Assembly (NCBI RefSeq): GCF_025486315.1
Contig: NZ_JAOOPY010000019.1
Location: 1-64,000 of the forward strand
From: Variovorax sp. N23
Lineage (GTDB): Bacteria > Pseudomonadota > Gammaproteobacteria > Burkholderiales > Burkholderiaceae_C
DNA length: 64,000 bases
Reading direction: 5' to 3'
Below the pieces are notes generated by a model. The model saw only the letters and a program-made list of their open reading frames with translations. It had not been told where the DNA came from and ran no database searches. Shown here in pieces: positions 1-64,000 of this stretch. Each line of letters begins with the position of its first letter. The stretch's first letter is position 1. Both the position numbers and the translations under genes were made by a program.

Positions 1-113
1 CAGCGAAATAAAGGAGGAGGCCGCAGGCCGGGGGACATTCGCGGAGCAAGGTACCCCGTCGGCGTGATCGCGCCCCGACCACGGCTTTTCGCGTTGGATC
101 GAAAGGAAGACGT

Positions 114-1642
<1,529 letters not shown>

Positions 1643-1643
<1 letters not shown>

Positions 1644-2860
1644 CACTTGTTCTTGTTGTAGACGTCGATGAACACCGCGGCCAGCAGCACCAGGCCCTTG
1701 ATGACCTGCTGGTAGTCGATGCCGATGCCGAGGATCGACATGCCGTTGTTCATCACGCCCATGATGAAGGCGCCGATGACCGCGCCCATCACCTTGCCCA
1801 CGCCGCCGGAGGCCGAGGCGCCGCCGATGAAGCAGGCCGCGATCACGTCGAGCTCGAAGCCCAGGCCGGCCTTGGGCGTGGCGGTGTTGAGCCGTGCGGC
1901 GAACACCAGCCCGGCAAGCGCCGCCAGTGCGCCCATGTTCACGAAGGTCAGGAAGGCCAGGCGCTGGGTCTTGATGCCCGACAGCCGCGCCGCCTTCTCG
2001 TTGCCGCCGAGCGCATAGATGCGCCGGCCGATGGTGGTGCGGTTGGTGACGAAGTCGTAGACCACGATCAGCACCGCCATCACGACCAGCACGTTCGGCA
2101 GGCCCTTGTACGACGCGAGCAGCCAGCTGAAGAACAGGATGACCAGCGCGAAGAACACGTTCTTCACCAGGAAGAAGGTGTAGGGCTCCTGCTCCATGCC
2201 GTGCGCCGCCAGCTTGGCGCGGCCGCGCAGCTTGAAGAAGACCAGGGCCGCAGCCGCCAAGGCGCCGACGATCAGCGACGTGGTGCGCATCGTGTCACCG
2301 CCGAGCGGGTCGGGGATGAAGCCGGAGCTGAGCTTCTGGAAGGTCTCGGGGAACGGCCCGAGCGACTGGCCCTGCAGCAGCGCGAGCGTCAGGCCCTTGA
2401 AGACCAGCATGCCCGCGAGCGTGACGATGAACGAGGGGATCTTGCCGAAGGCCACGAACCAGCCCTGCGCCGCGCCGATGAGCGCGCCCGCGGCGATGCT
2501 GACGATGGCGGTCGGCAGGTAGCCCCAGTCGTACTGCACCATCAGCACCGCCGCCAGCGCGCCGATGAAGCCGCAGACCGAGCCGACCGACAGGTCGATG
2601 TGGCCGGCCACGATCACCAGCAGCATGCCCAGCGCCATGATCACCACGTAGCTGTTCTGCAGCACGAGGTTGGTCAGGTTGAGCGGCCGCATCAGCGTGC
2701 CGTCGGTCAGTACCTGGAACAGCACCATGATCGCGACCAGCGAGATCAGCATGCCGTATTCGCGCAGGTTGTTCTTGAGAAAACCCGCATGCAGCTTGCC
2801 GCTGGGGGCGGGCGTCAACGGGACGGCGGGCTGTGCCGCTTCGGTGTCACTGGGGGACAT
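1643..2860 (-). CDS. gguB: Multiple-sugar ABC transporter permease GguB
   Basis: A 405-residue inner-membrane permease of the BPD_transp_2 family. It has a short polar N-terminus of about 35 residues followed by many hydrophobic segments. The conserved stretch with HIDLSVGS sits near residue 90 and the EAA-like [10 protein letters not shown] loop near 350. The length matches GguB/MmsB rather than the shorter RbsC group. It should form the channel for sugars delivered by ChvE and driven by GguA. Its ATG overlaps the end of gguA by 14 bases and its stop overlaps the ytfR start, so translation is probably coupled. It is the only permease gene visible in this operon. Confidence 0.9.
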
Positions 2861-4403
2861 GGACGGAACTCCCTGAATTCACGATCGCGCGCATGATGCG
2901 CTCCTGCGAGGCCTCTGCCACCGGGTATTCGGCGACGAAGCGGCCTTCGTTCATCACATAGATCCGGTCGCACATGCCGAGCAGCTCGGGCAGTTCCGAC
3001 GAGATCATCAGGATGCCTTTGCCCTCCTGGGCGAGCTGGTCGATGATGGTGTAGATCTCGTACTTGGCGCCGACGTCGATGCCGCGCGTCGGCTCGTCGA
3101 GGATCAGCAACTCCGGCTTGGCGAACAGCCACTTGCTCAGCACCACCTTCTGCTGGTTGCCGCCCGACAGGTTCACCACCAGCTGGTCGGTGCCGGAACA
3201 GCGGATGCGCAGGGCGCGGCGGTAGTCGCCCGCCACCTTCCATTCGCGGCCCTCGTCGATGACGGCGCCGGTCGAGACCGCTTCCAGGTTCGCCAGCGTG
3301 ATGTTCTTGCGGATGTCTTCCTCGAGCACCAGGCCGTAGCCCTTGCGGTCCTCGGTGACGTAGGCGATGCCGTGGTCGATCGCCTTGCGCACCGTGCTCA
3401 CGTCCACCGGCTGACCGTTCATGCGCACCGTGCCGCGGATGCGCTGGCCCCAGGAGCGGCCGAACACGCTCATCGCGAACTCGGTGCGGCCGGCGCCCAT
3501 CAGGCCGGCGATGCCGACGATCTCGCCGCGACGCACGTTCAGCGCGACGCCCTTGATCATCTCGCGCTCGGCGTGCACCGCATGGTGCACATGCCAGTCG
3601 CTGACCTCGAACACCGTCTCCCCGATGCGCGGTGTGCGCTGCGGGTAGCGGTGCGCCATGTCGCGCCCGACCATACCGCGGATGATCCGGTCCTCGCTGA
3701 TCGGCGCGGCGCGGCAGTCCATGGTCTCGACCGTGGTGCCGTCACGCAGCACGGTGATCGCGTCGGCCACCTTGGCGATCTCGCCCAGCTTGTGCGAGAT
3801 CAGGATCGACGCGATGCCCTGGCGCTTGAGTTCCAGCAGCAGTGCCAGCAGCGCGTCGCTGTCTCGCTCGTTGAGACTCGCGGTCGGCTCGTCGAGGATC
3901 AGCAGCTTCACATCCTTCGATAGCGCCTTGGCGATCTCCACCAGCTGCTGCTTGCCCACGCCCAGGTCGGTGACCAGCGTGGTGGGCGACTCGGCCAGGC
4001 CGACCTTGGCCAGCAGCGCGCGCGTCTTCGCATGCGCGGCGAACCAGTCGATCACGCCGCCACGGGCGATCTCGTTGCCCATGAAGATGTTCTCGGTGAT
4101 CGAGAGCAGGGGCACCAGCGCGAGCTCCTGGTGGATGATGATGATGCCGAGCTTCTCGCTGTCGGCGATGCCGCGGAAACGCCGCGGCGCACCCTCGAAG
4201 CGGATCTCGCCCTCGTAGCTGTCGCAGGGGTAGACGCCGCTGAGCACCTTCATCAGCGTCGACTTGCCGGCACCGTTCTCACCCACCACCGCATGGATCT
4301 CGCCGGCGCGCACCGCCAGTTCGACCTGGCTCAGCGCCTTCACGCCGGGGAAGGTCTTGGTGATGCCCCGCATCTCCAGCAGGGTGTCGCCGGTGGCGCT
4401 CAC
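2847..4403 (-). CDS. gguA: Multiple-sugar ABC transporter ATP-binding protein GguA
   Basis: A 518-residue duplicated ATPase. The N-terminal half carries Walker [10 protein letters not shown] near residue 40. The C-terminal half carries LSGGNQQK and the Walker B stretch [12 protein letters not shown]. Length and order match the Agrobacterium chvE-gguA-gguB cassette, which imports several aldoses. The start codon is GTG and overlaps the chvE stop as GTGA, so ribosomes probably pass directly from chvE. It acts on the cytoplasmic face of GguB. The second Walker A is degenerate (GAGRTE), as in all CUT2 ATPases, and is not a defect. Confidence 0.9.
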
Positions 4404-5479
4404 TTGATCTGGCTTTCCTTGTAGTAGCCGCTGTCCACCAGCGCCTGCTTCCAGTTCGTGATGTCCACGCTCACCGGCTTGAGCAGGTACGCGGGTACCA
4501 CCTTCACGCCGTTGTTGTAGGTCTTGGTGTCGTTCACTTCGGGCTGCTTTCCGGCCATCATTGCGTCGACCATCGCGACCGTGACCTTGGCGAGTTCGCG
4601 CGTGTCCTTGAACACGGTCGATGTCTGTTCCTTCTTCAGGATCGACTTGACCGACTGCACTTCGGCGTCTTGCCCCGTCACCACCGGCATCGGCAGCTTC
4701 GGCGTGCCGTAGCCCACGCCCTTGAGCGAGGAGATGATGCCGATCGAGATGCCGTCGTAGGGCGAGAGCACCGCATCGACCTTGTCCTTGGTGTAGTAGG
4801 CCGACAGCAGGTTGTCCATGCGGGCCTGCGCCACCGCGCCGTCCCAGCGCAGGGTCGAGACCTTGTCCATGCCCGTCTGCTTGCTGCGCACCACCAGCTT
4901 GCCGCTGTCGATGTAGGGCTTCAACACCGACATCGCGCCGTTGTAGAAGAAGAAGGCGTTGTTGTCGTCCGGCGAGCCGCCGAACAGTTCGATGTTGAAC
5001 GGGCCCTTGCCGGCCTTCAGGTCGAGCGCCTTCTCGATGTAGGCCGCCTGCAGCACGCCGACCTGGAAGTTGTCGAAGGTGGCGTAGTAGTCGACGTTCT
5101 TCGAGCCCTTGATGAGCCGGTCGTACGCGATCACCTTCACGCCCTTGTCGGCCGCTTTCTGCAGCACATCGGACAGCGTGGTGCCGTCGATGGCGGCGAT
5201 CACCAGCACCTTGGCGCCCTTGGTCACCATGTTCTCGATCTGCGCGAGCTGGTTGGGGATGTCGTCGTCGGCGTACTGCAGGTCGGTCTTGTAGCCCTTC
5301 TCCTGGAAGTACTTGACCATGTTGGCGCCGTCGGCGATCCAGCGGGCCGACGACTTGGTCGGCATCGAGATGGCGATCGGGCCCTTGTCCTGGGCGTGCA
5401 CCACCTGCACCAGCGAGGTGGCGCCGAGGGCGCCGGTGACGGCGATGGCCAGCAGTGTCTTGAGGAAGTTGCGTTTCAT
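4400..5479 (-). CDS. chvE: Periplasmic sugar-binding protein ChvE
   Basis: A 359-residue receptor with a Sec signal peptide: MKRNFLK, a hydrophobic core, then cleavage near VHAQ. The mature chain is very close to Agrobacterium ChvE as I recall it. Shared blocks include [27 protein letters not shown]-like [20 protein letters not shown] and [12 protein letters not shown]. ChvE binds arabinose, galactose, glucose, xylose and related aldoses for uptake. In Agrobacterium it also presents sugars to the VirA sensor; no virA-like gene is seen here. A GAGGAA ribosome site lies in the 11-base gap after ytfQ. Regulation by the nearby GbpR-like LysR protein is expected from the Agrobacterium precedent. 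Confidence 0.92.
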
Positions 5480-5490
5480 GGGTCGGTTCC

Positions 5491-6456
5491 TCAGTACTTG
5501 CGGTTCGGGAGTTCCTTGGCGGCGACTTCCATCGGGAAGATGCCCTCCACGGTGACGATGCGCTTGGGCAGCGACTTGCCGGCCTTGATGTCCTTCACGG
5601 CGCTCATCAGCTGCGGGCCGAGCAGCGGGCTGCATTCGACCGACACGTTGAGCTTGCCGGCGATCATGGCTTCGAAGGCGCCCTTGACGCCGTCGATCGA
5701 GATGATGGTGATGTCCTTCGCGGGCTTGAGGCCCGCTTCCTCGATCGCCTGGATGGCGCCGATCGCCATGTCGTCGTTGTGCGCGAACAGCACGTTGATC
5801 TTCTTGCCCTCGGCCTTGAGGAAGGCTTCCATCACCTCCTTGCCCTTGGCGCGGGTGAAGTCGCCGGTCTGCGAGCGGATGATCTTGAACTTCGGGTCGG
5901 CCTTGATGATTTCCTCGAAGCCCTTCTTGCGGTCGATGGCCGGGGCCGAACCCACCGTGCCCTGCAGTTCGACGATGTTCACGTCGGTCTTCGTGTCCTT
6001 CATCTTGTCGACCAGCCAGCGGCCGGCCTTGCGGCCTTCTTCGACGAAGTCGGAGCCCATGAAGGTGACGTAGAGCGTGTCGTCCTTGGTGTTGACGGCG
6101 CGGTCGGTCAGCACCACCGGAATCTTCGCGGCCTTGGCCTCGCGCAGCACCGTCTCCCAGCCCGACTCGACCACCGGTGAGAAGGCGATCACGTCGACCT
6201 TCTGCGCGATGTACGAGCGGATCGCCTTGATCTGGTTCTCCTGCTTCTGCTGCGCGTCGGAGAACTTGAGCTCGATGCCCGCGTCCTTGGCCGCGGACTT
6301 GATCGACTCGGTGTTGGCGGTGCGCCATTCGCTTTCGGCGCCGACCTGGGCGAAGCCCAGCACGAGCTTCTTCTGCGCCAGCACGGTGGCGGGCAGCAGC
6401 CCGGCGAGGGTGGCGGCCGCCAGGCTGGCGGTGACGGTGCGTCGGTTCATGGACAT
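5491..6456 (-). CDS. ytfQ: Periplasmic sugar-binding protein, YtfQ type
   Basis: A 321-residue periplasmic receptor of the LacI-like Peripla_BP_4 family with a signal peptide ending near LAQ at about residue 27. Blocks such as [22 protein letters not shown]-like [32 protein letters not shown] and [14 protein letters not shown] match E. coli YtfQ, the galactofuranose/galactopyranose receptor. The start is set by an AGGAGA ribosome site eight bases before ATG; a second ATG two codons in is possible. It is the second receptor in one operon with chvE. This suggests either two substrates or anomer/ring-form specialisation. Confidence 0.87.
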
Positions 6457-6509
6457 GGTCAGTCTCCTGTTGTTGTCGAAGGGAAGCGCGGATGAAAGAG
6501 GTGTTGGCA

Positions 6510-7928
6510 TCAGGCCGGCAGGTAGCCGGTGCGCGGGGTGCTGAAGAAGGGCGCTGCACGCCGGTCGATGGCGTCGTCCGCCGCGGTGGTCGGCAGATTC
6601 AGCAGCGTCGTCGCGGCGGCGGCATGGCGGCGGAAGTGCAGCGCATGGCGCAGCGACTGGGTGCACAGCGCGGCGCTCAGGGTGTCGGGCGTGTCGTTGG
6701 CGATCGCGAGCGCGTCTTCGTAGTCGACCGCGCGCAGCACGCAGGCGATCGGGCCGAACAGCGGCTCTCGGGCGATGCGGTGCGCCGGCCGCGCGAGGAA
6801 GAGCGCCGGGCTCAGGTAGTGGCCGGGCGTTGCGCGCGTGAGCGTTTCGCCGCCCCAGACGCGTTCCGCGCCTTCGCCCTGCGCCAGCTGCACCCGTTCG
6901 AGGTGGCGCGCCAGTTCGGCCGCGTGGGGCAGCGGGCCGAGCGCGGTGTCGCGCTCGAGCGCATGGCCCACCGTCAGCGTCGCCAGCCGCTCGCGCAGCC
7001 GGGCGACGAAGGCATCGTGCAACGGCGCCTCGACCACGATGCGGCTCGACGCGTTGCCGCGGTGGCCGTTGACGCCATACGCGCCCTGCACCGCGCAATC
7101 GACCGCCTGCGCGAGGTCGGCGTCGGCCAGCACCACCAGCGTGTTGAGGCCGCCGGTGTCGAGCCGTACCCGGGCGCGCCGTGCCGTGGCCGCCAGCCGC
7201 ACGCGCTCGGCCTTGGCGGCGGAGCCGACGAAGCTCAGCGCCTGGACCTGCGGGCTGTCGACCAGGGCCTGGCCCAGCTCGCGGCCGCTGCCCATCAGCA
7301 GGTTGAAGGTACCGGCGGGAAGCCCCGCGCGGCTGATGACGTCGGCCAGCGCCCAACCGCAGGCCGGCACCCGTTCGGACGGCTTGAAGACCACGGTGTT
7401 GCCCGCGGCGAGCGCTTCGGCCACCTGCGTGGCGGGGATCGCGAGCGGGCTGCTCCAGGGGGTGATGACCCCGACGACGCCGACCGGCGCATGCGAGACG
7501 TCGACCTGCAGCCCGGCCCGCATCACGGCCCGCGTGCCCCCGCTGTCGCCCGCGCCCTGCCGCAGCGCCTCGCCGGCCAGGAACTTCACGCTGCGCCCGG
7601 CCTGCACCGCCTCGGCGACCGCGTCGGCCAGGGGCTTGCCCTGTTCGCGGGCGATCAGCAGGCCCAGCACGTCGCGGCGTTCGAGGATCTCGCTGCCGAT
7701 GCGGTCGAGCACGTCGGCGCGCCGCTGCGGCGTGCTGCGGGCCCAGTGCGGAAAGGCGTCCGCGGCGGCTCGCACCGCGAGCTCGGCCTGGTGACGGTCG
7801 GCGCGGGCGTACTCGGCCACGACCTCGCGGGTGTCGGACGGATTCACGCTGACGCCGGTCGTCGCGCTGGTTTCCCAGCGGCCGTTGATGTATTGCCGAA
7901 CGTTCTGCTGAATCTCGCCGTGTCTCAC
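6510..7928 (-). CDS. Aldehyde dehydrogenase homologue lacking catalytic residues
   Basis: A 472-residue protein with the full aldehyde dehydrogenase fold by sequence: FKPSE near 181, FVGS near 233, EPLFGP near the C-terminus. In this setting an oxidative-pathway semialdehyde dehydrogenase would be expected. The three catalytic positions are altered. The oxyanion Asn of PWNFP is Ser159, the base Glu of ELGG is Asp257, and the nucleophile Cys of GQRCTASS is Gly291 (GHRGNASS, codon GGC). The frame is intact and the gene is first in the sugar operon. It may be a pseudoenzyme with a binding or regulatory role, or be newly inactivated. GTG start chosen for the GAGAGGTGG ribosome site just upstream. 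Confidence 0.8.
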
Positions 7929-8001
7929 CGGGCCACCTCTCGTGCGCTTTGTCTCGTTGCGCTTCGTTGTTCTTGGAAGCGGCGGCCAGTCTAAAAACGA
8001 T

Positions 8002-8046
8002 TTGGATATCGATCCAATCATTTTTTAGTCAGAATAGATATCGATC
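8002..8046. promoter_or_regulatory. Putative paired operator for GbpR-like regulator
   Basis: The 138-bp divergent gap between the sugar operon and its LysR gene is locally AT-rich. It holds two exact copies of ATATCGAT, at 8006-8013 and 8038-8045, 32 bp apart (about three helical turns). The first sits in an inverted repeat TTGGAT-ATCG-ATCCAA at 8002-8017. The same arrangement recurs in front of the dehydrogenase and lactonase genes at 9970-10009. Binding by the adjacent LysR protein is inferred. Confidence 0.55.
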
Positions 8047-8066
8047 GACGGATTCTGGAAAACCCC

Positions 8067-9029
8067 ATGACGACCACCACCCACTGGTTCATCCGCGCGC
8101 GCCTCAAGACGCGCCAGCTTCTGTTGCTGGTGGCGCTGGCCGAGGAGGGCAACATCCACCGCGCGGCGCAGGTGCTCAACATGACGCAGCCGGCCGCCTC
8201 CAAGCTGCTCAAGGACCTGGAAGACGTGCTGGAGGTGCCGCTCTTCGAGCGCCTGCCGCGCGGCATGCGGCCGACCTGGTACGGCGAGACGATGATCCGC
8301 CACGCGCGGGTCGCGCTGGGCAGCCTCAACCAGGCGCACGACGAGTTGCAGGCGCTCAAGGCCGGCAGCTACGGCCAGGTGAACGTCGGCGCCATCACCT
8401 CGCCGGCGCTCGCGCTGCTGCCGCCGGCGGTGGCGGCGGTCAAGCGCGAGCAGCCGAACCTGCGCGTCTCGCTCGAGATCGAGACCAGCCCGGTGCTGCT
8501 GGAGCGGCTGGAGCAGGGCAAGCTCGACATCCTGGTGGCGCGCCTGTCGGAGGAGCACGACAAATCGCAGCTGCGCTACCAGGCGCTGACCGAGGAGCTG
8601 GTCTGCGCGGTGGTGCGGCCGGGCCATCCGCTGCTCGGCACCGCGGGGCTGGCGCTGCGCGACGTGGTCAACGCCAGCTGGATCGTGCCGCCGGCGGGCA
8701 GCGTGCTGCGGCACCGTTTCGAGCGCATGTTCCAGGAGGACGGTCTGGCGCCGCCGATCAACACGGTGGAGACCGCCGCGCTGCTGTTCATCACGCGCAT
8801 GCTGCAGCAGAGCGACATGCTGGCGGTGCTGGCGGCCGACGTGGCGCGCTACTACGCGGCGCACGGCATCGTGGCGCTGCTGCCGCTGGAGATGCCCTGC
8901 CACATGGACAACTTCGGCCTCATCACCCGCACCGACCGGCTGCTCTCGCCGGCCGCGAAGGTCATGCTGCGCGCGCTGCAGGCGGCCAGCCTGCCGGTCT
9001 ACAACCGCAAGCTCGTCTTGGCTGACTGA
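8067..9029 (+). CDS. gbpR: LysR-family regulator, GbpR-like
   Basis: A 320-residue LysR-type regulator. The winged HTH at residues 15-75 (NIHRAAQVLNMTQPAASKLLKDLE) is followed by a LysR substrate-binding domain with VNVGAITSPALALLP. This variant resembles GbpR, the regulator of the galactose-binding protein ChvE/GbpA in Agrobacterium. It is divergent from the operon containing chvE, as in known gbpR-chvE loci. It probably senses an aldose or pathway intermediate and acts through the ATATCGAT repeats in the shared intergenic region. The name is by similarity and context, and the ligand is unknown. Confidence 0.8.
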   Translation: MTTTTHWFIRARLKTRQLLLLVALAEEGNIHRAAQVLNMTQPAASKLLKDLEDVLEVPLFERLPRGMRPTWYGETMIRHARVALGSLNQAHDELQALKAGSYGQVNVGAITSPALALLPPAVAAVKREQPNLRVSLEIETSPVLLERLEQGKLDILVARLSEEHDKSQLRYQALTEELVCAVVRPGHPLLGTAGLALRDVVNASWIVPPAGSVLRHRFERMFQEDGLAPPINTVETAALLFITRMLQQSDMLAVLAADVARYYAAHGIVALLPLEMPCHMDNFGLITRTDRLLSPAAKVMLRALQAASLPVYNRKLVLAD

Positions 9030-9061
9030 GCTTTCCACCCGCCGTCGATGAAGCCTGCCAG

Positions 9062-9146
9062 GGCACCCGCGGAACTGGCTTTGCCAGGCCGCCGGGTGCG
9101 CCCCCTCGAGGGGGAGGCGGCGACACGCAGTGCGCCGCATCGGGGG
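9062..9146 (-). repeat. Covarying GC-rich intergenic repeat, copy 1
   Basis: This copy occupies the gap between the convergent gbpR and SDR genes. Read on the minus strand it has a CCCCC-TCGA-GGGGG hairpin (9101-9114). Next comes an outer stem GCACCC/GGGTGC (9063-9068 with 9094-9099) enclosing CTGGC-AAA-GCCAG (9075-9087). The second copy, at 47562-47643, keeps the same layout but with compensating base changes. Its position suits a bidirectional terminator, although no U-tract follows. Confidence 0.75.
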
Positions 9147-9153
9147 TGGGCCA

Positions 9154-9936
9154 TCACACCCAGCCGGCGTCGACGGTGAATTCCTGCGCGGTGCACATCG
9201 CTGCGTCGTCCGAGGCCAGGAACAGCACCATGCGGGCGATGTCCTCGGGCATCAGCTTGTCGGGCAGGCACTGGTTGCGCTTGAGCGCCTGCTCGCCTTC
9301 GTCGTCCAGCCACAGCTGGACCTGCCGCTCGGTCATCACCCACCCGGGCGACACGGTGTTGATGCGAATGCGGTCGCGCCCGAGGTCGACCGCCAGCCCG
9401 CGGGTCAGGCCGTTGACCGACGACTTGGCGATCGCGTAGCAGGGGTAGCCCGAGCCCTTGCCGCGCCAGCCGGTCGAGCCGAGGTTGACGACCGAGCCGA
9501 AGCCCAGGCGCTGCATGCCCGGCACCACCGACTGGATGGCGAAGAGCGCCGGCCGCTCGTTGATGGCCATGCGGTCGTCGTAATAGTCGGGCGTGACCGA
9601 GGCCAGCGAATGGCGGTCGTCGCTCGCCACGTTGTTGACCAGCACCGCGAAGTCGCCCAGGGCGGCGGCCGCCTCCGCGATGGCGCCCTGCAGCGACGCG
9701 ATGTCGCGCACGTCGCAGCGGCGCCACCATGGCGCCGGGTGGCCCGCTGCGGTGATCTGCGCGGCCAGCGTGCGGCTGGCTTCCTCGGCGATGTCGACGA
9801 AGGCCACGCGCGCGCCCTGCGCCGCGAAGGCCGACACCATCGCGGCACCGATGCCGCTGCCGCCGCCGGTGATGAAGACCGCGCGGTCGCGCAGGCTGGG
9901 GAAGACGGCGTTCTTCTGAAAGGCGGGTGCGCTCAT
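9154..9936 (-). CDS. SDR-family sugar 1-dehydrogenase (probable)
   Basis: A 260-residue classical short-chain dehydrogenase. The cofactor loop TGGGSGIG is at 23-30 and D48 suggests NAD preference. The NNVAS motif is at 101-105, and the catalytic set is S154, Y167 and K171 (YAIAK). Between gbpR and a lactonase gene it most likely oxidises galactose, arabinose or a related aldose to the 1,5- or 1,4-lactone, the first step of an oxidative (De Ley-Doudoroff or Weimberg-like) route. Substrate is inferred from neighbours only. It is divergent from the lactonase gene across a region bearing the ATATCGAT motif. Confidence 0.82.
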   Translation of the reverse strand: MSAPAFQKNAVFPSLRDRAVFITGGGSGIGAAMVSAFAAQGARVAFVDIAEEASRTLAAQITAAGHPAPWWRRCDVRDIASLQGAIAEAAAALGDFAVLVNNVASDDRHSLASVTPDYYDDRMAINERPALFAIQSVVPGMQRLGFGSVVNLGSTGWRGKGSGYPCYAIAKSSVNGLTRGLAVDLGRDRIRINTVSPGWVMTERQVQLWLDDEGEQALKRNQCLPDKLMPEDIARMVLFLASDDAAMCTAQEFTVDAGWV

Positions 9937-9967
9937 GGCTGTCTCCGAATCTGATGTATTGCAATTT

Positions 9968-10009
9968 GCATATCGATAGATATGCGTTTTTGTGTTTTCC
10001 TATATCAAT
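9968..10009. promoter_or_regulatory. Second putative GbpR-type operator
   Basis: Lies between the divergent SDR and SMP-30 genes. A perfect inverted repeat GCATATC-GATA-GATATGC occupies 9968-9985 and contains ATATCGAT at 9970. A 7-of-8 match, ATATCAAT, follows at 10002, again exactly 32 bp on. The region is AT-rich against a GC-rich background. It is probably the shared control site of both genes, tying them to the transport operon. Confidence 0.55.
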
Positions 10010-10074
10010 ATGCCCTGATACGATCCGCCGCGTCAAGGACCCGGAGCGGTCCGATTGCCGAACCGGAGACATCC

Positions 10075-10998
10075 ATGACCGTGCCTGCCCCCGTGCCCTC
10101 GACGCCGCGCCCCCTCGGCGAGCCCCGCTGCCTCTGGCCCGCCCAGGCCACCCTGGGCGAGGGCACGCTGTGGTCGCCCCGCGAGCGCGCGCTCTACTGG
10201 GTCGACATCCTCGAACGCACACTGCACCGCTGGCAGGCCGACGATGGCGCACGCCGCAGCTGGCATTTCGACGAGGAGATCTCCGCCGTGGCGGAACGCG
10301 CGAACGCGCCGGGCCTGCTGGTCACGCTGCGTCGCGGCTTCGCCTTCTTCGACCCGGTCCGGCCGGAACGCGTGCCGGCGTACCTGCACCAGCCCGAGCC
10401 GTCGCTGACCGGCAACCGCTTCAACGACGGCAAGTGCGACGCCCGGGGCCGCTTCTGGGGCGGCACCATGGACTTCGACTGCGAGGCGCCGACCGGCGCC
10501 CTCTATCGCTTCGACCCCGACGGCCGGTGCACCCGCCATGCGCAGGGCTTCGCGGTCACCAACGGGCCGACCTGGTCGGGCGACGGCCGCACGCTGTACT
10601 TCAACGACACTGTGCAGGGCCGCGTGCTGGCCTACGACTTCGACCCGGAGGCCGGCACGCTGGCCCACGAGCGCGAGTGGCTTCGCTTCGCGCCCGGCGA
10701 CGGCGTGCCCGACGGCATGACGACCGATGCGGCCGGCCGGCTCTGGATCGCGCACTGGGGCGGTGCCTGCGTGAGCTGCCACGACGCGGCGAGCGCGGCA
10801 GAGCTGTGCCGCATCGTGCTGCCGACCTCGCACATCACCAACTGCGCCTTCGGTGGCGACGATTTCTGCACCCTGTTCATCACCAGCGCCTGCAGCGGGC
10901 TCGGCGATGCGCAGCGCGTGGCCGAGCCGCTGGCCGGCGGCTTGTTCTCGGTGCGCATTGACAGCCCCGGTCTGCCGGCGCCACGGTTCGGCGGCTGA
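10075..10998 (+). CDS. SMP-30/gluconolactonase-family sugar lactonase
   Basis: A 307-residue six-bladed beta-propeller lactonase of the SMP-30/LRE family. The expected metal ligands are visible: Glu in LGEGTLW near residue 25, the Asn/Asp of NRFNDGKCD near 115, and Asp in VPDGMTTDAAGRLW near 215. It should open the aldonolactone made by the divergent SDR enzyme to give the aldonate. ATG at 10075 is preferred over an upstream in-frame ATG because that start would run through the operator. The gene converges with galM, 15 bases apart. Confidence 0.85.
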   Translation: MTVPAPVPSTPRPLGEPRCLWPAQATLGEGTLWSPRERALYWVDILERTLHRWQADDGARRSWHFDEEISAVAERANAPGLLVTLRRGFAFFDPVRPERVPAYLHQPEPSLTGNRFNDGKCDARGRFWGGTMDFDCEAPTGALYRFDPDGRCTRHAQGFAVTNGPTWSGDGRTLYFNDTVQGRVLAYDFDPEAGTLAHEREWLRFAPGDGVPDGMTTDAAGRLWIAHWGGACVSCHDAASAAELCRIVLPTSHITNCAFGGDDFCTLFITSACSGLGDAQRVAEPLAGGLFSVRIDSPGLPAPRFGG

Positions 10999-11013
10999 AG
11001 CGGCCGCAGCGCG

Positions 11014-12081
11014 TCAGCGCAGCAGGCCGAAGCGGTGCAGCGTGCGGCTCGCGAAGCGCTCGCCGGGGCGCAGCACCGTCGATGGGAATCCGGGCTGATT
11101 GGGCGAATCCGGAAAGTGCTGCGTCTCGAGGCACAGTCCGTCGCCCTGGCGCACCACCGCGCCGGCGCGGCCGACCAGCGTGCCGTCGAGGAAGTTGCCC
11201 GAATAGAACTGCACGCCGGGCTCGGTGGTGAACACCTCCATCACGCGCCCCGATTCGGCATGTTCGAGCCGTGCCGCCAGCGCCATGCCGTCGGTGGGCC
11301 GGTCGAGCACCCAGTTGTGGTCGTAGCCGCGCGCAAGCACCAGTTGCTCGTGCGGGCTGCGGATGCGCTCGCCGATGCGCGTCGGCGTGCGGAAGTCGAA
11401 GGGCGTGCCGGCCACCTCCGCCAGGCCGGTGGGAATGAGCGTGGCGTCGACCGGCGTGTAGCGGCTGGCCGGCAGCGTCAGCACATGGTCGAGCACCGAG
11501 CCGCTGCCCGCGAGGTTGAAGTAGTCGTGATGGCTCAGGTTCAGCACCGTGGGCCGGTCGGTCTCGGCGCTGTAGTCGATGCGCCAGCCCTGCTCGGCAT
11601 CGAGCGTGTAGCGCAGTTCCACCGCGAGGCGGCCGGGGTAGCCCTCTTCGCCGTCGGGGCTGACGCGGCGCAGCGCGATGGCGACTTCACTCGGCACGCC
11701 GGTGTCGACCGGCGCGATGTCCCACCAGCGCGCGCCGAAGCCGCGCAGGCCGCCGTGCAGTGCGTTCGGACCGTCGTTCACCGGCAACTGGAAGGTTTCG
11801 CCGTCGAGCGTGAAGCGGCCCGCGGCGATGCGGTTGGCATAGCGGCCGACGATGGTGCCGAAGTGCGGATTGCGCGCGACGTAGTCGGCGAGCGTGGGCA
11901 GGCCGAGCACGATGCTGCTGCACTGGCCGGCGCGGTCCGGCACCTCCAGCGCGGTCACGATGCCGCCGAAGTTGATGGCGCTCAGGCGCAGGCCGCGGCC
12001 GTTGTCCAGCGTGTACTGCGTGACCGTCCGGCCGTCGGGCAGCTGGCCGAATGGCGCTTCGGTGAGGGAAGGGGTCGACAT
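11014..12081 (-). CDS. galM: Aldose 1-epimerase
   Basis: A 355-residue galactose-mutarotase-fold enzyme. Family motifs are present: GRYANRIAAGRF near 75, NDGPNALHGG near 100, LNLSHHDYFNLAG near 175 with the catalytic His, and TTEPGVQFYSGNF near 305 with the catalytic Glu region. It interconverts alpha and beta anomers of galactose, glucose or arabinose. That fits a locus where a dehydrogenase accepts one anomer. It may be the last gene of an AraC-zinc finger-galM transcript, 17 bases after the preceding gene. No strong ribosome site precedes its ATG. Confidence 0.9.
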   Translation of the reverse strand: MSTPSLTEAPFGQLPDGRTVTQYTLDNGRGLRLSAINFGGIVTALEVPDRAGQCSSIVLGLPTLADYVARNPHFGTIVGRYANRIAAGRFTLDGETFQLPVNDGPNALHGGLRGFGARWWDIAPVDTGVPSEVAIALRRVSPDGEEGYPGRLAVELRYTLDAEQGWRIDYSAETDRPTVLNLSHHDYFNLAGSGSVLDHVLTLPASRYTPVDATLIPTGLAEVAGTPFDFRTPTRIGERIRSPHEQLVLARGYDHNWVLDRPTDGMALAARLEHAESGRVMEVFTTEPGVQFYSGNFLDGTLVGRAGAVVRQGDGLCLETQHFPDSPNQPGFPSTVLRPGERFASRTLHRFGLLR

Positions 12082-12098
12082 GCTGGCAGGGCGCGTGA

Positions 12099-12404
12099 TC
12101 AGTAGTAACGGGGGATCGGCCCCAGCTGCGGCGTGGTGTCGGGCAGCTCGACCATCACCTTGTCGGCATAGCACCAGCCCCAGCCTTCGGGCGGGTCGTA
12201 GCCTTCGATGATCGGGTGGCCGGTGTCCTTGTAGTGCGCCCGTGCATGGCGGTGGGGCGAATCGTCGCAGCAGCCGACGTGGCCGCAGCTGCGGCACAGG
12301 CGCAGGTGGACCCAGGTGCTGCCGGACTTCAGGCATTCCTCGCAGCCGCGCGCGCTGGGCGTGACGTGGCGGATGGTGTCGGTGTGCGTGCAGTGTTGGC
12401 TCAT
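12099..12404 (-). CDS. UBP-type zinc-finger protein
   Basis: A 101-residue protein that is almost wholly one UBP-type (ubiquitin-hydrolase-like) zinc finger. Ordered Cys/His ligands are seen: CTH at the N-terminus, CEEC near 22, CRSC near 38, a further CC, then H-rich HRHARAH and H63 in GHPI. Stand-alone copies occur in many bacteria that lack ubiquitin, and their function is not established. It sits tightly between an AraC regulator (14 bases) and galM (17 bases). Whether it shares their role is unknown. Confidence 0.8.
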   Translation of the reverse strand: MSQHCTHTDTIRHVTPSARGCEECLKSGSTWVHLRLCRSCGHVGCCDDSPHRHARAHYKDTGHPIIEGYDPPEGWGWCYADKVMVELPDTTPQLGPIPRYY

Positions 12405-12418
12405 GGCGCGATCTTCCC

Positions 12419-13327
12419 TCAGGTTTGCAACGCACGTCGCCACTGGCCGGGCGGCGCGCCTTCGGCCCGCGAGAACACGCGGGTGAAATGGCTCTGGTCG
12501 GCGAAGCCGCAGGCGGTGGCCACCTCGGCCAGGGGCAGGTCCGACGCGCGCAGCAGCTCGCGGGCGCGTGCTAGGCGCTGCGCCTGCAGCCAGTCGTGCG
12601 GCGTGTGGCCGGTGGCGAGGCGGAAGGCGCGCGTGAAGTGGCTGCGCGACAGCTGGCAGGCGTCGGCGACATCGGCGATGGCGATGCGGCCGTCGAGGTG
12701 GCTGCGCAGCATCTCCTTGGCGCGGGCTTCGTGCATCGGCGCCAGGGCCTGGGCGGGCCGCTCGGCGGCTGGCGTCGCGCCGCCGTAGCGGTCGTTCAGA
12801 TGAATGCCGATGGCCAGGCAGAGCTGGTCGACGAAGAGCGGGCTGACCTCGGCCGGCCGCGTGAGCACCGGCGTGAGCGCGCCCACCAGGTGCGCGAGCA
12901 CCCCGTCGTCGGCACCGGCCGTGGCCGTCAGCCCGTCGATCCGTGATCGGCCGCTGGCCTGCGCCAGCGCGGCGTGCGACATCTCCAGCAGCAGGAAGTC
13001 GAAGGGGCTCTGCATGTCGGCGCGGTAGTCGTCGCCGAAGTTGCGCACGTACACGGCGTTCTGGCCGAAGCCGCAGGCCTCGGCGCGGCGGCCGTGGAGG
13101 ATGCGCCGCCGGTGCCCGGCCGACTGCGAGACGCCGACCAGGAAGCCCCGTTCGCTGGCTGGTGTGGCGACGTGGCCGAGCCGCGCGTCGTCGGATCGCT
13201 TCCGATAGAAGCGGATGCCCGAGCCGGCGAATTCCAGGCTGTCGCTCAGCTGGGCCGACTGGCAGCCGAGCGTGTCGTGGGCCGTCGCGAGGGCATGCGG
13301 CCCGGAGGCTGAATTCATGGCGTTCAT
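12419..13327 (-). CDS. AraC-family transcriptional regulator
   Basis: A 302-residue regulator with a C-terminal double HTH (residues about 205-300: IADVADACQLSRSHFTRAF, then LAEVATACGFADQSHFTRVF). The N-terminal sensor region has no recognisable cupin signature. The start at 13327 has an AAGGA ribosome site nine bases upstream; a second ATG lies three codons in. It is divergent from the hydrolase/XapX/amidohydrolase operon and also precedes the zinc-finger and galM genes. Either set could be its target. Its HTH is similar to that of the AraC gene at 27371. Confidence 0.85.
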   Translation of the reverse strand: MNAMNSASGPHALATAHDTLGCQSAQLSDSLEFAGSGIRFYRKRSDDARLGHVATPASERGFLVGVSQSAGHRRRILHGRRAEACGFGQNAVYVRNFGDDYRADMQSPFDFLLLEMSHAALAQASGRSRIDGLTATAGADDGVLAHLVGALTPVLTRPAEVSPLFVDQLCLAIGIHLNDRYGGATPAAERPAQALAPMHEARAKEMLRSHLDGRIAIADVADACQLSRSHFTRAFRLATGHTPHDWLQAQRLARARELLRASDLPLAEVATACGFADQSHFTRVFSRAEGAPPGQWRRALQT

Positions 13328-13554
13328 CCGTGATGTCCTTGCAGGGGTAGGGCGATTGAAACACCGCCGGGTGACCGATCGCGCAAACGGAAAAAACGCC
13401 GCGCCTTTGTTCAAGCCAGCAGCGCCCGGCCCCCGTAGCCTTCGCACTGCTTTCCCGATGCCCCGCCTGCCGTGCGCTCCACGGCCCCGCGGGGTGTGCC
13501 GACTTATGGCACGACCCGATCCGCCTGTCATCACCCCTTTGGAAGAAACCCACC

Positions 13555-14208
13555 ATGTCCATCACCGCCACTCCCACGCCCGGCGCCAAGCTGCTCACCC
13601 CGAAGGATCACACGCTGGTCATGATCGACTTCCAGTCGCAGATGGCCTTCGCCACGCACTCGATCGACGCCGTCACGCTGCGCAACAACGCTGGACTGGT
13701 GGCCAGCGCGGCCGCCGGCTTCGGCGTGTCGACCATCCTCACGACCGTGGCCGAGAAGAGCTTCTCCGGCCCGATGTTCGACGAGATCAAGGCCGCCTTC
13801 CCCGGCCAGGCCATGCTCGACCGCACGTCGATGAACACCTGGGAAGACGCGGCCGTCATCAAGAAGATCAACGAGATCGGCAAGCCGCGCATCGTGCTGT
13901 CGGGCCTGTGGACCGGCGTGTGCATCGTCGGCCCGGCCCTCTCGGCCATCGACCAGGGCTTCGAGGTGTACGTGATCGCCGACGCCTGCGGCGATGTGTC
14001 GGCCGAAGCGCACGAGCGCGCCATGCAGCGCATGGTGCAGGCCGGCGCGCAGCCCATGACCTCGCTGCAGTACCTGCTCGAGCTGCAGCGCGACTGGGCC
14101 CGCACCGACACCTACGACATGACCACCGGCATCGCGCGCAAGCTCGGCGGCGCCTACGGCCTGGGCATCACCTACGCGAAAACGATGTTCAACGCGCACG
14201 AAGGTTGA
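13555..14208 (+). CDS. Isochorismatase-family cysteine hydrolase (YcaC-like)
   Basis: A 217-residue cysteine hydrolase of the isochorismatase fold. D25 (VMIDFQ) and C123 (SGLWTGVC) match the catalytic Asp and Cys, and R90 sits where the third residue (Lys in YcaC) is expected. YcaC relatives hydrolyse amides or esters, often with unknown natural substrates. It is the first gene of a plus-strand operon with XapX, amidohydrolase, DoxX, MFS and TehA genes. A GGAAGAAA ribosome site lies before the ATG. Two hydrolases in one operon suggest sequential attack on an imported or toxic compound, which is inference. Confidence 0.82.
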   Translation: MSITATPTPGAKLLTPKDHTLVMIDFQSQMAFATHSIDAVTLRNNAGLVASAAAGFGVSTILTTVAEKSFSGPMFDEIKAAFPGQAMLDRTSMNTWEDAAVIKKINEIGKPRIVLSGLWTGVCIVGPALSAIDQGFEVYVIADACGDVSAEAHERAMQRMVQAGAQPMTSLQYLLELQRDWARTDTYDMTTGIARKLGGAYGLGITYAKTMFNAHEG

Positions 14209-14220
14209 GCGGAGCGCGAG

Positions 14221-14523
14221 ATGAAGCCGTACATCGTTTCCCTCGCGCTGGGCGTGCTGGTCGGCGTCATCTACGCGCTCTTCAGCGTGCGCTCGCCGGC
14301 GCCGCCCATCATCGCGCTGGTCGGGCTGCTGGGCATCCTGGCCGGCGAACAGTTGCCGCCGCTGGTCAAGCGACTGTTCGACAGCAGCCCGAGCGCCAGC
14401 TCGTGGCTGGACCACCAGGTCAAGCCGCACATGTTCGGCGAGCTGCCGCAGTGCGCCAGGCCGTCCGACGTGGCCGCCACCGAAAGCACCGACGGCACCG
14501 CGACCCGCGGCCGCTCGTCCTGA
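14221..14523 (+). CDS. XapX-domain membrane protein
   Basis: A 100-residue protein. Residues 1-50 are two hydrophobic helices of the XapX (DUF1427) domain, with SLALGVLVGVIYALFSVRSPAPP and a second helix ending in GILAGEQLP. The remaining polar tail, after residue 60, is unlike typical XapX proteins. Such proteins often sit beside hydrolase or amidohydrolase genes, but their function is undescribed. It starts 12 bases after the hydrolase gene and ends 16 bases before the amidohydrolase gene, so it is an integral part of this operon. Confidence 0.72.
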   Translation: MKPYIVSLALGVLVGVIYALFSVRSPAPPIIALVGLLGILAGEQLPPLVKRLFDSSPSASSWLDHQVKPHMFGELPQCARPSDVAATESTDGTATRGRSS

Positions 14524-14539
14524 TTTCAAGGAACCCGAC

Positions 14540-16429
14540 ATGGTCGACGCCCAACCCCCCGAACTCATCCTGCACCACGGCCGCTTCACCACGCTGGACC
14601 GTGCCAACCCCACGGCGACCGCCGTCGCGATCCGCGGTGGGCGCTTCACGCATGTGGGGCGTGACGAAGACATCCTGCCGCTGGCGCGCGACAGCACGCG
14701 CGTGATCGACCTGCAGGGCCGCGCCGTGCTGCCCGGCCTGATCGACAACCATCTGCACATCATCCGCGGCGGGCTCAACTTCAACCTCGAGCTGCGCTGG
14801 GACGGCGTGCGCAGCCTGGCCGACGCCATGGCCATGCTCCAGCGGCAGGTCGCGATCACGCCGGCACCGCAATGGGTGCGCGTGGTGGGCGGCTTCACCG
14901 AGCACCAGTTCGCCGAGAAGCGCCTGCCGACCATCGCCGAGCTCAATGCCGTGGCGCCCGACACGCCGGTCTTCCTGCTGCACCTGTACGACCGCGCGCT
15001 GCTCAACGGCGCCGCGCTGCGCGCCGTCGGCTACACCCGAGACACGCCCGCACCGCCCGGTGGCGAGATCGTGCGCGACGCCGCTGGCAACCCCAGCGGC
15101 CTGCTGCTGGCCAAGCCCAATGCGAGCATCCTGTACGCCACGCTGGCCAAGGGCCCCAAGCTCCCCTTCGAGTACCAGATCAATTCCACGCGCCACTTCA
15201 TGCGCGAGCTCAACCGCCTGGGCGTGACCGGCGCCATCGACGCGGGCGGCGGCTTCCAGAACTTCCCCGAGGACTACCAGGTGATCCAGCAGCTGGCCGA
15301 TGCCGGCCAGCTCACCATCCGCCTGGCCTACAACCTGTTCACGCAGAAGCCCAAACAGGAGAAGCAGGACTTCCTGAACTGGACCGCCACGTCCAAGTAC
15401 AAGCAGGGCGACGACTACTTCCGCCACAACGGCGCCGGCGAGATGCTGGTGTTCTCCGCCGCCGACTTCGAGGACTTCCGCCAGCCCCGGCCCGACATGG
15501 CGCCCGAGATGGAAGACGACCTGGAAGAGGTCGTGCGCGTGCTGGTGCAGAACAAGTGGCCATGGCGCATGCACGCCACCTACGACGAGACCATCGATCG
15601 CGCGCTCGATGTCTTCGAGAAGGTGAATCGCGACACGCCGCTGGCGGGCCTGAACTGGTTCTTCGACCACTGCGAGACGATCTCCGAGAAGTCCATCGAC
15701 CGCATCGCGGCGCTGGGTGGCGGCATCGCGGTGCAGCACCGCATGGCCTACCAGGGCGAGTACTTCGTGGAGCGCTACGGCGCCGCGGCGGCCGAGGCCA
15801 CGCCGCCGGTCAAGCGCATGCTGGAGAAGGGCGTGAAGGTCTCGGCCGGCACCGACGCCACGCGCGTCGCGTCGTACAACCCGTGGGTGTCGCTGTCGTG
15901 GCTGGTCACCGGCCGGACGGTCGGCGGCATGCAGCTCTACCCGCAGCGCAACTGCCTCGACCGCGAAGCGGCCCTGCGCATGTGGACCGAGAACGTCACC
16001 TGGTTCTCCAACGAGGTCGGCAAGAAGGGCCGCATCGAGGCCGGCCAGCTGGCCGACCTGGTGGTGCCCGACCGCGACTTCTTCGCCTGCCCCGAGTCCG
16101 AGATCGCCGATACGACCGCGCTGCTGACCATGGTCGGCGGCAAGGTCGTCTATGCCGCCGGCCCGTTCCAGGCGCACGACGACGGCGCACCGCCGCCGGC
16201 CATGCCGGACTGGTCGCCGGTGCGCAGCTTCGGCGGCTACGCCGGTTGGGGCGACAAGGAAGGCAAGCCGATGCAGGCCGCGATGCGCCGCCTGGCGGCC
16301 GACTGCGCCTGCGCCAACGACTGCAATGTGCACGGGCACCGGCATGCGACGGCGTGGAGCAGCCAGTTGCCCATTGCCGACCTCAAGAGCTTCTGGGGCG
16401 CGCTCGGCTGCGCCTGCTGGGCTGTGTAA
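14540..16429 (+). CDS. YtcJ-type amidohydrolase
   Basis: A 629-residue metal-dependent amidohydrolase (Amidohydro_3). The N-terminal beta-sandwich strand is followed by VLPGLIDNHLH, whose H71 and H73 bind metal. Further ligands are expected in the WFFDHCE segment near 375 and the SAGTDATR segment near 440, and GRIEAGQLADLVV closes the domain. The C-terminus has an unusual Cys-rich stretch (DCACANDC and CACWAV). YtcJ relatives cleave amides or formyl groups; no substrate can be named. The stop is two bases from the DoxX start, consistent with one transcript. Confidence 0.85.
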   Translation: MVDAQPPELILHHGRFTTLDRANPTATAVAIRGGRFTHVGRDEDILPLARDSTRVIDLQGRAVLPGLIDNHLHIIRGGLNFNLELRWDGVRSLADAMAMLQRQVAITPAPQWVRVVGGFTEHQFAEKRLPTIAELNAVAPDTPVFLLHLYDRALLNGAALRAVGYTRDTPAPPGGEIVRDAAGNPSGLLLAKPNASILYATLAKGPKLPFEYQINSTRHFMRELNRLGVTGAIDAGGGFQNFPEDYQVIQQLADAGQLTIRLAYNLFTQKPKQEKQDFLNWTATSKYKQGDDYFRHNGAGEMLVFSAADFEDFRQPRPDMAPEMEDDLEEVVRVLVQNKWPWRMHATYDETIDRALDVFEKVNRDTPLAGLNWFFDHCETISEKSIDRIAALGGGIAVQHRMAYQGEYFVERYGAAAAEATPPVKRMLEKGVKVSAGTDATRVASYNPWVSLSWLVTGRTVGGMQLYPQRNCLDREAALRMWTENVTWFSNEVGKKGRIEAGQLADLVVPDRDFFACPESEIADTTALLTMVGGKVVYAAGPFQAHDDGAPPPAMPDWSPVRSFGGYAGWGDKEGKPMQAAMRRLAADCACANDCNVHGHRHATAWSSQLPIADLKSFWGALGCACWAV

Positions 16430-16431
16430 GG

Positions 16432-16839
16432 ATGGCCGCGATCCGCCGCCTCTTCACCACGCGCGCCGTGCACTGGCTCGCGCTGCTCTTCCTCTGCGCC
16501 GCCTACCTGCAGGGCGGCTTCAACAAGGCGACCGACTTCCCGTCGGCCATCGCCGAGATGAACCACTTCGGCATCGCGCCCGCCGGGCCGATGGCCGTGG
16601 CGGTCATCGTGTTCGAGTTCGGCGCCGCGCTGATGATCCTCACGGGCTTCTACCGCTGGCTGGGCGCACTGGGCCTCGCGGGCTTCACGCTGATGGCGAC
16701 CTTCGTGGCCAACCGCTTCTGGGAGATGGCGATGCCCGAGCGCTTCATGGTCGCCAATGCCTTCTTCGAGCACTGGGGCCTGGTCGGCGGCTTCCTGCTG
16801 GTGGCCTGGCATGACCTGAAGGGGCGTGATGAGCACTGA
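16432..16839 (+). CDS. DoxX-family membrane protein
   Basis: A 135-residue protein with four predicted membrane helices and the DoxX signature GGFNKATD near residue 25. DoxX proteins have been linked to quinone-dependent redox reactions and oxidative-stress defence, but most remain uncharacterised. The gene begins two bases after the amidohydrolase stop and overlaps the next gene by 11 bases. It should therefore be co-translated with the exporter. Confidence 0.78.
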   Translation: MAAIRRLFTTRAVHWLALLFLCAAYLQGGFNKATDFPSAIAEMNHFGIAPAGPMAVAVIVFEFGAALMILTGFYRWLGALGLAGFTLMATFVANRFWEMAMPERFMVANAFFEHWGLVGGFLLVAWHDLKGRDEH

Positions 16840-18469
16840 GCGTGTCTCGACGGCGGGCAGCTTCGCCCCGCTGCGCCGACCGGTCTTCGCCGTGCTGTGG
16901 GCCGCCACGGTGCTGGGCAACGTCGGCAGCTTCATGCGCGACGTGGCCAGTTCCTGGATGGTGACCGAGCTGTCGGCCAGCCCGACCGCGGTGGCGCTGA
17001 TCCAGACCGCCGCCACGCTGCCGATCTTCCTGCTGGCCATCCCTGCCGGCGTGCTGTCGGACATCCTCGACCGCCGCCGCTTCCTGATCTTCATCCAGGT
17101 CATGCTGGCCTGCGTGAGCGGCACGCTGCTGGTGCTGGCGCGCACGAACACGCTGACGGTCGAGTACCTGGTCGCGCTGACCTTCGTCGGCGGCATCGGC
17201 GCCGCGCTGATGGGGCCGACCTGGCAGTCGATCGTGCCTGAGCTTGTGCCGCGGTCGGACCTCAAGAGCGCGGTCGCGCTGAACTCGCTGGGCATCAACA
17301 TCGCCCGCGCGATCGGCCCGGCCGCGGGCGGCCTGCTGCTGGCGAGCTTTGGCGCGTCCTTCGCCTACGGTGCCGACGTGCTGAGCTACGTGTTCGTCAT
17401 CGCCGCGCTCCTGTGGTGGAAGCGCCCGGCCGCGGTCGACACGGGCCTGTCGGAGCAGTTCTTCGGCGCCTTCCGCGCCGGCCTGCGCTATGCCAAGGCG
17501 AGCCGCGAACTGCACGTGGTGCTGCTGCGCGCCGCGGTGTTCTTCCTGTTCGCCAGCTCGGTGTGGGCGCTGCTGCCGCTGGTGACGCGCCAGATGCTCG
17601 GGGGCACGGCCGGCTTCTACGGCGTGATGCTCGGCGCGGTGGGCGCGGGCGCCATCCTCGGCGCGGTGCTGCTGCCCCGAATCCGCGAGAAGCTCGATGC
17701 CGACGGCCTGGTGCTGGCGGCCTCGCTCATCTCGGCGGTCGTGATGTGCGCGCTGTCCTTCGCCCCGCCCCAGTGGGTCGCGGTGCTGCTCATGCTGCTG
17801 CTGGGCGTGGGCTGGATCATCGCGCTCACCACGCTCAACGGCGTGGCGCAGGCGGTGCTGCCGAACTGGGTGCGCGGTCGCGGGTTGGCGATTTACCTGA
17901 CCGTCTTCAACGGCGCGATGGCGGGCGGCAGTCTCGGCTGGGGCCTGATCGCGCAGGAGATCGGCGTGCCCGCAACGCTGCTCGTCGGCGCCGCGGGGCT
18001 GGCGGCGGTGGCCTTCGTCTTCCACCGCGTCCGGCTGCCGACCGGCGAGGCCGACCTGCAGGCGTCGAACCACTGGCCCGAACCCCTGCTCAGCGCGCCC
18101 GTGGCGCACGATCGCGGTCCGGTCATGGTGCAGATCGAATACCGCATCCGCCCCGAAGACCAACCGGCCTTCCTGCAGGCGCTCGAGAAGCTGTCGGCGG
18201 AACGCCGCCGCGACGGCGCCTATGCCTGGGGCATCACCGAGCACACCAATGACCGCGAGTGCCTGATGGAGTGGTTCCTGGTCGAATCGTGGGCCGAGCA
18301 CCTGCGCCAGCACCAGCGCGTGTCGAACGCCGATGCCGACCTGCAGAACGAGGCCATCCGCTTTCACATCGGGCCGGGCAAGCCGGTGGTACACCACTTC
18401 CTCGCGCTGGACATGAAGCATGCGCGCGCCGCGGCCCATGGCGCGCAGGCGGCGCAGGAGCCGTCATGA
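16829..18469 (+). CDS. MFS exporter with C-terminal ABM-like domain
   Basis: A 546-residue protein. Residues 1-405 form a 12-helix major facilitator of the MFS_3/EntS type, with motif A-like GVLSDILDRRR near 75. Residues about 430-530 form a soluble tail (VMVQIEYRIRPEDQPAFLQAL...) resembling the dimeric alpha-beta ABM (antibiotic biosynthesis monooxygenase) fold. This two-part architecture is seen in a known MFS subfamily; the tail's role is unclear. Starts at ATG 16829 (GTG just before is possible), overlapping the DoxX gene. The stop overlaps the ATG of the 57-bp repeat. It may export a product of the two hydrolases. Confidence 0.82.
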   Translation: MSTERVSTAGSFAPLRRPVFAVLWAATVLGNVGSFMRDVASSWMVTELSASPTAVALIQTAATLPIFLLAIPAGVLSDILDRRRFLIFIQVMLACVSGTLLVLARTNTLTVEYLVALTFVGGIGAALMGPTWQSIVPELVPRSDLKSAVALNSLGINIARAIGPAAGGLLLASFGASFAYGADVLSYVFVIAALLWWKRPAAVDTGLSEQFFGAFRAGLRYAKASRELHVVLLRAAVFFLFASSVWALLPLVTRQMLGGTAGFYGVMLGAVGAGAILGAVLLPRIREKLDADGLVLAASLISAVVMCALSFAPPQWVAVLLMLLLGVGWIIALTTLNGVAQAVLPNWVRGRGLAIYLTVFNGAMAGGSLGWGLIAQEIGVPATLLVGAAGLAAVAFVFHRVRLPTGEADLQASNHWPEPLLSAPVAHDRGPVMVQIEYRIRPEDQPAFLQALEKLSAERRRDGAYAWGITEHTNDRECLMEWFLVESWAEHLRQHQRVSNADADLQNEAIRFHIGPGKPVVHHFLALDMKHARAAAHGAQAAQEPS

Positions 18470-18522
18470 GCGACGCCCGGCCGCCCGAAGGCGCTCAGCT
18501 CCGCAGCCCGCAGGGCGGAGGT
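18466..18522 (+). repeat. 57-bp ATGA/ribosome-site repeat, copy 1
   Basis: A 57-bp sequence that matches 54257-54313 at 53 of 57 positions. It begins with ATGA overlapping the MFS stop and ends in GGCGGAGGT, which serves as ribosome site for the next gene. Here it opens a 21-codon minicistron (starting MSDARPPEGAQ) whose own stop overlaps the tehA-type start, giving two successive ATGA couplings. The peptide itself is probably not functional. Confidence 0.8.
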
Positions 18523-18527
18523 ATCCA

Positions 18528-19502
18528 ATGAGCGAGGTGTCAGCCGCGCCCGAGCAACCCTTGCTGGCGCGCCTGTCGGTCGCGATGTTCGGCATGGTGA
18601 TGGGCATCGGCGGTCTGGCCAACGCCTGGGCGCTGGCGCACCGCGCCTTCGGTGCGCCGGTGGTGGTGAGCGAACTGCTGCTGGGCGTGGCCGTGCTGCT
18701 CTTCGGCGTGTTGGCCGTCACGCACCTGCTGAAGCTGGGCTTTCATCTGTCGGCGGTGCGGGAAGAGTTCGCGCACCCGGTGCGCTCCAGCTTCTTCCCC
18801 ACCATCTCGGTGGCCGCCGTGGTGCTGTCGATCGGCCTGCGCCCGTATGCGCACGGCTGGGCCGAAGGGCTGTGGTGGTCCGGCGCGGTGCTGCACTTCG
18901 TGCTGGCCGTCACGCTCATCCGGCGCTGGATCCTGCATGCGCAGGACGAAGGCGTGCTGACCCCGGCCTGGTTCATCCCGGTGGTGGGCAACATCCTGAT
19001 CCCCATCGGTGGCGTGCCGCTCGGCTATGTCGAGATCAGCTGGTTCTTCTTCTCGGTCGGCCTCATCCTGTGGCTCGCCTTCTTCACCATCGTGCTGCAC
19101 CGCGTGCTCTTCGTTCCGGCCATGAGCCAGCGCAGCATGCCCACGCTGTTCATCCTGCTGGCGCCGCCGTCCATCGGCCTGTCGTCGTACCTGGCCTTCA
19201 CCAGCGGGCACGCGGGTGCGATGGGCGACATCTTCTATTGTCTGGCGCTCTTCATCGCCATCCTGCTGGCGACGCTGGTTCATCATGCGGCGCACGGTGC
19301 GTTCTTCATGAGCTGGTGGGCCATGACCTTCCCGGCCGATGGCTGGGCTGGCGCCACGCTGGCCTACTACCAGGCGCGGCCGAGTCGCTACACGGCAGCC
19401 ATCGCGTTGTGCGCGCTGACGGTCGCCACGGGCGTGGTCGTGTGGATCGTCGTGCGCACGGCCCTGCACATGGCGAGCGGCGCGGCGTTCCACGAGGACT
19501 GA
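18528..19502 (+). CDS. TehA/SLAC1-family anion channel or dicarboxylate transporter
   Basis: A 324-residue integral membrane protein with about ten hydrophobic segments, in the voltage-dependent anion channel/TehA/SLAC1 (C4dic_mal_tran) family. Members carry small anions, malate or sulfite, or confer tellurite resistance. The ATG follows GGAGGT by five bases, and that site is supplied by the upstream repeat. It is the last gene of the amidohydrolase operon and converges with the GNAT gene. The substrate cannot be read from sequence. Confidence 0.8.
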   Translation: MSEVSAAPEQPLLARLSVAMFGMVMGIGGLANAWALAHRAFGAPVVVSELLLGVAVLLFGVLAVTHLLKLGFHLSAVREEFAHPVRSSFFPTISVAAVVLSIGLRPYAHGWAEGLWWSGAVLHFVLAVTLIRRWILHAQDEGVLTPAWFIPVVGNILIPIGGVPLGYVEISWFFFSVGLILWLAFFTIVLHRVLFVPAMSQRSMPTLFILLAPPSIGLSSYLAFTSGHAGAMGDIFYCLALFIAILLATLVHHAAHGAFFMSWWAMTFPADGWAGATLAYYQARPSRYTAAIALCALTVATGVVVWIVVRTALHMASGAAFHED

Positions 19503-19506
19503 GTCC

Positions 19507-19818
19507 TCACAGGCCCAGCAGCGTCCGCCCTTCAGGCGACAGCAGATCCTGCGTCTCGACGTGCTTGCGCATGTACGCCGTGAACACCGGACATTTCGGG
19601 ACGACGGCCAGCCCGCGTTCCCGCGCCGAGGCCAGCCCCGCCAGCACCAGTTCCCTGGCAAGGCCGCGGCCCTGCAGTTCTTCCGGCACCAGCGTGTGGA
19701 GGAAGGTGATCACCCCCGGCGCCAGGTCGTAGATGGCGACGGCGCGGTGGCCGTCGACCGTGACCTCGAAGCGGTTCTGCGCGGGGTTGTCCGTCACGCG
19801 GGCAGTGGGCTCTTGCAT
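19507..19818 (-). CDS. Small GNAT-type N-acetyltransferase
   Basis: A 103-residue single-domain acetyltransferase of the short Acetyltransf_CG / YjdJ group (PF14542-like). The acetyl-CoA loop is ELQGRGLARELV near 47-58, and the conserved PKCPVFTAYMRKH segment lies near 77. It is much shorter than ordinary GNATs, as usual for this group, and its substrate is unknown. It lies 16 bases downstream of the pirin gene on the same strand and probably shares its transcript. A clear AAGGAG site precedes the ATG. Confidence 0.82.
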   Translation of the reverse strand: MQEPTARVTDNPAQNRFEVTVDGHRAVAIYDLAPGVITFLHTLVPEELQGRGLARELVLAGLASARERGLAVVPKCPVFTAYMRKHVETQDLLSPEGRTLLGL

Positions 19819-19834
19819 GGTCGTTCTCCTTGCC

Positions 19835-20554
19835 TTACATCGTCGGCCGCTCGAGCGGCCGCAGGTCGAACACCAGCACCTCGGCGTGGTCGCCCTTGGC
19901 GAAGCGCAGCTGGCGCTCGTCGCGGATGCGGACGCCGTCGCCTTCGCTCAGCTTCTCGCCGTTGACTTCGACGCTGCCGCGCGCCACGTGCACGTAAGCG
20001 TAACGGTCGGGGCTGATATCGAGTGCCGTGCTCTCGGCGCCGTCGAAGAGTCCGGCGTACATCCGCATGTCCTGGTGCACGCCGAGCGATCCGTCGGTGC
20101 CTTCGGGCGAGGCGATGAGGCGCAGCTGGCCGCGCTTCTTGGCGTCGCTGAAATGCACCTGCTGGTAGCGCGGCGCGGCGCCCTTCACCGACGGCACGAT
20201 CCAGATCTGCAGGAAGTGCACGCCCTCGGTCTTCGAGTGGTTGAACTCGCTGTGGCGCACCCCGGTGCCGGCGCTCATCATCTGCACGTCGCCCGGCCGG
20301 ATGACCGAGCCGGTGCCCATCGAATCCTGGTGCGCCAGCGCGCCTTCGAGCACATAGGAAAAGATCTCCATGTCGCGGTGCGGGTGGGTGCCGAAACCCT
20401 GCGCCGGGTCGACGCGGTCGTCGTTGATCACCAGCAGGTCCGAGAAGCCCTGCTGCTTGGGGTCGTGGTAGTGGCCGAAGGAGAAGGTGTGGCGGGAGCG
20501 GAGCCAGCCGTGGTTGGCGACGCCGCGCTGGTCGGCCTTGCGAAGTTCGAGCAT
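19835..20554 (-). CDS. Pirin-family protein (YhhW-like)
   Basis: A 239-residue bicupin. The N-terminal cupin has the metal-binding pattern GTHPHRDMEIFSYVLEG near 55-72 and a distal GVRHSEFNHS near 98, matching YhhW and its relatives with quercetin 2,3-dioxygenase activity. In bacteria the physiological role is unsettled, with stress or redox regulation proposed. An AAGGAA site precedes the ATG. It is divergent from a LysR gene across 193 bp, and that regulator is the likely controller. Confidence 0.87.
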   Translation of the reverse strand: MLELRKADQRGVANHGWLRSRHTFSFGHYHDPKQQGFSDLLVINDDRVDPAQGFGTHPHRDMEIFSYVLEGALAHQDSMGTGSVIRPGDVQMMSAGTGVRHSEFNHSKTEGVHFLQIWIVPSVKGAAPRYQQVHFSDAKKRGQLRLIASPEGTDGSLGVHQDMRMYAGLFDGAESTALDISPDRYAYVHVARGSVEVNGEKLSEGDGVRIRDERQLRFAKGDHAEVLVFDLRPLERPTM

Positions 20555-20711
20555 GATGCGTTCCTTGTCTTTTATCTGTCGATGAAATTCACGATTCGTT
20601 CTTGCATCTGCGCTGCGAGTGAATGCAGAAGATCGGTTAGAAGAAATCGTGGTGCGAGGAAAGTATCGAACGCGATGCCTCGTCGGATGCTGAAACGTTT
20701 ACGGCCGATTG

Positions 20712-20726
20712 ATCGATGATTTCGAT
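20712..20726. promoter_or_regulatory. LysR-type T-N11-A box
   Basis: An inverted repeat ATCGA-TGATT-TCGAT in the pirin/LysR gap, 22 bases before the LysR ATG. It fits the T-N11-A consensus of LysR binding sites (T at 20713, A at 20725). It is a single motif and short, so chance occurrence is possible. Confidence 0.4.
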
Positions 20727-20747
20727 GATTAATTTGGAGGCACTCCG

Positions 20748-21650
20748 ATGCTGAAGCTCACCCTGGAGGCGATCGAGCTGGTCGACGCCATCGCGCGCCA
20801 CGGCTCCTTCGCGGCCGCGTCGGAGCGGCTGCACAAGGTGCCCTCGACCATCTCGTACGCCATCGGCAAGCTCGAGGAACAGTTGGGCATCGCGCTCTTC
20901 ACCCGGCAAGGGCCGCGCGTCACGCTCACGCCGGCCGGGAAGGAGATGCTCAAGGAAGGCCGCTGGCTCATTGCCGCGGCGGCCGAGCTCGAATCGCGCA
21001 TGCGGCAGATCGCGACCGGCTTCGAGTCGGAGCTGCGGCTGGTGCACGATTCGCTCATCCCCACCAGCGCCTTCAACCACGACATCCGCGCCTTCGAGGA
21101 CCTGAACTGCGGCACGCGGCTGCGCATCGGCTGCGACACCATGACCGGCACCTGGGAGGCGCTGCGCGACGGCCGCGCCGACCTCATCGTCGCCGCCAGC
21201 GACGGGCCGGCCGGCGGTGGCTACAAGGCGGTGGCCGTCGGCAGCCTGTCCTTCGCCTTCTGCGTGGCGCCCACGCACCCGCTGGCGATGCTGCGCCGCC
21301 CGCTCACGCGGGCCGACCTGCTGCAGCACACGGCGGTGGTGGTGGGCGACGGCGCACGTGCCCTGTCCGACCGCACCATCGGCCTGCTGCCAGGCCAGCG
21401 TCGGCTCACGGTGCCGTCGATGGCCGCCAAGATCGCCTGCCAGATCGACGGCCTGGGCCACGGCTTCGTGCCGCGCGACTGCGTGCGCGAGGCGCTGGCG
21501 CACGGCACGCTGGTCGAGCTGGCCTGCGAGGAGTCGCGGCCGGAAGAAACCTTCTGGCTGGCCTGGAAGCCCGCCGCCACGGGCGAGGCGCTCAAGTGGT
21601 GGCGGGCCCGGCTGCAGCGGGAGCTGGTGCCGGCGATCCTGCCGGGCTGA
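20748..21650 (+). CDS. LysR-family transcriptional regulator
   Basis: A 300-residue LysR regulator. The HTH at 5-62 includes GSFAAASERLHKVPSTISYAIGKLEEQLGIALF, and the remainder is an effector domain with RIGCDTMTGTWEALRDGRADLIVAA. GGAGG lies eight bases before the ATG. It is divergent from the pirin-GNAT pair and converges with the autotransporter gene 17 bases away. Its likely target is the pirin promoter, by arrangement only. Confidence 0.87.
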   Translation: MLKLTLEAIELVDAIARHGSFAAASERLHKVPSTISYAIGKLEEQLGIALFTRQGPRVTLTPAGKEMLKEGRWLIAAAAELESRMRQIATGFESELRLVHDSLIPTSAFNHDIRAFEDLNCGTRLRIGCDTMTGTWEALRDGRADLIVAASDGPAGGGYKAVAVGSLSFAFCVAPTHPLAMLRRPLTRADLLQHTAVVVGDGARALSDRTIGLLPGQRRLTVPSMAAKIACQIDGLGHGFVPRDCVREALAHGTLVELACEESRPEETFWLAWKPAATGEALKWWRARLQRELVPAILPG

Positions 21651-21666
21651 GGCCGGGCGCCAGGCT

Positions 21667-24600
21667 TCAGAAGCGCCAGCGCAGATCGGCCTTCAGGCCA
21701 TGGCTGCGCACGCCGTCGCCACGCTGTCCCGCATAGGCCACGCCCAGCGTGAGGGATCGCTGCAGTTGCACATCGACGCCGGCCTCGGCCACCAGCGTGT
21801 TGCGTGCCACCGGGACGCCGGACACCGTGAAGGCGCTGCCGCCGTCGAAGGCCAGCGAAGCCTGCGGCGTGACATCGCCGTAGGCGCGCTGCCAGCCCAG
21901 CATGCCGCGCGCAGTCAGCTGGAAGCGGCCGAGGTCGAAGCGCTGACCAGCACGCAGCCCGAGGGTCGAGAAGGTGGTGCCCGTGGTCTCGCCGCGGCCC
22001 TGCAGTGCCGCGGAACCGCCGCGCTCGTCGACGCTGTCGGTGTGCAGGCGCACGTGGGCGAGGCTGGCGAAAGGCTCCAGGTCAACGCTGCCGGCCTGCA
22101 GTCGCCAGCCCAGTTCGCCGTAGGCCTGCGCGGTGTCGGCATGGTAGTCGGCCCGCGTGGCATCGGCGAAGCTGCCGAACGCGATGTGGCGCCGCGTGTC
22201 GATGTCGTGGCGCGTGTAGCTGACACCCGAGCGCAGGGCGAGGTCGCCCCATCGCCGGCCGCCATAGACGCCGAGGTGGTAGCTGTCGATCGAGGCGTGC
22301 GAGTCGCGGTCCGAGATGTCGGTCTTGTCGTGGCCGGCGCCGCCCATCACGCCCACGCGCCAGTCGCCCACCCGGCGGTCGGCACCCACGAGCACGCCGC
22401 TTGCGCTGCGGTCGGCGCGTGCGCCATTGCCATCGCCGGCGGCGCGGCCGTGCCCGTCGTAGGCGCGTGCCCAGGCACCATCGCCCGACGTGTCCTGGCT
22501 GGCGCGCAGATCGGTCGCGGCCATGGTGGCGTCGCCGTCTTGCCGCAGCCGCGCCAGGCTCGCGTCGCGCACGAAGCGGCTGTCTTCGACCAGGCCCGAT
22601 CGCACAGTGGCATGGACTTCGCCGGACAGTCGATCGAACGCGGTGCGCGCCGTCGCGGCGTCGGCCTGCCGCACGGCGGCGTAAACGCTGCCTGCGCCCA
22701 GTTGCTCGACGGCTTCCCCGGTGCTGCGCTGGTTGGCGGAGGTGCCCACCTGTTGGAACGGCACGTCGTTGCGTGCGAGGGTGAGCGTGACCTCCTGCGC
22801 GTCGTAGGCCAGCGATGGCGTGAGGAAGGCGAGGTTCGACGTGAGCGTGCCGAAGGTGCCCAGCACGCCGCCTCCGGCAGTCAGGATCGTGTAGCGGGTG
22901 GCCGGGGTCCAGCTGCCGTTGGCCGCCAGTACGTTGACCGTGGCGCCGCCCAGCGTGGCGGTGCCGGTGACGTCGATACGGTCGCTGTTGCCGGCGGCAT
23001 CGACTTCGACTTCGTAGGCCGAGCCGCTCTGGAATACCAGGTTGCCGGCGACGCGCAGCGTGCCGATCGAATTGCCCGGCGCCGCCGTGGCACCGGCCGC
23101 CAGCGTGGTGCTGCCCACCGTGCCAGTTCCTTTCAGGATGCCGCCGCTGCCGATGAGCATGTGGCCGCCCAGCGTCCCGTTGACCGAGAAGGCACCGCCA
23201 TCGACCGTGAGGCGGCCCGTGAAGGCCGAGCCGTCACCGTCGTAGCGCACCAGGCCCACGCCGGTCTTGCTCAGGCTGCCATCGCCCGATAGCGTGTTGG
23301 AGAGCACGCCGTCCTTGGCCTCGTTGATCACCAGTGTGCCGTGGTTCTCGATCGCGCCGGTGCCGAAGCTGCGGATGCCGCCGACGAGCGTGCCACCGCT
23401 CACCAGCGTGCCGCCCGAATACGTGTTGGTGCCGGTCAGCACCAGGGTCCCGGCATCCGTCTTTTCCAGTTGGGCCGTGCCCGTGAGTGCGTTGGCGATG
23501 GTGGCGGTATAGGCCGCTCCTGCCGAACTCCCGTCGCCCACGCGGATGGCGGCGCGGCTGCCGCTCAGCGCGATCGCATCGCCTTGCAGCCGGTAGCCGT
23601 TGCTCGCGAACTGCATGCCGGTGACCGCGACCTGCCCTTGCGTGCCGCTCACCGTCACCGTGCCGGGCGTGCCCTGGAAGATCGCGAAGCCGGGCGTCGG
23701 CGCCATGCTGGCGTTGACGAGTCCGTTGACCGTGGTCCAGTTGGTCGACGTGGCAGTCCAGGTTCCGTTGCCGCCATCGACCGCACCGTTGTCGGCAGCG
23801 CCTGTCGCGTTGCCGTCCCAGAAGTTCAACGTCTGTCCGCCGGTGTTGACCAGGTTGACCTCGCCCGCCGCCGCGGTCTGCACCGTGAGTGTGCTTCCCG
23901 AGGGCGAGGTACCGATGTCCAGCCCGTTGTCGATCAGCGCGCCGGTGTAGTTGAAGAGCCGGTACACGCCAGCGCTGAAGCCGCCCATGTCGTTCACGTT
24001 CAGCGAACCGTCGAGCGTCAAGGCGCCATGGACCTGGAAAAGCTGCGCCGCACCGGCGGTGCCCAGCGTGGCTTCGACGGTCGCGCCGCTGGCGAGCGTG
24101 AGCGAACCCGTGGTCAAGGTTTGGCCGCTCGTTCCTTTGAGCACGCCGCCCGAGGCCACCTCGACCGCGCCGGTGATGGTGCCGGTGCCACCGATCGCGG
24201 CGCCTTGACCCACCTGGACGCTGCTCGTCGTCAGGGCATGGTCCACGCGCAGCATGCCCGCATCCATGGTCACCGTTGCGGCCGTCAGCGCCGCCGTGGT
24301 GGTGGCGGTGCCGCCCACGGCCAACCTGAGCGCGCCGCTCGCGTTGATGGCGCCGAGCGAGAGGTTGTTGCTGTCGGTCACTTGCACCGCCGTTCCGGTG
24401 AGCGACAGGGTCCCCTGGAAGTCGTTGCCCGCGTTCGTGAGGGCGATGCCCGTGCCAGCGGCCAGCGATGCATTGCCGGTCAGGGTCAGCGCGCCGGTCT
24501 GGGTGATCGCGCCGCCGTTGCTGGTCGCCGACAGCGTGCCGTTCACCGTGCCGCTGCCCAGATTCAAGGCGCCGCTGCTGATCGCGGTGAGGTTGCCGGT

Positions 24601-27165
24601 GGCCAGGGTGCCCAAGGTCAGTGCGTTGGCGTCGGTGATCGCGGTGCTGCCGCCGGTCAGGCTGACCGCCTGGCCGAAATCGTTGCCGGCACTGGTCAAG
24701 GCGATGGCGCCGCTGCCGGCGTCGATGCTGCTGGTGTTGTTGACGGCGAGCACGCCGGCGCTTTGGGCGATCGCGCTGTTGCTGGTCGTCAGCGCCAGCG
24801 TGCCGGCGGTGACGTCGTGCGCCAGGGTGATGCCGTCGTCGCCGCGCATGCTCACGTTGTTGCCGGACAAGGCTGCAGCCGTGGCCAGCACGTTGCCGCT
24901 GCGTAGGGTCAGGTCGGCACTGCCGGTATCGATCGCGTTCGCCGGCAAGCTCAGCGTGCCGGCGGCGATCAAGGACAGCGCGCTGTTGCTGCCCAGGGTC
25001 AACGCGGCGACGTTCAGGTCGTTGCCGTCGACCAGGCGAATGCCGCTGCCGGTCAGCGATACGGCGCCGCCGAAATGGTTGCCGGCCTGTTCCAGCGTGA
25101 TCGAGCCGGCGCCGGCATTGAGGTTGCTGGTGCCGCTGACCGTGAGCGGATTGGTCGTGGACTGGCTGATCGCGCCACCGTTGCTGGTCGCGGACAGGGC
25201 GCCGGTCACCGTGCCGCGGCCCAGGTTCAGTGCGCCGCTGCTGATGGCGGTGAGAGTGCCGGTGGTCAGCGCGTCCAACGTCAGCGCGTTGGCGTCGGTG
25301 ATCGCGGTGCTGCCGCCGGTCAGGCTGACCGCCTGACCGAAGTCGTTGCCGGCGGTGGTCAGCGTGATCGCGCCGGTGCCGGCATTGAGTGCGCTGGTGC
25401 CGGTGACTGTGAGCGGGGTGCTCGCCGACTGCGTGATCGCGCCGTTGTTGCTGGTCGCGGCCAACGTGCCGGTCACCGTGCCGCTGCCCAGGTTCAAGGT
25501 ACCGGTACTGGTCGCGGTGAGGTTGCCGGTGGCCAGCGTGCCCAAGGTCAGCGCGTTGGCGTCGGCGATCGCGGTGCTGCCGCCGGTCAGGCTGACCGCT
25601 TGGCCGAAGTCGTTGCCGGTCGTGGTCAGGGTGATCGCGCCGGCACCGGCATTGAGGTTGCTGGTGCCGGTGACCGTGAGCGGGTTGCTCGCGGACTGGG
25701 TGATCGCGCCGCCGTTGCTGGTCGCGGAGAGCGTGCCGGTCACCGTGCCGCTGCCCAGGGTCAGTGCACCGCTGCTGGTGGCAATGAGATTGCCGGTGGC
25801 CAACGTGCCCAGCGTGAGGGCGTTGCTGGCGACGATCCGCGTGTTCCCGCCGATCAGTGACACCGTGTTCCCGAAGACGTTGTTTGCGTTGTCGAGCGTG
25901 ATCGCGTTCGCCCCCGTGTCGATCGATGTAGCGCCTGCGACGTTCAGGCTGCCGCTCTGCGCCAGGTTCCTGTCGTTGCGCACGATCAAGTTGCCCGACA
26001 CGTCCATCGTGCCGATCGCCGCGATCTGGTTAGTGCCGACAAAACTCGCATTGCCGCCGATGCTGCCCTCCAGCACCCCGGCGACATAGCTGCCCGTCTG
26101 CTGCACGCCGCCATCGGTACTGAAAGAGATCGTTCCGTCTCGCACGTTGACCTGACCGCTGTCCGTGATGGCGATCTGGCCGCTGGCGCCAGTGGCAATG
26201 AAGGCCACCGAGCCGTCGTTGTCGGAACCCGAGCCTGCGGCGGTGATGGTTCCGCTGTTGTCGATCAACTGGTTGAAGAGGCCGGGTGCCGCATAGGCCT
26301 GCAGGGTGATCCGGCCGCCGGGCGCCGACAGCGTGCCGGTGTTCGTGATGGCTGCCGGGTTGAGGGCCAGCTGCAGCGCGCCGGTGACGCTGGCGTTGAA
26401 GCCGCCGGATTCGTAGGTGAGCGTGGCCCTGTCGGCGGCGACCAGTTGGATGTTGCCGGCCGCGGCAGTGATCGGTCCTTGGTTGACGACCGCGCCGCCC
26501 AGCAGGATGACAGAGCCCGAGGCGGCGTTCATGGTTCCGCTGTTGGCGACCAGGGAGACAGTGTTTCCTCCGGCATCCAGTTCGTAGGTTCCCGCCATGA
26601 AGTCGGATGCCTGCATGCCCAGCGACGTGGCCAGCAGGCCGCCGACATTCACCGATGCGGTGCTGCCGAACAGGATGGCTGCGCGGTTGCTCAGCAGAAC
26701 CTGACCGTTTGCATTGAGGGTGCCTTGGATCTGCGTGGGATTGCCGCCGTTGATCACGCTGAGGCCTGCGCTGCTCGTGGCCGGCTGATTGAACGTCACG
26801 CTCGCGCCCGAGCCGATGTCGAAGGTCGACCAGGAGTGCGACATGCTCGACGAGCCCTGATCGATCGTCAATGTCGCGCCGACGGGACTGTTGATCGTCC
26901 CGGTGCCCCCGCTGATGCTTCCGCCGGTCGGCAGTTGGGAGGAAGTGACCTGCGCCATCGCCGCCTGTGCCAGGGCGAACCCCCATGTCGCAATCAGCGT
27001 GCGCAGCGGGAGCCGTGCGCCGTTCCGCTCCGTCGACGCCGGGTTCTTTTCATTGGCCCCTGGCACGTCGGAGCAAGTGGACTGGCAAGGTCCGCGCGCG
27101 ATCTCGCTGACCACTTGCCACATGTTCGTGCGGCGATTGAAAACGATGCGGTAGATGCGGTTCAT
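21667..27165 (-). CDS. Giant autotransporter with haemagglutinin-type N-terminus
   Basis: An 1,832-residue surface protein. It begins with an extended signal peptide region (ESPR: MNRIYRIVFNRRTNMWQVVSE). A filamentous-haemagglutinin-like TPS domain follows near residues 75-190, with SHSWSTFDIG and LLSNRAAILFG. Next come long Ser/Thr/Gly/Ala-rich beta-helix repeats and two passenger-associated repeats (GTNTYSGGTLVSGGTL and a second near 1440). The last 280 or so residues are an autotransporter beta-barrel ending in WRF. The TPS module normally belongs to two-partner secretion, whereas the barrel implies self-secretion. No TpsB gene is nearby. Likely an adhesin. The nearest upstream same-strand gene encodes an AraC regulator. 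Confidence 0.85.
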   Translation of the reverse strand: MNRIYRIVFNRRTNMWQVVSEIARGPCQSTCSDVPGANEKNPASTERNGARLPLRTLIATWGFALAQAAMAQVTSSQLPTGGSISGGTGTINSPVGATLTIDQGSSSMSHSWSTFDIGSGASVTFNQPATSSAGLSVINGGNPTQIQGTLNANGQVLLSNRAAILFGSTASVNVGGLLATSLGMQASDFMAGTYELDAGGNTVSLVANSGTMNAASGSVILLGGAVVNQGPITAAAGNIQLVAADRATLTYESGGFNASVTGALQLALNPAAITNTGTLSAPGGRITLQAYAAPGLFNQLIDNSGTITAAGSGSDNDGSVAFIATGASGQIAITDSGQVNVRDGTISFSTDGGVQQTGSYVAGVLEGSIGGNASFVGTNQIAAIGTMDVSGNLIVRNDRNLAQSGSLNVAGATSIDTGANAITLDNANNVFGNTVSLIGGNTRIVASNALTLGTLATGNLIATSSGALTLGSGTVTGTLSATSNGGAITQSASNPLTVTGTSNLNAGAGAITLTTTGNDFGQAVSLTGGSTAIADANALTLGTLATGNLTATSTGTLNLGSGTVTGTLAATSNNGAITQSASTPLTVTGTSALNAGTGAITLTTAGNDFGQAVSLTGGSTAITDANALTLDALTTGTLTAISSGALNLGRGTVTGALSATSNGGAISQSTTNPLTVSGTSNLNAGAGSITLEQAGNHFGGAVSLTGSGIRLVDGNDLNVAALTLGSNSALSLIAAGTLSLPANAIDTGSADLTLRSGNVLATAAALSGNNVSMRGDDGITLAHDVTAGTLALTTSNSAIAQSAGVLAVNNTSSIDAGSGAIALTSAGNDFGQAVSLTGGSTAITDANALTLGTLATGNLTAISSGALNLGSGTVNGTLSATSNGGAITQTGALTLTGNASLAAGTGIALTNAGNDFQGTLSLTGTAVQVTDSNNLSLGAINASGALRLAVGGTATTTAALTAATVTMDAGMLRVDHALTTSSVQVGQGAAIGGTGTITGAVEVASGGVLKGTSGQTLTTGSLTLASGATVEATLGTAGAAQLFQVHGALTLDGSLNVNDMGGFSAGVYRLFNYTGALIDNGLDIGTSPSGSTLTVQTAAAGEVNLVNTGGQTLNFWDGNATGAADNGAVDGGNGTWTATSTNWTTVNGLVNASMAPTPGFAIFQGTPGTVTVSGTQGQVAVTGMQFASNGYRLQGDAIALSGSRAAIRVGDGSSAGAAYTATIANALTGTAQLEKTDAGTLVLTGTNTYSGGTLVSGGTLVGGIRSFGTGAIENHGTLVINEAKDGVLSNTLSGDGSLSKTGVGLVRYDGDGSAFTGRLTVDGGAFSVNGTLGGHMLIGSGGILKGTGTVGSTTLAAGATAAPGNSIGTLRVAGNLVFQSGSAYEVEVDAAGNSDRIDVTGTATLGGATVNVLAANGSWTPATRYTILTAGGGVLGTFGTLTSNLAFLTPSLAYDAQEVTLTLARNDVPFQQVGTSANQRSTGEAVEQLGAGSVYAAVRQADAATARTAFDRLSGEVHATVRSGLVEDSRFVRDASLARLRQDGDATMAATDLRASQDTSGDGAWARAYDGHGRAAGDGNGARADRSASGVLVGADRRVGDWRVGVMGGAGHDKTDISDRDSHASIDSYHLGVYGGRRWGDLALRSGVSYTRHDIDTRRHIAFGSFADATRADYHADTAQAYGELGWRLQAGSVDLEPFASLAHVRLHTDSVDERGGSAALQGRGETTGTTFSTLGLRAGQRFDLGRFQLTARGMLGWQRAYGDVTPQASLAFDGGSAFTVSGVPVARNTLVAEAGVDVQLQRSLTLGVAYAGQRGDGVRSHGLKADLRWRF
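24420..25880 (-). repeat. Tandem passenger repeats within the autotransporter
   Basis: Near-identical units run through this block of the autotransporter gene. The clearest are about 89 codons (267 bp) each and begin with GNDFGQAVSLTGGST. Unit boundaries lie near 25870, 25611, 25344 and 25077. One longer unit runs down to about 24674 with an inserted stretch, and a shorter unit ends near 24420. Such repeats should form regular beta-helix coils and are prone to unequal recombination. Confidence 0.8.
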
Positions 27166-27281
27166 GGACGAGCCCAGAGCAGGAGACCATCACGCGCGCG
27201 ATCGCGCGAACGCTCTGGAGTTGTGGGAAGGCACGGGCTGATCGGCAAACACCTCCGTCAGCCCGGATGGAAGTGTTTCCA

Positions 27282-27310
27282 AGTGTATTTGAATGTATCT
27301 TATGGTGCAA
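27282..27310 (-). promoter_or_regulatory. Possible promoter of the autotransporter gene
   Basis: On the minus strand, TTGCAC (27310-27305) and TACACT (27287-27282) are separated by 17 bases in the only AT-rich part of the 205-bp gap upstream of the autotransporter. Match to the sigma-70 consensus is modest. The rest of the gap shows nothing I can name. Confidence 0.25.
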
Positions 27311-27370
27311 TTGGACGGCGGCCCCTTCCCACGGGGGCCCCCTCAACACCAGCCTTCAAGAAGCGCGGGC

Positions 27371-28276
27371 TCAATGTCGATGGAGCCGCCGCCATGCCGC
27401 CGGCGAACTGCCCATCCGCGCGCCGAAGACGCGCGTCAGGTGGCTCTGGTCCGCGAAGCCGCAGGCGATGGCGATCTCCGGGAGCGAGGCCGTGTCGTCG
27501 CGCAGCAGTTTCTGCGCGGCCTCGATGCGCTGCGCCGTGCGCCAGGCGTGCGGGGTCTGGCCGGTCGTGGTCTTGAAGGCCTTGCCGAAGTGGCTGCGCG
27601 ACAGGCCGCACGCGGTGGCGATCTCGGCGAGCGACATGTCGTGTGCCAGGTCGGCGCCGAGCAATTCCCGGGCGCGGCGCTCCTGCCACGGCGCCAGGCC
27701 CGCTGTGCCGCCCGCGCGGGGCGCCGAGCCGCCGTAGGCATGCGCGACGTGGGCATACAGGGCGAGCGCCATCTGGTCGAGGAAGAGGGCGCTGGCTTCT
27801 GTCGGCCGCTGCAGCGAAGGCAGCAGGGCGGCCGCGAGGTGCGTGAGCACCGGGTCGGCGGTGCCGGGCGCGCAGCGCAGTGCGCCGACTGCGGCCACGC
27901 CCGATTCCTGGGCGAACTCGTCCAGTGCCGCCCGCGTGATGCGGAACAGCACCGAATGGAAGGGGCTGCAGACATAGGCCGACGGGCGGGTCGCGAGGTC
28001 GGCGATGTGCACCGTGCCGGCCTCCAGCAGCCCCAGGTGCGTCTCACCGCCTTGCTGGAAGAAGCGCCGGCTGCCGGCGCGCGACAGCTCGACGCTGACG
28101 ACGAAGGCCTCGTCCGCCGGCAGCGGCGGCAGCACGAAGAGATGGGGCTGGGCGTACTGCATGCGCGCCATGTCCAGCGCACGCGTGCCCGCGCGGGACG
28201 CCTCCACCTCGTCGAGCCCGTACTGCCGTGCGAGCTGGCGGGCAAAGCGGTTGGGCGAGGCGGCGACGGCGGTCAT
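27371..28276 (-). CDS. AraC-family transcriptional regulator
   Basis: A 301-residue regulator. The C-terminal 100 residues hold two HTH units (LAEIATACGLSRSHFGKAF and LPEIAIACGFADQSHLTRVF). The N-terminal half has a weak AraC-binding-like region with no identified ligand. It lies upstream of the autotransporter on the same strand, 205 bp away, and downstream of the OmpR-type gene. It may regulate either. No ribosome site is obvious before the ATG. Confidence 0.84.
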   Translation of the reverse strand: MTAVAASPNRFARQLARQYGLDEVEASRAGTRALDMARMQYAQPHLFVLPPLPADEAFVVSVELSRAGSRRFFQQGGETHLGLLEAGTVHIADLATRPSAYVCSPFHSVLFRITRAALDEFAQESGVAAVGALRCAPGTADPVLTHLAAALLPSLQRPTEASALFLDQMALALYAHVAHAYGGSAPRAGGTAGLAPWQERRARELLGADLAHDMSLAEIATACGLSRSHFGKAFKTTTGQTPHAWRTAQRIEAAQKLLRDDTASLPEIAIACGFADQSHLTRVFGARMGSSPAAWRRLHRH

Positions 28277-28362
28277 GGGGCAGGTCGGTGGCGGAACGGC
28301 ATCTTAGGCAGCCGGCCTCGACCCTCCTGCCGGGCGGGACAAGGGTGAAAAGGGGCGCCCGC

Positions 28363-29094
28363 TCAGTTCAGCACGTCGACCGGCGTGTTGAAGACGTAGC
28401 CCGCGCCGCGCTCGGTCTGGATGAAGCGCGGCGACGACGGGTCGCCCTCGATCTTGCGGCGCAGGCGCAGGATCTGCACGTCGATGGAGCGGTCGTACAC
28501 CTCGGCGCCGTGCAGGCGTGACAGCTCGAGCAGGCGGTCGCGCGACAGCACGCGCTGCGGGGCTTCGCACAGGGCCTGCAGCAGGTTGAATTCGCCGTTG
28601 CTCAGGTCCACGCGGCGGCCATCGGGGGCGGTCAGCCGGCGGGCCAGCAGGTTCAGCTCCCAGCCGTCGAAGCGGTAGGCCCGCCGCTGCGTGTCGTGCG
28701 CGCCGGCCACCGCGTCGCCGCGCTTCTGGTAGCGCCGCAGCACGGCGCGGATGCGCGCGAGCATCTCGCGGTTGCTGAAGGGCTTGGTCACGTAGTCGTC
28801 GGCGGCCATTTCCAGGCCCATCACCCGGTCGGCTTCCTCGAGGCGGCCGGTGAGGATGATCACCGGGATCTCGCCGCTGTCGCGCAGGCCGCGGGCGAGC
28901 TGCATGCCGTCTTCGCCGTTCAGGCGCAGGTCGAGCAGGACCAGGTCGATCACATGCTCCTGCAGCAGCTGGTTCATTTCCGCGCCGGTGGCGGCGCCGC
29001 TCACGCGGAACTCGTTGTCGGCGAGGTAGGTGCTGACGAGGTCGCGGATCGCGGCGTCGTCGTCGACGACCAGGATGTGGGGGCGGTTGGCCAT
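28363..29094 (-). CDS. OmpR-family response regulator
   Basis: A 243-residue two-component regulator. The receiver domain has the acidic pocket DDD at 11-13, phosphoacceptor D55 (LVLLDLRL), a Thr in VIILTGR, and Lys in VTKPF. A C-terminal OmpR winged helix follows (VDLSNGEFNLLQAL, then RSIDVQILRLRRKIE). ATG 29094 is preferred because the receiver fold begins there; in-frame upstream ATGs would run through the palindrome at 29139. It is divergent from a receiver-only gene and a hybrid kinase, its probable partners. Confidence 0.88.
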   Translation of the reverse strand: MANRPHILVVDDDAAIRDLVSTYLADNEFRVSGAATGAEMNQLLQEHVIDLVLLDLRLNGEDGMQLARGLRDSGEIPVIILTGRLEEADRVMGLEMAADDYVTKPFSNREMLARIRAVLRRYQKRGDAVAGAHDTQRRAYRFDGWELNLLARRLTAPDGRRVDLSNGEFNLLQALCEAPQRVLSRDRLLELSRLHGAEVYDRSIDVQILRLRRKIEGDPSSPRFIQTERGAGYVFNTPVDVLN

Positions 29095-29138
29095 ATGGGC
29101 CGCGAGCGTAATGTAGATTCCCTGCATGCAGCAACCGC

Positions 29139-29162
29139 GCCATATTTCATATGAAACATGGC
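29139..29162. promoter_or_regulatory. 24-bp near-perfect palindrome between two-component genes
   Basis: In the divergent gap, the half GCCATATTTCAT faces ATGAAACATGGC. Eleven of twelve pairs are complementary. It is AT-rich within a GC-rich setting and centred at 29150/29151, about 55 bp from one start and 105 bp from the other. It is a good operator candidate for the adjacent OmpR-type regulator or another dimeric factor. Confidence 0.5.
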
Positions 29163-29257
29163 CGTGCGGGCCGAAATCACCCCGGCATCCGGCCATGCGC
29201 CAATGGCACCTGAAGAAGCGGCGGCTCCTTGCCGACCGCATGCCGCGGGTGTGTTCC

Positions 29258-29620
29258 ATGTTGAAAGTTGTGCTGATCGAAGAAGACGTCGCCATGCAGG
29301 CCCTGATTGCCGAGTGGCTGACGCAGGCGGGCTACCGGGTGGAGGCGTTGCGCAGCGGCGCGGCCACGCCGGTCGCGGGCGTGGACCTGGTCATTGCCGA
29401 CGTGCCCAGGCTGCGCGAAGGCGACGCGCTGCAGGTGCACGCGCTGCGGGCGAGCTACCCCGGTGCGCCCGTCATCGGCCTGTCGGCGCAGCTCGCGCGC
29501 AGCCTGCCGGGCAGCTCGGACCGGGCGCAGGCCCTGGGCGTGGCCGCGTTGCTGTCCAAGCCCTGCACCGCCGGCGAACTGCTCGCGGCCGTGGTGGACG
29601 CCACAAGCACCACGCACTGA
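29258..29620 (+). CDS. Stand-alone receiver-domain protein
   Basis: A 120-residue protein that is a single receiver domain (VVLIEEDVAMQALIAEWLTQAGY at the start). The acidic pocket is EED rather than DD. The likely phosphoacceptor is the Asp of VIADVP, and Lys of LSKPC near 103 is kept. The beta4 Ser/Thr is in VIGLSAQ. The kinase gene starts two bases after its stop, so the two are coupled. It may act as a phosphate sink or carrier between the kinase and the OmpR regulator, which is inferred. Confidence 0.75.
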   Translation: MLKVVLIEEDVAMQALIAEWLTQAGYRVEALRSGAATPVAGVDLVIADVPRLREGDALQVHALRASYPGAPVIGLSAQLARSLPGSSDRAQALGVAALLSKPCTAGELLAAVVDATSTTH

Positions 29621-29621
29621 C

Positions 29622-31739
<2,118 letters not shown>

Positions 31740-31832
31740 AATCTGCGCGCCGCCGCGCGAAACCGGGCGGCAACCGCGCCGCCGGAGCATCGGGTCTTCG
31801 CGGCCTCGGCCGTTCATCCCCGGAGCAATCAC

Positions 31833-32654
31833 ATGAGCACCCTCACCACCCAAGACGGCACCCAGATCTACTACAAGGACTGGGGCAGCGGCCAACCCGT
31901 CGTCTTCTCGCATGGCTGGCCGCTGTCGGCCGACGCCTGGGACGCGCAGATGGTCTTCCTGGCCGAGCGCGGCTTCCGCGTGATCGCCCACGACCGCCGC
32001 GGCCATGGCCGCTCCGGCCAGCCCTGGAACGGCAACGACATGGACACCTACGCCGATGACCTCGCCGCGCTGTTCGAGAAGCTCGACCTGCGCAACGCCG
32101 TGATGGTCGGCCATTCGACCGGTGGTGGCGAAGTGGCGCGCTACATCGGCCGCCACGGCACGCAGCGCGTGGCCAAGGCCGTGCTGCTGAGCGCCGTGCC
32201 GCCGCAGATGCTCAAGACCGCGAGCAACCCGGGCGGCCTGCCGATGGAGGTGTTCGACGGCATCCGTGCCGGCGTCGCCGCCGATCGCTCGCAGTTCTTC
32301 CAGGACCTCACCACGCCCTTCTACGGCGCCAACCGCGAGGGCTCCAAGGTCACGCAGGGCATGCGCGATTCGTTCTGGCTGCAGGGCATGGCCGGTTCGC
32401 ACAAGGGCTTGCTGGACTGCATCAAGCAGTTCTCCGAAACCGACTTCACCGCCGACCTCAAGAAGATCGACGTGCCCACGCTGGTGGTGCACGGCGACGC
32501 CGACCAGATCGTGCCGATCGGCGCGTCCGGCCTGCTGTCGGCCAAGCTGGTGAAGGGCGCGACGCTGAAGGTCTACGCCGGCGCGCCGCACGGCATCGCG
32601 ACCACCCATGCGGACAAGTTCAACGCGGACCTGCTGGCTTTCATCCAGGGCTGA
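31833..32654 (+). CDS. Alpha/beta hydrolase, non-haem chloroperoxidase type
   Basis: A 273-residue hydrolase of the cofactor-free haloperoxidase/arylesterase group. The nucleophile elbow is GHSTGGG with S95. The acid is the Asp of [10 protein letters not shown] near 228, and the His is in GAPHGI near 257. The family can esterolyse or perhydrolyse small acyl compounds; the natural substrate is unknown. CGGAG sits upstream of the ATG. Neighbours on both sides are unrelated, so it is probably monocistronic. Confidence 0.87.
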
Positions 32655-32747
32655 TGAGGAACGGGGCGGGCGGATCGAGCGGACAATCGCAGGCTTGTTT
32701 CTAAGCACACCGATGACCTTGGACGCCCCCTTCTTTCTCGCCCCGGC

Positions 32748-33089
32748 ATGCCTTTGCCGGGCGATGCACCCATGAGCGCCGGACGCGACCGCCGGCTGCG
32801 TGTAGAGGCCGACAAGCTCGAGGCCTTCTGCCTGCTGGTTCGCGCGGCCTCCGAGGCACCGGACCAGGCGGCCTTTGCCGAGGTGAGCCGTGCCGCCGCG
32901 TCCGCGCTGCGCGCCAGGTTCGGCGGCGGCACCATCACGTCGGCCTTCGCATGGCTGAGCGGCCCCGCTGCGCAGGCCGCCCTGGCGAGCGTGCGCGTCG
33001 GCGAAGTCGATCTGCAGGGCACCTTGTCGCTGGTCGAGCTGGAGCGGGCCGTCGCGCTCGCCAAAGAGGCGCAGACGCTCCAGCGCTGA
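32748..33089 (+). CDS. Hypothetical protein
   Basis: A 113-residue protein I do not recognise. It is predicted mostly helical and rich in Ala, Arg and Glu, with no signal peptide or membrane segment. An ATG eight codons later (32772) may be the true start. The sequence between the hydrolase stop and here (93 bp) holds nothing evident. The 177 bp after it, up to the von Willebrand gene, likewise shows no gene or motif I can support. Confidence 0.5.
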   Translation: MPLPGDAPMSAGRDRRLRVEADKLEAFCLLVRAASEAPDQAAFAEVSRAAASALRARFGGGTITSAFAWLSGPAAQAALASVRVGEVDLQGTLSLVELERAVALAKEAQTLQR

Positions 33090-33266
33090 GCGGTGTCGCA
33101 GCGCCGGGTGCACGCGAGGGGCCGCCTCGACGTGCGGCCCACCCGCCATGTGGCGGTTGCGCGATGAATCCTTCGCGGGCAGGATGGTGTTGCACTGCGA
33201 GAAAGTCTGGCGCCGGTCGTCGGCGCCAGGTCGCGGTTGCCGACGAGTTCACCGCCAAGCGTCGCC

Positions 33267-34310
33267 ATGTTCTTCCTCTGGCCTGGGTATCTCTGGTTCT
33301 TGCTGCTGCTGGCGCTGATGCCGGCTGCCTACCTGTGGCTGCTGCGCCGGCGGAACAAGGCCGCCTTGCGCTACAGCAGCCTGGGCGTGGTGCAGGCGGC
33401 GGTGGCCGGGCGCCAATGGCGGCGGCACCTGCCACCCGCGTTGCTGCTGCTGGCTTTCGCGGGCCTGCTGCTGGCAGCGGCGCGGCCGGTGGCGCGTGTC
33501 CCGCTGCCCTGGGCGCGCACCACGGTCATGCTGGCCATCGACGTGTCGCTCAGCATGCGCGTGAGCGACGTCAAGCCGACCCGCCTGGTGGCCGCGCAGG
33601 ACGCGGCCAAGCGCTTCCTGCAGGAGGTCCCCAAGACCATCGAGGTCGGGCTCGTCACCTTCGCCGGCAGCAGCCAGGTCGCGCAGCGCGCGACGCTCGA
33701 CCGCGACGCGCTGGTGACGGCGATCGACGGCTTCCAGATGCAGATGGGCACGGCCGTGGGCAACGCCATCGTGCTGTGTCTGGCGGAGTTGTTTCCCGAC
33801 CAGGGCATCGAGCTTGCCGACATGAACGCCGGCAGCAACGGCAACCCGCGGGCGCGCAGCCTGGACGACAAGGCCAGGCCGCCGCGCCCGCCGTTCACGC
33901 CGGTGGCGCCGGGCTCGTACAACTCGGCGGCGATCATCCTCTTGAGCGACGGCCGCCGCACCACCGGCGTCGACACGCTGGCCGCCGCGAAGATGGCCGC
34001 CGACCGCGGCGTGCGGGTGCATGTGGTGGGGCTGGGCACGGTCGAGGGCGATGTGTCCGCGCCCGACGGCATGGCGATCTACATGAAGCTCGACGAGCCC
34101 ACGCTGCGAGAGGTCGCGCGGATGACCGGCGGCGACTACCACCACGCCGGCACCGCCGAGGCGCTGCGCAGCGTCTACGAGAACCTGGGCTCGCGCGTGC
34201 AGGTGCTCACGCGCGAGACCGAGATCAGCGCGGTGTTCGCGTTGGCCTCGGCCCTGCTGGCGATGGCGGCCGCCGCGCTGTCGATGCTCTGGTTCGGCCG
34301 CATCGCCTGA
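33267..34310 (+). CDS. Membrane-anchored von Willebrand A (BatA-like) protein
   Basis: A 347-residue protein. Hydrophobic helices lie near 8-26 and 56-73, and a last helix near 320-342. A von Willebrand A domain lies between, with the MIDAS motif DVSLS (D92, S94, S96), a distal Thr in GTAVGN and the ILLSDGRR strand. The layout matches BatA/BatB-type proteins. Those normally sit beside MoxR ATPase and DUF58 genes, but none is present here. The loop near 185-215 is longer and Pro/Arg-rich. Function unknown; a surface or periplasmic protein-binding role is possible. Confidence 0.78.
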   Translation: MFFLWPGYLWFLLLLALMPAAYLWLLRRRNKAALRYSSLGVVQAAVAGRQWRRHLPPALLLLAFAGLLLAAARPVARVPLPWARTTVMLAIDVSLSMRVSDVKPTRLVAAQDAAKRFLQEVPKTIEVGLVTFAGSSQVAQRATLDRDALVTAIDGFQMQMGTAVGNAIVLCLAELFPDQGIELADMNAGSNGNPRARSLDDKARPPRPPFTPVAPGSYNSAAIILLSDGRRTTGVDTLAAAKMAADRGVRVHVVGLGTVEGDVSAPDGMAIYMKLDEPTLREVARMTGGDYHHAGTAEALRSVYENLGSRVQVLTRETEISAVFALASALLAMAAAALSMLWFGRIA

Positions 34311-34320
34311 TTCAGAACGT

Positions 34321-34839
34321 TCAGCTCTGACGACCCGCCTCGAAAAGGAACCAGGTGCGGCGCTCGGCCTCGTCGATCCACACTTCCAGCAGGCTGGCGG
34401 TGGCCACGTCGCCGTAGCGGTCGCACAGGGCGTGCGTCTCGCGCATGAAGGCGGCGACGCGCTGGTTGTCCTGGCTCAGCTCGGCCAGCATGTCGGCCGG
34501 CGTCACGAAGTCGGCGTCGTTGTCGCTCAGGCGCTGCAGGCGCACGGCGTGGCCGCTGGAACGCAGCGTGGTGCCGCCGAGTTTGCGCACACGCTCGGCG
34601 ATCGGGTCGACGGTCGCGAAGATCTGGTCCGACTGCTCGTCGAGCAGCAGGTGGTAGTCCCGGAACGACGGGCCCGACATGTGCCAGTGGAAGTTCTTGG
34701 TCTTGAAGTACAGCGCGAAGGTGTCGGCCAGCAGGGCGTTGAGTTCCGCGGAGATGTCGCGGGTGGCGTCCGCGCCCAGGGGCGTGGGCGTGGTCAGCGG
34801 TGCGAGGCGGTGCTTCTTGGCGGCGGCGAGATCGGTCAT
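34321..34839 (-). CDS. dps: Dps/ferritin-like DNA-protection protein
   Basis: A 172-residue Dps protein. The ferroxidase segment FHWHMSGPSFRDYHLLLDEQSDQIF holds the His, Asp and Glu ligands shared between subunits. The N-terminal tail is Lys/Arg-containing (AAAKKHRL), as in DNA-binding Dps. It should store iron and detoxify peroxide in the cytoplasm. AGGAG lies seven bases before the ATG; longer in-frame starts upstream lack a site. It converges with the von Willebrand gene. The 201-bp gap on its upstream side shows no clear OxyR site. Confidence 0.9.
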   Translation of the reverse strand: MTDLAAAKKHRLAPLTTPTPLGADATRDISAELNALLADTFALYFKTKNFHWHMSGPSFRDYHLLLDEQSDQIFATVDPIAERVRKLGGTTLRSSGHAVRLQRLSDNDADFVTPADMLAELSQDNQRVAAFMRETHALCDRYGDVATASLLEVWIDEAERRTWFLFEAGRQS

Positions 34840-35040
34840 GGAGACTCCTGGGGTTGAAGGCGGCGTGTTGGCGTCGGGGACCGCATCGGTGCAGAAGTGC
34901 GCCGGTGCAGAGCCTCTACTGTCGCCAGCCGCTGTTGCAGGGGCATTGCGCGCGCGCAAGCCCGTGCTTCAACTGAAACATGCCGACGACCAACGGACAC
35001 GGGCGTGCCGTGGCCTTGCGCCGTCGGCATCGCCGCCCAC

Positions 35041-35853
35041 TCAGTCCCAGGCTGGCGCCAGGCCTTCTGGACTGGTGAGGCGCTCGTTGCGGTCGAGCGC
35101 GGCGATCTGTGCCATGTCGGCCTCGCCGAGCTTCAACTGCTGTGCCAGCAGGTTGCTCGCCAGGTTCTCGCGCTTCGTCGACGACGGGATCACGGCATAG
35201 CCCAGCCGCATCGCCCAGGCCAGCACCACCTGGGCTGGCGTCGCTGTGTGCTTCTTCGCGATGGCTTCGATCACCGGGTCCTTCAGTGCCTTGCCGTAGG
35301 CCAGCGTCATGTAGGAGGTGATGTGGATGCCCTGGCTCTTCGCGAAGTCGGCCACCTTGCGGTTCTGCAGGAAGGGCGACAGCTCGATCTGGTTCGTCGC
35401 GATGTTCTCCGCGCCGACCGCGGCGATGGCTTCCTTCATCAGCGCGATGGTGAAATTGGAGATGCCGATGCGCGTCGTCAGGCCCTGTGCCTTGGCGTCC
35501 ATCAGCGCGCCCATGAACTCGGCGACGGGCACTTCGTTTTTCGGCGAGGGCCAGTGGATCAGCGTCAGGTCGACGTGGGTTGTGCGCAGCTTCTGCAGGC
35601 TTTCCTTCAGGCTCGGCACCAGCTTGTCCTTCGCGTAGTTCGCAGTCCAGATCTTGGTGGTGATGAAGATGTCGTCGCGCGGCACGCCGCTCTCGGCGAT
35701 CGCCTGGCCGACCTCGGCTTCGTTGCCGTAGATCTGCGCCGTGTCGACCAGGCGGTAGCCGAGTTCGAGGCCGGTCTTGACCGAGTCGATGACGACCTGG
35801 TCTTTCAGGCGGAAGGTGCCGAGGCCGAAGGCGGGGATGGTGTTGGTGTTCAT
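35041..35853 (-). CDS. dkgB: 2,5-diketo-D-gluconate reductase B (aldo/keto reductase)
   Basis: A 270-residue aldo/keto reductase very close to E. coli DkgB as I recall it: [72 protein letters not shown] and [10 protein letters not shown]. The catalytic Asp, Tyr (QIYGNE), Lys (TTKIW) and His (IHWPSP) are in place. It reduces 2,5-diketogluconate and small aldehydes such as methylglyoxal with NADPH. AAGGA precedes the ATG. An MFS gene lies 25 bases upstream and a YafC-like regulator beyond it, echoing the E. coli dkgB-yafC pairing. Confidence 0.92.
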
Positions 35854-35878
35854 GGTGTCGTTGTCCTTTGAAAAGTGA

Positions 35879-37081
35879 TCAGTGGCCGACCGGCATCGGG
35901 CCGTCGGTGCGTAAGGGGATGCCGCTGCGTTGGTCGAGCTTTCCGCTCCATTGGGTCAGCGCCAGCGAAACCAGCACCACCAGGGCGCCAATCCACGGCG
36001 TGTGCATCAGCCCCAGGTGCGTGACGATCAGGCCGCCGGCCCAGGCCGCGCCGGCGATGCCGAGGTTGAAGGCCGCGATGTTCAGGCCCGAGGCCACATC
36101 GACCGCCTGCGGCGTGAAGCGTTCTGCCTGCTTCACCACGTAGACCTGCAGGCCCGGCACGTTGCCGAAGGCGACCGCGCCCCAGGCCAGCACGGTGGCC
36201 AGCGCCAGCCACTTGTGCGGCGCGGTGAACTGGAAGACGAGCAGCACGGCGGCCAGCAGCGCGAAGATGATCTTCAGCGCCGGGATCGGCCCCATCCTGT
36301 CCGCCAGCTTGCCGCCCCCGATGTTGCCCGCCGCGACCGACACACCGTACACCAGCATCACCCAGCCGACCGCGCCGGCGCTGAAGCCCGACACGTCGGT
36401 GAGGATAGGCGCGAGAAAGGTGAAGGGAATGAAGGAGCCGCCGTAGCCGATGGCCGTCTTGGCGTACACCAGCAGCAGCCGCGGTTCGGCCAGCACCCTG
36501 GCCTGCTGCACCAGCGAGGCCGGCGCGCTGTGGCGGATGTTGTTGGGCACGAAGAGCCAACTGCCGATGAAGGCGATCACCCCCAGCGCCGAGACGGCCA
36601 GGAAGGTCTCGCGCCAGCCGAAATGCTGGCCGATGAAGGTGCCCAGCGGCACGCCGGTGACCAGCGCGACGGTGAGCCCGGTGAACATGATCGCGATGGC
36701 GCTCGCGGCCTTCTCCTTGGGCACCAGGCCGGTGGCGATGGTCGAGCCGATCGAGAAGAACACGCCGTGCGCCAGGCCGGTGAGGATGCGCGCCGCCACC
36801 AGCGTCTCGTAGCTGGGCGCCTGCCAGGCCAGCAGGTTGCCGGCGGTGAAGAGCGCCATCAGGCCGAGCAGCAGTGCCTTGCGCGGCACCTTGCCGGTCA
36901 GGGCGGTGAGCACCGGCGCGCCGACCGCCACGCCGAGTGCGTACAGGCTGACCAGCAGGCCGGCCGAGGGCAGGCCGATGCCGAGGTCGGCCGCCACGGT
37001 GGGCAGCAGGCCGACGATCACGAACTCGGTCGTGCCGATGGCGAATGCGCTGAGGGTCAGCGCGAGCAATGCAATGGGCAT
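35879..37081 (-). CDS. MFS transporter, AraJ/YdhP-like efflux
   Basis: A 400-residue 12-helix major facilitator of the DHA1 type. The first helix ([21 protein letters not shown]) is diagnostic of the AraJ/YdhP/NepI cluster of sugar, arabinose or nucleoside exporters. AAGGAG precedes the ATG, so longer readings are unlikely. It is first in a likely operon with dkgB and divergent from the LysR gene. It may export a compound related to the reductase substrate, which is inferred. Confidence 0.88.
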
Positions 37082-37202
37082 GGGAAAACTCCTTGGAATG
37101 GCGGGAGTCTGAAGCCGACGCCTTTGCAGAAAAAGAGGGTGACTGGCCAAAGATACTTGCCTGGAGATCAATAATCGGCCGCATCGGACCGCGGAGTACC
37201 CC

Positions 37203-38090
37203 ATGAAAACCACCCTCGACGAACTGCAGGCCTTCGTGGCCGTGGTCGACACCGGCTCGATCACGGCCGCCGCCGACCGGCTGGGCCAGACGGTGTCGGG
37301 CATGAGCCGTGCGCTCGGCCGGCTCGAGAAGAAGCTCGACACCACGCTGCTGCGCCGCACGACGCGCCGCATCGCGCTCACGGAAGAGGGCGCCGCCTTC
37401 CTGGCGCACTGCCGCGCGATCCTGGGCGCGATCGACGAGGCCGAGGAGCAGATGGCTGCGCGCCGGCAGAAGCCCGCCGGCCGGCTGCGGGTGAATGCGG
37501 CGACGCCCTTCATGCTGCATGCCGTCGTGCCGCTGGTGCCGGACTTCCGCCGGGCCTACCCGCAGATCACGCTGGAACTCGATACCGACGAGCTCAACAT
37601 CGACCTGCTGGAGCGGCGCACCGACATCGCGATCCGCATCGGCGCGCTGCGCGACTCCACGCTGCACGCGCGCTCGCTGGGCACCAGCCGCATCCGCGTG
37701 CTGGCGAGCCCGGCCTATCTGGCGGAATACGGTCGGCCCAAAAGCGTGGCGTCGCTCGGCCAGCACACGTTGCTCGGTTTCACGCAGCCGGAGTCGCTCA
37801 ACCGCTGGCCGCTGCGCGGCGCGCACGGCGACGAATGGCCGATCGCCCCGGACATCACGGCGTCCAGCGGCGAGACGTTGCGTCAGCTGGCGCTGCAGGG
37901 CGCGGGCATCGTGTGCCTGTCGGACTTCATGACCGCGGGCGACCGCGCGCGCGGCGATCTGGTGCAGCTGCTGGCGAAGGACACGGTGGACGTGCGGCAG
38001 CCGCTCAACGCGGTGTATTACCGCAACACGCAGCTGGCGTCGCGCATCGCGTGCTTCCTGGACTTCCTGGCCGCACGGCTCGGCCACTGA
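37203..38090 (+). CDS. yafC: LysR-family regulator, YafC-like
   Basis: A 295-residue LysR regulator of the CrgA-like group. The HTH at 4-60 contains GSITAAADRLGQTVSGMSRAL. The effector domain has VNAATPFMLHAVVPLV, LGFTQPESLNRWP and SSGETLRQLALQGAGIVCLSDFM, which align well with E. coli YafC. E. coli yafC adjoins dkgB, as here. It probably controls the divergent MFS-dkgB pair; no symmetric site was clear in the 121-bp gap. The symbol is by similarity. Confidence 0.82.
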   Translation: MKTTLDELQAFVAVVDTGSITAAADRLGQTVSGMSRALGRLEKKLDTTLLRRTTRRIALTEEGAAFLAHCRAILGAIDEAEEQMAARRQKPAGRLRVNAATPFMLHAVVPLVPDFRRAYPQITLELDTDELNIDLLERRTDIAIRIGALRDSTLHARSLGTSRIRVLASPAYLAEYGRPKSVASLGQHTLLGFTQPESLNRWPLRGAHGDEWPIAPDITASSGETLRQLALQGAGIVCLSDFMTAGDRARGDLVQLLAKDTVDVRQPLNAVYYRNTQLASRIACFLDFLAARLGH

Positions 38091-38095
38091 CCGAG

Positions 38096-38413
38096 TCAGG
38101 CCTTGCGTGTCTTGTTGGGGCCGAGTTCGCCGCTCGCCGTCAGGCGTTCGGCGCGGTCCAGCGCGGCTTCGAGCACCGCGATGGTGTTGGGGCCGGCACG
38201 CAGCCGACGCGATTCATGGCGCATCAGCTCGGCGGTCTCTTCGCCCGCGAGTTGCTGCAGCTGCGCCATCAACTCGCGCCGACGCCGCACCAGCGTGACC
38301 ACCGACGATTCGCGCGGCCGGCGCACGCGTACCACCCAGACGGCGACGGCCAGAACGCCGAGGGCCGCAGCCACCCAAGCCCAGGCCGGAAACCACGCGA
38401 ACCAATCAGCCAA
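38096..38413 (-). CDS. Small membrane protein, function unknown
   Basis: A 105-residue protein. One hydrophobic helix near residues 8-30 (WAWVAAALGVLAVAVWVV) is followed by an Arg-rich charged, probably coiled helical tail. It is likely a single-pass inner-membrane protein with a cytoplasmic tail. It converges with the LysR gene, five bases apart, and is divergent from dapF. I do not recognise a family. Confidence 0.6.
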   Translation of the reverse strand: MADWFAWFPAWAWVAAALGVLAVAVWVVRVRRPRESSVVTLVRRRRELMAQLQQLAGEETAELMRHESRRLRAGPNTIAVLEAALDRAERLTASGELGPNKTRKA

Positions 38414-38533
38414 ATCGTTGTCCTCCTTGCGCTCGGCGCCCAGGCGCCGGGCGTCGAGCCCAGTCTAGGGTCGGCGCCGCGCCCCCGCGAGTGGGTTTTC
38501 GAGAAGAAAGGGGATCGGTGTTGTCCGACGCGC

Positions 38534-38548
38534 GGCGGATAATCCGCC
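38534..38548. promoter_or_regulatory. Palindrome abutting the dapF start codon
   Basis: A perfect inverted repeat GGCGGAT-A-ATCCGCC ends one base before the dapF ATG. It contains a GATAAT (38538-38543) that could be a -10 box, which would place transcription start at or very near the ATG. No ribosome site is present. A leaderless message or an operator overlapping the start is suggested. Confidence 0.4.
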
Positions 38549-38549
38549 G

Positions 38550-39425
38550 ATGCGAATCCGCTTTACCAAGATGCAGGGTGCCGGCAACGACTTCGTCGTG
38601 CTCGACGAGACCGGCGCGCCGCTCGGCCTGTCGGCCGCGCAGTACCAGTTCCTGGCCGACCGCCATTTCGGCGTCGGCGCCGACCAGATCCTCACGGTAC
38701 GGCCCTCGCCAGCCGAGGGCATCGACTTCCAGTATGTGATCCACAACGCCGACGGCGGGGAGGTGGAACAGTGCGGCAACGGCGCACGCTGCTTCCTTCG
38801 CTTCGTGCGCGAACACGGCCTGACGACCAAGGACGCGGTGCGTGTGCAGACGCTCTCGGGCGTGATCGAGCCGCGCATGGGCGACGACGGCCGCGTCACC
38901 GTCGACATGGGCCCGCCCGTCTTCGAGCCGGCACGCGTCCCCTTCGACGACGCCGGGATCGACCCGCAGCCCGATGGCGACTGGGAGACCTGGCACCTGA
39001 CGCTCTCGACCCACGCCGAAGGCGCGATCGTGCCCTTCGCGATCCTGTCGATGGGCAATCCGCACGCCGTGCAGATCGTCGACGACATCGAGACCGCAGC
39101 GGTGGCCGAGCAGGGCCCGCTGATCGAACACCACCCGCGCTTTCCGCAGCGGGTCAACGCGGGCTTCCTGCAGATCGTCGACCGCACCCATGTGCGGCTG
39201 CGCGTGTACGAGCGCGGCGCCGGCGAGACGCTGGCCTGCGGCACCGGCGCCTGCGCGGCCGTGGTGGCGGGCATCCGCCTCGGGCGGCTCGACCACCGTG
39301 TCGACGTCGAGACGCGCGGCGGCATCCTCACCATCGAGTGGCACGGCGTGGGCCAGTCGGTGCGCATGACCGGCCCCGCCATCACCGTCTTCGAAGGCGA
39401 GATCGACGTCCCCGACGAACTATGA
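38550..39425 (+). CDS. dapF: Diaminopimelate epimerase
   Basis: A 291-residue enzyme that converts LL- to meso-diaminopimelate for lysine and peptidoglycan. The two catalytic cysteines are C75 (EQCGNGARC) and C230 (LACGTGAC), and the substrate loop GAGNDFVV is at 10-17. It supplies the meso-DAP used by MurE in the dcw cluster 14 kb downstream. The stop overlaps the next start (ATGA). It heads the dapF-DUF484-YdcF-xerC-rlmI series, where the dapF-DUF484-xerC core is a common proteobacterial arrangement. Confidence 0.95.
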
Positions 39426-40117
39426 CCATGCCCCACAACAACAACGCCGCCATGAACCCGATCACCGAAGACGACATCGCCGACTACCTGGCGAACACGC
39501 CCGACTTCTTCGAGCGCCATGCGCAGCTGCTGGCTCAGGTCCAGCTGACCAGCCCGCACGGCAACCGCGCGGTGAGCCTGCAGGAGCGCCAGGCCGAGAT
39601 GCTGCGCGAGAAGATCAAGGCGCTGGAACACCGCGTGATGGACATGGTGCGCCATGGCACCGAGAACGTGGTCACGGCCGACCGGCTGCAGCGCTGGACG
39701 CGCGGCCTGCTCACCGCACGCGACCCGCGCGGCCTGCCGCTGCAGATGGCCAGCGAACTGCAGGCGCTCTTCATGGTGCCGCAGATCGCCATCAAGGTGT
39801 GGGACTGCGATGCGGCCTACGGCAACGAGCCCTATGCCCAGTGGGTCAGCGACGACGTCAAGGCCTTCGCCACCTCGCTGACCGCGCCCTACTGCGGCCT
39901 GAACGCCGGGCTGGAGGCCACGGCCTGGCTGGACGACGCACGCGCGGCGGTGTCGATCGCGCTGATCCCGCTGCGCGCCGAGCCCGAGGCGCCGGCCTTC
40001 GGCCTGCTGGTGCTGGCGTCGCCCGATGCGCAGCGCTTCAACCCGGACATGGGCACCGACTTTCTCGAGCGCATCGCCGAATTCGCGTCGGCCGCGCTGT
40101 CGCGCCTGCGGCCTTGA
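39422..40117 (+). CDS. DUF484 family protein
   Basis: A 231-residue GAF-like DUF484 protein. It opens with [24 protein letters not shown] and has a coiled segment with [18 protein letters not shown] near 50. The rest is a GAF-like domain ending in [17 protein letters not shown]. These genes sit between dapF and xerC in many proteobacteria; the role is undefined. ATGA coupling with dapF sets the start. Confidence 0.88.
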
Positions 40118-40143
40118 GGCCGGCGCGCCGGCCTTGGCGCACG

Positions 40144-40752
40144 GTGCGGACTGCGCTGCGCGTGCTCGCCCTGGGCGCGTTGGCGGGGATGGCGGTCTAT
40201 GCGTGGATCGCCGTCACCATCTGGCAGCGGGCCGAGACCGTGCTCGCCGCCACGCCCCGGCCGGCCGATGCCGTGCTGGTGCTGGGCAACCGCGCCTACC
40301 GCGACGGCGCGCCCAACCCCTGTCTCACCGGCCGTGTCGACACGGCGGTCGCCCTGGCCCGGGCCGGGCTGGTGCCGCGGCTCGTGATGTCGGGCGGCAT
40401 CGACCATGAGGACGGCCGCATCGAATCGCAGGTGATGGACGTGCATGCGCGCGCCATCGGCTACACCGGGCCGGTGCTGCGCGAAAGCCGGTCGAACTCG
40501 ACGCGCGAGAACCTCGCGATGTCCGCCGCCGTGCTGCGCGAGGCGGGCGTGCGGCGGGTGATCGTGGTGTCGGAGCCCTACCACCTGTGGCGGGTCGAGC
40601 GGCTGGCGCGTGCCAGCGGTTTCGCGCGCGACTTCGACGTGCAGTACGCCGCCGCGCCCACCTCCTGCTGGCAGCGCTGGGGCATGCGTTTTCGCGGCGC
40701 GCTGCGCGAACCGCTGGCCATCGTGAACAATGCCCTCCATGGCTACTTCTGA
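40144..40752 (+). CDS. YdcF/SanA-family (DUF218) membrane protein
   Basis: A protein of about 202 residues. One N-terminal membrane helix precedes a DUF218 domain with DAVLVLGNRAYRDG, SGGIDHEDGRIE, RSNSTRENLAMSA and VVSEPYHLWRVERL. Relatives (SanA, ElyC, YdcF) act in envelope integrity or bind nucleotide-like ligands; no function is assigned here. The start is uncertain: GTG 40144 is used, but TTG 40114, overlapping the DUF484 stop, is possible. It overlaps the xerC start by 14 bases. Confidence 0.75.
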   Translation: MRTALRVLALGALAGMAVYAWIAVTIWQRAETVLAATPRPADAVLVLGNRAYRDGAPNPCLTGRVDTAVALARAGLVPRLVMSGGIDHEDGRIESQVMDVHARAIGYTGPVLRESRSNSTRENLAMSAAVLREAGVRRVIVVSEPYHLWRVERLARASGFARDFDVQYAAAPTSCWQRWGMRFRGALREPLAIVNNALHGYF

Positions 40753-41737
40753 GGACACCGGGGCGGACCTGCGCGCCCCTGCCGCCGAGGCGCTGATCGA
40801 GCGCTACCTCGAGCACGCGCGCGTCGAGCGCCGACTGGCCGAGCGCACCCTCGACATCTACGCCGAGCACTTGCGGGCACTGGCCGTGAAGATGGCCGAA
40901 GCGCAGTTGCCGGTCGACCGCGTCGCCGCCGCGCACGTGCGCCGCTGGATGGCGCAGATGCACAGCGCCGGGCGCGAGCCGCGCGGCATCGCGCTGGTGC
41001 TGTCGTGCTGGCGCAGCTTCTTCCGCTGGCTCGGGCAGCAGCGGCTGGTGCCCTTCAACCCGGTGCAGGACGTGCGCGCGCCGAAGGCGGCGCGTCCGCT
41101 GCCCAAGGCGTTGGCGGTCGACGACGCGGTGCAGCTGGCCGAGCTGCACGACCCCGACGCAGATCCGTGGACCGAGGCACGCGACCGCGCCATCGTCGAG
41201 CTGCTGTACGGCTGCGGCCTGCGCGTGAGCGAGCTGGTCGGGCTCGACGTGCATGCCAGCCAGGACGCGCGCGGCTGGGTCGACCTCGACGCCGGCGAGG
41301 CGCAGGTGCTGGGCAAGGGCAGCAAGCGGCGCAGCGTGCCGGTCGGCGGCAAGGCGGCGCAAGCCCTGCACGCCTGGCTGGCGGTGCGCGACCGGTGCGC
41401 GGCGTTGCCGGCCGCCCTGCTGCGCGACCCGGCCGCCGCGGCGGCGCTCTTCATCGGCCGCAACGGCACGCGCTTCTCGGCGCAGTCGGTCTGGCAGCGG
41501 GTCAAGGCGCGCAGCCTGAAGGCCGGGCTGCCGGCGGCGGTGCACCCGCACATGCTGCGCCATTCCTTCGCCAGCCATGTGCTGCAGTCGAGCAGCGACC
41601 TGCGCGCGGTGCAGGAGCTGCTCGGCCACGCCAACATCACGACCACGCAGGTCTACACACGGCTGGATTTCCAGCACCTGGCCAAGGCCTACGATGCCGC
41701 GCATCCACGGGCGAAGGCCAAAGACGACAACAAATGA
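40739..41737 (+). CDS. xerC: Site-specific tyrosine recombinase XerC
   Basis: A 332-residue recombinase. The N-terminal SAM-like core-binding domain covers about 15-105, with RTLDIYAEHLR. The catalytic domain has R162 (GCGLRVSEL), H271 and R274 (HMLRHSFASH), H297 (LLGHANI) and the nucleophile Y306 (TQVYTR). With XerD it resolves chromosome dimers at dif. Position after dapF-DUF484 supports XerC rather than a phage integrase. No dif-like site was noticed. ATG 40730 is an alternative start three codons earlier. Confidence 0.92.
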   Translation: MATSEDTGADLRAPAAEALIERYLEHARVERRLAERTLDIYAEHLRALAVKMAEAQLPVDRVAAAHVRRWMAQMHSAGREPRGIALVLSCWRSFFRWLGQQRLVPFNPVQDVRAPKAARPLPKALAVDDAVQLAELHDPDADPWTEARDRAIVELLYGCGLRVSELVGLDVHASQDARGWVDLDAGEAQVLGKGSKRRSVPVGGKAAQALHAWLAVRDRCAALPAALLRDPAAAAALFIGRNGTRFSAQSVWQRVKARSLKAGLPAAVHPHMLRHSFASHVLQSSSDLRAVQELLGHANITTTQVYTRLDFQHLAKAYDAAHPRAKAKDDNK

Positions 41738-42936
41738 AAACACTCCGCCTCAAGTCCGGCAAGGAAAAGTCGCTGCTGCGCCGCCACCCATGGATTTTCG
41801 AATCCGCCATTGCACGCGGTGGCGCCGATCCCGGCGAAACGGTGCGCGTGGAGTCGCACGACGGCCAATTCCTCGCGTGGGCGGCGTTCAGCCCGAGTTC
41901 GCAGATCCGCGCACGCGCCTGGAGCTTCGTCGAGACACAGCGCATCGACGCGGCGTTCCTGGCATCGCTGTGCGTCCGCGCCGTCGGCGCCCGCAGTTAT
42001 TTCGATCTGCAAAGCGACGGCATCCGTCTCGTGCACGGCGAGGCCGACGGGCTGCCGGGCCTGATCGTCGATCGCTACGGCGACACCTTGGTCGCGCAGT
42101 TCGGCTCGGCCGGCGTCGAACGCTGGAAGGACGTGCTGGCCGATGCGCTGCTGGCGGCGACGGGGCTCGCCAAACTCTATGAGCGCTCCGATGCGAGCGG
42201 CCGCGAGCGCGAAGGGCTGAAGCCCGTCACCGGCTGGCTGCGCGGGGAGGGCGCCACCGAGCAGGTGATCCGCGAGCACGACTGGCGGCTGTCGCTCGAC
42301 ATCGCGACCGGCCACAAGACCGGCTTCTACCTCGACCAGCGCGACAGCCGGCAGCGTTTCGCCGAGATCGCGAAGCACCGGCGCTTTCGCCGCGTGCTCA
42401 ACTGCTTCTGCTACACGGGCGGCTTCACCGTCGCGGCGCTGGCCGGGCTGAAGGCGGCGGGCGCGGTCGAGGGCGCCGAGCTGACCTCGATCGACTCGTC
42501 GCTGCCGGCGCTCGAGCGCGCCCGCGCCAACCTGGCGCTCAACGGCTTCGAGGGCGCGAACGCGCAGTTCCTCGATGCCGACGTGAATGCTTCGCTGCGC
42601 CGCTTCATCGAGGAGGGCCGCCGCTTCGACGCCATCGTGCTCGACCCGCCCAAGTTCGCGCCCACGGTGGCCCATGCCGACCGCGCCGCGCGGGCCTACA
42701 AGGACATCAACCGGCTGGCGCTCAAGCTGCTCGAGCCCGGCGGCGTGCTGCTGACCTTCTCGTGCTCGGGCGGCATCAGCGCCGACCTGTTCCACAAGAT
42801 CGTGGCCTCGGCCGGCCTGGACGCGGGGGTGGACGGGTACATCAGCGAACGCCTGGGTGCCGCGCCCGACCACCCGATGACCATCGAGTTTCCCGAAGGG
42901 GAGTACTTGAAAGGCCTCGTGGTGGTGCGCAAGTAG
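41734..42936 (+). CDS. rlmI: 23S rRNA m5C methyltransferase, RlmI type
   Basis: A 400-residue SAM-dependent methyltransferase. A PUA-like N-terminus (KSGKEKSLLRRHPWIFESAI) is followed by an EEHEE-like domain with LPGLIVDRYGD. The Rossmann part has FCYTGGFTVAAL, LDPPKFA and the Cys of TFSCSGG. RlmI methylates C1962 of 23S rRNA in E. coli. The length equals the family norm (396). It is ATGA-coupled to xerC. Confidence 0.88.
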   Translation: MKTLRLKSGKEKSLLRRHPWIFESAIARGGADPGETVRVESHDGQFLAWAAFSPSSQIRARAWSFVETQRIDAAFLASLCVRAVGARSYFDLQSDGIRLVHGEADGLPGLIVDRYGDTLVAQFGSAGVERWKDVLADALLAATGLAKLYERSDASGREREGLKPVTGWLRGEGATEQVIREHDWRLSLDIATGHKTGFYLDQRDSRQRFAEIAKHRRFRRVLNCFCYTGGFTVAALAGLKAAGAVEGAELTSIDSSLPALERARANLALNGFEGANAQFLDADVNASLRRFIEEGRRFDAIVLDPPKFAPTVAHADRAARAYKDINRLALKLLEPGGVLLTFSCSGGISADLFHKIVASAGLDAGVDGYISERLGAAPDHPMTIEFPEGEYLKGLVVVRK

Positions 42937-43010
42937 CCTTTGACCCTGCCGCAGCGCCCGCCGGGCCGCGTCGCTAAACTTTCCGCCTTTCCCGTTCTCG
43001 GAGTCCCGCT

Positions 43011-44060
43011 ATGGCCCTCATTCCCGCCACCATCCTCACCGGCTTCCTCGGCTCGGGCAAGACCACGTTGCTCAAGCGCATCCTCTCCGAGGCGCACGGC
43101 CAGAAGATCGCCGTGATCGAGAACGAGTTCGGCGAAGAGAACATCGACAGCGACATCCTGGTGACCGAGTCGAAGGAGCAGATCGTGCAGATGAGCAACG
43201 GCTGCGTCTGCTGCACCATCCGCGAAGACCTGCGCGAGGCGCTGCAGCTGCTGGCCGCCAAGAAGCGCCAGGGCCTGCTCGACTTCGACCGCGTGGTGAT
43301 CGAAACCACCGGCCTGGCCGACCCGGGTCCGGTGGCGCAGACCTTCTTTATGGACGACGAGATCGCCGAGAGCTACCTGCTCGACTCGATCCTGACGCTG
43401 GTCGACGCCAAGCACGCGCCGCAGCAGCTCAACGACCGCCAGGAGGCGCGCCGCCAGGTCGGCTTCGCCGACCAGATATTCATCAGCAAGAGCGAACTCG
43501 TCTCCGAGGCGGAAACCGAGGCGCTGATCCATCGCCTGAAGCACATGAACCCGCGCGCGCCCCAGCAGAAGGCGCATTTCGGCGACGTGCCGCTCAAGGA
43601 CATCTTCGATCTGCGCGGCTTCAACCTGAACGCCAAGCTCGACATCGACCCGGACTTCCTGAAGGAAGAGACCGAACCGCACGACCACGACCACGCGCAT
43701 GGCGAGCATTGCGACCACCCGTCGCATGCGCACGAAGGCCATGGCCACCATCACCACACGGACGACGATGTCAAGAGCTTCGTCTACAAGGCCGACCGCG
43801 CCTTCGACCCGGCCAGGCTGGAAGACTTCCTGGGCGCCATCGTCAACATCTACGGCCCGAAGATGCTGCGCTACAAGGGCGTGCTGAACATGAAGGGCAC
43901 CGACCGCAAGGTGATCTTCCAGGGCGTGCACCAGCTGATGGGCAGCGACCTGGGTCCGGAATGGGGCGCCGACGAAGTCCGCCAGAGCCGGATGGTGTTC
44001 ATCGGCATCGAGCTGCCGCGCGAGATTCTCGAGCAAGGCCTCGAGCAGTGCCTGGTCTGA
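43011..44060 (+). CDS. CobW/ZNG1-family metallochaperone GTPase
   Basis: A 349-residue G3E GTPase. The P-loop is GFLGSGKTTL (11-20). The metal motif CVCC is at C65, C67 and C68. The switch region is ETTGLADPGP, and SKSE is the guanine-specificity motif. A His-rich loop near 224-248 (HDHDHAHGEH, then HEGHGHHHH) lies before the C-terminal CobW_C domain. The family delivers zinc or other metals to enzymes. GGAG precedes the ATG. Which metal and client are served is unknown; no Zur site was identified upstream. Confidence 0.87.
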   Translation: MALIPATILTGFLGSGKTTLLKRILSEAHGQKIAVIENEFGEENIDSDILVTESKEQIVQMSNGCVCCTIREDLREALQLLAAKKRQGLLDFDRVVIETTGLADPGPVAQTFFMDDEIAESYLLDSILTLVDAKHAPQQLNDRQEARRQVGFADQIFISKSELVSEAETEALIHRLKHMNPRAPQQKAHFGDVPLKDIFDLRGFNLNAKLDIDPDFLKEETEPHDHDHAHGEHCDHPSHAHEGHGHHHHTDDDVKSFVYKADRAFDPARLEDFLGAIVNIYGPKMLRYKGVLNMKGTDRKVIFQGVHQLMGSDLGPEWGADEVRQSRMVFIGIELPREILEQGLEQCLV

Positions 44061-44086
44061 CCGCCGGCTTCATATCTATATACAAT
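44057..44086 (+). promoter_or_regulatory. Probable dksA promoter with GC-rich discriminator
   Basis: CTGACC (44057-44062) and TACAAT (44081-44086) are 18 bases apart and are followed at once by a CG-only run (CGCGCGCC, with one AT pair absent). GC-rich discriminators are the hallmark of promoters inhibited by DksA and ppGpp. The transcript would carry a leader of about 175 bases with short inverted repeats (for example GGTCT and AGACC at 44113-44127). Confidence 0.5.
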
Positions 44087-44267
44087 CGCGCGCCTGTTCC
44101 GCAGCCGCCCCGGGTCTTCAGAAGACCAGGGTGTGACTTCCGGCATAGGAGGGCGTGCGTTCCTGGCGTGCTTTCAAGGGTATAACCCCGAGGGCTCGCC
44201 ACCGGTGGGCACCTGACAGTGTGGGTCGTGAGGTCGAAGAACCGCACGGCTTTCAGGGGGATAGCCA

Positions 44268-45266
44268 GTGAAAGCGCATTCGAGTTCGTCGAAGGAGCCA
44301 GCCACCGTGAAGAAACCTGCCGCGAAGGCCCAACCTGTCTTGAAGCCGGTCGTCCCGAAGACGCCGGCGGCCAAGTCGGCAGCGTCGTCGGCGAAAAAGG
44401 CTTCCGCCCCGTCGGCTCCCGCCAAGAAAGTCAGCGCGGCCCCGGCAAAGACCGTCCGCGCCGTGAAAGCCGCTCCGCCCGCCCCGGCCCGCAAGGCTGT
44501 GGCGAAAAGCACATCGAAGGCAGCCTCCGTGGCTGCCGCGTCGTCCAAACCCACCGGCCGCAGTGCCGAACCACCTGCTCCTTCGCTCCCCATGAAAAAA
44601 ACGGCTGCCGCCTCCACTTCCGCCCCGGCGACAACTCCCGTCACCTCGATCCCCGCCGCGCCCGCTCCGGCCACGCGCGGTGGCCGGGTGTCGCGCCTGT
44701 CGCAATTGACCGTGCCCTCGATGGCGCAGTCGGTCGCCTCGACGGCGGCCAAGTCCAGCTTCACGCAGAGCGCCTCGCCCGCACTGGTGCCGCCGCCTCC
44801 GATGGCGGTCAAGAAAGACCCGAAGCTCGCCAACAACTGGAAGACCAAGTCCGTCGAGGAGCTGAGCGACGCCGAAGTCATCGCCATGCCCGACAGCGAG
44901 TACATGAACGAGAAGCAGATGGCCTTCTTCCGCTTGAAGCTGATCGAGCTCAAGCGCGGCATCCTCGAGAACGCCGGCGAGACCACCGAGCATCTGCGCG
45001 AAGACACCGTGGTGGTGCCTGACCCGGCCGACCGCGCCACCATCGAGGAAGAGCACGCGCTGGAACTGCGCACGCGCGACCGCGAACGCAAACTGCTCAA
45101 GAAGATCGAGCAGTCGATCCAGCGCATCGACGCCGGCGACTACGGCTACTGCGACGAGACCGGCGAGCCCATCGGCGTCGGCCGCCTGCTGGCCCGCCCG
45201 ACCGCCACGCTGTCGCTCGAGGCGCAGCAACGCCGGGAACTCAAGCAGAAGATGTTCGGAGACTAG
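44268..45266 (+). CDS. dksA: RNA polymerase-binding transcription factor DksA, extended form
   Basis: A 332-residue DksA with a core of about 150 residues. The core has the coiled-coil tip DPADRAT, the ELRTRDRERKLLKKIE helix, and YGYCDETGEPIG near 292. Only the first zinc-finger Cys remains (C295); the other three positions are T298, S316 and A319. This resembles zinc-independent DksA proteins. Residues 1-180 are a Lys/Ala/Pro/Ser-rich low-complexity extension. DksA helps ppGpp reset transcription in starvation. Start is GTG, preceded by CAGGGGGAT. Confidence 0.9.
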   Translation: MKAHSSSSKEPATVKKPAAKAQPVLKPVVPKTPAAKSAASSAKKASAPSAPAKKVSAAPAKTVRAVKAAPPAPARKAVAKSTSKAASVAAASSKPTGRSAEPPAPSLPMKKTAAASTSAPATTPVTSIPAAPAPATRGGRVSRLSQLTVPSMAQSVASTAAKSSFTQSASPALVPPPPMAVKKDPKLANNWKTKSVEELSDAEVIAMPDSEYMNEKQMAFFRLKLIELKRGILENAGETTEHLREDTVVVPDPADRATIEEEHALELRTRDRERKLLKKIEQSIQRIDAGDYGYCDETGEPIGVGRLLARPTATLSLEAQQRRELKQKMFGD

Positions 45267-45324
45267 GCGCCTTTTCTTCCTCGACATGACCTCTCCATCG
45301 ATGCCCTGAGTTCCGTACCTCCGC

Positions 45325-46941
45325 ATGTCCAAGGAAGAACAGTCCGGTCGCCTGCTCTCGAAAGTGGCAAAGTTCGTGCGCAATCCGCTGAAGGATTGGG
45401 CCGAACTGGATGCGCAGGATTCGGCCGCGACCGAGAACGGCTACAGCCGCGAGATGCTCAAGGAGATGATCGAGCGGCGCCAGCGCAACGATTTCGTGCG
45501 CCGCCGGGAGTTCGACATGCTGCGCAAGCTGCGCCAGCGCGAGGCGGCCGGCGCGCGCGACCCGGGGCAACCGTCCTCGTTGAACCTCAGCAGCACCTCG
45601 GGCAAGACCGAGGGGCGCGCCCTCACGCTCAAGAAGATCGACGAGATCGAGGCGCAGATGTCCAAGCAGTGGTGGAAGGGCGCACCCGCCACCACCACGA
45701 CCACCACCACCGACGACGAACCGTCGATCAACCCCGAACTCCTGGCGGCCCAGCGCGCCCGGGCTTACGCCGACACGGCGCCGCAGGCCGCCGACAGCAC
45801 CGTGCCGGCGATCGCCGAAGCGCCGGCCGGCGCCGCCGGGGCGACCAGTGCAGCCGTGCCGCTGCTGGTGTACGACAGTGCGCTCGACGAAGCCGCGATC
45901 CGCTTCGCGCATGGCGACGATGCCGGCGCCGAGTCGATCCTGCTGCAGAGCCTGCTGTCCGACGCGACCCAGAACGACCACAACGACATCTGGCTGGCGC
46001 TGCTCGATCTGTACCGCGCCGTCGGTGACGCCGAGAAATTCGCGGCGGCCAGTACCCGCTATGCGCAGCGCATGAGGCGCAATGGCCCCGAGTGGGTGTC
46101 GTTGCGCGCCCTGGCGCGCGGGGTGCAGACCAGCGTCGCGGCCACGGGCCAGCATTCGGCCGACTGGCGCAGCCCGGCGCAGCTCAACCGGGAGGGCCTG
46201 GTCGAGCTCACGCGTGCGCTGGGCGGCGCGGGTTCGGTGTGGACGCTCGATTGGCGCCTGCTCGGCGGCATCGATCTTGCCGCGGCCGGGCCGCTGAAGT
46301 CGCTGTTCGCGCACTGGTCGGCATCGCCGGTCGACGTGCGCTTCGTCGGCGCCGGGCGCCTGCTGGCCGTGCTCGAGAAGGCCACGCCTGCCAACGAGCG
46401 CAACACCGACGAGGCCTGGTGGCAGTTGCGCATGGCTGCGCTGCGGCTCATGAACGAGGTCGACCTCTTCGAGCTGGTCGCGCTCAACTACTGCATCACC
46501 TACGAAGTCTCGCCGCCGCCCTGGGAAGAGCCGGTGGGCCGCTATGTCGCCGTGGAGTCGACGGGGACGAGCCGGCCGGCTGGCTTGTCCATGGCCATGA
46601 GCATCGACAGCCAGGCACAGGCGTCGTCGACCGGTTCACCGGAGATCCTGGGCGCGACGCTGGCCGGTGATCTGAGCGGTGAGTCGGCGTCGACCTGGCG
46701 CCGTCTCGATGCCGAGATCGCCGACGCCGAGATCGCCGACCCGACGGCGCCGGCGACCATTCACTGCACGGCGCTCGTGCGCCTGGACCTCGCCGCGGCC
46801 GGCACGCTGCTGCACTGGGTGACCGAGCGCGACGCCAATGGCCAGCGCGTGCAGTTCGTCGATGCGCACCGCCTGATCGCCGCCTTCTTCAAGGTGGTGG
46901 GCATCGCGGACCACGCGCTGGTGCGGGTGCGCGAAAACTAG
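45325..46941 (+). CDS. STAS-domain/helical-repeat protein of unknown function
   Basis: A 538-residue protein. Residues 1-130 are charged and helical, ending in a TTTTTTT run. Residues 185-255 look like a helical repeat with [25 protein letters not shown], a FimV/TPR-like pattern. STAS-like strands follow near 280-400 ([23 protein letters not shown]) and again near 485-535 ([17 protein letters not shown]). Homologues occupy this place beside dksA and hslV in other Burkholderiales, to my knowledge. The role is unknown; STAS domains suggest protein-protein signalling. A 58-bp gap separates it from dksA. Confidence 0.75.
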
Positions 46942-47005
46942 CCGTGACGCCGTGCGGGGCCTGGCGGTCCCTTGCATTGGTCCGGGCCATCCCCAGATGG
47001 CTTCG

Positions 47006-47551
47006 ATGGAACAGTTTCACGGAACCACGATCATCAGCGTGCGCCGCAAGACTCCCGGAGGCGACCAGGTCGCCATCGGCGGGGACGGGCAGGTCACACT
47101 CGGCAACATCGTCATCAAGGGCTCGGCGCGCAAGGTGCGCCGTCTGCACCACGGCAAGGTGCTCGCCGGCTTCGCCGGCGCCACGGCCGATGCCTTCACC
47201 CTCTTCGAGCGCTTCGAGGCCAAGCTCGAGAAGCACCAGGGGCATCTGACCCGCGCGGCGGTCGAGCTCACCAAGGACTGGCGCACCGACCGCGTGCTGC
47301 GCCGCCTGGAGGCGATGCTCGCGGTGGCCGATGCCACCACCTCGCTGATCATCACCGGCAACGGCGACGTGCTCGAGCCCGAAGACGGCGTCGTCGCCAT
47401 CGGTTCCGGCGGCGCCTACGCGCAGGCCGCCGCCAAGGCCCTGCTCGACCACAGCGACCTCACGGCCGAGCAGATCGTGAAGCGATCGCTGGAGATCGCC
47501 GGCGAAATCTGCATCTACACGAACATGAACCACACCGTGGAGACGCTCTGA
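47006..47551 (+). CDS. hslV: ATP-dependent protease subunit HslV
   Basis: A 181-residue peptidase of the proteasome-like fold. The N-terminal nucleophile Thr is exposed after removal of MEQFHG, leaving [25 protein letters not shown] and [17 protein letters not shown] are standard. It forms a double hexamer capped by HslU. ATG 47006 is chosen because family members begin MEQF; an ATG three codons earlier is possible. A 151-bp gap with a structured repeat separates it from hslU, where many genomes have only a short spacer. Confidence 0.93.
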
Positions 47552-47561
47552 AAATGAAATA

Positions 47562-47643
47562 CCACCCCCGAAGCGCCTGCGGCGCCTCCCCCTCGAGGGG
47601 GCGATACCACCGGCCCGGCAAAGCCGGTTCCGCGGTATCCCTG
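47562..47643 (+). repeat. Covarying GC-rich intergenic repeat, copy 2
   Basis: Lies between hslV and hslU. CCCCC-TCGA-GGGGG is at 47588-47601. The outer stem GATACC (47603-47608) pairs with GGTATC (47634-47639) and encloses CCGGC-AAA-GCCGG (47615-47627). Relative to copy 1 at 9062-9146 (inverted), the stems differ by paired substitutions that keep complementarity, while the loop AAA and joints are unchanged. Confidence 0.78.
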
Positions 47644-47702
47644 GACTCTGGCTGTGCTCGGTTTCTCGAATGTGGGCAGGGCAAGCTTGCGGGAGAACTG
47701 GC

Positions 47703-49031
47703 ATGTCGATGACGCCCCAAGAGATCGTCTCGGAGCTCGACAACCACATCGTCGGCCAGCCCGACGCCAAGCGCGCCGTGGCCATTGCCTTGCGCAACCG
47801 CTGGCGGCGCCAGCAGGTGGACGCGGCGTTGCGCCAGGAGATCACGCCGAAGAACATCCTGATGATCGGCCCCACGGGTGTCGGCAAGACCGAGATCGCC
47901 CGCCGTCTGGCGCGCCTGGCCGACGCACCCTTCATCAAGGTCGAGGCCACCAAGTTCACCGAGGTGGGCTACGTGGGCAAGGACGTCGATGCGATCATCC
48001 GCGACCTGGCCGAGATCGCCGTCAAGCAGACCCGCGAGAAGGAGAGCGCCAAGGTGCGCATGCGCGCCGAGGACGCCGCGGAGGACCGCATCCTCGACGT
48101 GCTGCTCCCGCCAGCGCGCACCGGTGCCGAGGGCGCCGCGGTCGTCGACAGCGGCAACGCCACGCGCCAGGCCTTTCGCAAGAAGCTGCGTGAAGGCGCG
48201 CTCGACGACAAGGAGATCGAGCTCGACCTCGCGGAAACGCGCGCGCCGCTCGAGATCATGGGGCCGGCCGGCATGGAAGAGATGACCGAGCAGCTCAAGG
48301 GCATGTTCGGCCAGCTCGGCCAGGCCAAGCGCAAGACCCGCAAGCTCAAGATCGCCGAGGCCATGCGGCTGTTGATCGACGAGGAAGCCGGCAAGCTGGT
48401 CAACGAGGAAGAAATCCGCACCCAGGCCATCCACAACGCCGAGCAGAACGGCATCGTCTTCATCGACGAGATCGACAAGGTGGCCACGCGCACCGACACG
48501 CAGGGCGCCGACGTGTCGCGCCAGGGCGTGCAGCGCGACCTGCTGCCGCTGGTCGAGGGCACGGCCGTCAGCACCAAGTACGGCGTGGTGCGCACCGACC
48601 ACATCCTGTTCATTGCGAGCGGCGCCTTCCACCTGAGCCGGCCGAGCGACCTGATTCCCGAACTGCAGGGGCGCTTTCCCATCCGCGTGGAGCTGCAATC
48701 GCTCTCCGTGGCCGATTTCGAGGCGATCCTCACGCAGACCCGCGCCTCGCTGGTCAAGCAGTACCAGGCGCTGCTCGCCACCGAAGGCGTCACGCTCGAT
48801 TTCACCCCCGACGGCATCACCCGCCTGGCCGGCATCGCCTTCGAGGTGAACGAGCGCACGGAGAACATCGGCGCGCGTCGTCTGTCGACCGTGATGGAGC
48901 GCCTGCTCGACGAGGTGAGCTTCGACGCCGCACGGCTGGGCGGGCAGTCGGTGCGCATCGATGCGGCCTATGTCGAGCAACGGCTCGCGGCACTAAGTCA
49001 CGACGAAGATCTTTCGCGCTTCATCCTTTGA
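47703..49031 (+). CDS. hslU: ATP-dependent protease ATPase subunit HslU
   Basis: A 442-residue AAA+ unfoldase. Walker [10 protein letters not shown] is at 56-64. The pore motif GYVG lies in EVGYVGKDV near 90, and the I-domain spans roughly 110-230. Walker B is IVFIDEID, and the sensor/C-terminal region has [14 protein letters not shown]. It ends in RFIL, the tail that docks into HslV. ATG 47703 matches homologues. The preceding GGGAGAA could be its ribosome site. Confidence 0.94.
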
Positions 49032-49109
49032 CGGGCCACCGTCCCGGCGTCGGCGCTTCACGCAACACATTCACTGCGTGAGCTAAGTGCTTAATTTGCA
49101 ACGGAATTC

Positions 49110-49135
49110 GCGGTTTCCGAGCGTTCGGAAACCGC
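49110..49135. terminator. Perfect 11-bp hairpin between hslU and mraZ
   Basis: GCGGTTTCCGA and TCGGAAACCGC are exact complements around a GCGT loop. No T-run follows, so it is not a classic intrinsic terminator. It could end hslVU transcription with another factor, or be a protein site. It is bracketed by 15-base direct repeats beginning GCTAAGT (49082-49096 and 49136-49150, 12 of 15 equal). Confidence 0.45.
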
Positions 49136-49204
49136 GCTAAGTCGTTGATTCCATTACAAAAAATAGACAACGGCTCTTGCTGTCGTACCTTGGTTTCCTG
49201 CTAC

Positions 49205-49238
49205 AGTGCAAAAAAGTGCAGTTAAGTGGGAAAAAGTG
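49205..49238 (+). promoter_or_regulatory. MraZ operator: four AGTG repeats at 10-bp spacing
   Basis: AGTG occurs at 49205, 49215, 49225 and 49235, exactly one per 10 bases, with A-rich spacers. MraZ binds direct repeats of GTGG/TGGG-type boxes with 10-bp periodicity in front of its own gene. The third repeat (AGTGGGA) is the closest to the known box. The array lies 56 bp before the mraZ start and should allow autoregulation of the dcw cluster. Confidence 0.72.
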
Positions 49239-49293
49239 TCGGATAGCGTCTCGTCGAGGTGCCTGACCGTTCCCACCACAGGGGTTCGTGGCC

Positions 49294-49725
49294 GTGTTTC
49301 AAGGCGCTTCATCGCTGAGTCTGGATGCGAAGGGTCGGCTTTCAGTGCCGACCCGGCATCGTGACGTGCTGGCTGCCACGGCCGGCGGTCAGCTCACGAT
49401 CACGCGCCACCCTCACGGCTGCCTGATGATTTTCCCGCGTCCTGCGTGGGAGCAGTTCCGCGAGCGCATCGCATCCATGCCGCTCAAGGACCAGTGGCTC
49501 AAGCGCCTGTTCCTCGGCAATGCGATGGATGTCGACATGGACGGCACCGGCCGCATTCTGGTGTCGCCGGAACTGCGCGCCGCCGCGAATATCGCGCGCG
49601 ACACGCTGCTGCTCGGCATGGGCAGCCACTTCGAGCTCTGGGACAAGGCCACGCACGACGCCAAGGAAGCCGAAGCGATCCAGGCCGGCCTGCAGTCCGA
49701 AGCATTCCAGGACCTCGCCTTTTGA
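49294..49725 (+). CDS. mraZ: Transcriptional regulator MraZ
   Basis: A 143-residue protein of two AbrB-like SpoVT halves, each with a DXXXR motif: DAKGR near 12 and DGTGR near 83. MraZ is a ring-shaped DNA-binding repressor of the division and cell-wall cluster. GTG 49294 gives the family start MFQGASSL; the upstream GTG at 49288 is too close to AGGGG. The stop overlaps the rsmH start as TTGA. Confidence 0.94.
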
Positions 49726-50660
49726 CGAGCGCCGCCTTGGACACGTCCTTCACCCACACCACCGTCCTTCGCGAGGAGGCGGTCGATGCGCTGCTCGCCG
49801 GCCGGCCGCAGCCGCTCGCCGGCACCTACGTCGATGCGACCTTCGGGCGCGGTGGCCACAGCCGGCTGTTGCTGGAAAGGCTGGCGCCGGAGGCCCGGCT
49901 CATCGCGTTCGACAAGGACGCGGAAGCGGTGGCCGAAGCAGCGCGCATCACCGATGCGCGTTTTTCCATCCGGCACCAGGGCTTCAAGGATCTGGGGGAG
50001 TTGCCGCCGGGCAGCGTGACGGGGCTCCTGATGGACCTGGGCATCAGCTCCCCGCAGATCGACAACCCCGCACGGGGTTTTTCTTTTCGTTTCGACGGCC
50101 CGCTCGACATGCGCATGGACACCACGCGCGGCGAGAGCGTGGCCGACTGGCTGGCAACGGCCGAAACCCAGCAGATTGCAGAGGTGATCCGTGACTATGG
50201 CGAAGAACGGTTTGCTGTTCAGATTGCAAAGGCGATTGATGCTCGCCGACAAGAACGGGGCCCAATTTCAACCACCACCGAGCTGGCCGAGCTCGTGGCT
50301 GGCGCGGTCAAAACCCGCGAGCAGGGCCAGAACCCTGCAACGCGCACATTTCAGGCTCTTCGGATTTTCATCAACGCCGAGCTTGAAGAGCTGCAACAGG
50401 CGCTAGACGCGAGCCTGGCGGTGCTGCAGCCGGGCGGCCGGCTGGCGGTGATCGCCTTCCATTCGCTGGAAGACCGGATCGTCAAGCAGTTCATCGCGAC
50501 GCACTCGAAGGAGGTCTACGACCGCCGTGCGCCCTTCGCCGCGCCGAAGGTGATGAAGCTGCGCGCCCTGGGCCGCATCCGCCCGTCGGACGCCGAGGTG
50601 GCCGCCAACCCGCGCGCCCGCAGCGCCATCCTGCGTGTGGCCGAGAGGACCGACGCATGA
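49722..50660 (+). CDS. rsmH: 16S rRNA m4C1402 methyltransferase RsmH
   Basis: A 312-residue SAM methyltransferase (formerly MraW). [10 protein letters not shown] near 38 is the SAM motif, and [18 protein letters not shown] near 106 and [12 protein letters not shown] near 252 are diagnostic. It N4-methylates C1402 in the ribosomal P site. The start is TTG overlapping the mraZ stop; homologues begin shortly before HTTVL, consistent with this. ATGA overlap with ftsL follows. Confidence 0.93.
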
Positions 50661-51004
50661 CGCGCCTGAACGTCCTGCTGCTGATCGCCGTGATGGCCAC
50701 GGCGATGTTCCTGGTGCACACGCAGTACCGCTCGCGCCTGCTCTACACCGAACTCGATCGCGCCAACACCGAGGCGCGCCGCCTCGAAGTCGACGGCGAC
50801 CGCCTGCAGGTCGAGAAGCGCGCGCAGGCCACGCCGCTGCGCGTCGAGAAGCTGGCCAAGGAGCAGCTCAAGATGCGCACCACCACGCCGGCCATCACGC
50901 AGTACGTGCGGCCCGACGGCACGGTGATCCCGCCGATTCCGGCGCCGGCGGCGTCTGCACCGGCGAAACCAGGCACATCGGGCACAGCGCGGAGGACCGG
51001 TTGA
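50657..51004 (+). CDS. ftsL: Cell-division protein FtsL
   Basis: A 115-residue bitopic protein. One membrane helix near 5-20 is followed by a periplasmic coiled coil ([23 protein letters not shown]), which pairs with FtsB, and a Pro/Ala-rich tail. FtsL-FtsB-FtsQ regulates FtsWI in the divisome. Weakly conserved in sequence, it is identified by topology and place between rsmH and ftsI. The stop shares a base with the ftsI ATG. Confidence 0.9.
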
Positions 51005-52758
51005 TGGTCCGCCGCAGCCGCAGCGTGCAGTACACGACCAGCCCCTTGCTCGCGAGCAAGACGCCGGTCTGGCGCAGCAAGTTCATCGTCGCCGCGATCG
51101 CGCTGGGCTTCGTCGTGCTGGCCGCGCGTGCGGCCTACGTGCAGGTGATCGACAACGAGTTCTTCCAGCGCCAGGGCGAGGTGCGCTTCGCACGCACGCT
51201 GGAGCTGCCGGCCAACCGCGGCCGCATCCTCGACCGCAACGGGCTGCTGCTCGCCTCCAGCGTGGTGGCGCCCAGCATCTGGGCCATCCCGGAGGACATC
51301 GAGCGCAACGACCCGGACGTGAAGGCCAGGCTCAGGCAGGTCGCCAAGCTGCTGGGCATGGCGCAGAAGGACTTCGACAAGAAGCTCGAGGACGAGGACA
51401 AGACCTTCGTCTGGATCCAGCGCCAGGTCGATGCGCCCATCGCCAAGCAGATCGCCGACCTCAACATCAAGGGCATCTACCAGCGCAAGGAATACAAGCG
51501 GCAGTACCCCGAAGGCGAAGCGGCGGCGCACGTGGTGGGCTTCACCAACGTGGAAGACCACGGGCAGGAAGGCATCGAGCTGGCCTTCGACAAGGACCTG
51601 GCCGGCAAGGCCGGCTCGCGCCGCGTCATCAAGGACCGCCTGGGCCGCGTGGTCGAAGGCGTCGGCGAGACGGTGCCGCCGGTCGACGGCAAGGACATCC
51701 AGCTGTCGGTCGACAGCAAGGTGCAGTTCTTCGCCTACCAGAAGCTGCGCGACGCGGTGATCGCGCGCCGTGCCAAGGCCGGCAGCGTGGTGGTGCTCGA
51801 CAGCACCACCGGCGAAGTGCTCGCGCTTGCGAACTACCCCAGCTACGTGCCCGACAGGCGCCAGAACCTCACCGGCGAGCAGTTGCGCAACCGCGCGCTC
51901 ACCGATACCTTCGAGCCCGGCTCGACCATGAAGCCGATCACCATCGGCATGGCGCTCGAGGCTGGCCGCGTGAAGCCGTCGACGCTGATCGATACCAGCC
52001 CGGGCCGTTATCAGATTGGTGGATTCACCATCAGCGACACCCACAACTACGGCACGCTCACCGTCGAGGGCGTGATCCAGAAGTCGAGCAACGTCGGTGC
52101 GCTCAAGATCGCCCAGAAGATGACGCCGCACGAGATGTGGGACACCTACACCGCGCTCGGCTACGGCCAGAAGCCGCAGGTGCAGTTCCCCGGCGCCGTG
52201 ACCGGCCGGCTGCGCCCGTGGAAGAACTGGAAGCCGGTCGAGCAGGCCACCATGGCCTACGGCTACGGCCTGTCGGCGTCGCTGTTTCAAATGGCGCATT
52301 CGTACACAGCCTTCGCGCACGACGGCAGCATCATCCCGGTGACGATGCTCAAGAGTTCCGACACGGCGGTCGGCGTGCGCGTGTTCTCGGCCGAGAACGC
52401 GCATGCGGTGCGCAAGATGCTGCAGATGGCCGCCGGCCCCGGCGGCACCGGCCAGCTCGCGCAGACCGTGGGCTATTCGGTGGGCGGCAAGTCCGGCACG
52501 GCGCACAAGCAGGTCGGCAAGGGCTACGCCAGCAACAAGTACCGCGCCTGGTTCACCGGCATGGCGCCGATCGAGAAGCCGCGCATCATCGTCGGCGTGA
52601 TGATCGACGAGCCGAGCGACGGCCAGTACTTCGGCGGCCTGGCCGCTGCGCCGGTGTTCAGCGAAGTCGTGCAGCAGACGCTGCGCATGATGAACGTGGC
52701 GCCCGATCTCGCGGTCAAGCCGCTGGTCATCACGCAAGGCGTGGACGAGAGCTTCTGA
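51004..52758 (+). CDS. ftsI: Septal peptidoglycan transpeptidase FtsI (PBP3)
   Basis: A 584-residue class B penicillin-binding protein. It has a membrane helix near 27-45, a pedestal region with RGRILDRNG near 72, and a transpeptidase with the active-site S307 in STMK, SSN at 361-363 and KSGT at 496-499. It crosslinks septal peptidoglycan with FtsW. GGAGG lies before ATG 51004. The TGATG junctions on both sides indicate coupling. Confidence 0.95.
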   Translation: MVRRSRSVQYTTSPLLASKTPVWRSKFIVAAIALGFVVLAARAAYVQVIDNEFFQRQGEVRFARTLELPANRGRILDRNGLLLASSVVAPSIWAIPEDIERNDPDVKARLRQVAKLLGMAQKDFDKKLEDEDKTFVWIQRQVDAPIAKQIADLNIKGIYQRKEYKRQYPEGEAAAHVVGFTNVEDHGQEGIELAFDKDLAGKAGSRRVIKDRLGRVVEGVGETVPPVDGKDIQLSVDSKVQFFAYQKLRDAVIARRAKAGSVVVLDSTTGEVLALANYPSYVPDRRQNLTGEQLRNRALTDTFEPGSTMKPITIGMALEAGRVKPSTLIDTSPGRYQIGGFTISDTHNYGTLTVEGVIQKSSNVGALKIAQKMTPHEMWDTYTALGYGQKPQVQFPGAVTGRLRPWKNWKPVEQATMAYGYGLSASLFQMAHSYTAFAHDGSIIPVTMLKSSDTAVGVRVFSAENAHAVRKMLQMAAGPGGTGQLAQTVGYSVGGKSGTAHKQVGKGYASNKYRAWFTGMAPIEKPRIIVGVMIDEPSDGQYFGGLAAAPVFSEVVQQTLRMMNVAPDLAVKPLVITQGVDESF

Positions 52759-54260
52759 TGGACGACCTGAACCTCCGCACCCCCAACGAAGCCGCGCACT
52801 GGCTGCGCTCCTGCGTGGGCGGCGACCTGCATGCCGACAGCCGGCGCATCGGCGACGGCGACGGTTTCATCGCCTGGCCGGGCGCCGCGACCGACGGGCG
52901 CGCGCATGTGGCGTCCGCGCTGGCGCAGGGCGCTTCGGTCTGTCTGGTCGAGCGCGAAGGTGTCGAGGCCTTCGGCTTCGATGCGCGTCAGCCGATCGCC
53001 AGCTACGTCGGCCTGAAAGCCGCCACCGGGCCGATCGCCGCATCGTTCTACGGCCAGCCGTCGAGCCAGATCCCGCTGATCGCGGTGACCGGCACCAACG
53101 GCAAGACCTCGACCGCCTGGTGGCTGGCCGAGGCGCTGTCGAAGCGTCCGGGGCACGGCCCGTGCGCGCTGATCGGCACGCTCGGCATCGGCGTGCCGCC
53201 CGAGCTGCGCTATACCGGCCTCACCACGCCCGACCCGGTGATGCTGCAGCGCGAATTGCGCGGCTTCGTCCGGCAGGGCTTTGGCGCCTGCGCCATCGAG
53301 GCGTCGTCGATCGGCATCGCCGAGCGGCGGCTCGACGGCTGCGAGATCCGTGTCGCGGTCTTCACCAATTTCACGCAGGACCACCTCGACTACCACGGCA
53401 GCATGGACGCCTACTGGGAGGCGAAGGTCGAGCTGTTCCGCTGGCCCGGCCTCGCCGCGGCGGTGGTCAACATCGACGACCTGCACGGCGCGACGCTGGT
53501 CGCGAACCTGATCGACCGCGGCACCGGCGCACTCGACCTCTGGACCGTCTCGGCCGGCGGCGGCGCCGCGCGCCTGATGGCGCAGGACATCCGCCACGAC
53601 GCCGAGGGCCTGCGCTTCGACGTGGTCGAGCAGGGGGCCGGCGCGCAGACGCTGTCGACCCGGCTCATCGGCCAGTACAACGTGGCCAACCTGCTCGGCG
53701 TGATCGGTGCGCTGCGCGCCCTCGGGATGACGTTGGCCGATGCGGTCGATGCCTGCCGCGACCTGCAGAGCGTGCCGGGCCGCATGGAGCGTGTGGCGTT
53801 GCCAGGCCGGCCGCTGGCGGTGGTCGACTACGCCCACACGCCGGACGCGCTCGACAAGGCGCTCGCCGGCCTGCGCCCGCTCGCCGCGCAGCGCGGCGGC
53901 GCGCTGTGGTGCGTGTTCGGCTGCGGCGGCGACCGCGATGCCACCAAGCGCCCGCTCATGGCCGCCGTCGCCGAGACGCAGGCCGACCATGTGGTGATCA
54001 CCAGCGACAACCCGCGCAGCGAGAAGCCAGCCGCGATCATCGGCCAGATCCTGCTGGGCCTGTCGGACCCCGATGCCGCGCAGGTCGAGCCCGACCGCGC
54101 ACGCGCCATCGCCGAGACCCTGGCCCAGGCGGCACCCGCCGACGTGGTGCTGATCGCCGGCAAGGGCCACGAGGCCTGGCAGGAAGCCGACGGCGTGCGC
54201 ACCGAATTTTCCGACCGCATCCACGCGCGTGACGCGCTGCAACGCAGGAGCCCCGCATGA
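52758..54260 (+). CDS. murE: UDP-MurNAc-tripeptide ligase MurE
   Basis: A 500-residue Mur ligase. The ATP loop TGTNGKTS is at 111-118, and FTNFTQDHLDYHGSM near 205 carries the carbamylated-Lys region. The DNPR motif (SDNPRSE) near 416 specifies meso-diaminopimelate, agreeing with dapF in this window. It adds DAP to UDP-MurNAc-Ala-Glu. The stop overlaps the ATG of the 57-bp repeat. Confidence 0.95.
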   Translation: MDDLNLRTPNEAAHWLRSCVGGDLHADSRRIGDGDGFIAWPGAATDGRAHVASALAQGASVCLVEREGVEAFGFDARQPIASYVGLKAATGPIAASFYGQPSSQIPLIAVTGTNGKTSTAWWLAEALSKRPGHGPCALIGTLGIGVPPELRYTGLTTPDPVMLQRELRGFVRQGFGACAIEASSIGIAERRLDGCEIRVAVFTNFTQDHLDYHGSMDAYWEAKVELFRWPGLAAAVVNIDDLHGATLVANLIDRGTGALDLWTVSAGGGAARLMAQDIRHDAEGLRFDVVEQGAGAQTLSTRLIGQYNVANLLGVIGALRALGMTLADAVDACRDLQSVPGRMERVALPGRPLAVVDYAHTPDALDKALAGLRPLAAQRGGALWCVFGCGGDRDATKRPLMAAVAETQADHVVITSDNPRSEKPAAIIGQILLGLSDPDAAQVEPDRARAIAETLAQAAPADVVLIAGKGHEAWQEADGVRTEFSDRIHARDALQRRSPA

Positions 54261-54313
54261 GCGCCGCCCGGCCGCCCGAAGGCGCTCGGCACCGCAGCCC
54301 ACAGGGCGGAGGT
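54257..54313 (+). repeat. 57-bp ATGA/ribosome-site repeat, copy 2
   Basis: It matches 18466-18522 at 53 of 57 positions. It starts with ATGA on the murE stop and ends GGCGGAGGT, seven bases... six bases before the conserved murF start at 54320. Here the minicistron frame runs straight into murF, so initiation at its ATG would add 21 residues (MSAARPPEGAR...) to MurF. The shared GGAGGT favours the internal start. Confidence 0.8.
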
Positions 54314-54319
54314 GATTCA

Positions 54320-55774
54320 ATGAGCGTGTCCGTCCCCATGATGACTCTCGGCCAGGCGCTCGCCTGGGTGCCGGGTGCGCGTCTGGTCGGCGATGCCGAA
54401 ACACCGCTCCTGCGCGTGCACACCGACACCCGCAGCCTGCAACCGGGCGATCTCTTCGTCGCGCTGCGCGGCGAGCGTTTCGATGCCAACGACTTCCTGG
54501 CGGACGCACGCGCGAAGGGCGCCGTCGCGGCCATCGCGCACGGCGGGCTCGAGGCGGCCGGCTTGCCGGGCCTCGAAGTGCCCGACACGCTGGCGGCGCT
54601 CGGTGCGCTGGCCGCGGGCTGGCGTTCGCAGTTCGACCTGCCGCTGGTGGCCGTCACCGGCAGCAACGGCAAGACGACGGTCACGCAGATGGTCGCGGCC
54701 ATCCTCCACGCCGCGTGGGGCGACCGGTCGCTGGCGACCGTCGGCAACTTCAACAACGAGATCGGCCTGCCGCTGACGCTGCTGCGGCTGCGTGCGCACC
54801 ACCAGCTGGCCGTGGTCGAACTCGGCATGAACCATCCGGGCGAGATCGCGCGGCTCGCGACCATCGCGCGGCCGACCATCGCGCTGGTCAACAACGCCCA
54901 GCGCGAGCACCAGGAGTTCATGGCGACGGTCGAGGCCGTGGCCCGTGAGAACGGCAGCGTCTTCACGGCGCTGCCCGAAACCGGCACCGCCGTGTTCCCC
55001 TTCGGCGATGCCTTCACGCCGCTGTGGAACGAGATCGCGCACGAAGGTGCGACGCGCCGTTGCCTCAGCTTCGGCGACCATCCCGACGCGGACATCGCCC
55101 TCGGGCGCGCCGAATGGCGCCGGGGCGTCTGGGCGATCGAGGTGCGCACGCCGCTCGGCCCCTTCCAGACCACGCTGGCCATCGCCGGCCATCACAACGT
55201 GATCAATGCGCTGGCGGCGACGGCCTGCGCCCTGTCCAGCGGCGTGTCGCTGGAGAAGATCGCCGAGGGCCTGGCGGCGTTCGAGCCGGTCAAGGGCCGC
55301 TCCAAGGCGAGCGCCATCGCGCTGTCCGCGGGTCGCACGCTGACGCTGGTCGACGACACCTACAACGCGAATCCCGATTCGGTGCGCGCCGCCATCGACG
55401 TGCTCGCCGCCTTGCCCGGTCCGCGCCTACTGGTGCTGGGCGACATGGGCGAAGTCGGCAACCAGGCCGAGGGCTTTCACGCCGAGGTGGGCGAGTGGGC
55501 GCGCGACCGCGGCGTCGAGATGCTGTTTGCGCTCGGCGACGAGACGGTGCACAGCGTGGCCGCCTTCGCCGACCAGCGGGTGCGGCGCCAGGGGCGCCAC
55601 TTCACCGATGTCGATGCCCTCAACGCGGCCGTGCTGGCGCAGTTGCCCTCGCTCGCCAGTGTGCTGGTCAAGGGCTCGCGCTTCATGCGGATGGAACGGG
55701 TGGTGCAGGCCATCGCCGCGGCCACCACGACAACGAACAACCATAACGACAAGGAGGCCGGTCATGCTGCATGA
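54320..55774 (+). CDS. murF: UDP-MurNAc-tripeptide-D-Ala-D-Ala ligase MurF
   Basis: A 484-residue Mur ligase from the internal start, or 505 from ATG 54257. TGSNGKTT is at 113-120, NFNNEIGLPLTLL is the family signature near 150, and DDTYNANPDSVRAA lies near 345. It adds D-Ala-D-Ala to complete the pentapeptide precursor. ATG 54320 is preferred because GGAGGT precedes it and homologues begin close to MMTLGQAL. The upstream 21 codons belong to a repeat found elsewhere. Confidence 0.93.
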   Translation: MSVSVPMMTLGQALAWVPGARLVGDAETPLLRVHTDTRSLQPGDLFVALRGERFDANDFLADARAKGAVAAIAHGGLEAAGLPGLEVPDTLAALGALAAGWRSQFDLPLVAVTGSNGKTTVTQMVAAILHAAWGDRSLATVGNFNNEIGLPLTLLRLRAHHQLAVVELGMNHPGEIARLATIARPTIALVNNAQREHQEFMATVEAVARENGSVFTALPETGTAVFPFGDAFTPLWNEIAHEGATRRCLSFGDHPDADIALGRAEWRRGVWAIEVRTPLGPFQTTLAIAGHHNVINALAATACALSSGVSLEKIAEGLAAFEPVKGRSKASAIALSAGRTLTLVDDTYNANPDSVRAAIDVLAALPGPRLLVLGDMGEVGNQAEGFHAEVGEWARDRGVEMLFALGDETVHSVAAFADQRVRRQGRHFTDVDALNAAVLAQLPSLASVLVKGSRFMRMERVVQAIAAATTTTNNHNDKEAGHAA

Positions 55775-55789
55775 ACCGCGTACAGCCGC

Positions 55790-56968
55790 ATGCTGATGAG
55801 CCTGGCGCAATGGCTGCAGACGCTCTCGCCCGAGTTCGGGTTCCTGCGCGTCTTCCAGTACCTCACCTTCCGCGCGCTGATGGCCGCGACCACGGCGCTG
55901 CTGATCGGCCTGGCGGTCGGCCCGTACGCCATCCGCCGGCTGACCGCGCTCAAGATCGGCCAGCCGGTGCGCGGCTACGGCATGGAGTCGCACCTGACCA
56001 AGAGCGGCACGCCCACCATGGGTGGTGTGCTCGTGCTGTTCTCCATCGCTTTCGCCACCGTGCTGTGGTTCGACCTGAGCAACCGCTTCGTGTGGATCGT
56101 GCTGTGGGTGACGCTGGGCTTCGGCGCCATCGGCTGGGTCGACGACTGGCGCAAGGTGGTGCGCAAGGACCCGGAAGGCATGCGCTCGCGCGAGAAGTAC
56201 TTCTGGCAGTCGGTGGTCGGCCTGCTGGCGGGCTTCTACCTGCTGTTCAGCATTTCCGAGAGCTCCAACTGGCGCGTGCTCGAACTGTTCTACGCCTGGG
56301 TGCGTTCGGGCTTCGCGCTCGACTTCCCGCCCAAGATCAACCTGCTGGTGCCCTTCTTCAAGGAGATCAGCTACCCGCTCGGCGGCATCGGCTTCGTCAT
56401 CCTGACCTACCTGGTGATCGTGGGGTCGAGCAATGCGGTGAACCTCACCGACGGACTCGACGGCCTGGCGATCATGCCGGTGGTGATGGTCGGCTCGGCG
56501 CTGGGCGTGTTCGCCTACGTCACCGGCAGCTCGGTGTACTCGAAGTACCTGCTGTTCCCGCACATCCCCGGCTCGGGCGAACTGCTGGTGTTCTGCTCGG
56601 CCATGGCCGGCGCCGGTCTGGCCTTCCTGTGGTTCAACACGCACCCGGCGCAGGTCTTCATGGGCGACGTCGGTGCGCTGGCGCTGGGCGGCGCGCTCGG
56701 CACCATCGCGGTCATCGTGCGCCAGGAGATCGTGTTCTTCGTGATGGGCGGCATCTTCGTGGTCGAGGCGATTTCGGTGATGGCGCAGGTGATGTACTTC
56801 AAGTACACCAAGAAGCGTTTCGGCGAAGGGCGGCGCATCCTCAAGATGGCGCCGCTGCACCACCACTTCGAGAAGAGCGGCTGGCGCGAGACGCAGGTCG
56901 TCGTGCGCTTCTGGATCATCACGATGCTGCTGTGCCTCGTGGGCCTGTCGACCCTCAAGTTGCGTTGA
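55790..56968 (+). CDS. mraY: Phospho-MurNAc-pentapeptide transferase MraY
   Basis: A 392-residue, roughly ten-helix inner-membrane enzyme that makes lipid I. It shows GTPTMGGVL near 73, the Asp pair GWVDDWRK near 117, [10 protein letters not shown] near 218 with further catalytic Asp, and APLHHHFE near 356. It is separated from murF by 15 bases and from murD by four. Confidence 0.95.
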
Positions 56969-56972
56969 GCCG

Positions 56973-58898
56973 ATGAAGCATCTGCACGACCTCCCCGTTC
57001 TCGTCCTCGGCCTCGGTGCGTCCGGCCTGGCGATGGCGCGTTGGTGCGCGCGGCACGGTGCAGAGGTGACGGTGGCCGATACGCGCGACACGCCGCCCGC
57101 CCTGGCGACGCTGCAGGCCGAGTGGCCTAGCGTGCGCTTCGTCGGTGGGCCGCTGACCGCTGCCCTCGTCGAGGGCACGCCGATCCGCGCCGTGTACCGC
57201 TCGCCCGGCCTGACGCCGGCGACGATCGCGCCGGTGGTCGACGCGGCACGCGTCATCGGCCTGCCGGTGGGCGGCGAGCTCGACCTGTTCGCGCAGGCCT
57301 TGCGCGACCTGCGCACGGTGGACGTGCCGGCCGAAGCGTTGGTCGATCCGATCGAAGAAGCCGAAGCGGCGCCGGTTGTCGAGGACATCGCTCCCGAGGT
57401 CGCGCCTGCACCCGAAGCGCCGACGCAGGCCGAGATCGCGATGGCCGAGCAGCCGCCCGTGGAGGTCGCCGAGGCGCCCACCGCACCGGACGCCGAAGTG
57501 CCGGAAGCACCGGAAGCCGAGACGCCGCCGACGGTCGAGTCGACCCCGGACGCCGATGCGCCGCCCCCGGTCGTGGCCAAGCCTTCCGTCCACACCGCCG
57601 CCCGCGAGGCCGCCGAATTCGTCGCGCGTATCGCCGAGCTTTCCGTGGCCGCGCCTGCGGCGACGCCCGAAGACGAGGCCCCGCTGCCCGTCGCCGTGCC
57701 CGAAGCGCCGGTGCCGAAGGGCTACGAACCGGCCGTGCTCGCCATCACCGGCACCAACGGCAAGACCACCGTCACCACGCTGACCGGTCTGCTGGTCGAA
57801 CGCGCCGGCAAGACCGTGGCAGTGGCCGGCAACATCGGCCCGACGCTGCTCGACACGCTGGCCGCGCACCTCGATGCCGAGACGCTGCCCGACGTGTGGG
57901 TGCTGGAACTCTCCAGCTTTCAGCTCGACGGCGTGCAGGACTTCGAGCCCACCGCCGCGGCCGTGCTGAACCTCACACAGGACCACCTCGACTGGCATGG
58001 CGACATGGCGGCGTATGCCGCCGCCAAGGCGCGCATCTTCGGCAAGCAGGGCCTGATGATCCTGAACCGCGACGACGCGGGTGTGATGCAGATGCTGCCG
58101 CCACCCATCCGCGTGAAGCTGCAGCGTCCGCAGGTCCGCACGCACATCACCTTCGGCGCCGGCCTGCCGCTGCGCCCGAGCGACTTCGGCATCGAGCGTG
58201 TCAACGGCATGGCCTGGCTGGTGCGTGCGCTGGAGGCCGACGAGACGATCAAGCGCAAGCGTGGTGCCGCCGCCGAAGAGCAAGAGATTTTCCTGCAACG
58301 CCTGATGCCGGCCGACGCATTGCGCATCCGCGGCCAGCACAACGCACTGAACGCGCTGGCGGCCCTGGCGCTGGCCAGCGCGGCCGGCTGCCCGCTCGGG
58401 CCGATGCTCTACGGCCTGCGTGAGTACCACGGCGAACCGCACCGCGTCGAATCGGTCGCGATCGTCGACCAGGTCGAGTATTTCGACGACAGCAAGGGCA
58501 CCAACGTCGGCGCGACCGTCGCCGCGCTCAATGGCCTGGGCGCCGAGCGCCGCATCGTCGCCATCCTCGGCGGCGACGGCAAGGGCCAGGACTTCGAGCC
58601 GCTGGCCGCGCCGGTGCGTCAGGTGGCCCGCGCGGTGGTGCTGATCGGGCGCGACGCGCCGCTGATCGAGGCCGCGCTGGCCTCGACCGGCGTCACGCTC
58701 GTGCATGCCGCGTCGATGGACGAGGCGGTGCAGCTCGCCGCCAAGCGCGCGCACCCGGGCGATGCGGTGCTGCTGTCGCCGGCCTGCGCCAGCTTCGACA
58801 TGTTCAAGGACTACGCACACCGCGCGCAGGTGTTCTGCAACGCCGTGCAGGCCCTGGCCGACGCGCCGTCGTCGACGGATGCGGGAGAGGGCGCATGA
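56973..58898 (+). CDS. murD: UDP-MurNAc-L-alanine:D-glutamate ligase MurD with large insertion
   Basis: A 641-residue MurD against roughly 440-500 usual. Residues 1-114 are the UDP-binding domain ([18 protein letters not shown]). The ATP loop ITGTNGKTT is at 258-266, and [13 protein letters not shown] and [10 protein letters not shown] are conserved. Between them residues about 115-250 are a Glu/Ala/Pro/Val-rich acidic stretch (nucleotides 57315-57722) with no known domain. It is in frame and keeps local GC content. It adds D-Glu to UDP-MurNAc-Ala. Probably active with a disordered linker, which is inferred. ATGA-coupled to ftsW. Confidence 0.93.
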
Positions 58899-60193
58899 GC
58901 GACACGGTCGCCGCCACCCCGAACACCGCACCGAGCCGCTTCGGCGGCTGGTTCCGCCGTGCCGCCAAGAGCGGCATCGACGCATTGCCGATGCACCTGC
59001 CGGTGCGCCTGGGCGGCGGCAGCGTGTCGCAGACCAAGGCCGCGCCGATGCGCGTGCTGGGCTTCGACCAGTCGCTGCTGTGGGTCACGCTGGCGCTGCT
59101 GGCCTGGGGTCTGGTGATGGTCTATTCGGCCTCCATCGCGCTGCCGGACAACCCGCGTTTCGCGCGCGCCGGCTATGGGCCGATGTTCTTCCTGCTGCGC
59201 CATGTGCTGTTCATCTCGATCGCCTTCGTCGCCGCGCTGCTGGCCTTCCAGATCCCGATGCAGACCTGGGAGCGCGTCGCGCCGTGGATCTTCGTCGTGT
59301 CGCTGCTGCTGCTGGTGCTGGTGCTCATCCCGCACGTGGGTCGCGTCGTCAACGGTGCACGTCGCTGGCTGCCGCTGGGCATCATGAACTTCCAGCCCTC
59401 CGAGCTCGCCAAGCTGGCGATGGTGCTCTACGCCGCCAGCTACATGGTGCGCAAGATGGAGATCAAGGAACGCTTCTTCCGCGCTGTGCTGCCGATGGGC
59501 ATCGCGGTGGTCGTGGTCGGCATGCTGCTGCTGGCCGAGCCCGACATGGGTGCCTTCATGGTGATCGCGATCATCGCGATGGGCATCCTGTTTCTGGGCG
59601 GCGTGAACGCGCGGATGTTCTTCGTTATCGCCACGCTGGTGGTGGCGGCCTTCGCGCTGATCGTGATGACCAGCGAATGGCGACGCGAGCGGATCTTCGC
59701 GTACCTCGATCCCTTCAGCGAAGCGCATGCGCTCGGCAAGGGCTACCAGCTGTCGCATGCACTCATCGCCATCGGCCGCGGCGAGATCTTCGGCGTGGGC
59801 CTGGGCGGCAGCGTCGAGAAGCTGCATTGGTTGCCCGAGGCGCACACCGACTTCCTGCTGGCCGTGCTGGGCGAGGAGTTCGGCCTGGTCGGGCTGCTGC
59901 TGGTCATCGGCCTGTTCCTGTGGCTGACGCGCCGCATCATGCACATCGGCCGCCAGGCGATCGCGCTCGACCGCGTGTTCTCCGGCCTGGTGGCGCAGGG
60001 CATCGGCATCTGGATCGGCTTCCAGTCCTTCATCAACATGGGCGTGAACCTGGGCGCGCTGCCGACCAAGGGCCTCGGCCTGCCGCTGATGAGCTTCGGC
60101 GGCTCGGCTATGCTGATGCAACTGATCGCGCTGTCGATCGTGCTGCGCGTGGACTACGAGAACCGCGTGCTGATGCGGGGTGGTCGCGTATGA
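58895..60193 (+). CDS. ftsW: Septal peptidoglycan polymerase FtsW
   Basis: A 432-residue SEDS glycosyltransferase with ten predicted helices. A cytoplasmic N-terminus of about 60 residues precedes helix 1 ([20 protein letters not shown]). [19 protein letters not shown] near 150 and the catalytic Asp region AEPDMGAF near 210 are conserved, and LSFGGSAML near 400 closes the family pattern. It polymerises lipid II at the septum with FtsI. ATGA overlaps on both sides. Confidence 0.94.
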
Positions 60194-61272
60194 CACGAAC
60201 TGCACTCGTCATGGCAGGCGGCACGGGCGGACACATCTTCCCGGGCCTGGCCGTGGCCGAGGCGCTGCGCGACCGTGGCTGGGCGGTGCACTGGCTGGGC
60301 GCGCCCGGCGGCATGGAGCAGCAGCTCGTGCCGCCGCGCGGCTTCGCCTTCGAGCCGGTGCAGTTCGGCGGCCTGCGCGGCAAGGGGCCGCTCACGCTGC
60401 TGATGCTGCCGGCGCGCCTGCTGCGTGCCTTCGTCCAGAGCATCGGCGTGCTGCGCCGCGTGCGGCCCGACGTGGTCATCGGCCTGGGCGGCTACATCAC
60501 CTTTCCGGGTGGCCTGATGAGCGTGCTGCTGGGCAAGCCGTTGGTGCTGCACGAGCAGAACTCGGTGGCCGGCCTCGCCAACAAGGTGCTGGCGAGCGTC
60601 GCCACCCGGGTGTTCACGGCCTTCCCCAACGTGCTGAAGAACGCGCAGTGGGTGGGCAACCCCTTGCGCGAAGCCTTCGTGTCGCAGCCCGATCCGGTCA
60701 CGCGCTTCACCGGCCGCACCGGCCCGCTCAAGTTGCTGGTGGTGGGCGGGAGCCTGGGCGCGAAGGCGCTCAACAGCATCGTGCCCAAGGCTCTGGCGCG
60801 CATCGCGCCGGCGCAGCGGCCGATCGTGATGCACCAGAGCGGCGCCCGGCAGATCGACGACCTGCGCGCCAACTACGTGGCCGCCGGCGTCGAGGCCGAA
60901 CTCACGCCCTTCATCGACGACACCGCCACCGCCTACGCCACCGCCGACCTGATCGTCGCGCGCGCCGGTGCCAGCACCGTCACCGAAATCGCAGCCGTCG
61001 GCGCCGCGGCGCTGTTCGTGCCTTTCCCTTCCGCGGTCGACGACCACCAGACCACCAACGCGCGCTTCCTCGTGGATGCGGGCGGCGGCTGGCTGGTCCA
61101 GCAGACCGAACTCACGCCTGAATTGTTGGCCGACTTGCTCCAGAAACTCGAACGAACCACGCTGGTGGACAAGGCCGTGAAGGCCAAGACAATGCAGAAG
61201 ACCGAGGCGGTCAGCGCCGTAGTGCTGGCCTGCGAAGAACTTGCAGCGAAAAAGCGCGGAGGCGGCGCATGA
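60190..61272 (+). CDS. murG: Lipid II synthase MurG
   Basis: A 360-residue GT-B glycosyltransferase on the inner membrane face, adding GlcNAc to lipid I. GGTGGH at 10-15, [11 protein letters not shown]-like [11 protein letters not shown] near 100, [12 protein letters not shown] near 125 and [23 protein letters not shown] near 258 are diagnostic. The gene overlaps ftsW and murC by ATGA. Confidence 0.95.
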
Positions 61273-62726
61273 AGCACGCGATTCGCCACATCCACTTCGT
61301 CGGTATCGGCGGCGCCGGCATGAGCGGCATCGCCGAGGTGCTGCTCAACCTGGGCTACCGCATCTCCGGTTCCGACCTGTCGGACAGCGTCACGCTGCGC
61401 CGCCTCGCCGGCCTGGGCATCGCGACCCACGTGGGCCACGCCGCGGCGAACATCGCGGGCGCCGACGCCGTCGTGACGTCGACCGCGGTGCAGGCCGACA
61501 ACCCCGAGGTGATCGCCGCGCGCGAGCGGAAGATCCCCGTGGTGCCGCGCGCCCTGATGCTGGCCGAGCTGATGCGCCTGAAGCAGGGCATTGCCATTGC
61601 CGGCACGCACGGCAAGACGACGACGACCAGCCTGGTGGCCAGCGTGCTGGCCGCGGCCGGGCTCGACCCGACCTTCGTGATCGGCGGGCGCCTGAACAGC
61701 GCCGGCGCCAACGCGCAGCTGGGCAGCGGCGACTACATCGTGGTCGAGGCCGACGAATCCGACGCGTCCTTCCTGAACCTGCTGCCGGTGATGGCGGTGG
61801 TCACGAACATCGACGCCGATCACATGGAGACCTACGGGCACGACTTCGGCAACCTGAAGAAGGCCTTCGTCGACTTCCTGCACCGCATGCCCTTCTACGG
61901 CGTGGCGATCCTGTGCACCGACGATGCTGCGGTGCGTGACATCGTGCCCGAGGTGACCTGCCCGGTGACCAGTTACGGCTTCAACGAAGACGCCCAGGTG
62001 CGCGCCGTCAACGTGCGCGCGGTCGGCGCGCAGATGCATTTCACCGCGCAGCGCCGCAATGGCATCACGCTGCCGGACCTGGACATCGTGCTGAACCTGG
62101 CCGGCGAACACAACGTGCTGAATGCGCTGTCGGTGATCGCGGTGGCCGTCGAGCTCGGTGTGCCCGACGAGGCCGTGCAGCGTGGCCTGGCCGACTTCAA
62201 GGGTGTGGGCCGGCGCTTCCAGAGCTATGGCGACGTGCCGGTGAAGGACGCGCAGGCGGCCGAGGCCTTCACGCTGATCGAGGACTACGGCCACCACCCG
62301 GTCGAGATGGCGGCCACCATCGCCGCGGCGCGCGGCGCCTTCCCGGGCCGCCGCCTGATGCTGGCCTTCCAGCCGCACCGCTACACCCGCACGCGCGACT
62401 GCTTCGAGGACTTCGTCAAGGTGCTGGGCACGGCCGACGCCGTGCTGCTGGGCGAGGTCTACGCGGCCGGCGAGGCGCCGATCGTGGCGGCCGACGGCCG
62501 CTCGCTGGCGCGTGCGCTGCGCGTGGCCGGCAAGGTCGAGCCGGTGTTCGTCGACGAGATCGGCACGATGGCGCAGGCCATCCTCGACAACGCGCGCGAC
62601 GGCGACGTCGTCATCTGCATGGGGGCGGGCTCGATCGGTGCGGTGCCGGCCCGCGTGGTCGAACTCGGCGGCACGGCCGCCTTGCCGAAGCCCGGATCTT
62701 TCACACGCGAGGGACGTGCACTGTGA
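61269..62726 (+). CDS. murC: UDP-MurNAc:L-alanine ligase MurC
   Basis: A 485-residue Mur ligase that starts the peptide stem by adding L-Ala. The UDP-binding Rossmann motif is [10 protein letters not shown] at 11-20, ATP loop GTHGKTTTT at 112-120, and [10 protein letters not shown] near 160. Also present are [10 protein letters not shown] near 337 and [10 protein letters not shown] near 362. It overlaps ddl by GTGA. Confidence 0.95.
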
Positions 62727-63691
62727 GCAGCGAATCCATTCAATCCTTCGGCAAGGTCGCAGTGCTCTTCGGCGGCACCTCGGCCGAGCGCGAGATCTCG
62801 ATCCTGTCGGGCACCGGCGTGCTGGAGGCGCTGCGCGCACGCGGCGTCGACGCGCATGCCTTCGACCCGGCCGAGCGCGACCTGGTCGAGCTCAAGCGCG
62901 AAGGCTTCGCGCGCTGCTTCATCGCGCTGCACGGCCGCCATGGCGAAGACGGCACGGTGCAGGGCGCGCTCGAACTGCTGGGCATCCCCTACACCGGTTC
63001 GGGCGTGATGGCCTCGAGCGTGGCGATGGACAAGGTCATGACCAAGCGCATCTGGCAGGCCGATGGCCTGCCGACGCCCAAGTACGTGCGCCTGGCCGCC
63101 GACCAGCAAAGCCGCGAGCAGATCATGGCGGTGCCCGACGTGCTCGGCCTGCCCGTGATCGTGAAGCCGCCGCGCGAAGGCTCGTCGATCGGCGTGACCA
63201 AGGTCGAGGGCTACTCGCAGATGCAGGACGCGGTGGCGCTGTCGGCCAAGTACGACGCCGACGTGCTGTGCGAGGAGTTCATCGAGGGCGAGGAAGTCAC
63301 CTGCGCCGTGCTCGGCCACGGGCTCGACGCGCAGGCGCTGCCGGTGGTGCGCATCGCCGCGCCCGAGGGCGCCTACGACTACCAGAACAAGTACTTCACC
63401 GACGACGTGAAGTACCACTGCCCGAGCGGGCTGCCCGAGGCAGAGGAGAAGGAGATCCAGCGCCTCACGCTGGCGGCCTACCGCACGCTCGGCTGCCGCG
63501 GCTGGGGCCGCTCCGACGTGATGATCCGCGCCAGCGACCGCAAGCCCTTCCTGCTGGAGATGAACACCTCGCCCGGCATGACGACCCATTCGCTGGTGCC
63601 GATGTCGGCGCGTGCGGTGGGCATCGCCTACGAAGACCTGTGCGTGCGCGTGCTGGCCTCCGCAGCACTGGACTCGGAAGGCAAGGTCTGA
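62723..63691 (+). CDS. ddl: D-alanine:D-alanine ligase
   Basis: A 322-residue ATP-grasp ligase supplying D-Ala-D-Ala to Mur[17 protein letters not shown] near 12, [25 protein letters not shown] near 75, [11 protein letters not shown] near 150 and [15 protein letters not shown] near 285 are canonical. The start is GTG overlapping murC. The DdlB-type position inside the dcw cluster is common in proteobacteria. Confidence 0.95.
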
Positions 63692-63695
63692 CGAC

Positions 63696-64000
63696 ATGGC
63701 CACGACCGCACCCGTCCCCTTCGACGTCAAGCTCATGAACCTCACGGCGACGCTGGTCTTCGCCGTGTTCGGTGTCGTGCTGCTGGCGGCGGGGGCCTGG
63801 TGGGTGCTGCGCCAGCCCTTTTTCCCGATCGTCGGCATCAAGGTCGACGGCGAGGTGACGCACAACAACGCGGTCACGCTGCGCGCCAACGTGGCGCCGC
63901 AGCTGGCGGGCAACTTCTTCACCGTCGACCTGGCGCGTGCGCGCACGGCCTTCGAGTCGGTGCCCTGGGTGCGCAAGGCGGTGGTGCGGCGCGAGTTCCC
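63696..64000 (+). CDS. ftsQ: Cell-division protein FtsQ (partial, runs off right edge)
   Basis: The first 101 residues of FtsQ. A short cytoplasmic segment is followed by a membrane helix near 16-38 (TLVFAVFGVVLLAAGAWWVL) and the start of the POTRA domain with FPIVGIKVDGEVTHNNAVTLRANV and VPWVRKAVVRR. It bridges FtsLB in the divisome. It begins four bases after the ddl stop. The remainder, and presumably ftsA and ftsZ, lie outside. Confidence 0.9.
   Translation, partial: MATTAPVPFDVKLMNLTATLVFAVFGVVLLAAGAWWVLRQPFFPIVGIKVDGEVTHNNAVTLRANVAPQLAGNFFTVDLARARTAFESVPWVRKAVVRREF

What the first reader, a model, noticed from the sequence alone, without database searches (positions are those of the whole stretch)
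9062..47643. Intergenic element with compensating base changes in two stems
Copies at 9062-9146 (minus) and 47562-47643 (plus) share a CCCCC-TCGA-GGGGG hairpin and a nested stem-loop. Outer stems differ (GCACCC/GGGTGC against GATACC/GGTATC) and inner stems differ (CTGGC/GCCAG against CCGGC/GCCGG), but pairing and the AAA loop are preserved. Four covarying pairs in two copies point to selection on structure. One copy fills a convergent gap; the other splits hslV from hslU. REP-like mobile element, terminator or RNA processing site are all possible.
Basis: seen in the sequence. Interest (0 to 1): 0.7.

Follow-up and report, generated by a model that had tools for sequence, protein, structure and literature searches.

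The report
Hairpin repeat hugging stop codons
The two hairpins are copies of a short repeated DNA element that is spread through many related bacteria and usually sits just behind a gene's stop codon, in the same direction as the gene; it looks like a little-studied repeat family first reported in 2011.

Summary
The two sites are copies of a 79-99 nt, three-hairpin repeat with 64 strong copies in the window's genome. It is in all 25 genus genomes sampled, 175 of 250 family genomes and three genomes of two other families. In 75 distinct copies from relatives, 18 of 29 stem pairs show double changes and 97% of cells pair.

New here: a same-strand frame of at least 150 codons ends within -3 to 15 nt of the element in 113 of 138 copies, against about 2% of random positions and 10 of 138 in a mirrored control. 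Both window sites are empty in close relatives, but behind another gene 13 of 22 genomes carry a copy.

Helix 2-3 cells are 99% Watson-Crick with no G-T excess over A-C (9 against 7). That fits DNA-level pairing or recent copying better than RNA selection. RAYT-REP and terminator readings fail.

It is very probably the Beta-proteobacterial repeat element (BRE) of Hot et al. 2011 (PMC3110155), judged by hosts, size, G+C and tandem layout; sequences could not be compared.

The parts
9058..9148 (-). Copy 1, core element, 91 nt (long form of hairpin 1)
   Evidence: model R1, 108 bits, E 2.4e-18
9117..9138 (-). Copy 1, hairpin 1 (GCGGCGCAC-TGC-GTG-T-CGCCGC)
   Evidence: sequence; pairs counted
9101..9114 (-). 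Copy 1, hairpin 2 (CCCCC-TCGA-GGGGG)
   Evidence: exact palindrome
9063..9099 (-). Copy 1, hairpin 3 with outer stem GCACCC/GGGTGC, inner stem CTGGC/GCCAG, loop AAA and a few unpaired bases
9030..9153 (.). Stretch between two convergent stop codons that holds copy 1; in relatives G004, G010, G019 the two stops touch (TGA-TCA)
   Evidence: 15 orthologous loci give no model hit, one of them (L217) holds a piece in the other direction
9154..9936 (-). Upstream gene of copy 1 (short-chain-dehydrogenase-like, name by recall); its TGA ends 5 nt before the element
47563..47644 (+). Copy 2, core element, 82 nt (short form of hairpin 1)
   Evidence: model R1, 91.2 bits, E 6.4e-15
47573..47585 (+). Copy 2, hairpin 1 (GCGCC-TGC-GGCGC)
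47588..47601 (+). Copy 2, hairpin 2 (CCCCC-TCGA-GGGGG)
47603..47639 (+). Copy 2, hairpin 3 with outer stem GATACC/GGTATC, inner stem CCGGC/GCCGG, loop AAA
47552..47702 (+). Whole stretch between the hslV stop and the hslU start (151 nt; 2 nt in four Variovorax); from 47645 on it resembles the 3' tail of the long subtype, ending GGGAGAACTGGC
46952..47551 (+). hslV frame (true start probably later); TGA ends 11 nt before the element
47703..49031 (+). hslU
   Evidence: translation [13 protein letters not shown]...; start matched in relatives

Best explanation
Both sites are copies of a dispersed, non-coding repeat of the BRE kind: a 79-99 nt core of three hairpins, in one subtype carried on a unit of about 150 nt. 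I think it is a mobile or once-mobile DNA element without its own enzyme that moves or is copied through a folded single strand, so the arms must stay complementary in the copies that multiply (inferred). New copies are found, or survive, mostly within about 15 nt behind a stop codon and pointing with the gene (shown). There they are presumably transcribed as 3'-UTR or intercistronic hairpins. By analogy with E. coli REPs they would slow termination or shield the mRNA 3' side (inferred, untested). What moves it is unknown; it is probably not the RAYT-like gene found in these genomes.
For: 64 copies in 5.29 Mb. In 25 of 25 genus genomes, 15 to at least 105 copies each (scoring limit 105), and 175 of 250 family genomes. 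Sites filled here and empty in relatives: hslV-hslU gap 2 nt in four Variovorax, 5 and 17 nt in two more, 151 nt here (none of the six has a hit); stops touching at the other site in three genomes, 0 of 15 loci with a hit. One 82-nt copy is letter-identical in the own genome (L026), another genus member and two genomes of genus g83; copy 2 matches it at 80 of 82. Direct tandem copies 1-4 nt apart. Stems: 18 of 29 pairs doubly changed. Helix 2-3 cells: 2743 Watson-Crick, 9 G-T, 7 A-C, 13 other. Sense-strand stop within -3..15 nt: 113 of 138 copies; mirrored antisense test at the 3' edge 10 of 138; random positions 1.9-2.7%. Of 7 plasmid copies, 4 lie in annotated stretches; all 4 follow a same-strand CDS, 3 within 2-7 nt and one 36 nt behind.
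Against: No excision or transposition was seen and no enzyme was found. Some places are shared: behind one gene 13 of 22 genus genomes carry a copy (12 full, one cut by the locus end), own genome not among them; behind the next gene 4 of 22 do. At the 13-genome site the 12 full copies are 81% alike on average while the 45 nt behind them are 36% alike (shuffled 31%), which could mean selection after insertion; but unrelated subtype-B-like copies of the own genome are 78% alike and 79% like this site, so reuse of the place or a shared consensus fits as well. The lack of a wobble excess rests on 16 cells. The model favours paired copies. The random-position null is mostly coding DNA, so part of the stop-codon excess is simply being between genes; the mirrored control answers this only in part, as the long subtype's 3' edge lies further out.
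Confidence: 0.68

Rival explanations
1. The element is first of all a functional RNA: a 3'-UTR module that stabilises or down-regulates the upstream message, kept by selection at each gene, with spread a side issue.
For: Position and direction behind stop codons of all three kinds; structure kept in two families; 13 of 22 genus genomes carry it behind the same gene despite TGA/TAA/TAG change, with the element far more alike than the DNA behind it; a separate terminator follows in some copies, e.g. L078, L079, L081 by eye; a BRE-bearing region of B. pertussis gives an 80-nt transcript (PMC3110155).
Against: No excess of G-T over A-C on the sense strand: 9 against 7 overall, 1 against 1 at the shared site; window copies absent in close relatives; at the shared site copies are hardly more alike than unrelated copies; a copy identical across two genera.
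Confidence: 0.24
2. A true REP moved by the genome's REP-associated tyrosine transposase (RAYT).
For: Palindromic, high copy number, 3' of genes; a RAYT-like gene is in the genome (NF047646, E 5.2e-20 but below its cut-off).
Against: 23 RAYT loci have no element in about 3.3 kb; one such gene in 23 of 25 genus genomes whatever the element count, none in two incomplete ones, of which G017 has 60 copies; element-rich G050, G059, G096 have no match; no conserved GTAG head; tandem copies are direct.
Confidence: 0.05
3. Intrinsic transcription terminator.
For: GC-rich hairpins at gene ends.
Against: 2 of 141 copies have T4 or more right behind hairpin 3; a T5 run follows within 70 nt in 6 of 64, 4 of 29 and 2 of 48 copies; some copies lie inside operons, e.g. 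hslV-hslU and a TRAP transporter operon.
Confidence: 0.02
4. An attC-like recombination site of gene cassettes (also behind the stop codon, also a folded strand).
For: Position behind the stop codon, fixed direction, Watson-Crick stems with unpaired bases.
Against: No core-site consensus seen by eye (consensus recalled, not searched); copies are scattered over the genome, not in cassette arrays.
Confidence: 0.01

Closest known systems
BRE, Beta-proteobacterial repeat element (Hot et al. 2011, BMC Genomics 12:207, PMC3110155; outline and passages seen, not figures or supplements)
   Same: About 90 bp (75-91), G+C-rich (63.7-78.9%), dispersed and in direct tandem with few nt between copies, usually intergenic, in Bordetella and Comamonadaceae (Polaromonas 29, Delftia 13, Acidovorax, Rhodoferax); mobility suspected.
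   Different: That paper counts at most 29 copies per genome; in the passages seen it says nothing on position behind stop codons ('stop codon' 0 occurrences), on double changes in stems or on a longer unit; some of its copies lie inside ORFs. Sequences were not compared here.
REP / REPIN with RAYT (Nunvar et al. 2010, PMC2817692, passages and section 6; GTAG- and CGTC-tagged repeats, PMC3733652, passages)
   Same: Palindromic, many copies, extragenic, mostly downstream of genes; GTAG repeats often supply the TAG stop of the flanking ORF.
   Different: No GTAG/CGTC tag, no inverted pairs seen, no flanked RAYT; 79-99 nt with three different hairpins rather than 20-40 nt.
E. coli REPs within 15 nt of a stop codon (Liang, Rudd, Deutscher 2015, recalled, not read; summarised in PMC12306157, abstract and passages)
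   Same: Hairpin shortly behind a stop codon, reported to stall ribosomes; 260 of 496 E. coli REPs in an earlier count, 446 of 4072 in that paper.
   Different: Here 113 of 138, in fixed direction; no sequence relation shown.
Bacterial MITEs (ERIC, NEMIS, RUP, BOX; names)
   Same: Small, non-coding, dispersed.
   Different: No clear terminal inverted repeats or target duplication for most copies; only the long subtype has ATGAAACC/GGTTTCAT and TGA at both ends.

Membership tests
BRE (Beta-proteobacterial repeat element) | Sequence similarity to the Bordetella BRE list (List S1 of PMC3110155) | not testable with these tools
BRE (Beta-proteobacterial repeat element) | About 75-91 bp, G+C 64-79% | tested here: met
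   Met by most: 44 of 64 own copies are 79-91 nt, the other 20 are 92-99 nt; G+C 0.68-0.82 (recounted from its table).
BRE (Beta-proteobacterial repeat element) | Hosts: Alcaligenaceae (Bordetella) and Comamonadaceae | tested here: met
   The window's nearest named hslV relatives are Variovorax and Variovorax plasmids hold copies; G406 and G369, whose nearest named hslVU among those compared is Bordetella petrii (86%, 82%), hold 15 and at least 21 copies.
BRE (Beta-proteobacterial repeat element) | Direct tandem copies with 0 to a few nt between | tested here: met
   G001, G134, G369.
REP (GTAG/CGTC type) | Conserved GTAG or CGTC at the foot of the hairpin | tested here: not met
   By eye on the alignments: GTAG occurs inside an arm of hairpin 1 in some copies only.
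REP (GTAG/CGTC type) | RAYT gene flanked by the repeat in inverted orientation | tested here: not met
   0 element hits in 23 RAYT loci.
REP (GTAG/CGTC type) | Inverted doublets (REPIN/BIME) | tested here: not met
   In the own genome the only separate neighbours within 300 bp are two direct pairs, on C3 and C16, each with one weak partial hit.
MITE | Terminal inverted repeats | tested here: inconclusive
   GGTTTCAT (1 mismatch or less) in 15 of 64 own, 3 of 29 and 5 of 48 other copies; null 29 of 6125.
MITE | Target-site duplication | tested here: inconclusive
   Right end ..A[AC]CTGA in 12 of 64 own, 1 of 29 and 4 of 48 other copies, null 83 of 6125; not clean at the two sites with empty relatives.
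Intrinsic terminator | U-run directly behind the hairpin | tested here: not met
   2 of 141 copies.
Rfam RNA families | Match to a described family | tested here: not met
   0 at gathering score in the window; one sub-threshold hit at each copy, E 3.2 and 1.6.

The most novel reading that the evidence does not exclude
A mobile element whose insertion is aimed at the end of translation: it enters directly behind stop codons of any kind, in the direction of the gene, and can do so again at the same gene in different species, so that nearly every copy becomes a 3'-UTR hairpin cassette. That would be a targeting mode not tied to a fixed target sequence, working with a folded-strand mechanism that does not use RAYT.
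Probability: 0.2. Interest if true: 0.78.

Novelty: new member of a known kind. Interest (0 to 1): 0.5.

Why it matters
A barely studied repeat turns out to be common in a large bacterial group (109 of 133 sampled genera of the family) and to be placed with unusual precision relative to stop codons. That makes a testable question of whether small repeats aim at, or are only tolerated at, the ends of genes, and whether they set how much of the upstream protein is made. It also supplies a covariance model for a feature that annotation passes over: in the four plasmid matches that lie in annotated stretches no feature is listed under the match.

Tried and rejected
RAYT link: rejected. Rfam: no family. 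Phage carriage: no match in phage records, no exact pattern match in viral contigs. Exact palindrome text in papers: two papers, unrelated by their titles. Folding energy: weak.

Codon log-odds gene calling: the score mixed sense and antisense frames, so only reading-frame ends were taken from it, and the test was redone with controls and with a codon-position filter (48 of 64, 22 of 28, 30 of 46). Hairpin-3 pattern with two mismatches: not discriminating, as the reversed control gave 39+49 matches against 45+37; only its 50 exact matches, all inside model hits on comparing the lists by eye, mean anything.

A pure TGA target: disfavoured, not excluded. Stops beside 55 own copies are TGA 37, TAA 11, TAG 7; a filtered baseline is TGA 145, TAG 25, TAA 16 of 186.

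Rows dropped: 6 of 70 hits (two partial tandem pieces, one reverse self-hit, three with E above 0.1); 3 of 77 relative copies (too near a locus end); the last 8 of 78 rows of A4 (weak hits) and identical rows in A4 and A5; 2 of 14 rows of A6 (they lie at the neighbouring site). Relatives' loci were taken from the best-scoring listed hits, not at random; 40 loci, one per genome, were fetched from other genera.

They corrected the count at the L066 site from 5 to 4 of 22 (L298 shows only a short start-like stretch) and brought out the site shared by 13 of 22 genomes. For that reason I lowered the best explanation from 0.72 to 0.68, raised the RNA rival from 0.20 to 0.24 and lowered the three other rivals by 0.01 each.
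Full report
What is there. The window holds two copies of one element, at 9058-9148 on the minus strand and 47563-47644 on the plus strand. Each has three hairpins: hairpin 1 in a long or a short form, the CCCCC-TCGA-GGGGG hairpin 2, and a bulged hairpin 3 with an outer and an inner stem. The genus is not named by the tools; the nearest named hslV relatives are Variovorax (89-91% identity for the first four).

It is a family. An exact search for the palindrome gave 8 places in the 5.29 Mb genome. A covariance model R1 built from those eight (alignment A3; model) found 70 hits at E up to 1, of which 64 are used here. In a sample of relatives 25 of 25 genus genomes (own included) have it, with 15 to at least 105 copies each (105 was the scoring limit), and 0 of 16 genomes of other families. 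In a sample of the family it is in 175 of 250 genomes and 109 of 133 genera, with at most 17 candidates scored per genome. In a sample of the order it is in 7 of 200, three of them outside the family. Two of those three, G406 and G369, have Bordetella petrii as nearest hslVU relative among 14 named loci compared (86% and 82%).

Subtypes (by eye). Subtype A starts CACCCCCGA and mostly ends CCCTGG; its long form goes on through a small fourth hairpin and GGTTTCAT to a right end ..AACTGA, often just before the next ATG. Subtype B starts GCTCGCCCCCAGG and often ends CCACGAA. The long-form tail is seen by motif in 12 of 64 own, 1 of 29 genus and 4 of 48 other copies, null 83 of 6125. A rough text rule splits the own copies into 47 A and 17 B, with a stop close by in 41 and 14.

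Structure. In 75 distinct copies from relatives, 97.2% of 2064 cells form a standard pair, 18 of 29 pairs have changes on both sides, and slid controls give 39-48% pairing. Cells count sequences, not events. In hairpins 2 and 3 over own and relative copies, 2743 of 2772 cells are Watson-Crick, 9 G-T, 7 A-C and 13 other. RNA selection on the sense strand should tolerate G-U more than A-C; no such excess is seen. I read this as structure needed in the copies that multiply (DNA level), with single copies drifting afterwards. Hairpin-templated repair of one arm by the other would also give strict complementarity. The numbers are small.

Position. In 55 of 64 own copies, 23 of 28 genus copies and 35 of 46 copies from elsewhere (40 loci of other genera plus three hslVU-region loci), a same-strand frame of at least 150 codons ends between -3 and 15 nt of the element. 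Random positions give 1.9-2.7%. The mirrored test (antisense frame ending at the element's 3' edge) gives 7 of 64, 0 of 28 and 3 of 46. With a codon-position filter for real genes it is 48 of 64, 22 of 28 and 30 of 46. Of 7 plasmid copies fetched, 3 lie in records with almost no annotation; the other 4 follow a same-strand CDS, with gaps of 7, 4, 36 and 2 nt. In Bordetella-like genomes 5 of 8 inspected copies lie 2-8 nt behind a stop of a frame of at least 100 codons; of the other three, L306 and L308 follow a piece that looks like the end of another copy.

Gain, loss and sharing. At hslV-hslU four Variovorax have CTGA-CC-ATG where the window has 151 nt; two further Variovorax have 5 and 17 nt; Pseudacidovorax has an element in the same gap. 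Of 80 hslV-region loci 3 hold a hit, one of them in this gap. At the other window site 0 of 15 orthologous loci have a hit, and in three genomes the two stops touch. Other places are shared: behind one gene 13 of 22 genus genomes carry a copy (12 full, one cut by the locus end), with TGA, TAA or TAG as stop, and 9 do not, the own genome among them. Behind the following gene 4 of 22 have it, own included. The 12 full copies at the shared site are 81% alike, the 45 nt behind them 36% (shuffled 31%), the upstream gene end 86%. Nineteen subtype-B-like own copies are 78% alike among themselves and 79% like this site. So the shared site shows either retention with homogenisation or constraint, or repeated arrival at the same stop; the data do not decide. 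An 82-nt copy is letter-identical in two genera.

What moves it. The genome has one PF01797 gene, RAYT-like but below the NCBIfam cut-off. 23 of 25 genus genomes have exactly one match, none of the 23 loci has an element near, and element-rich genomes without a match exist. RAYT is therefore not the likely partner. No other candidate was looked for by a protein search.

Known or new. Searches for the sequence and for REP-like repeats in these bacteria (open-licence PubMed Central only) brought one fitting paper: Hot et al. 2011, PMC3110155, which names a Beta-proteobacterial repeat element. Size, G+C, hosts and direct tandem layout fit. The sequences could not be compared. The passages seen do not mention stop codons, double changes in stems or a longer unit. 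Stop-proximal REPs are known from E. coli (260 of 496 within 15 nt in an earlier count, 446 of 4072 in a later one; PMC12306157). GTAG REPs are mostly downstream of genes and often supply a TAG stop (PMC3733652). The kind of thing is therefore known; the precision, fixed direction, breadth and structure are what this work adds.

Verdict. A real, widespread, probably mobile hairpin repeat, very likely BRE, placed mostly behind stop codons in sense direction. Its mechanism of spread and its effect on expression are inferred, not shown.

Noticed in passing
L010:3134-3823 (G000:C42): Single-copy RAYT-like gene, matched once in 23 of 25 genus genomes, followed in the own genome by a small palindrome CAACACG-GCGAA-CGTGTTG (about L010:3834-3852) but by no copy of the element; looks like a kept, domesticated transposase gene.
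   Followed up: partly
L213, L218, L219, behind the dehydrogenase stop codon: At the site of window copy 1, other genus members carry a different long inverted repeat (..ACGCGAAGG.. / ..CTTCGCG..) in the same gap; another repeat family may use the same place.
   Followed up: no
L222, L223, same gap: Other G/C-run repeats (e.g. CCCTCCCCCAATTGGGGGAGGG in L222) lie in this gap in two genus members.
   Followed up: no
L217, same gap: A piece that looks like the element without hairpin 3 lies there in the opposite direction, behind the stop of the convergent gene.
   Followed up: no
L084, L087, L089: Three same-genus genomes (G005, G007, G014) carry the element before the same gene (ATGAGCCGTATTGGCGACTGG..), another possibly shared place.
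   Followed up: no
site about position 700-870 of the oriented loci L281-L301: A place behind one gene where 13 of 22 genus genomes carry a copy, all 12 full ones subtype-B-like except L290; a good test bed for inheritance against repeated insertion.
   Followed up: partly
element columns 3-7, 35-39, 44-48 of A3: Both subtypes keep two C-runs but only one G-run, so the 5' C-run could compete with hairpin 2 for the same partner (a possible switch).
   Followed up: no
G054 (family sample): 16 PF01797 matches, several with the same score and length: probably IS200-type elements in several copies.
   Followed up: no
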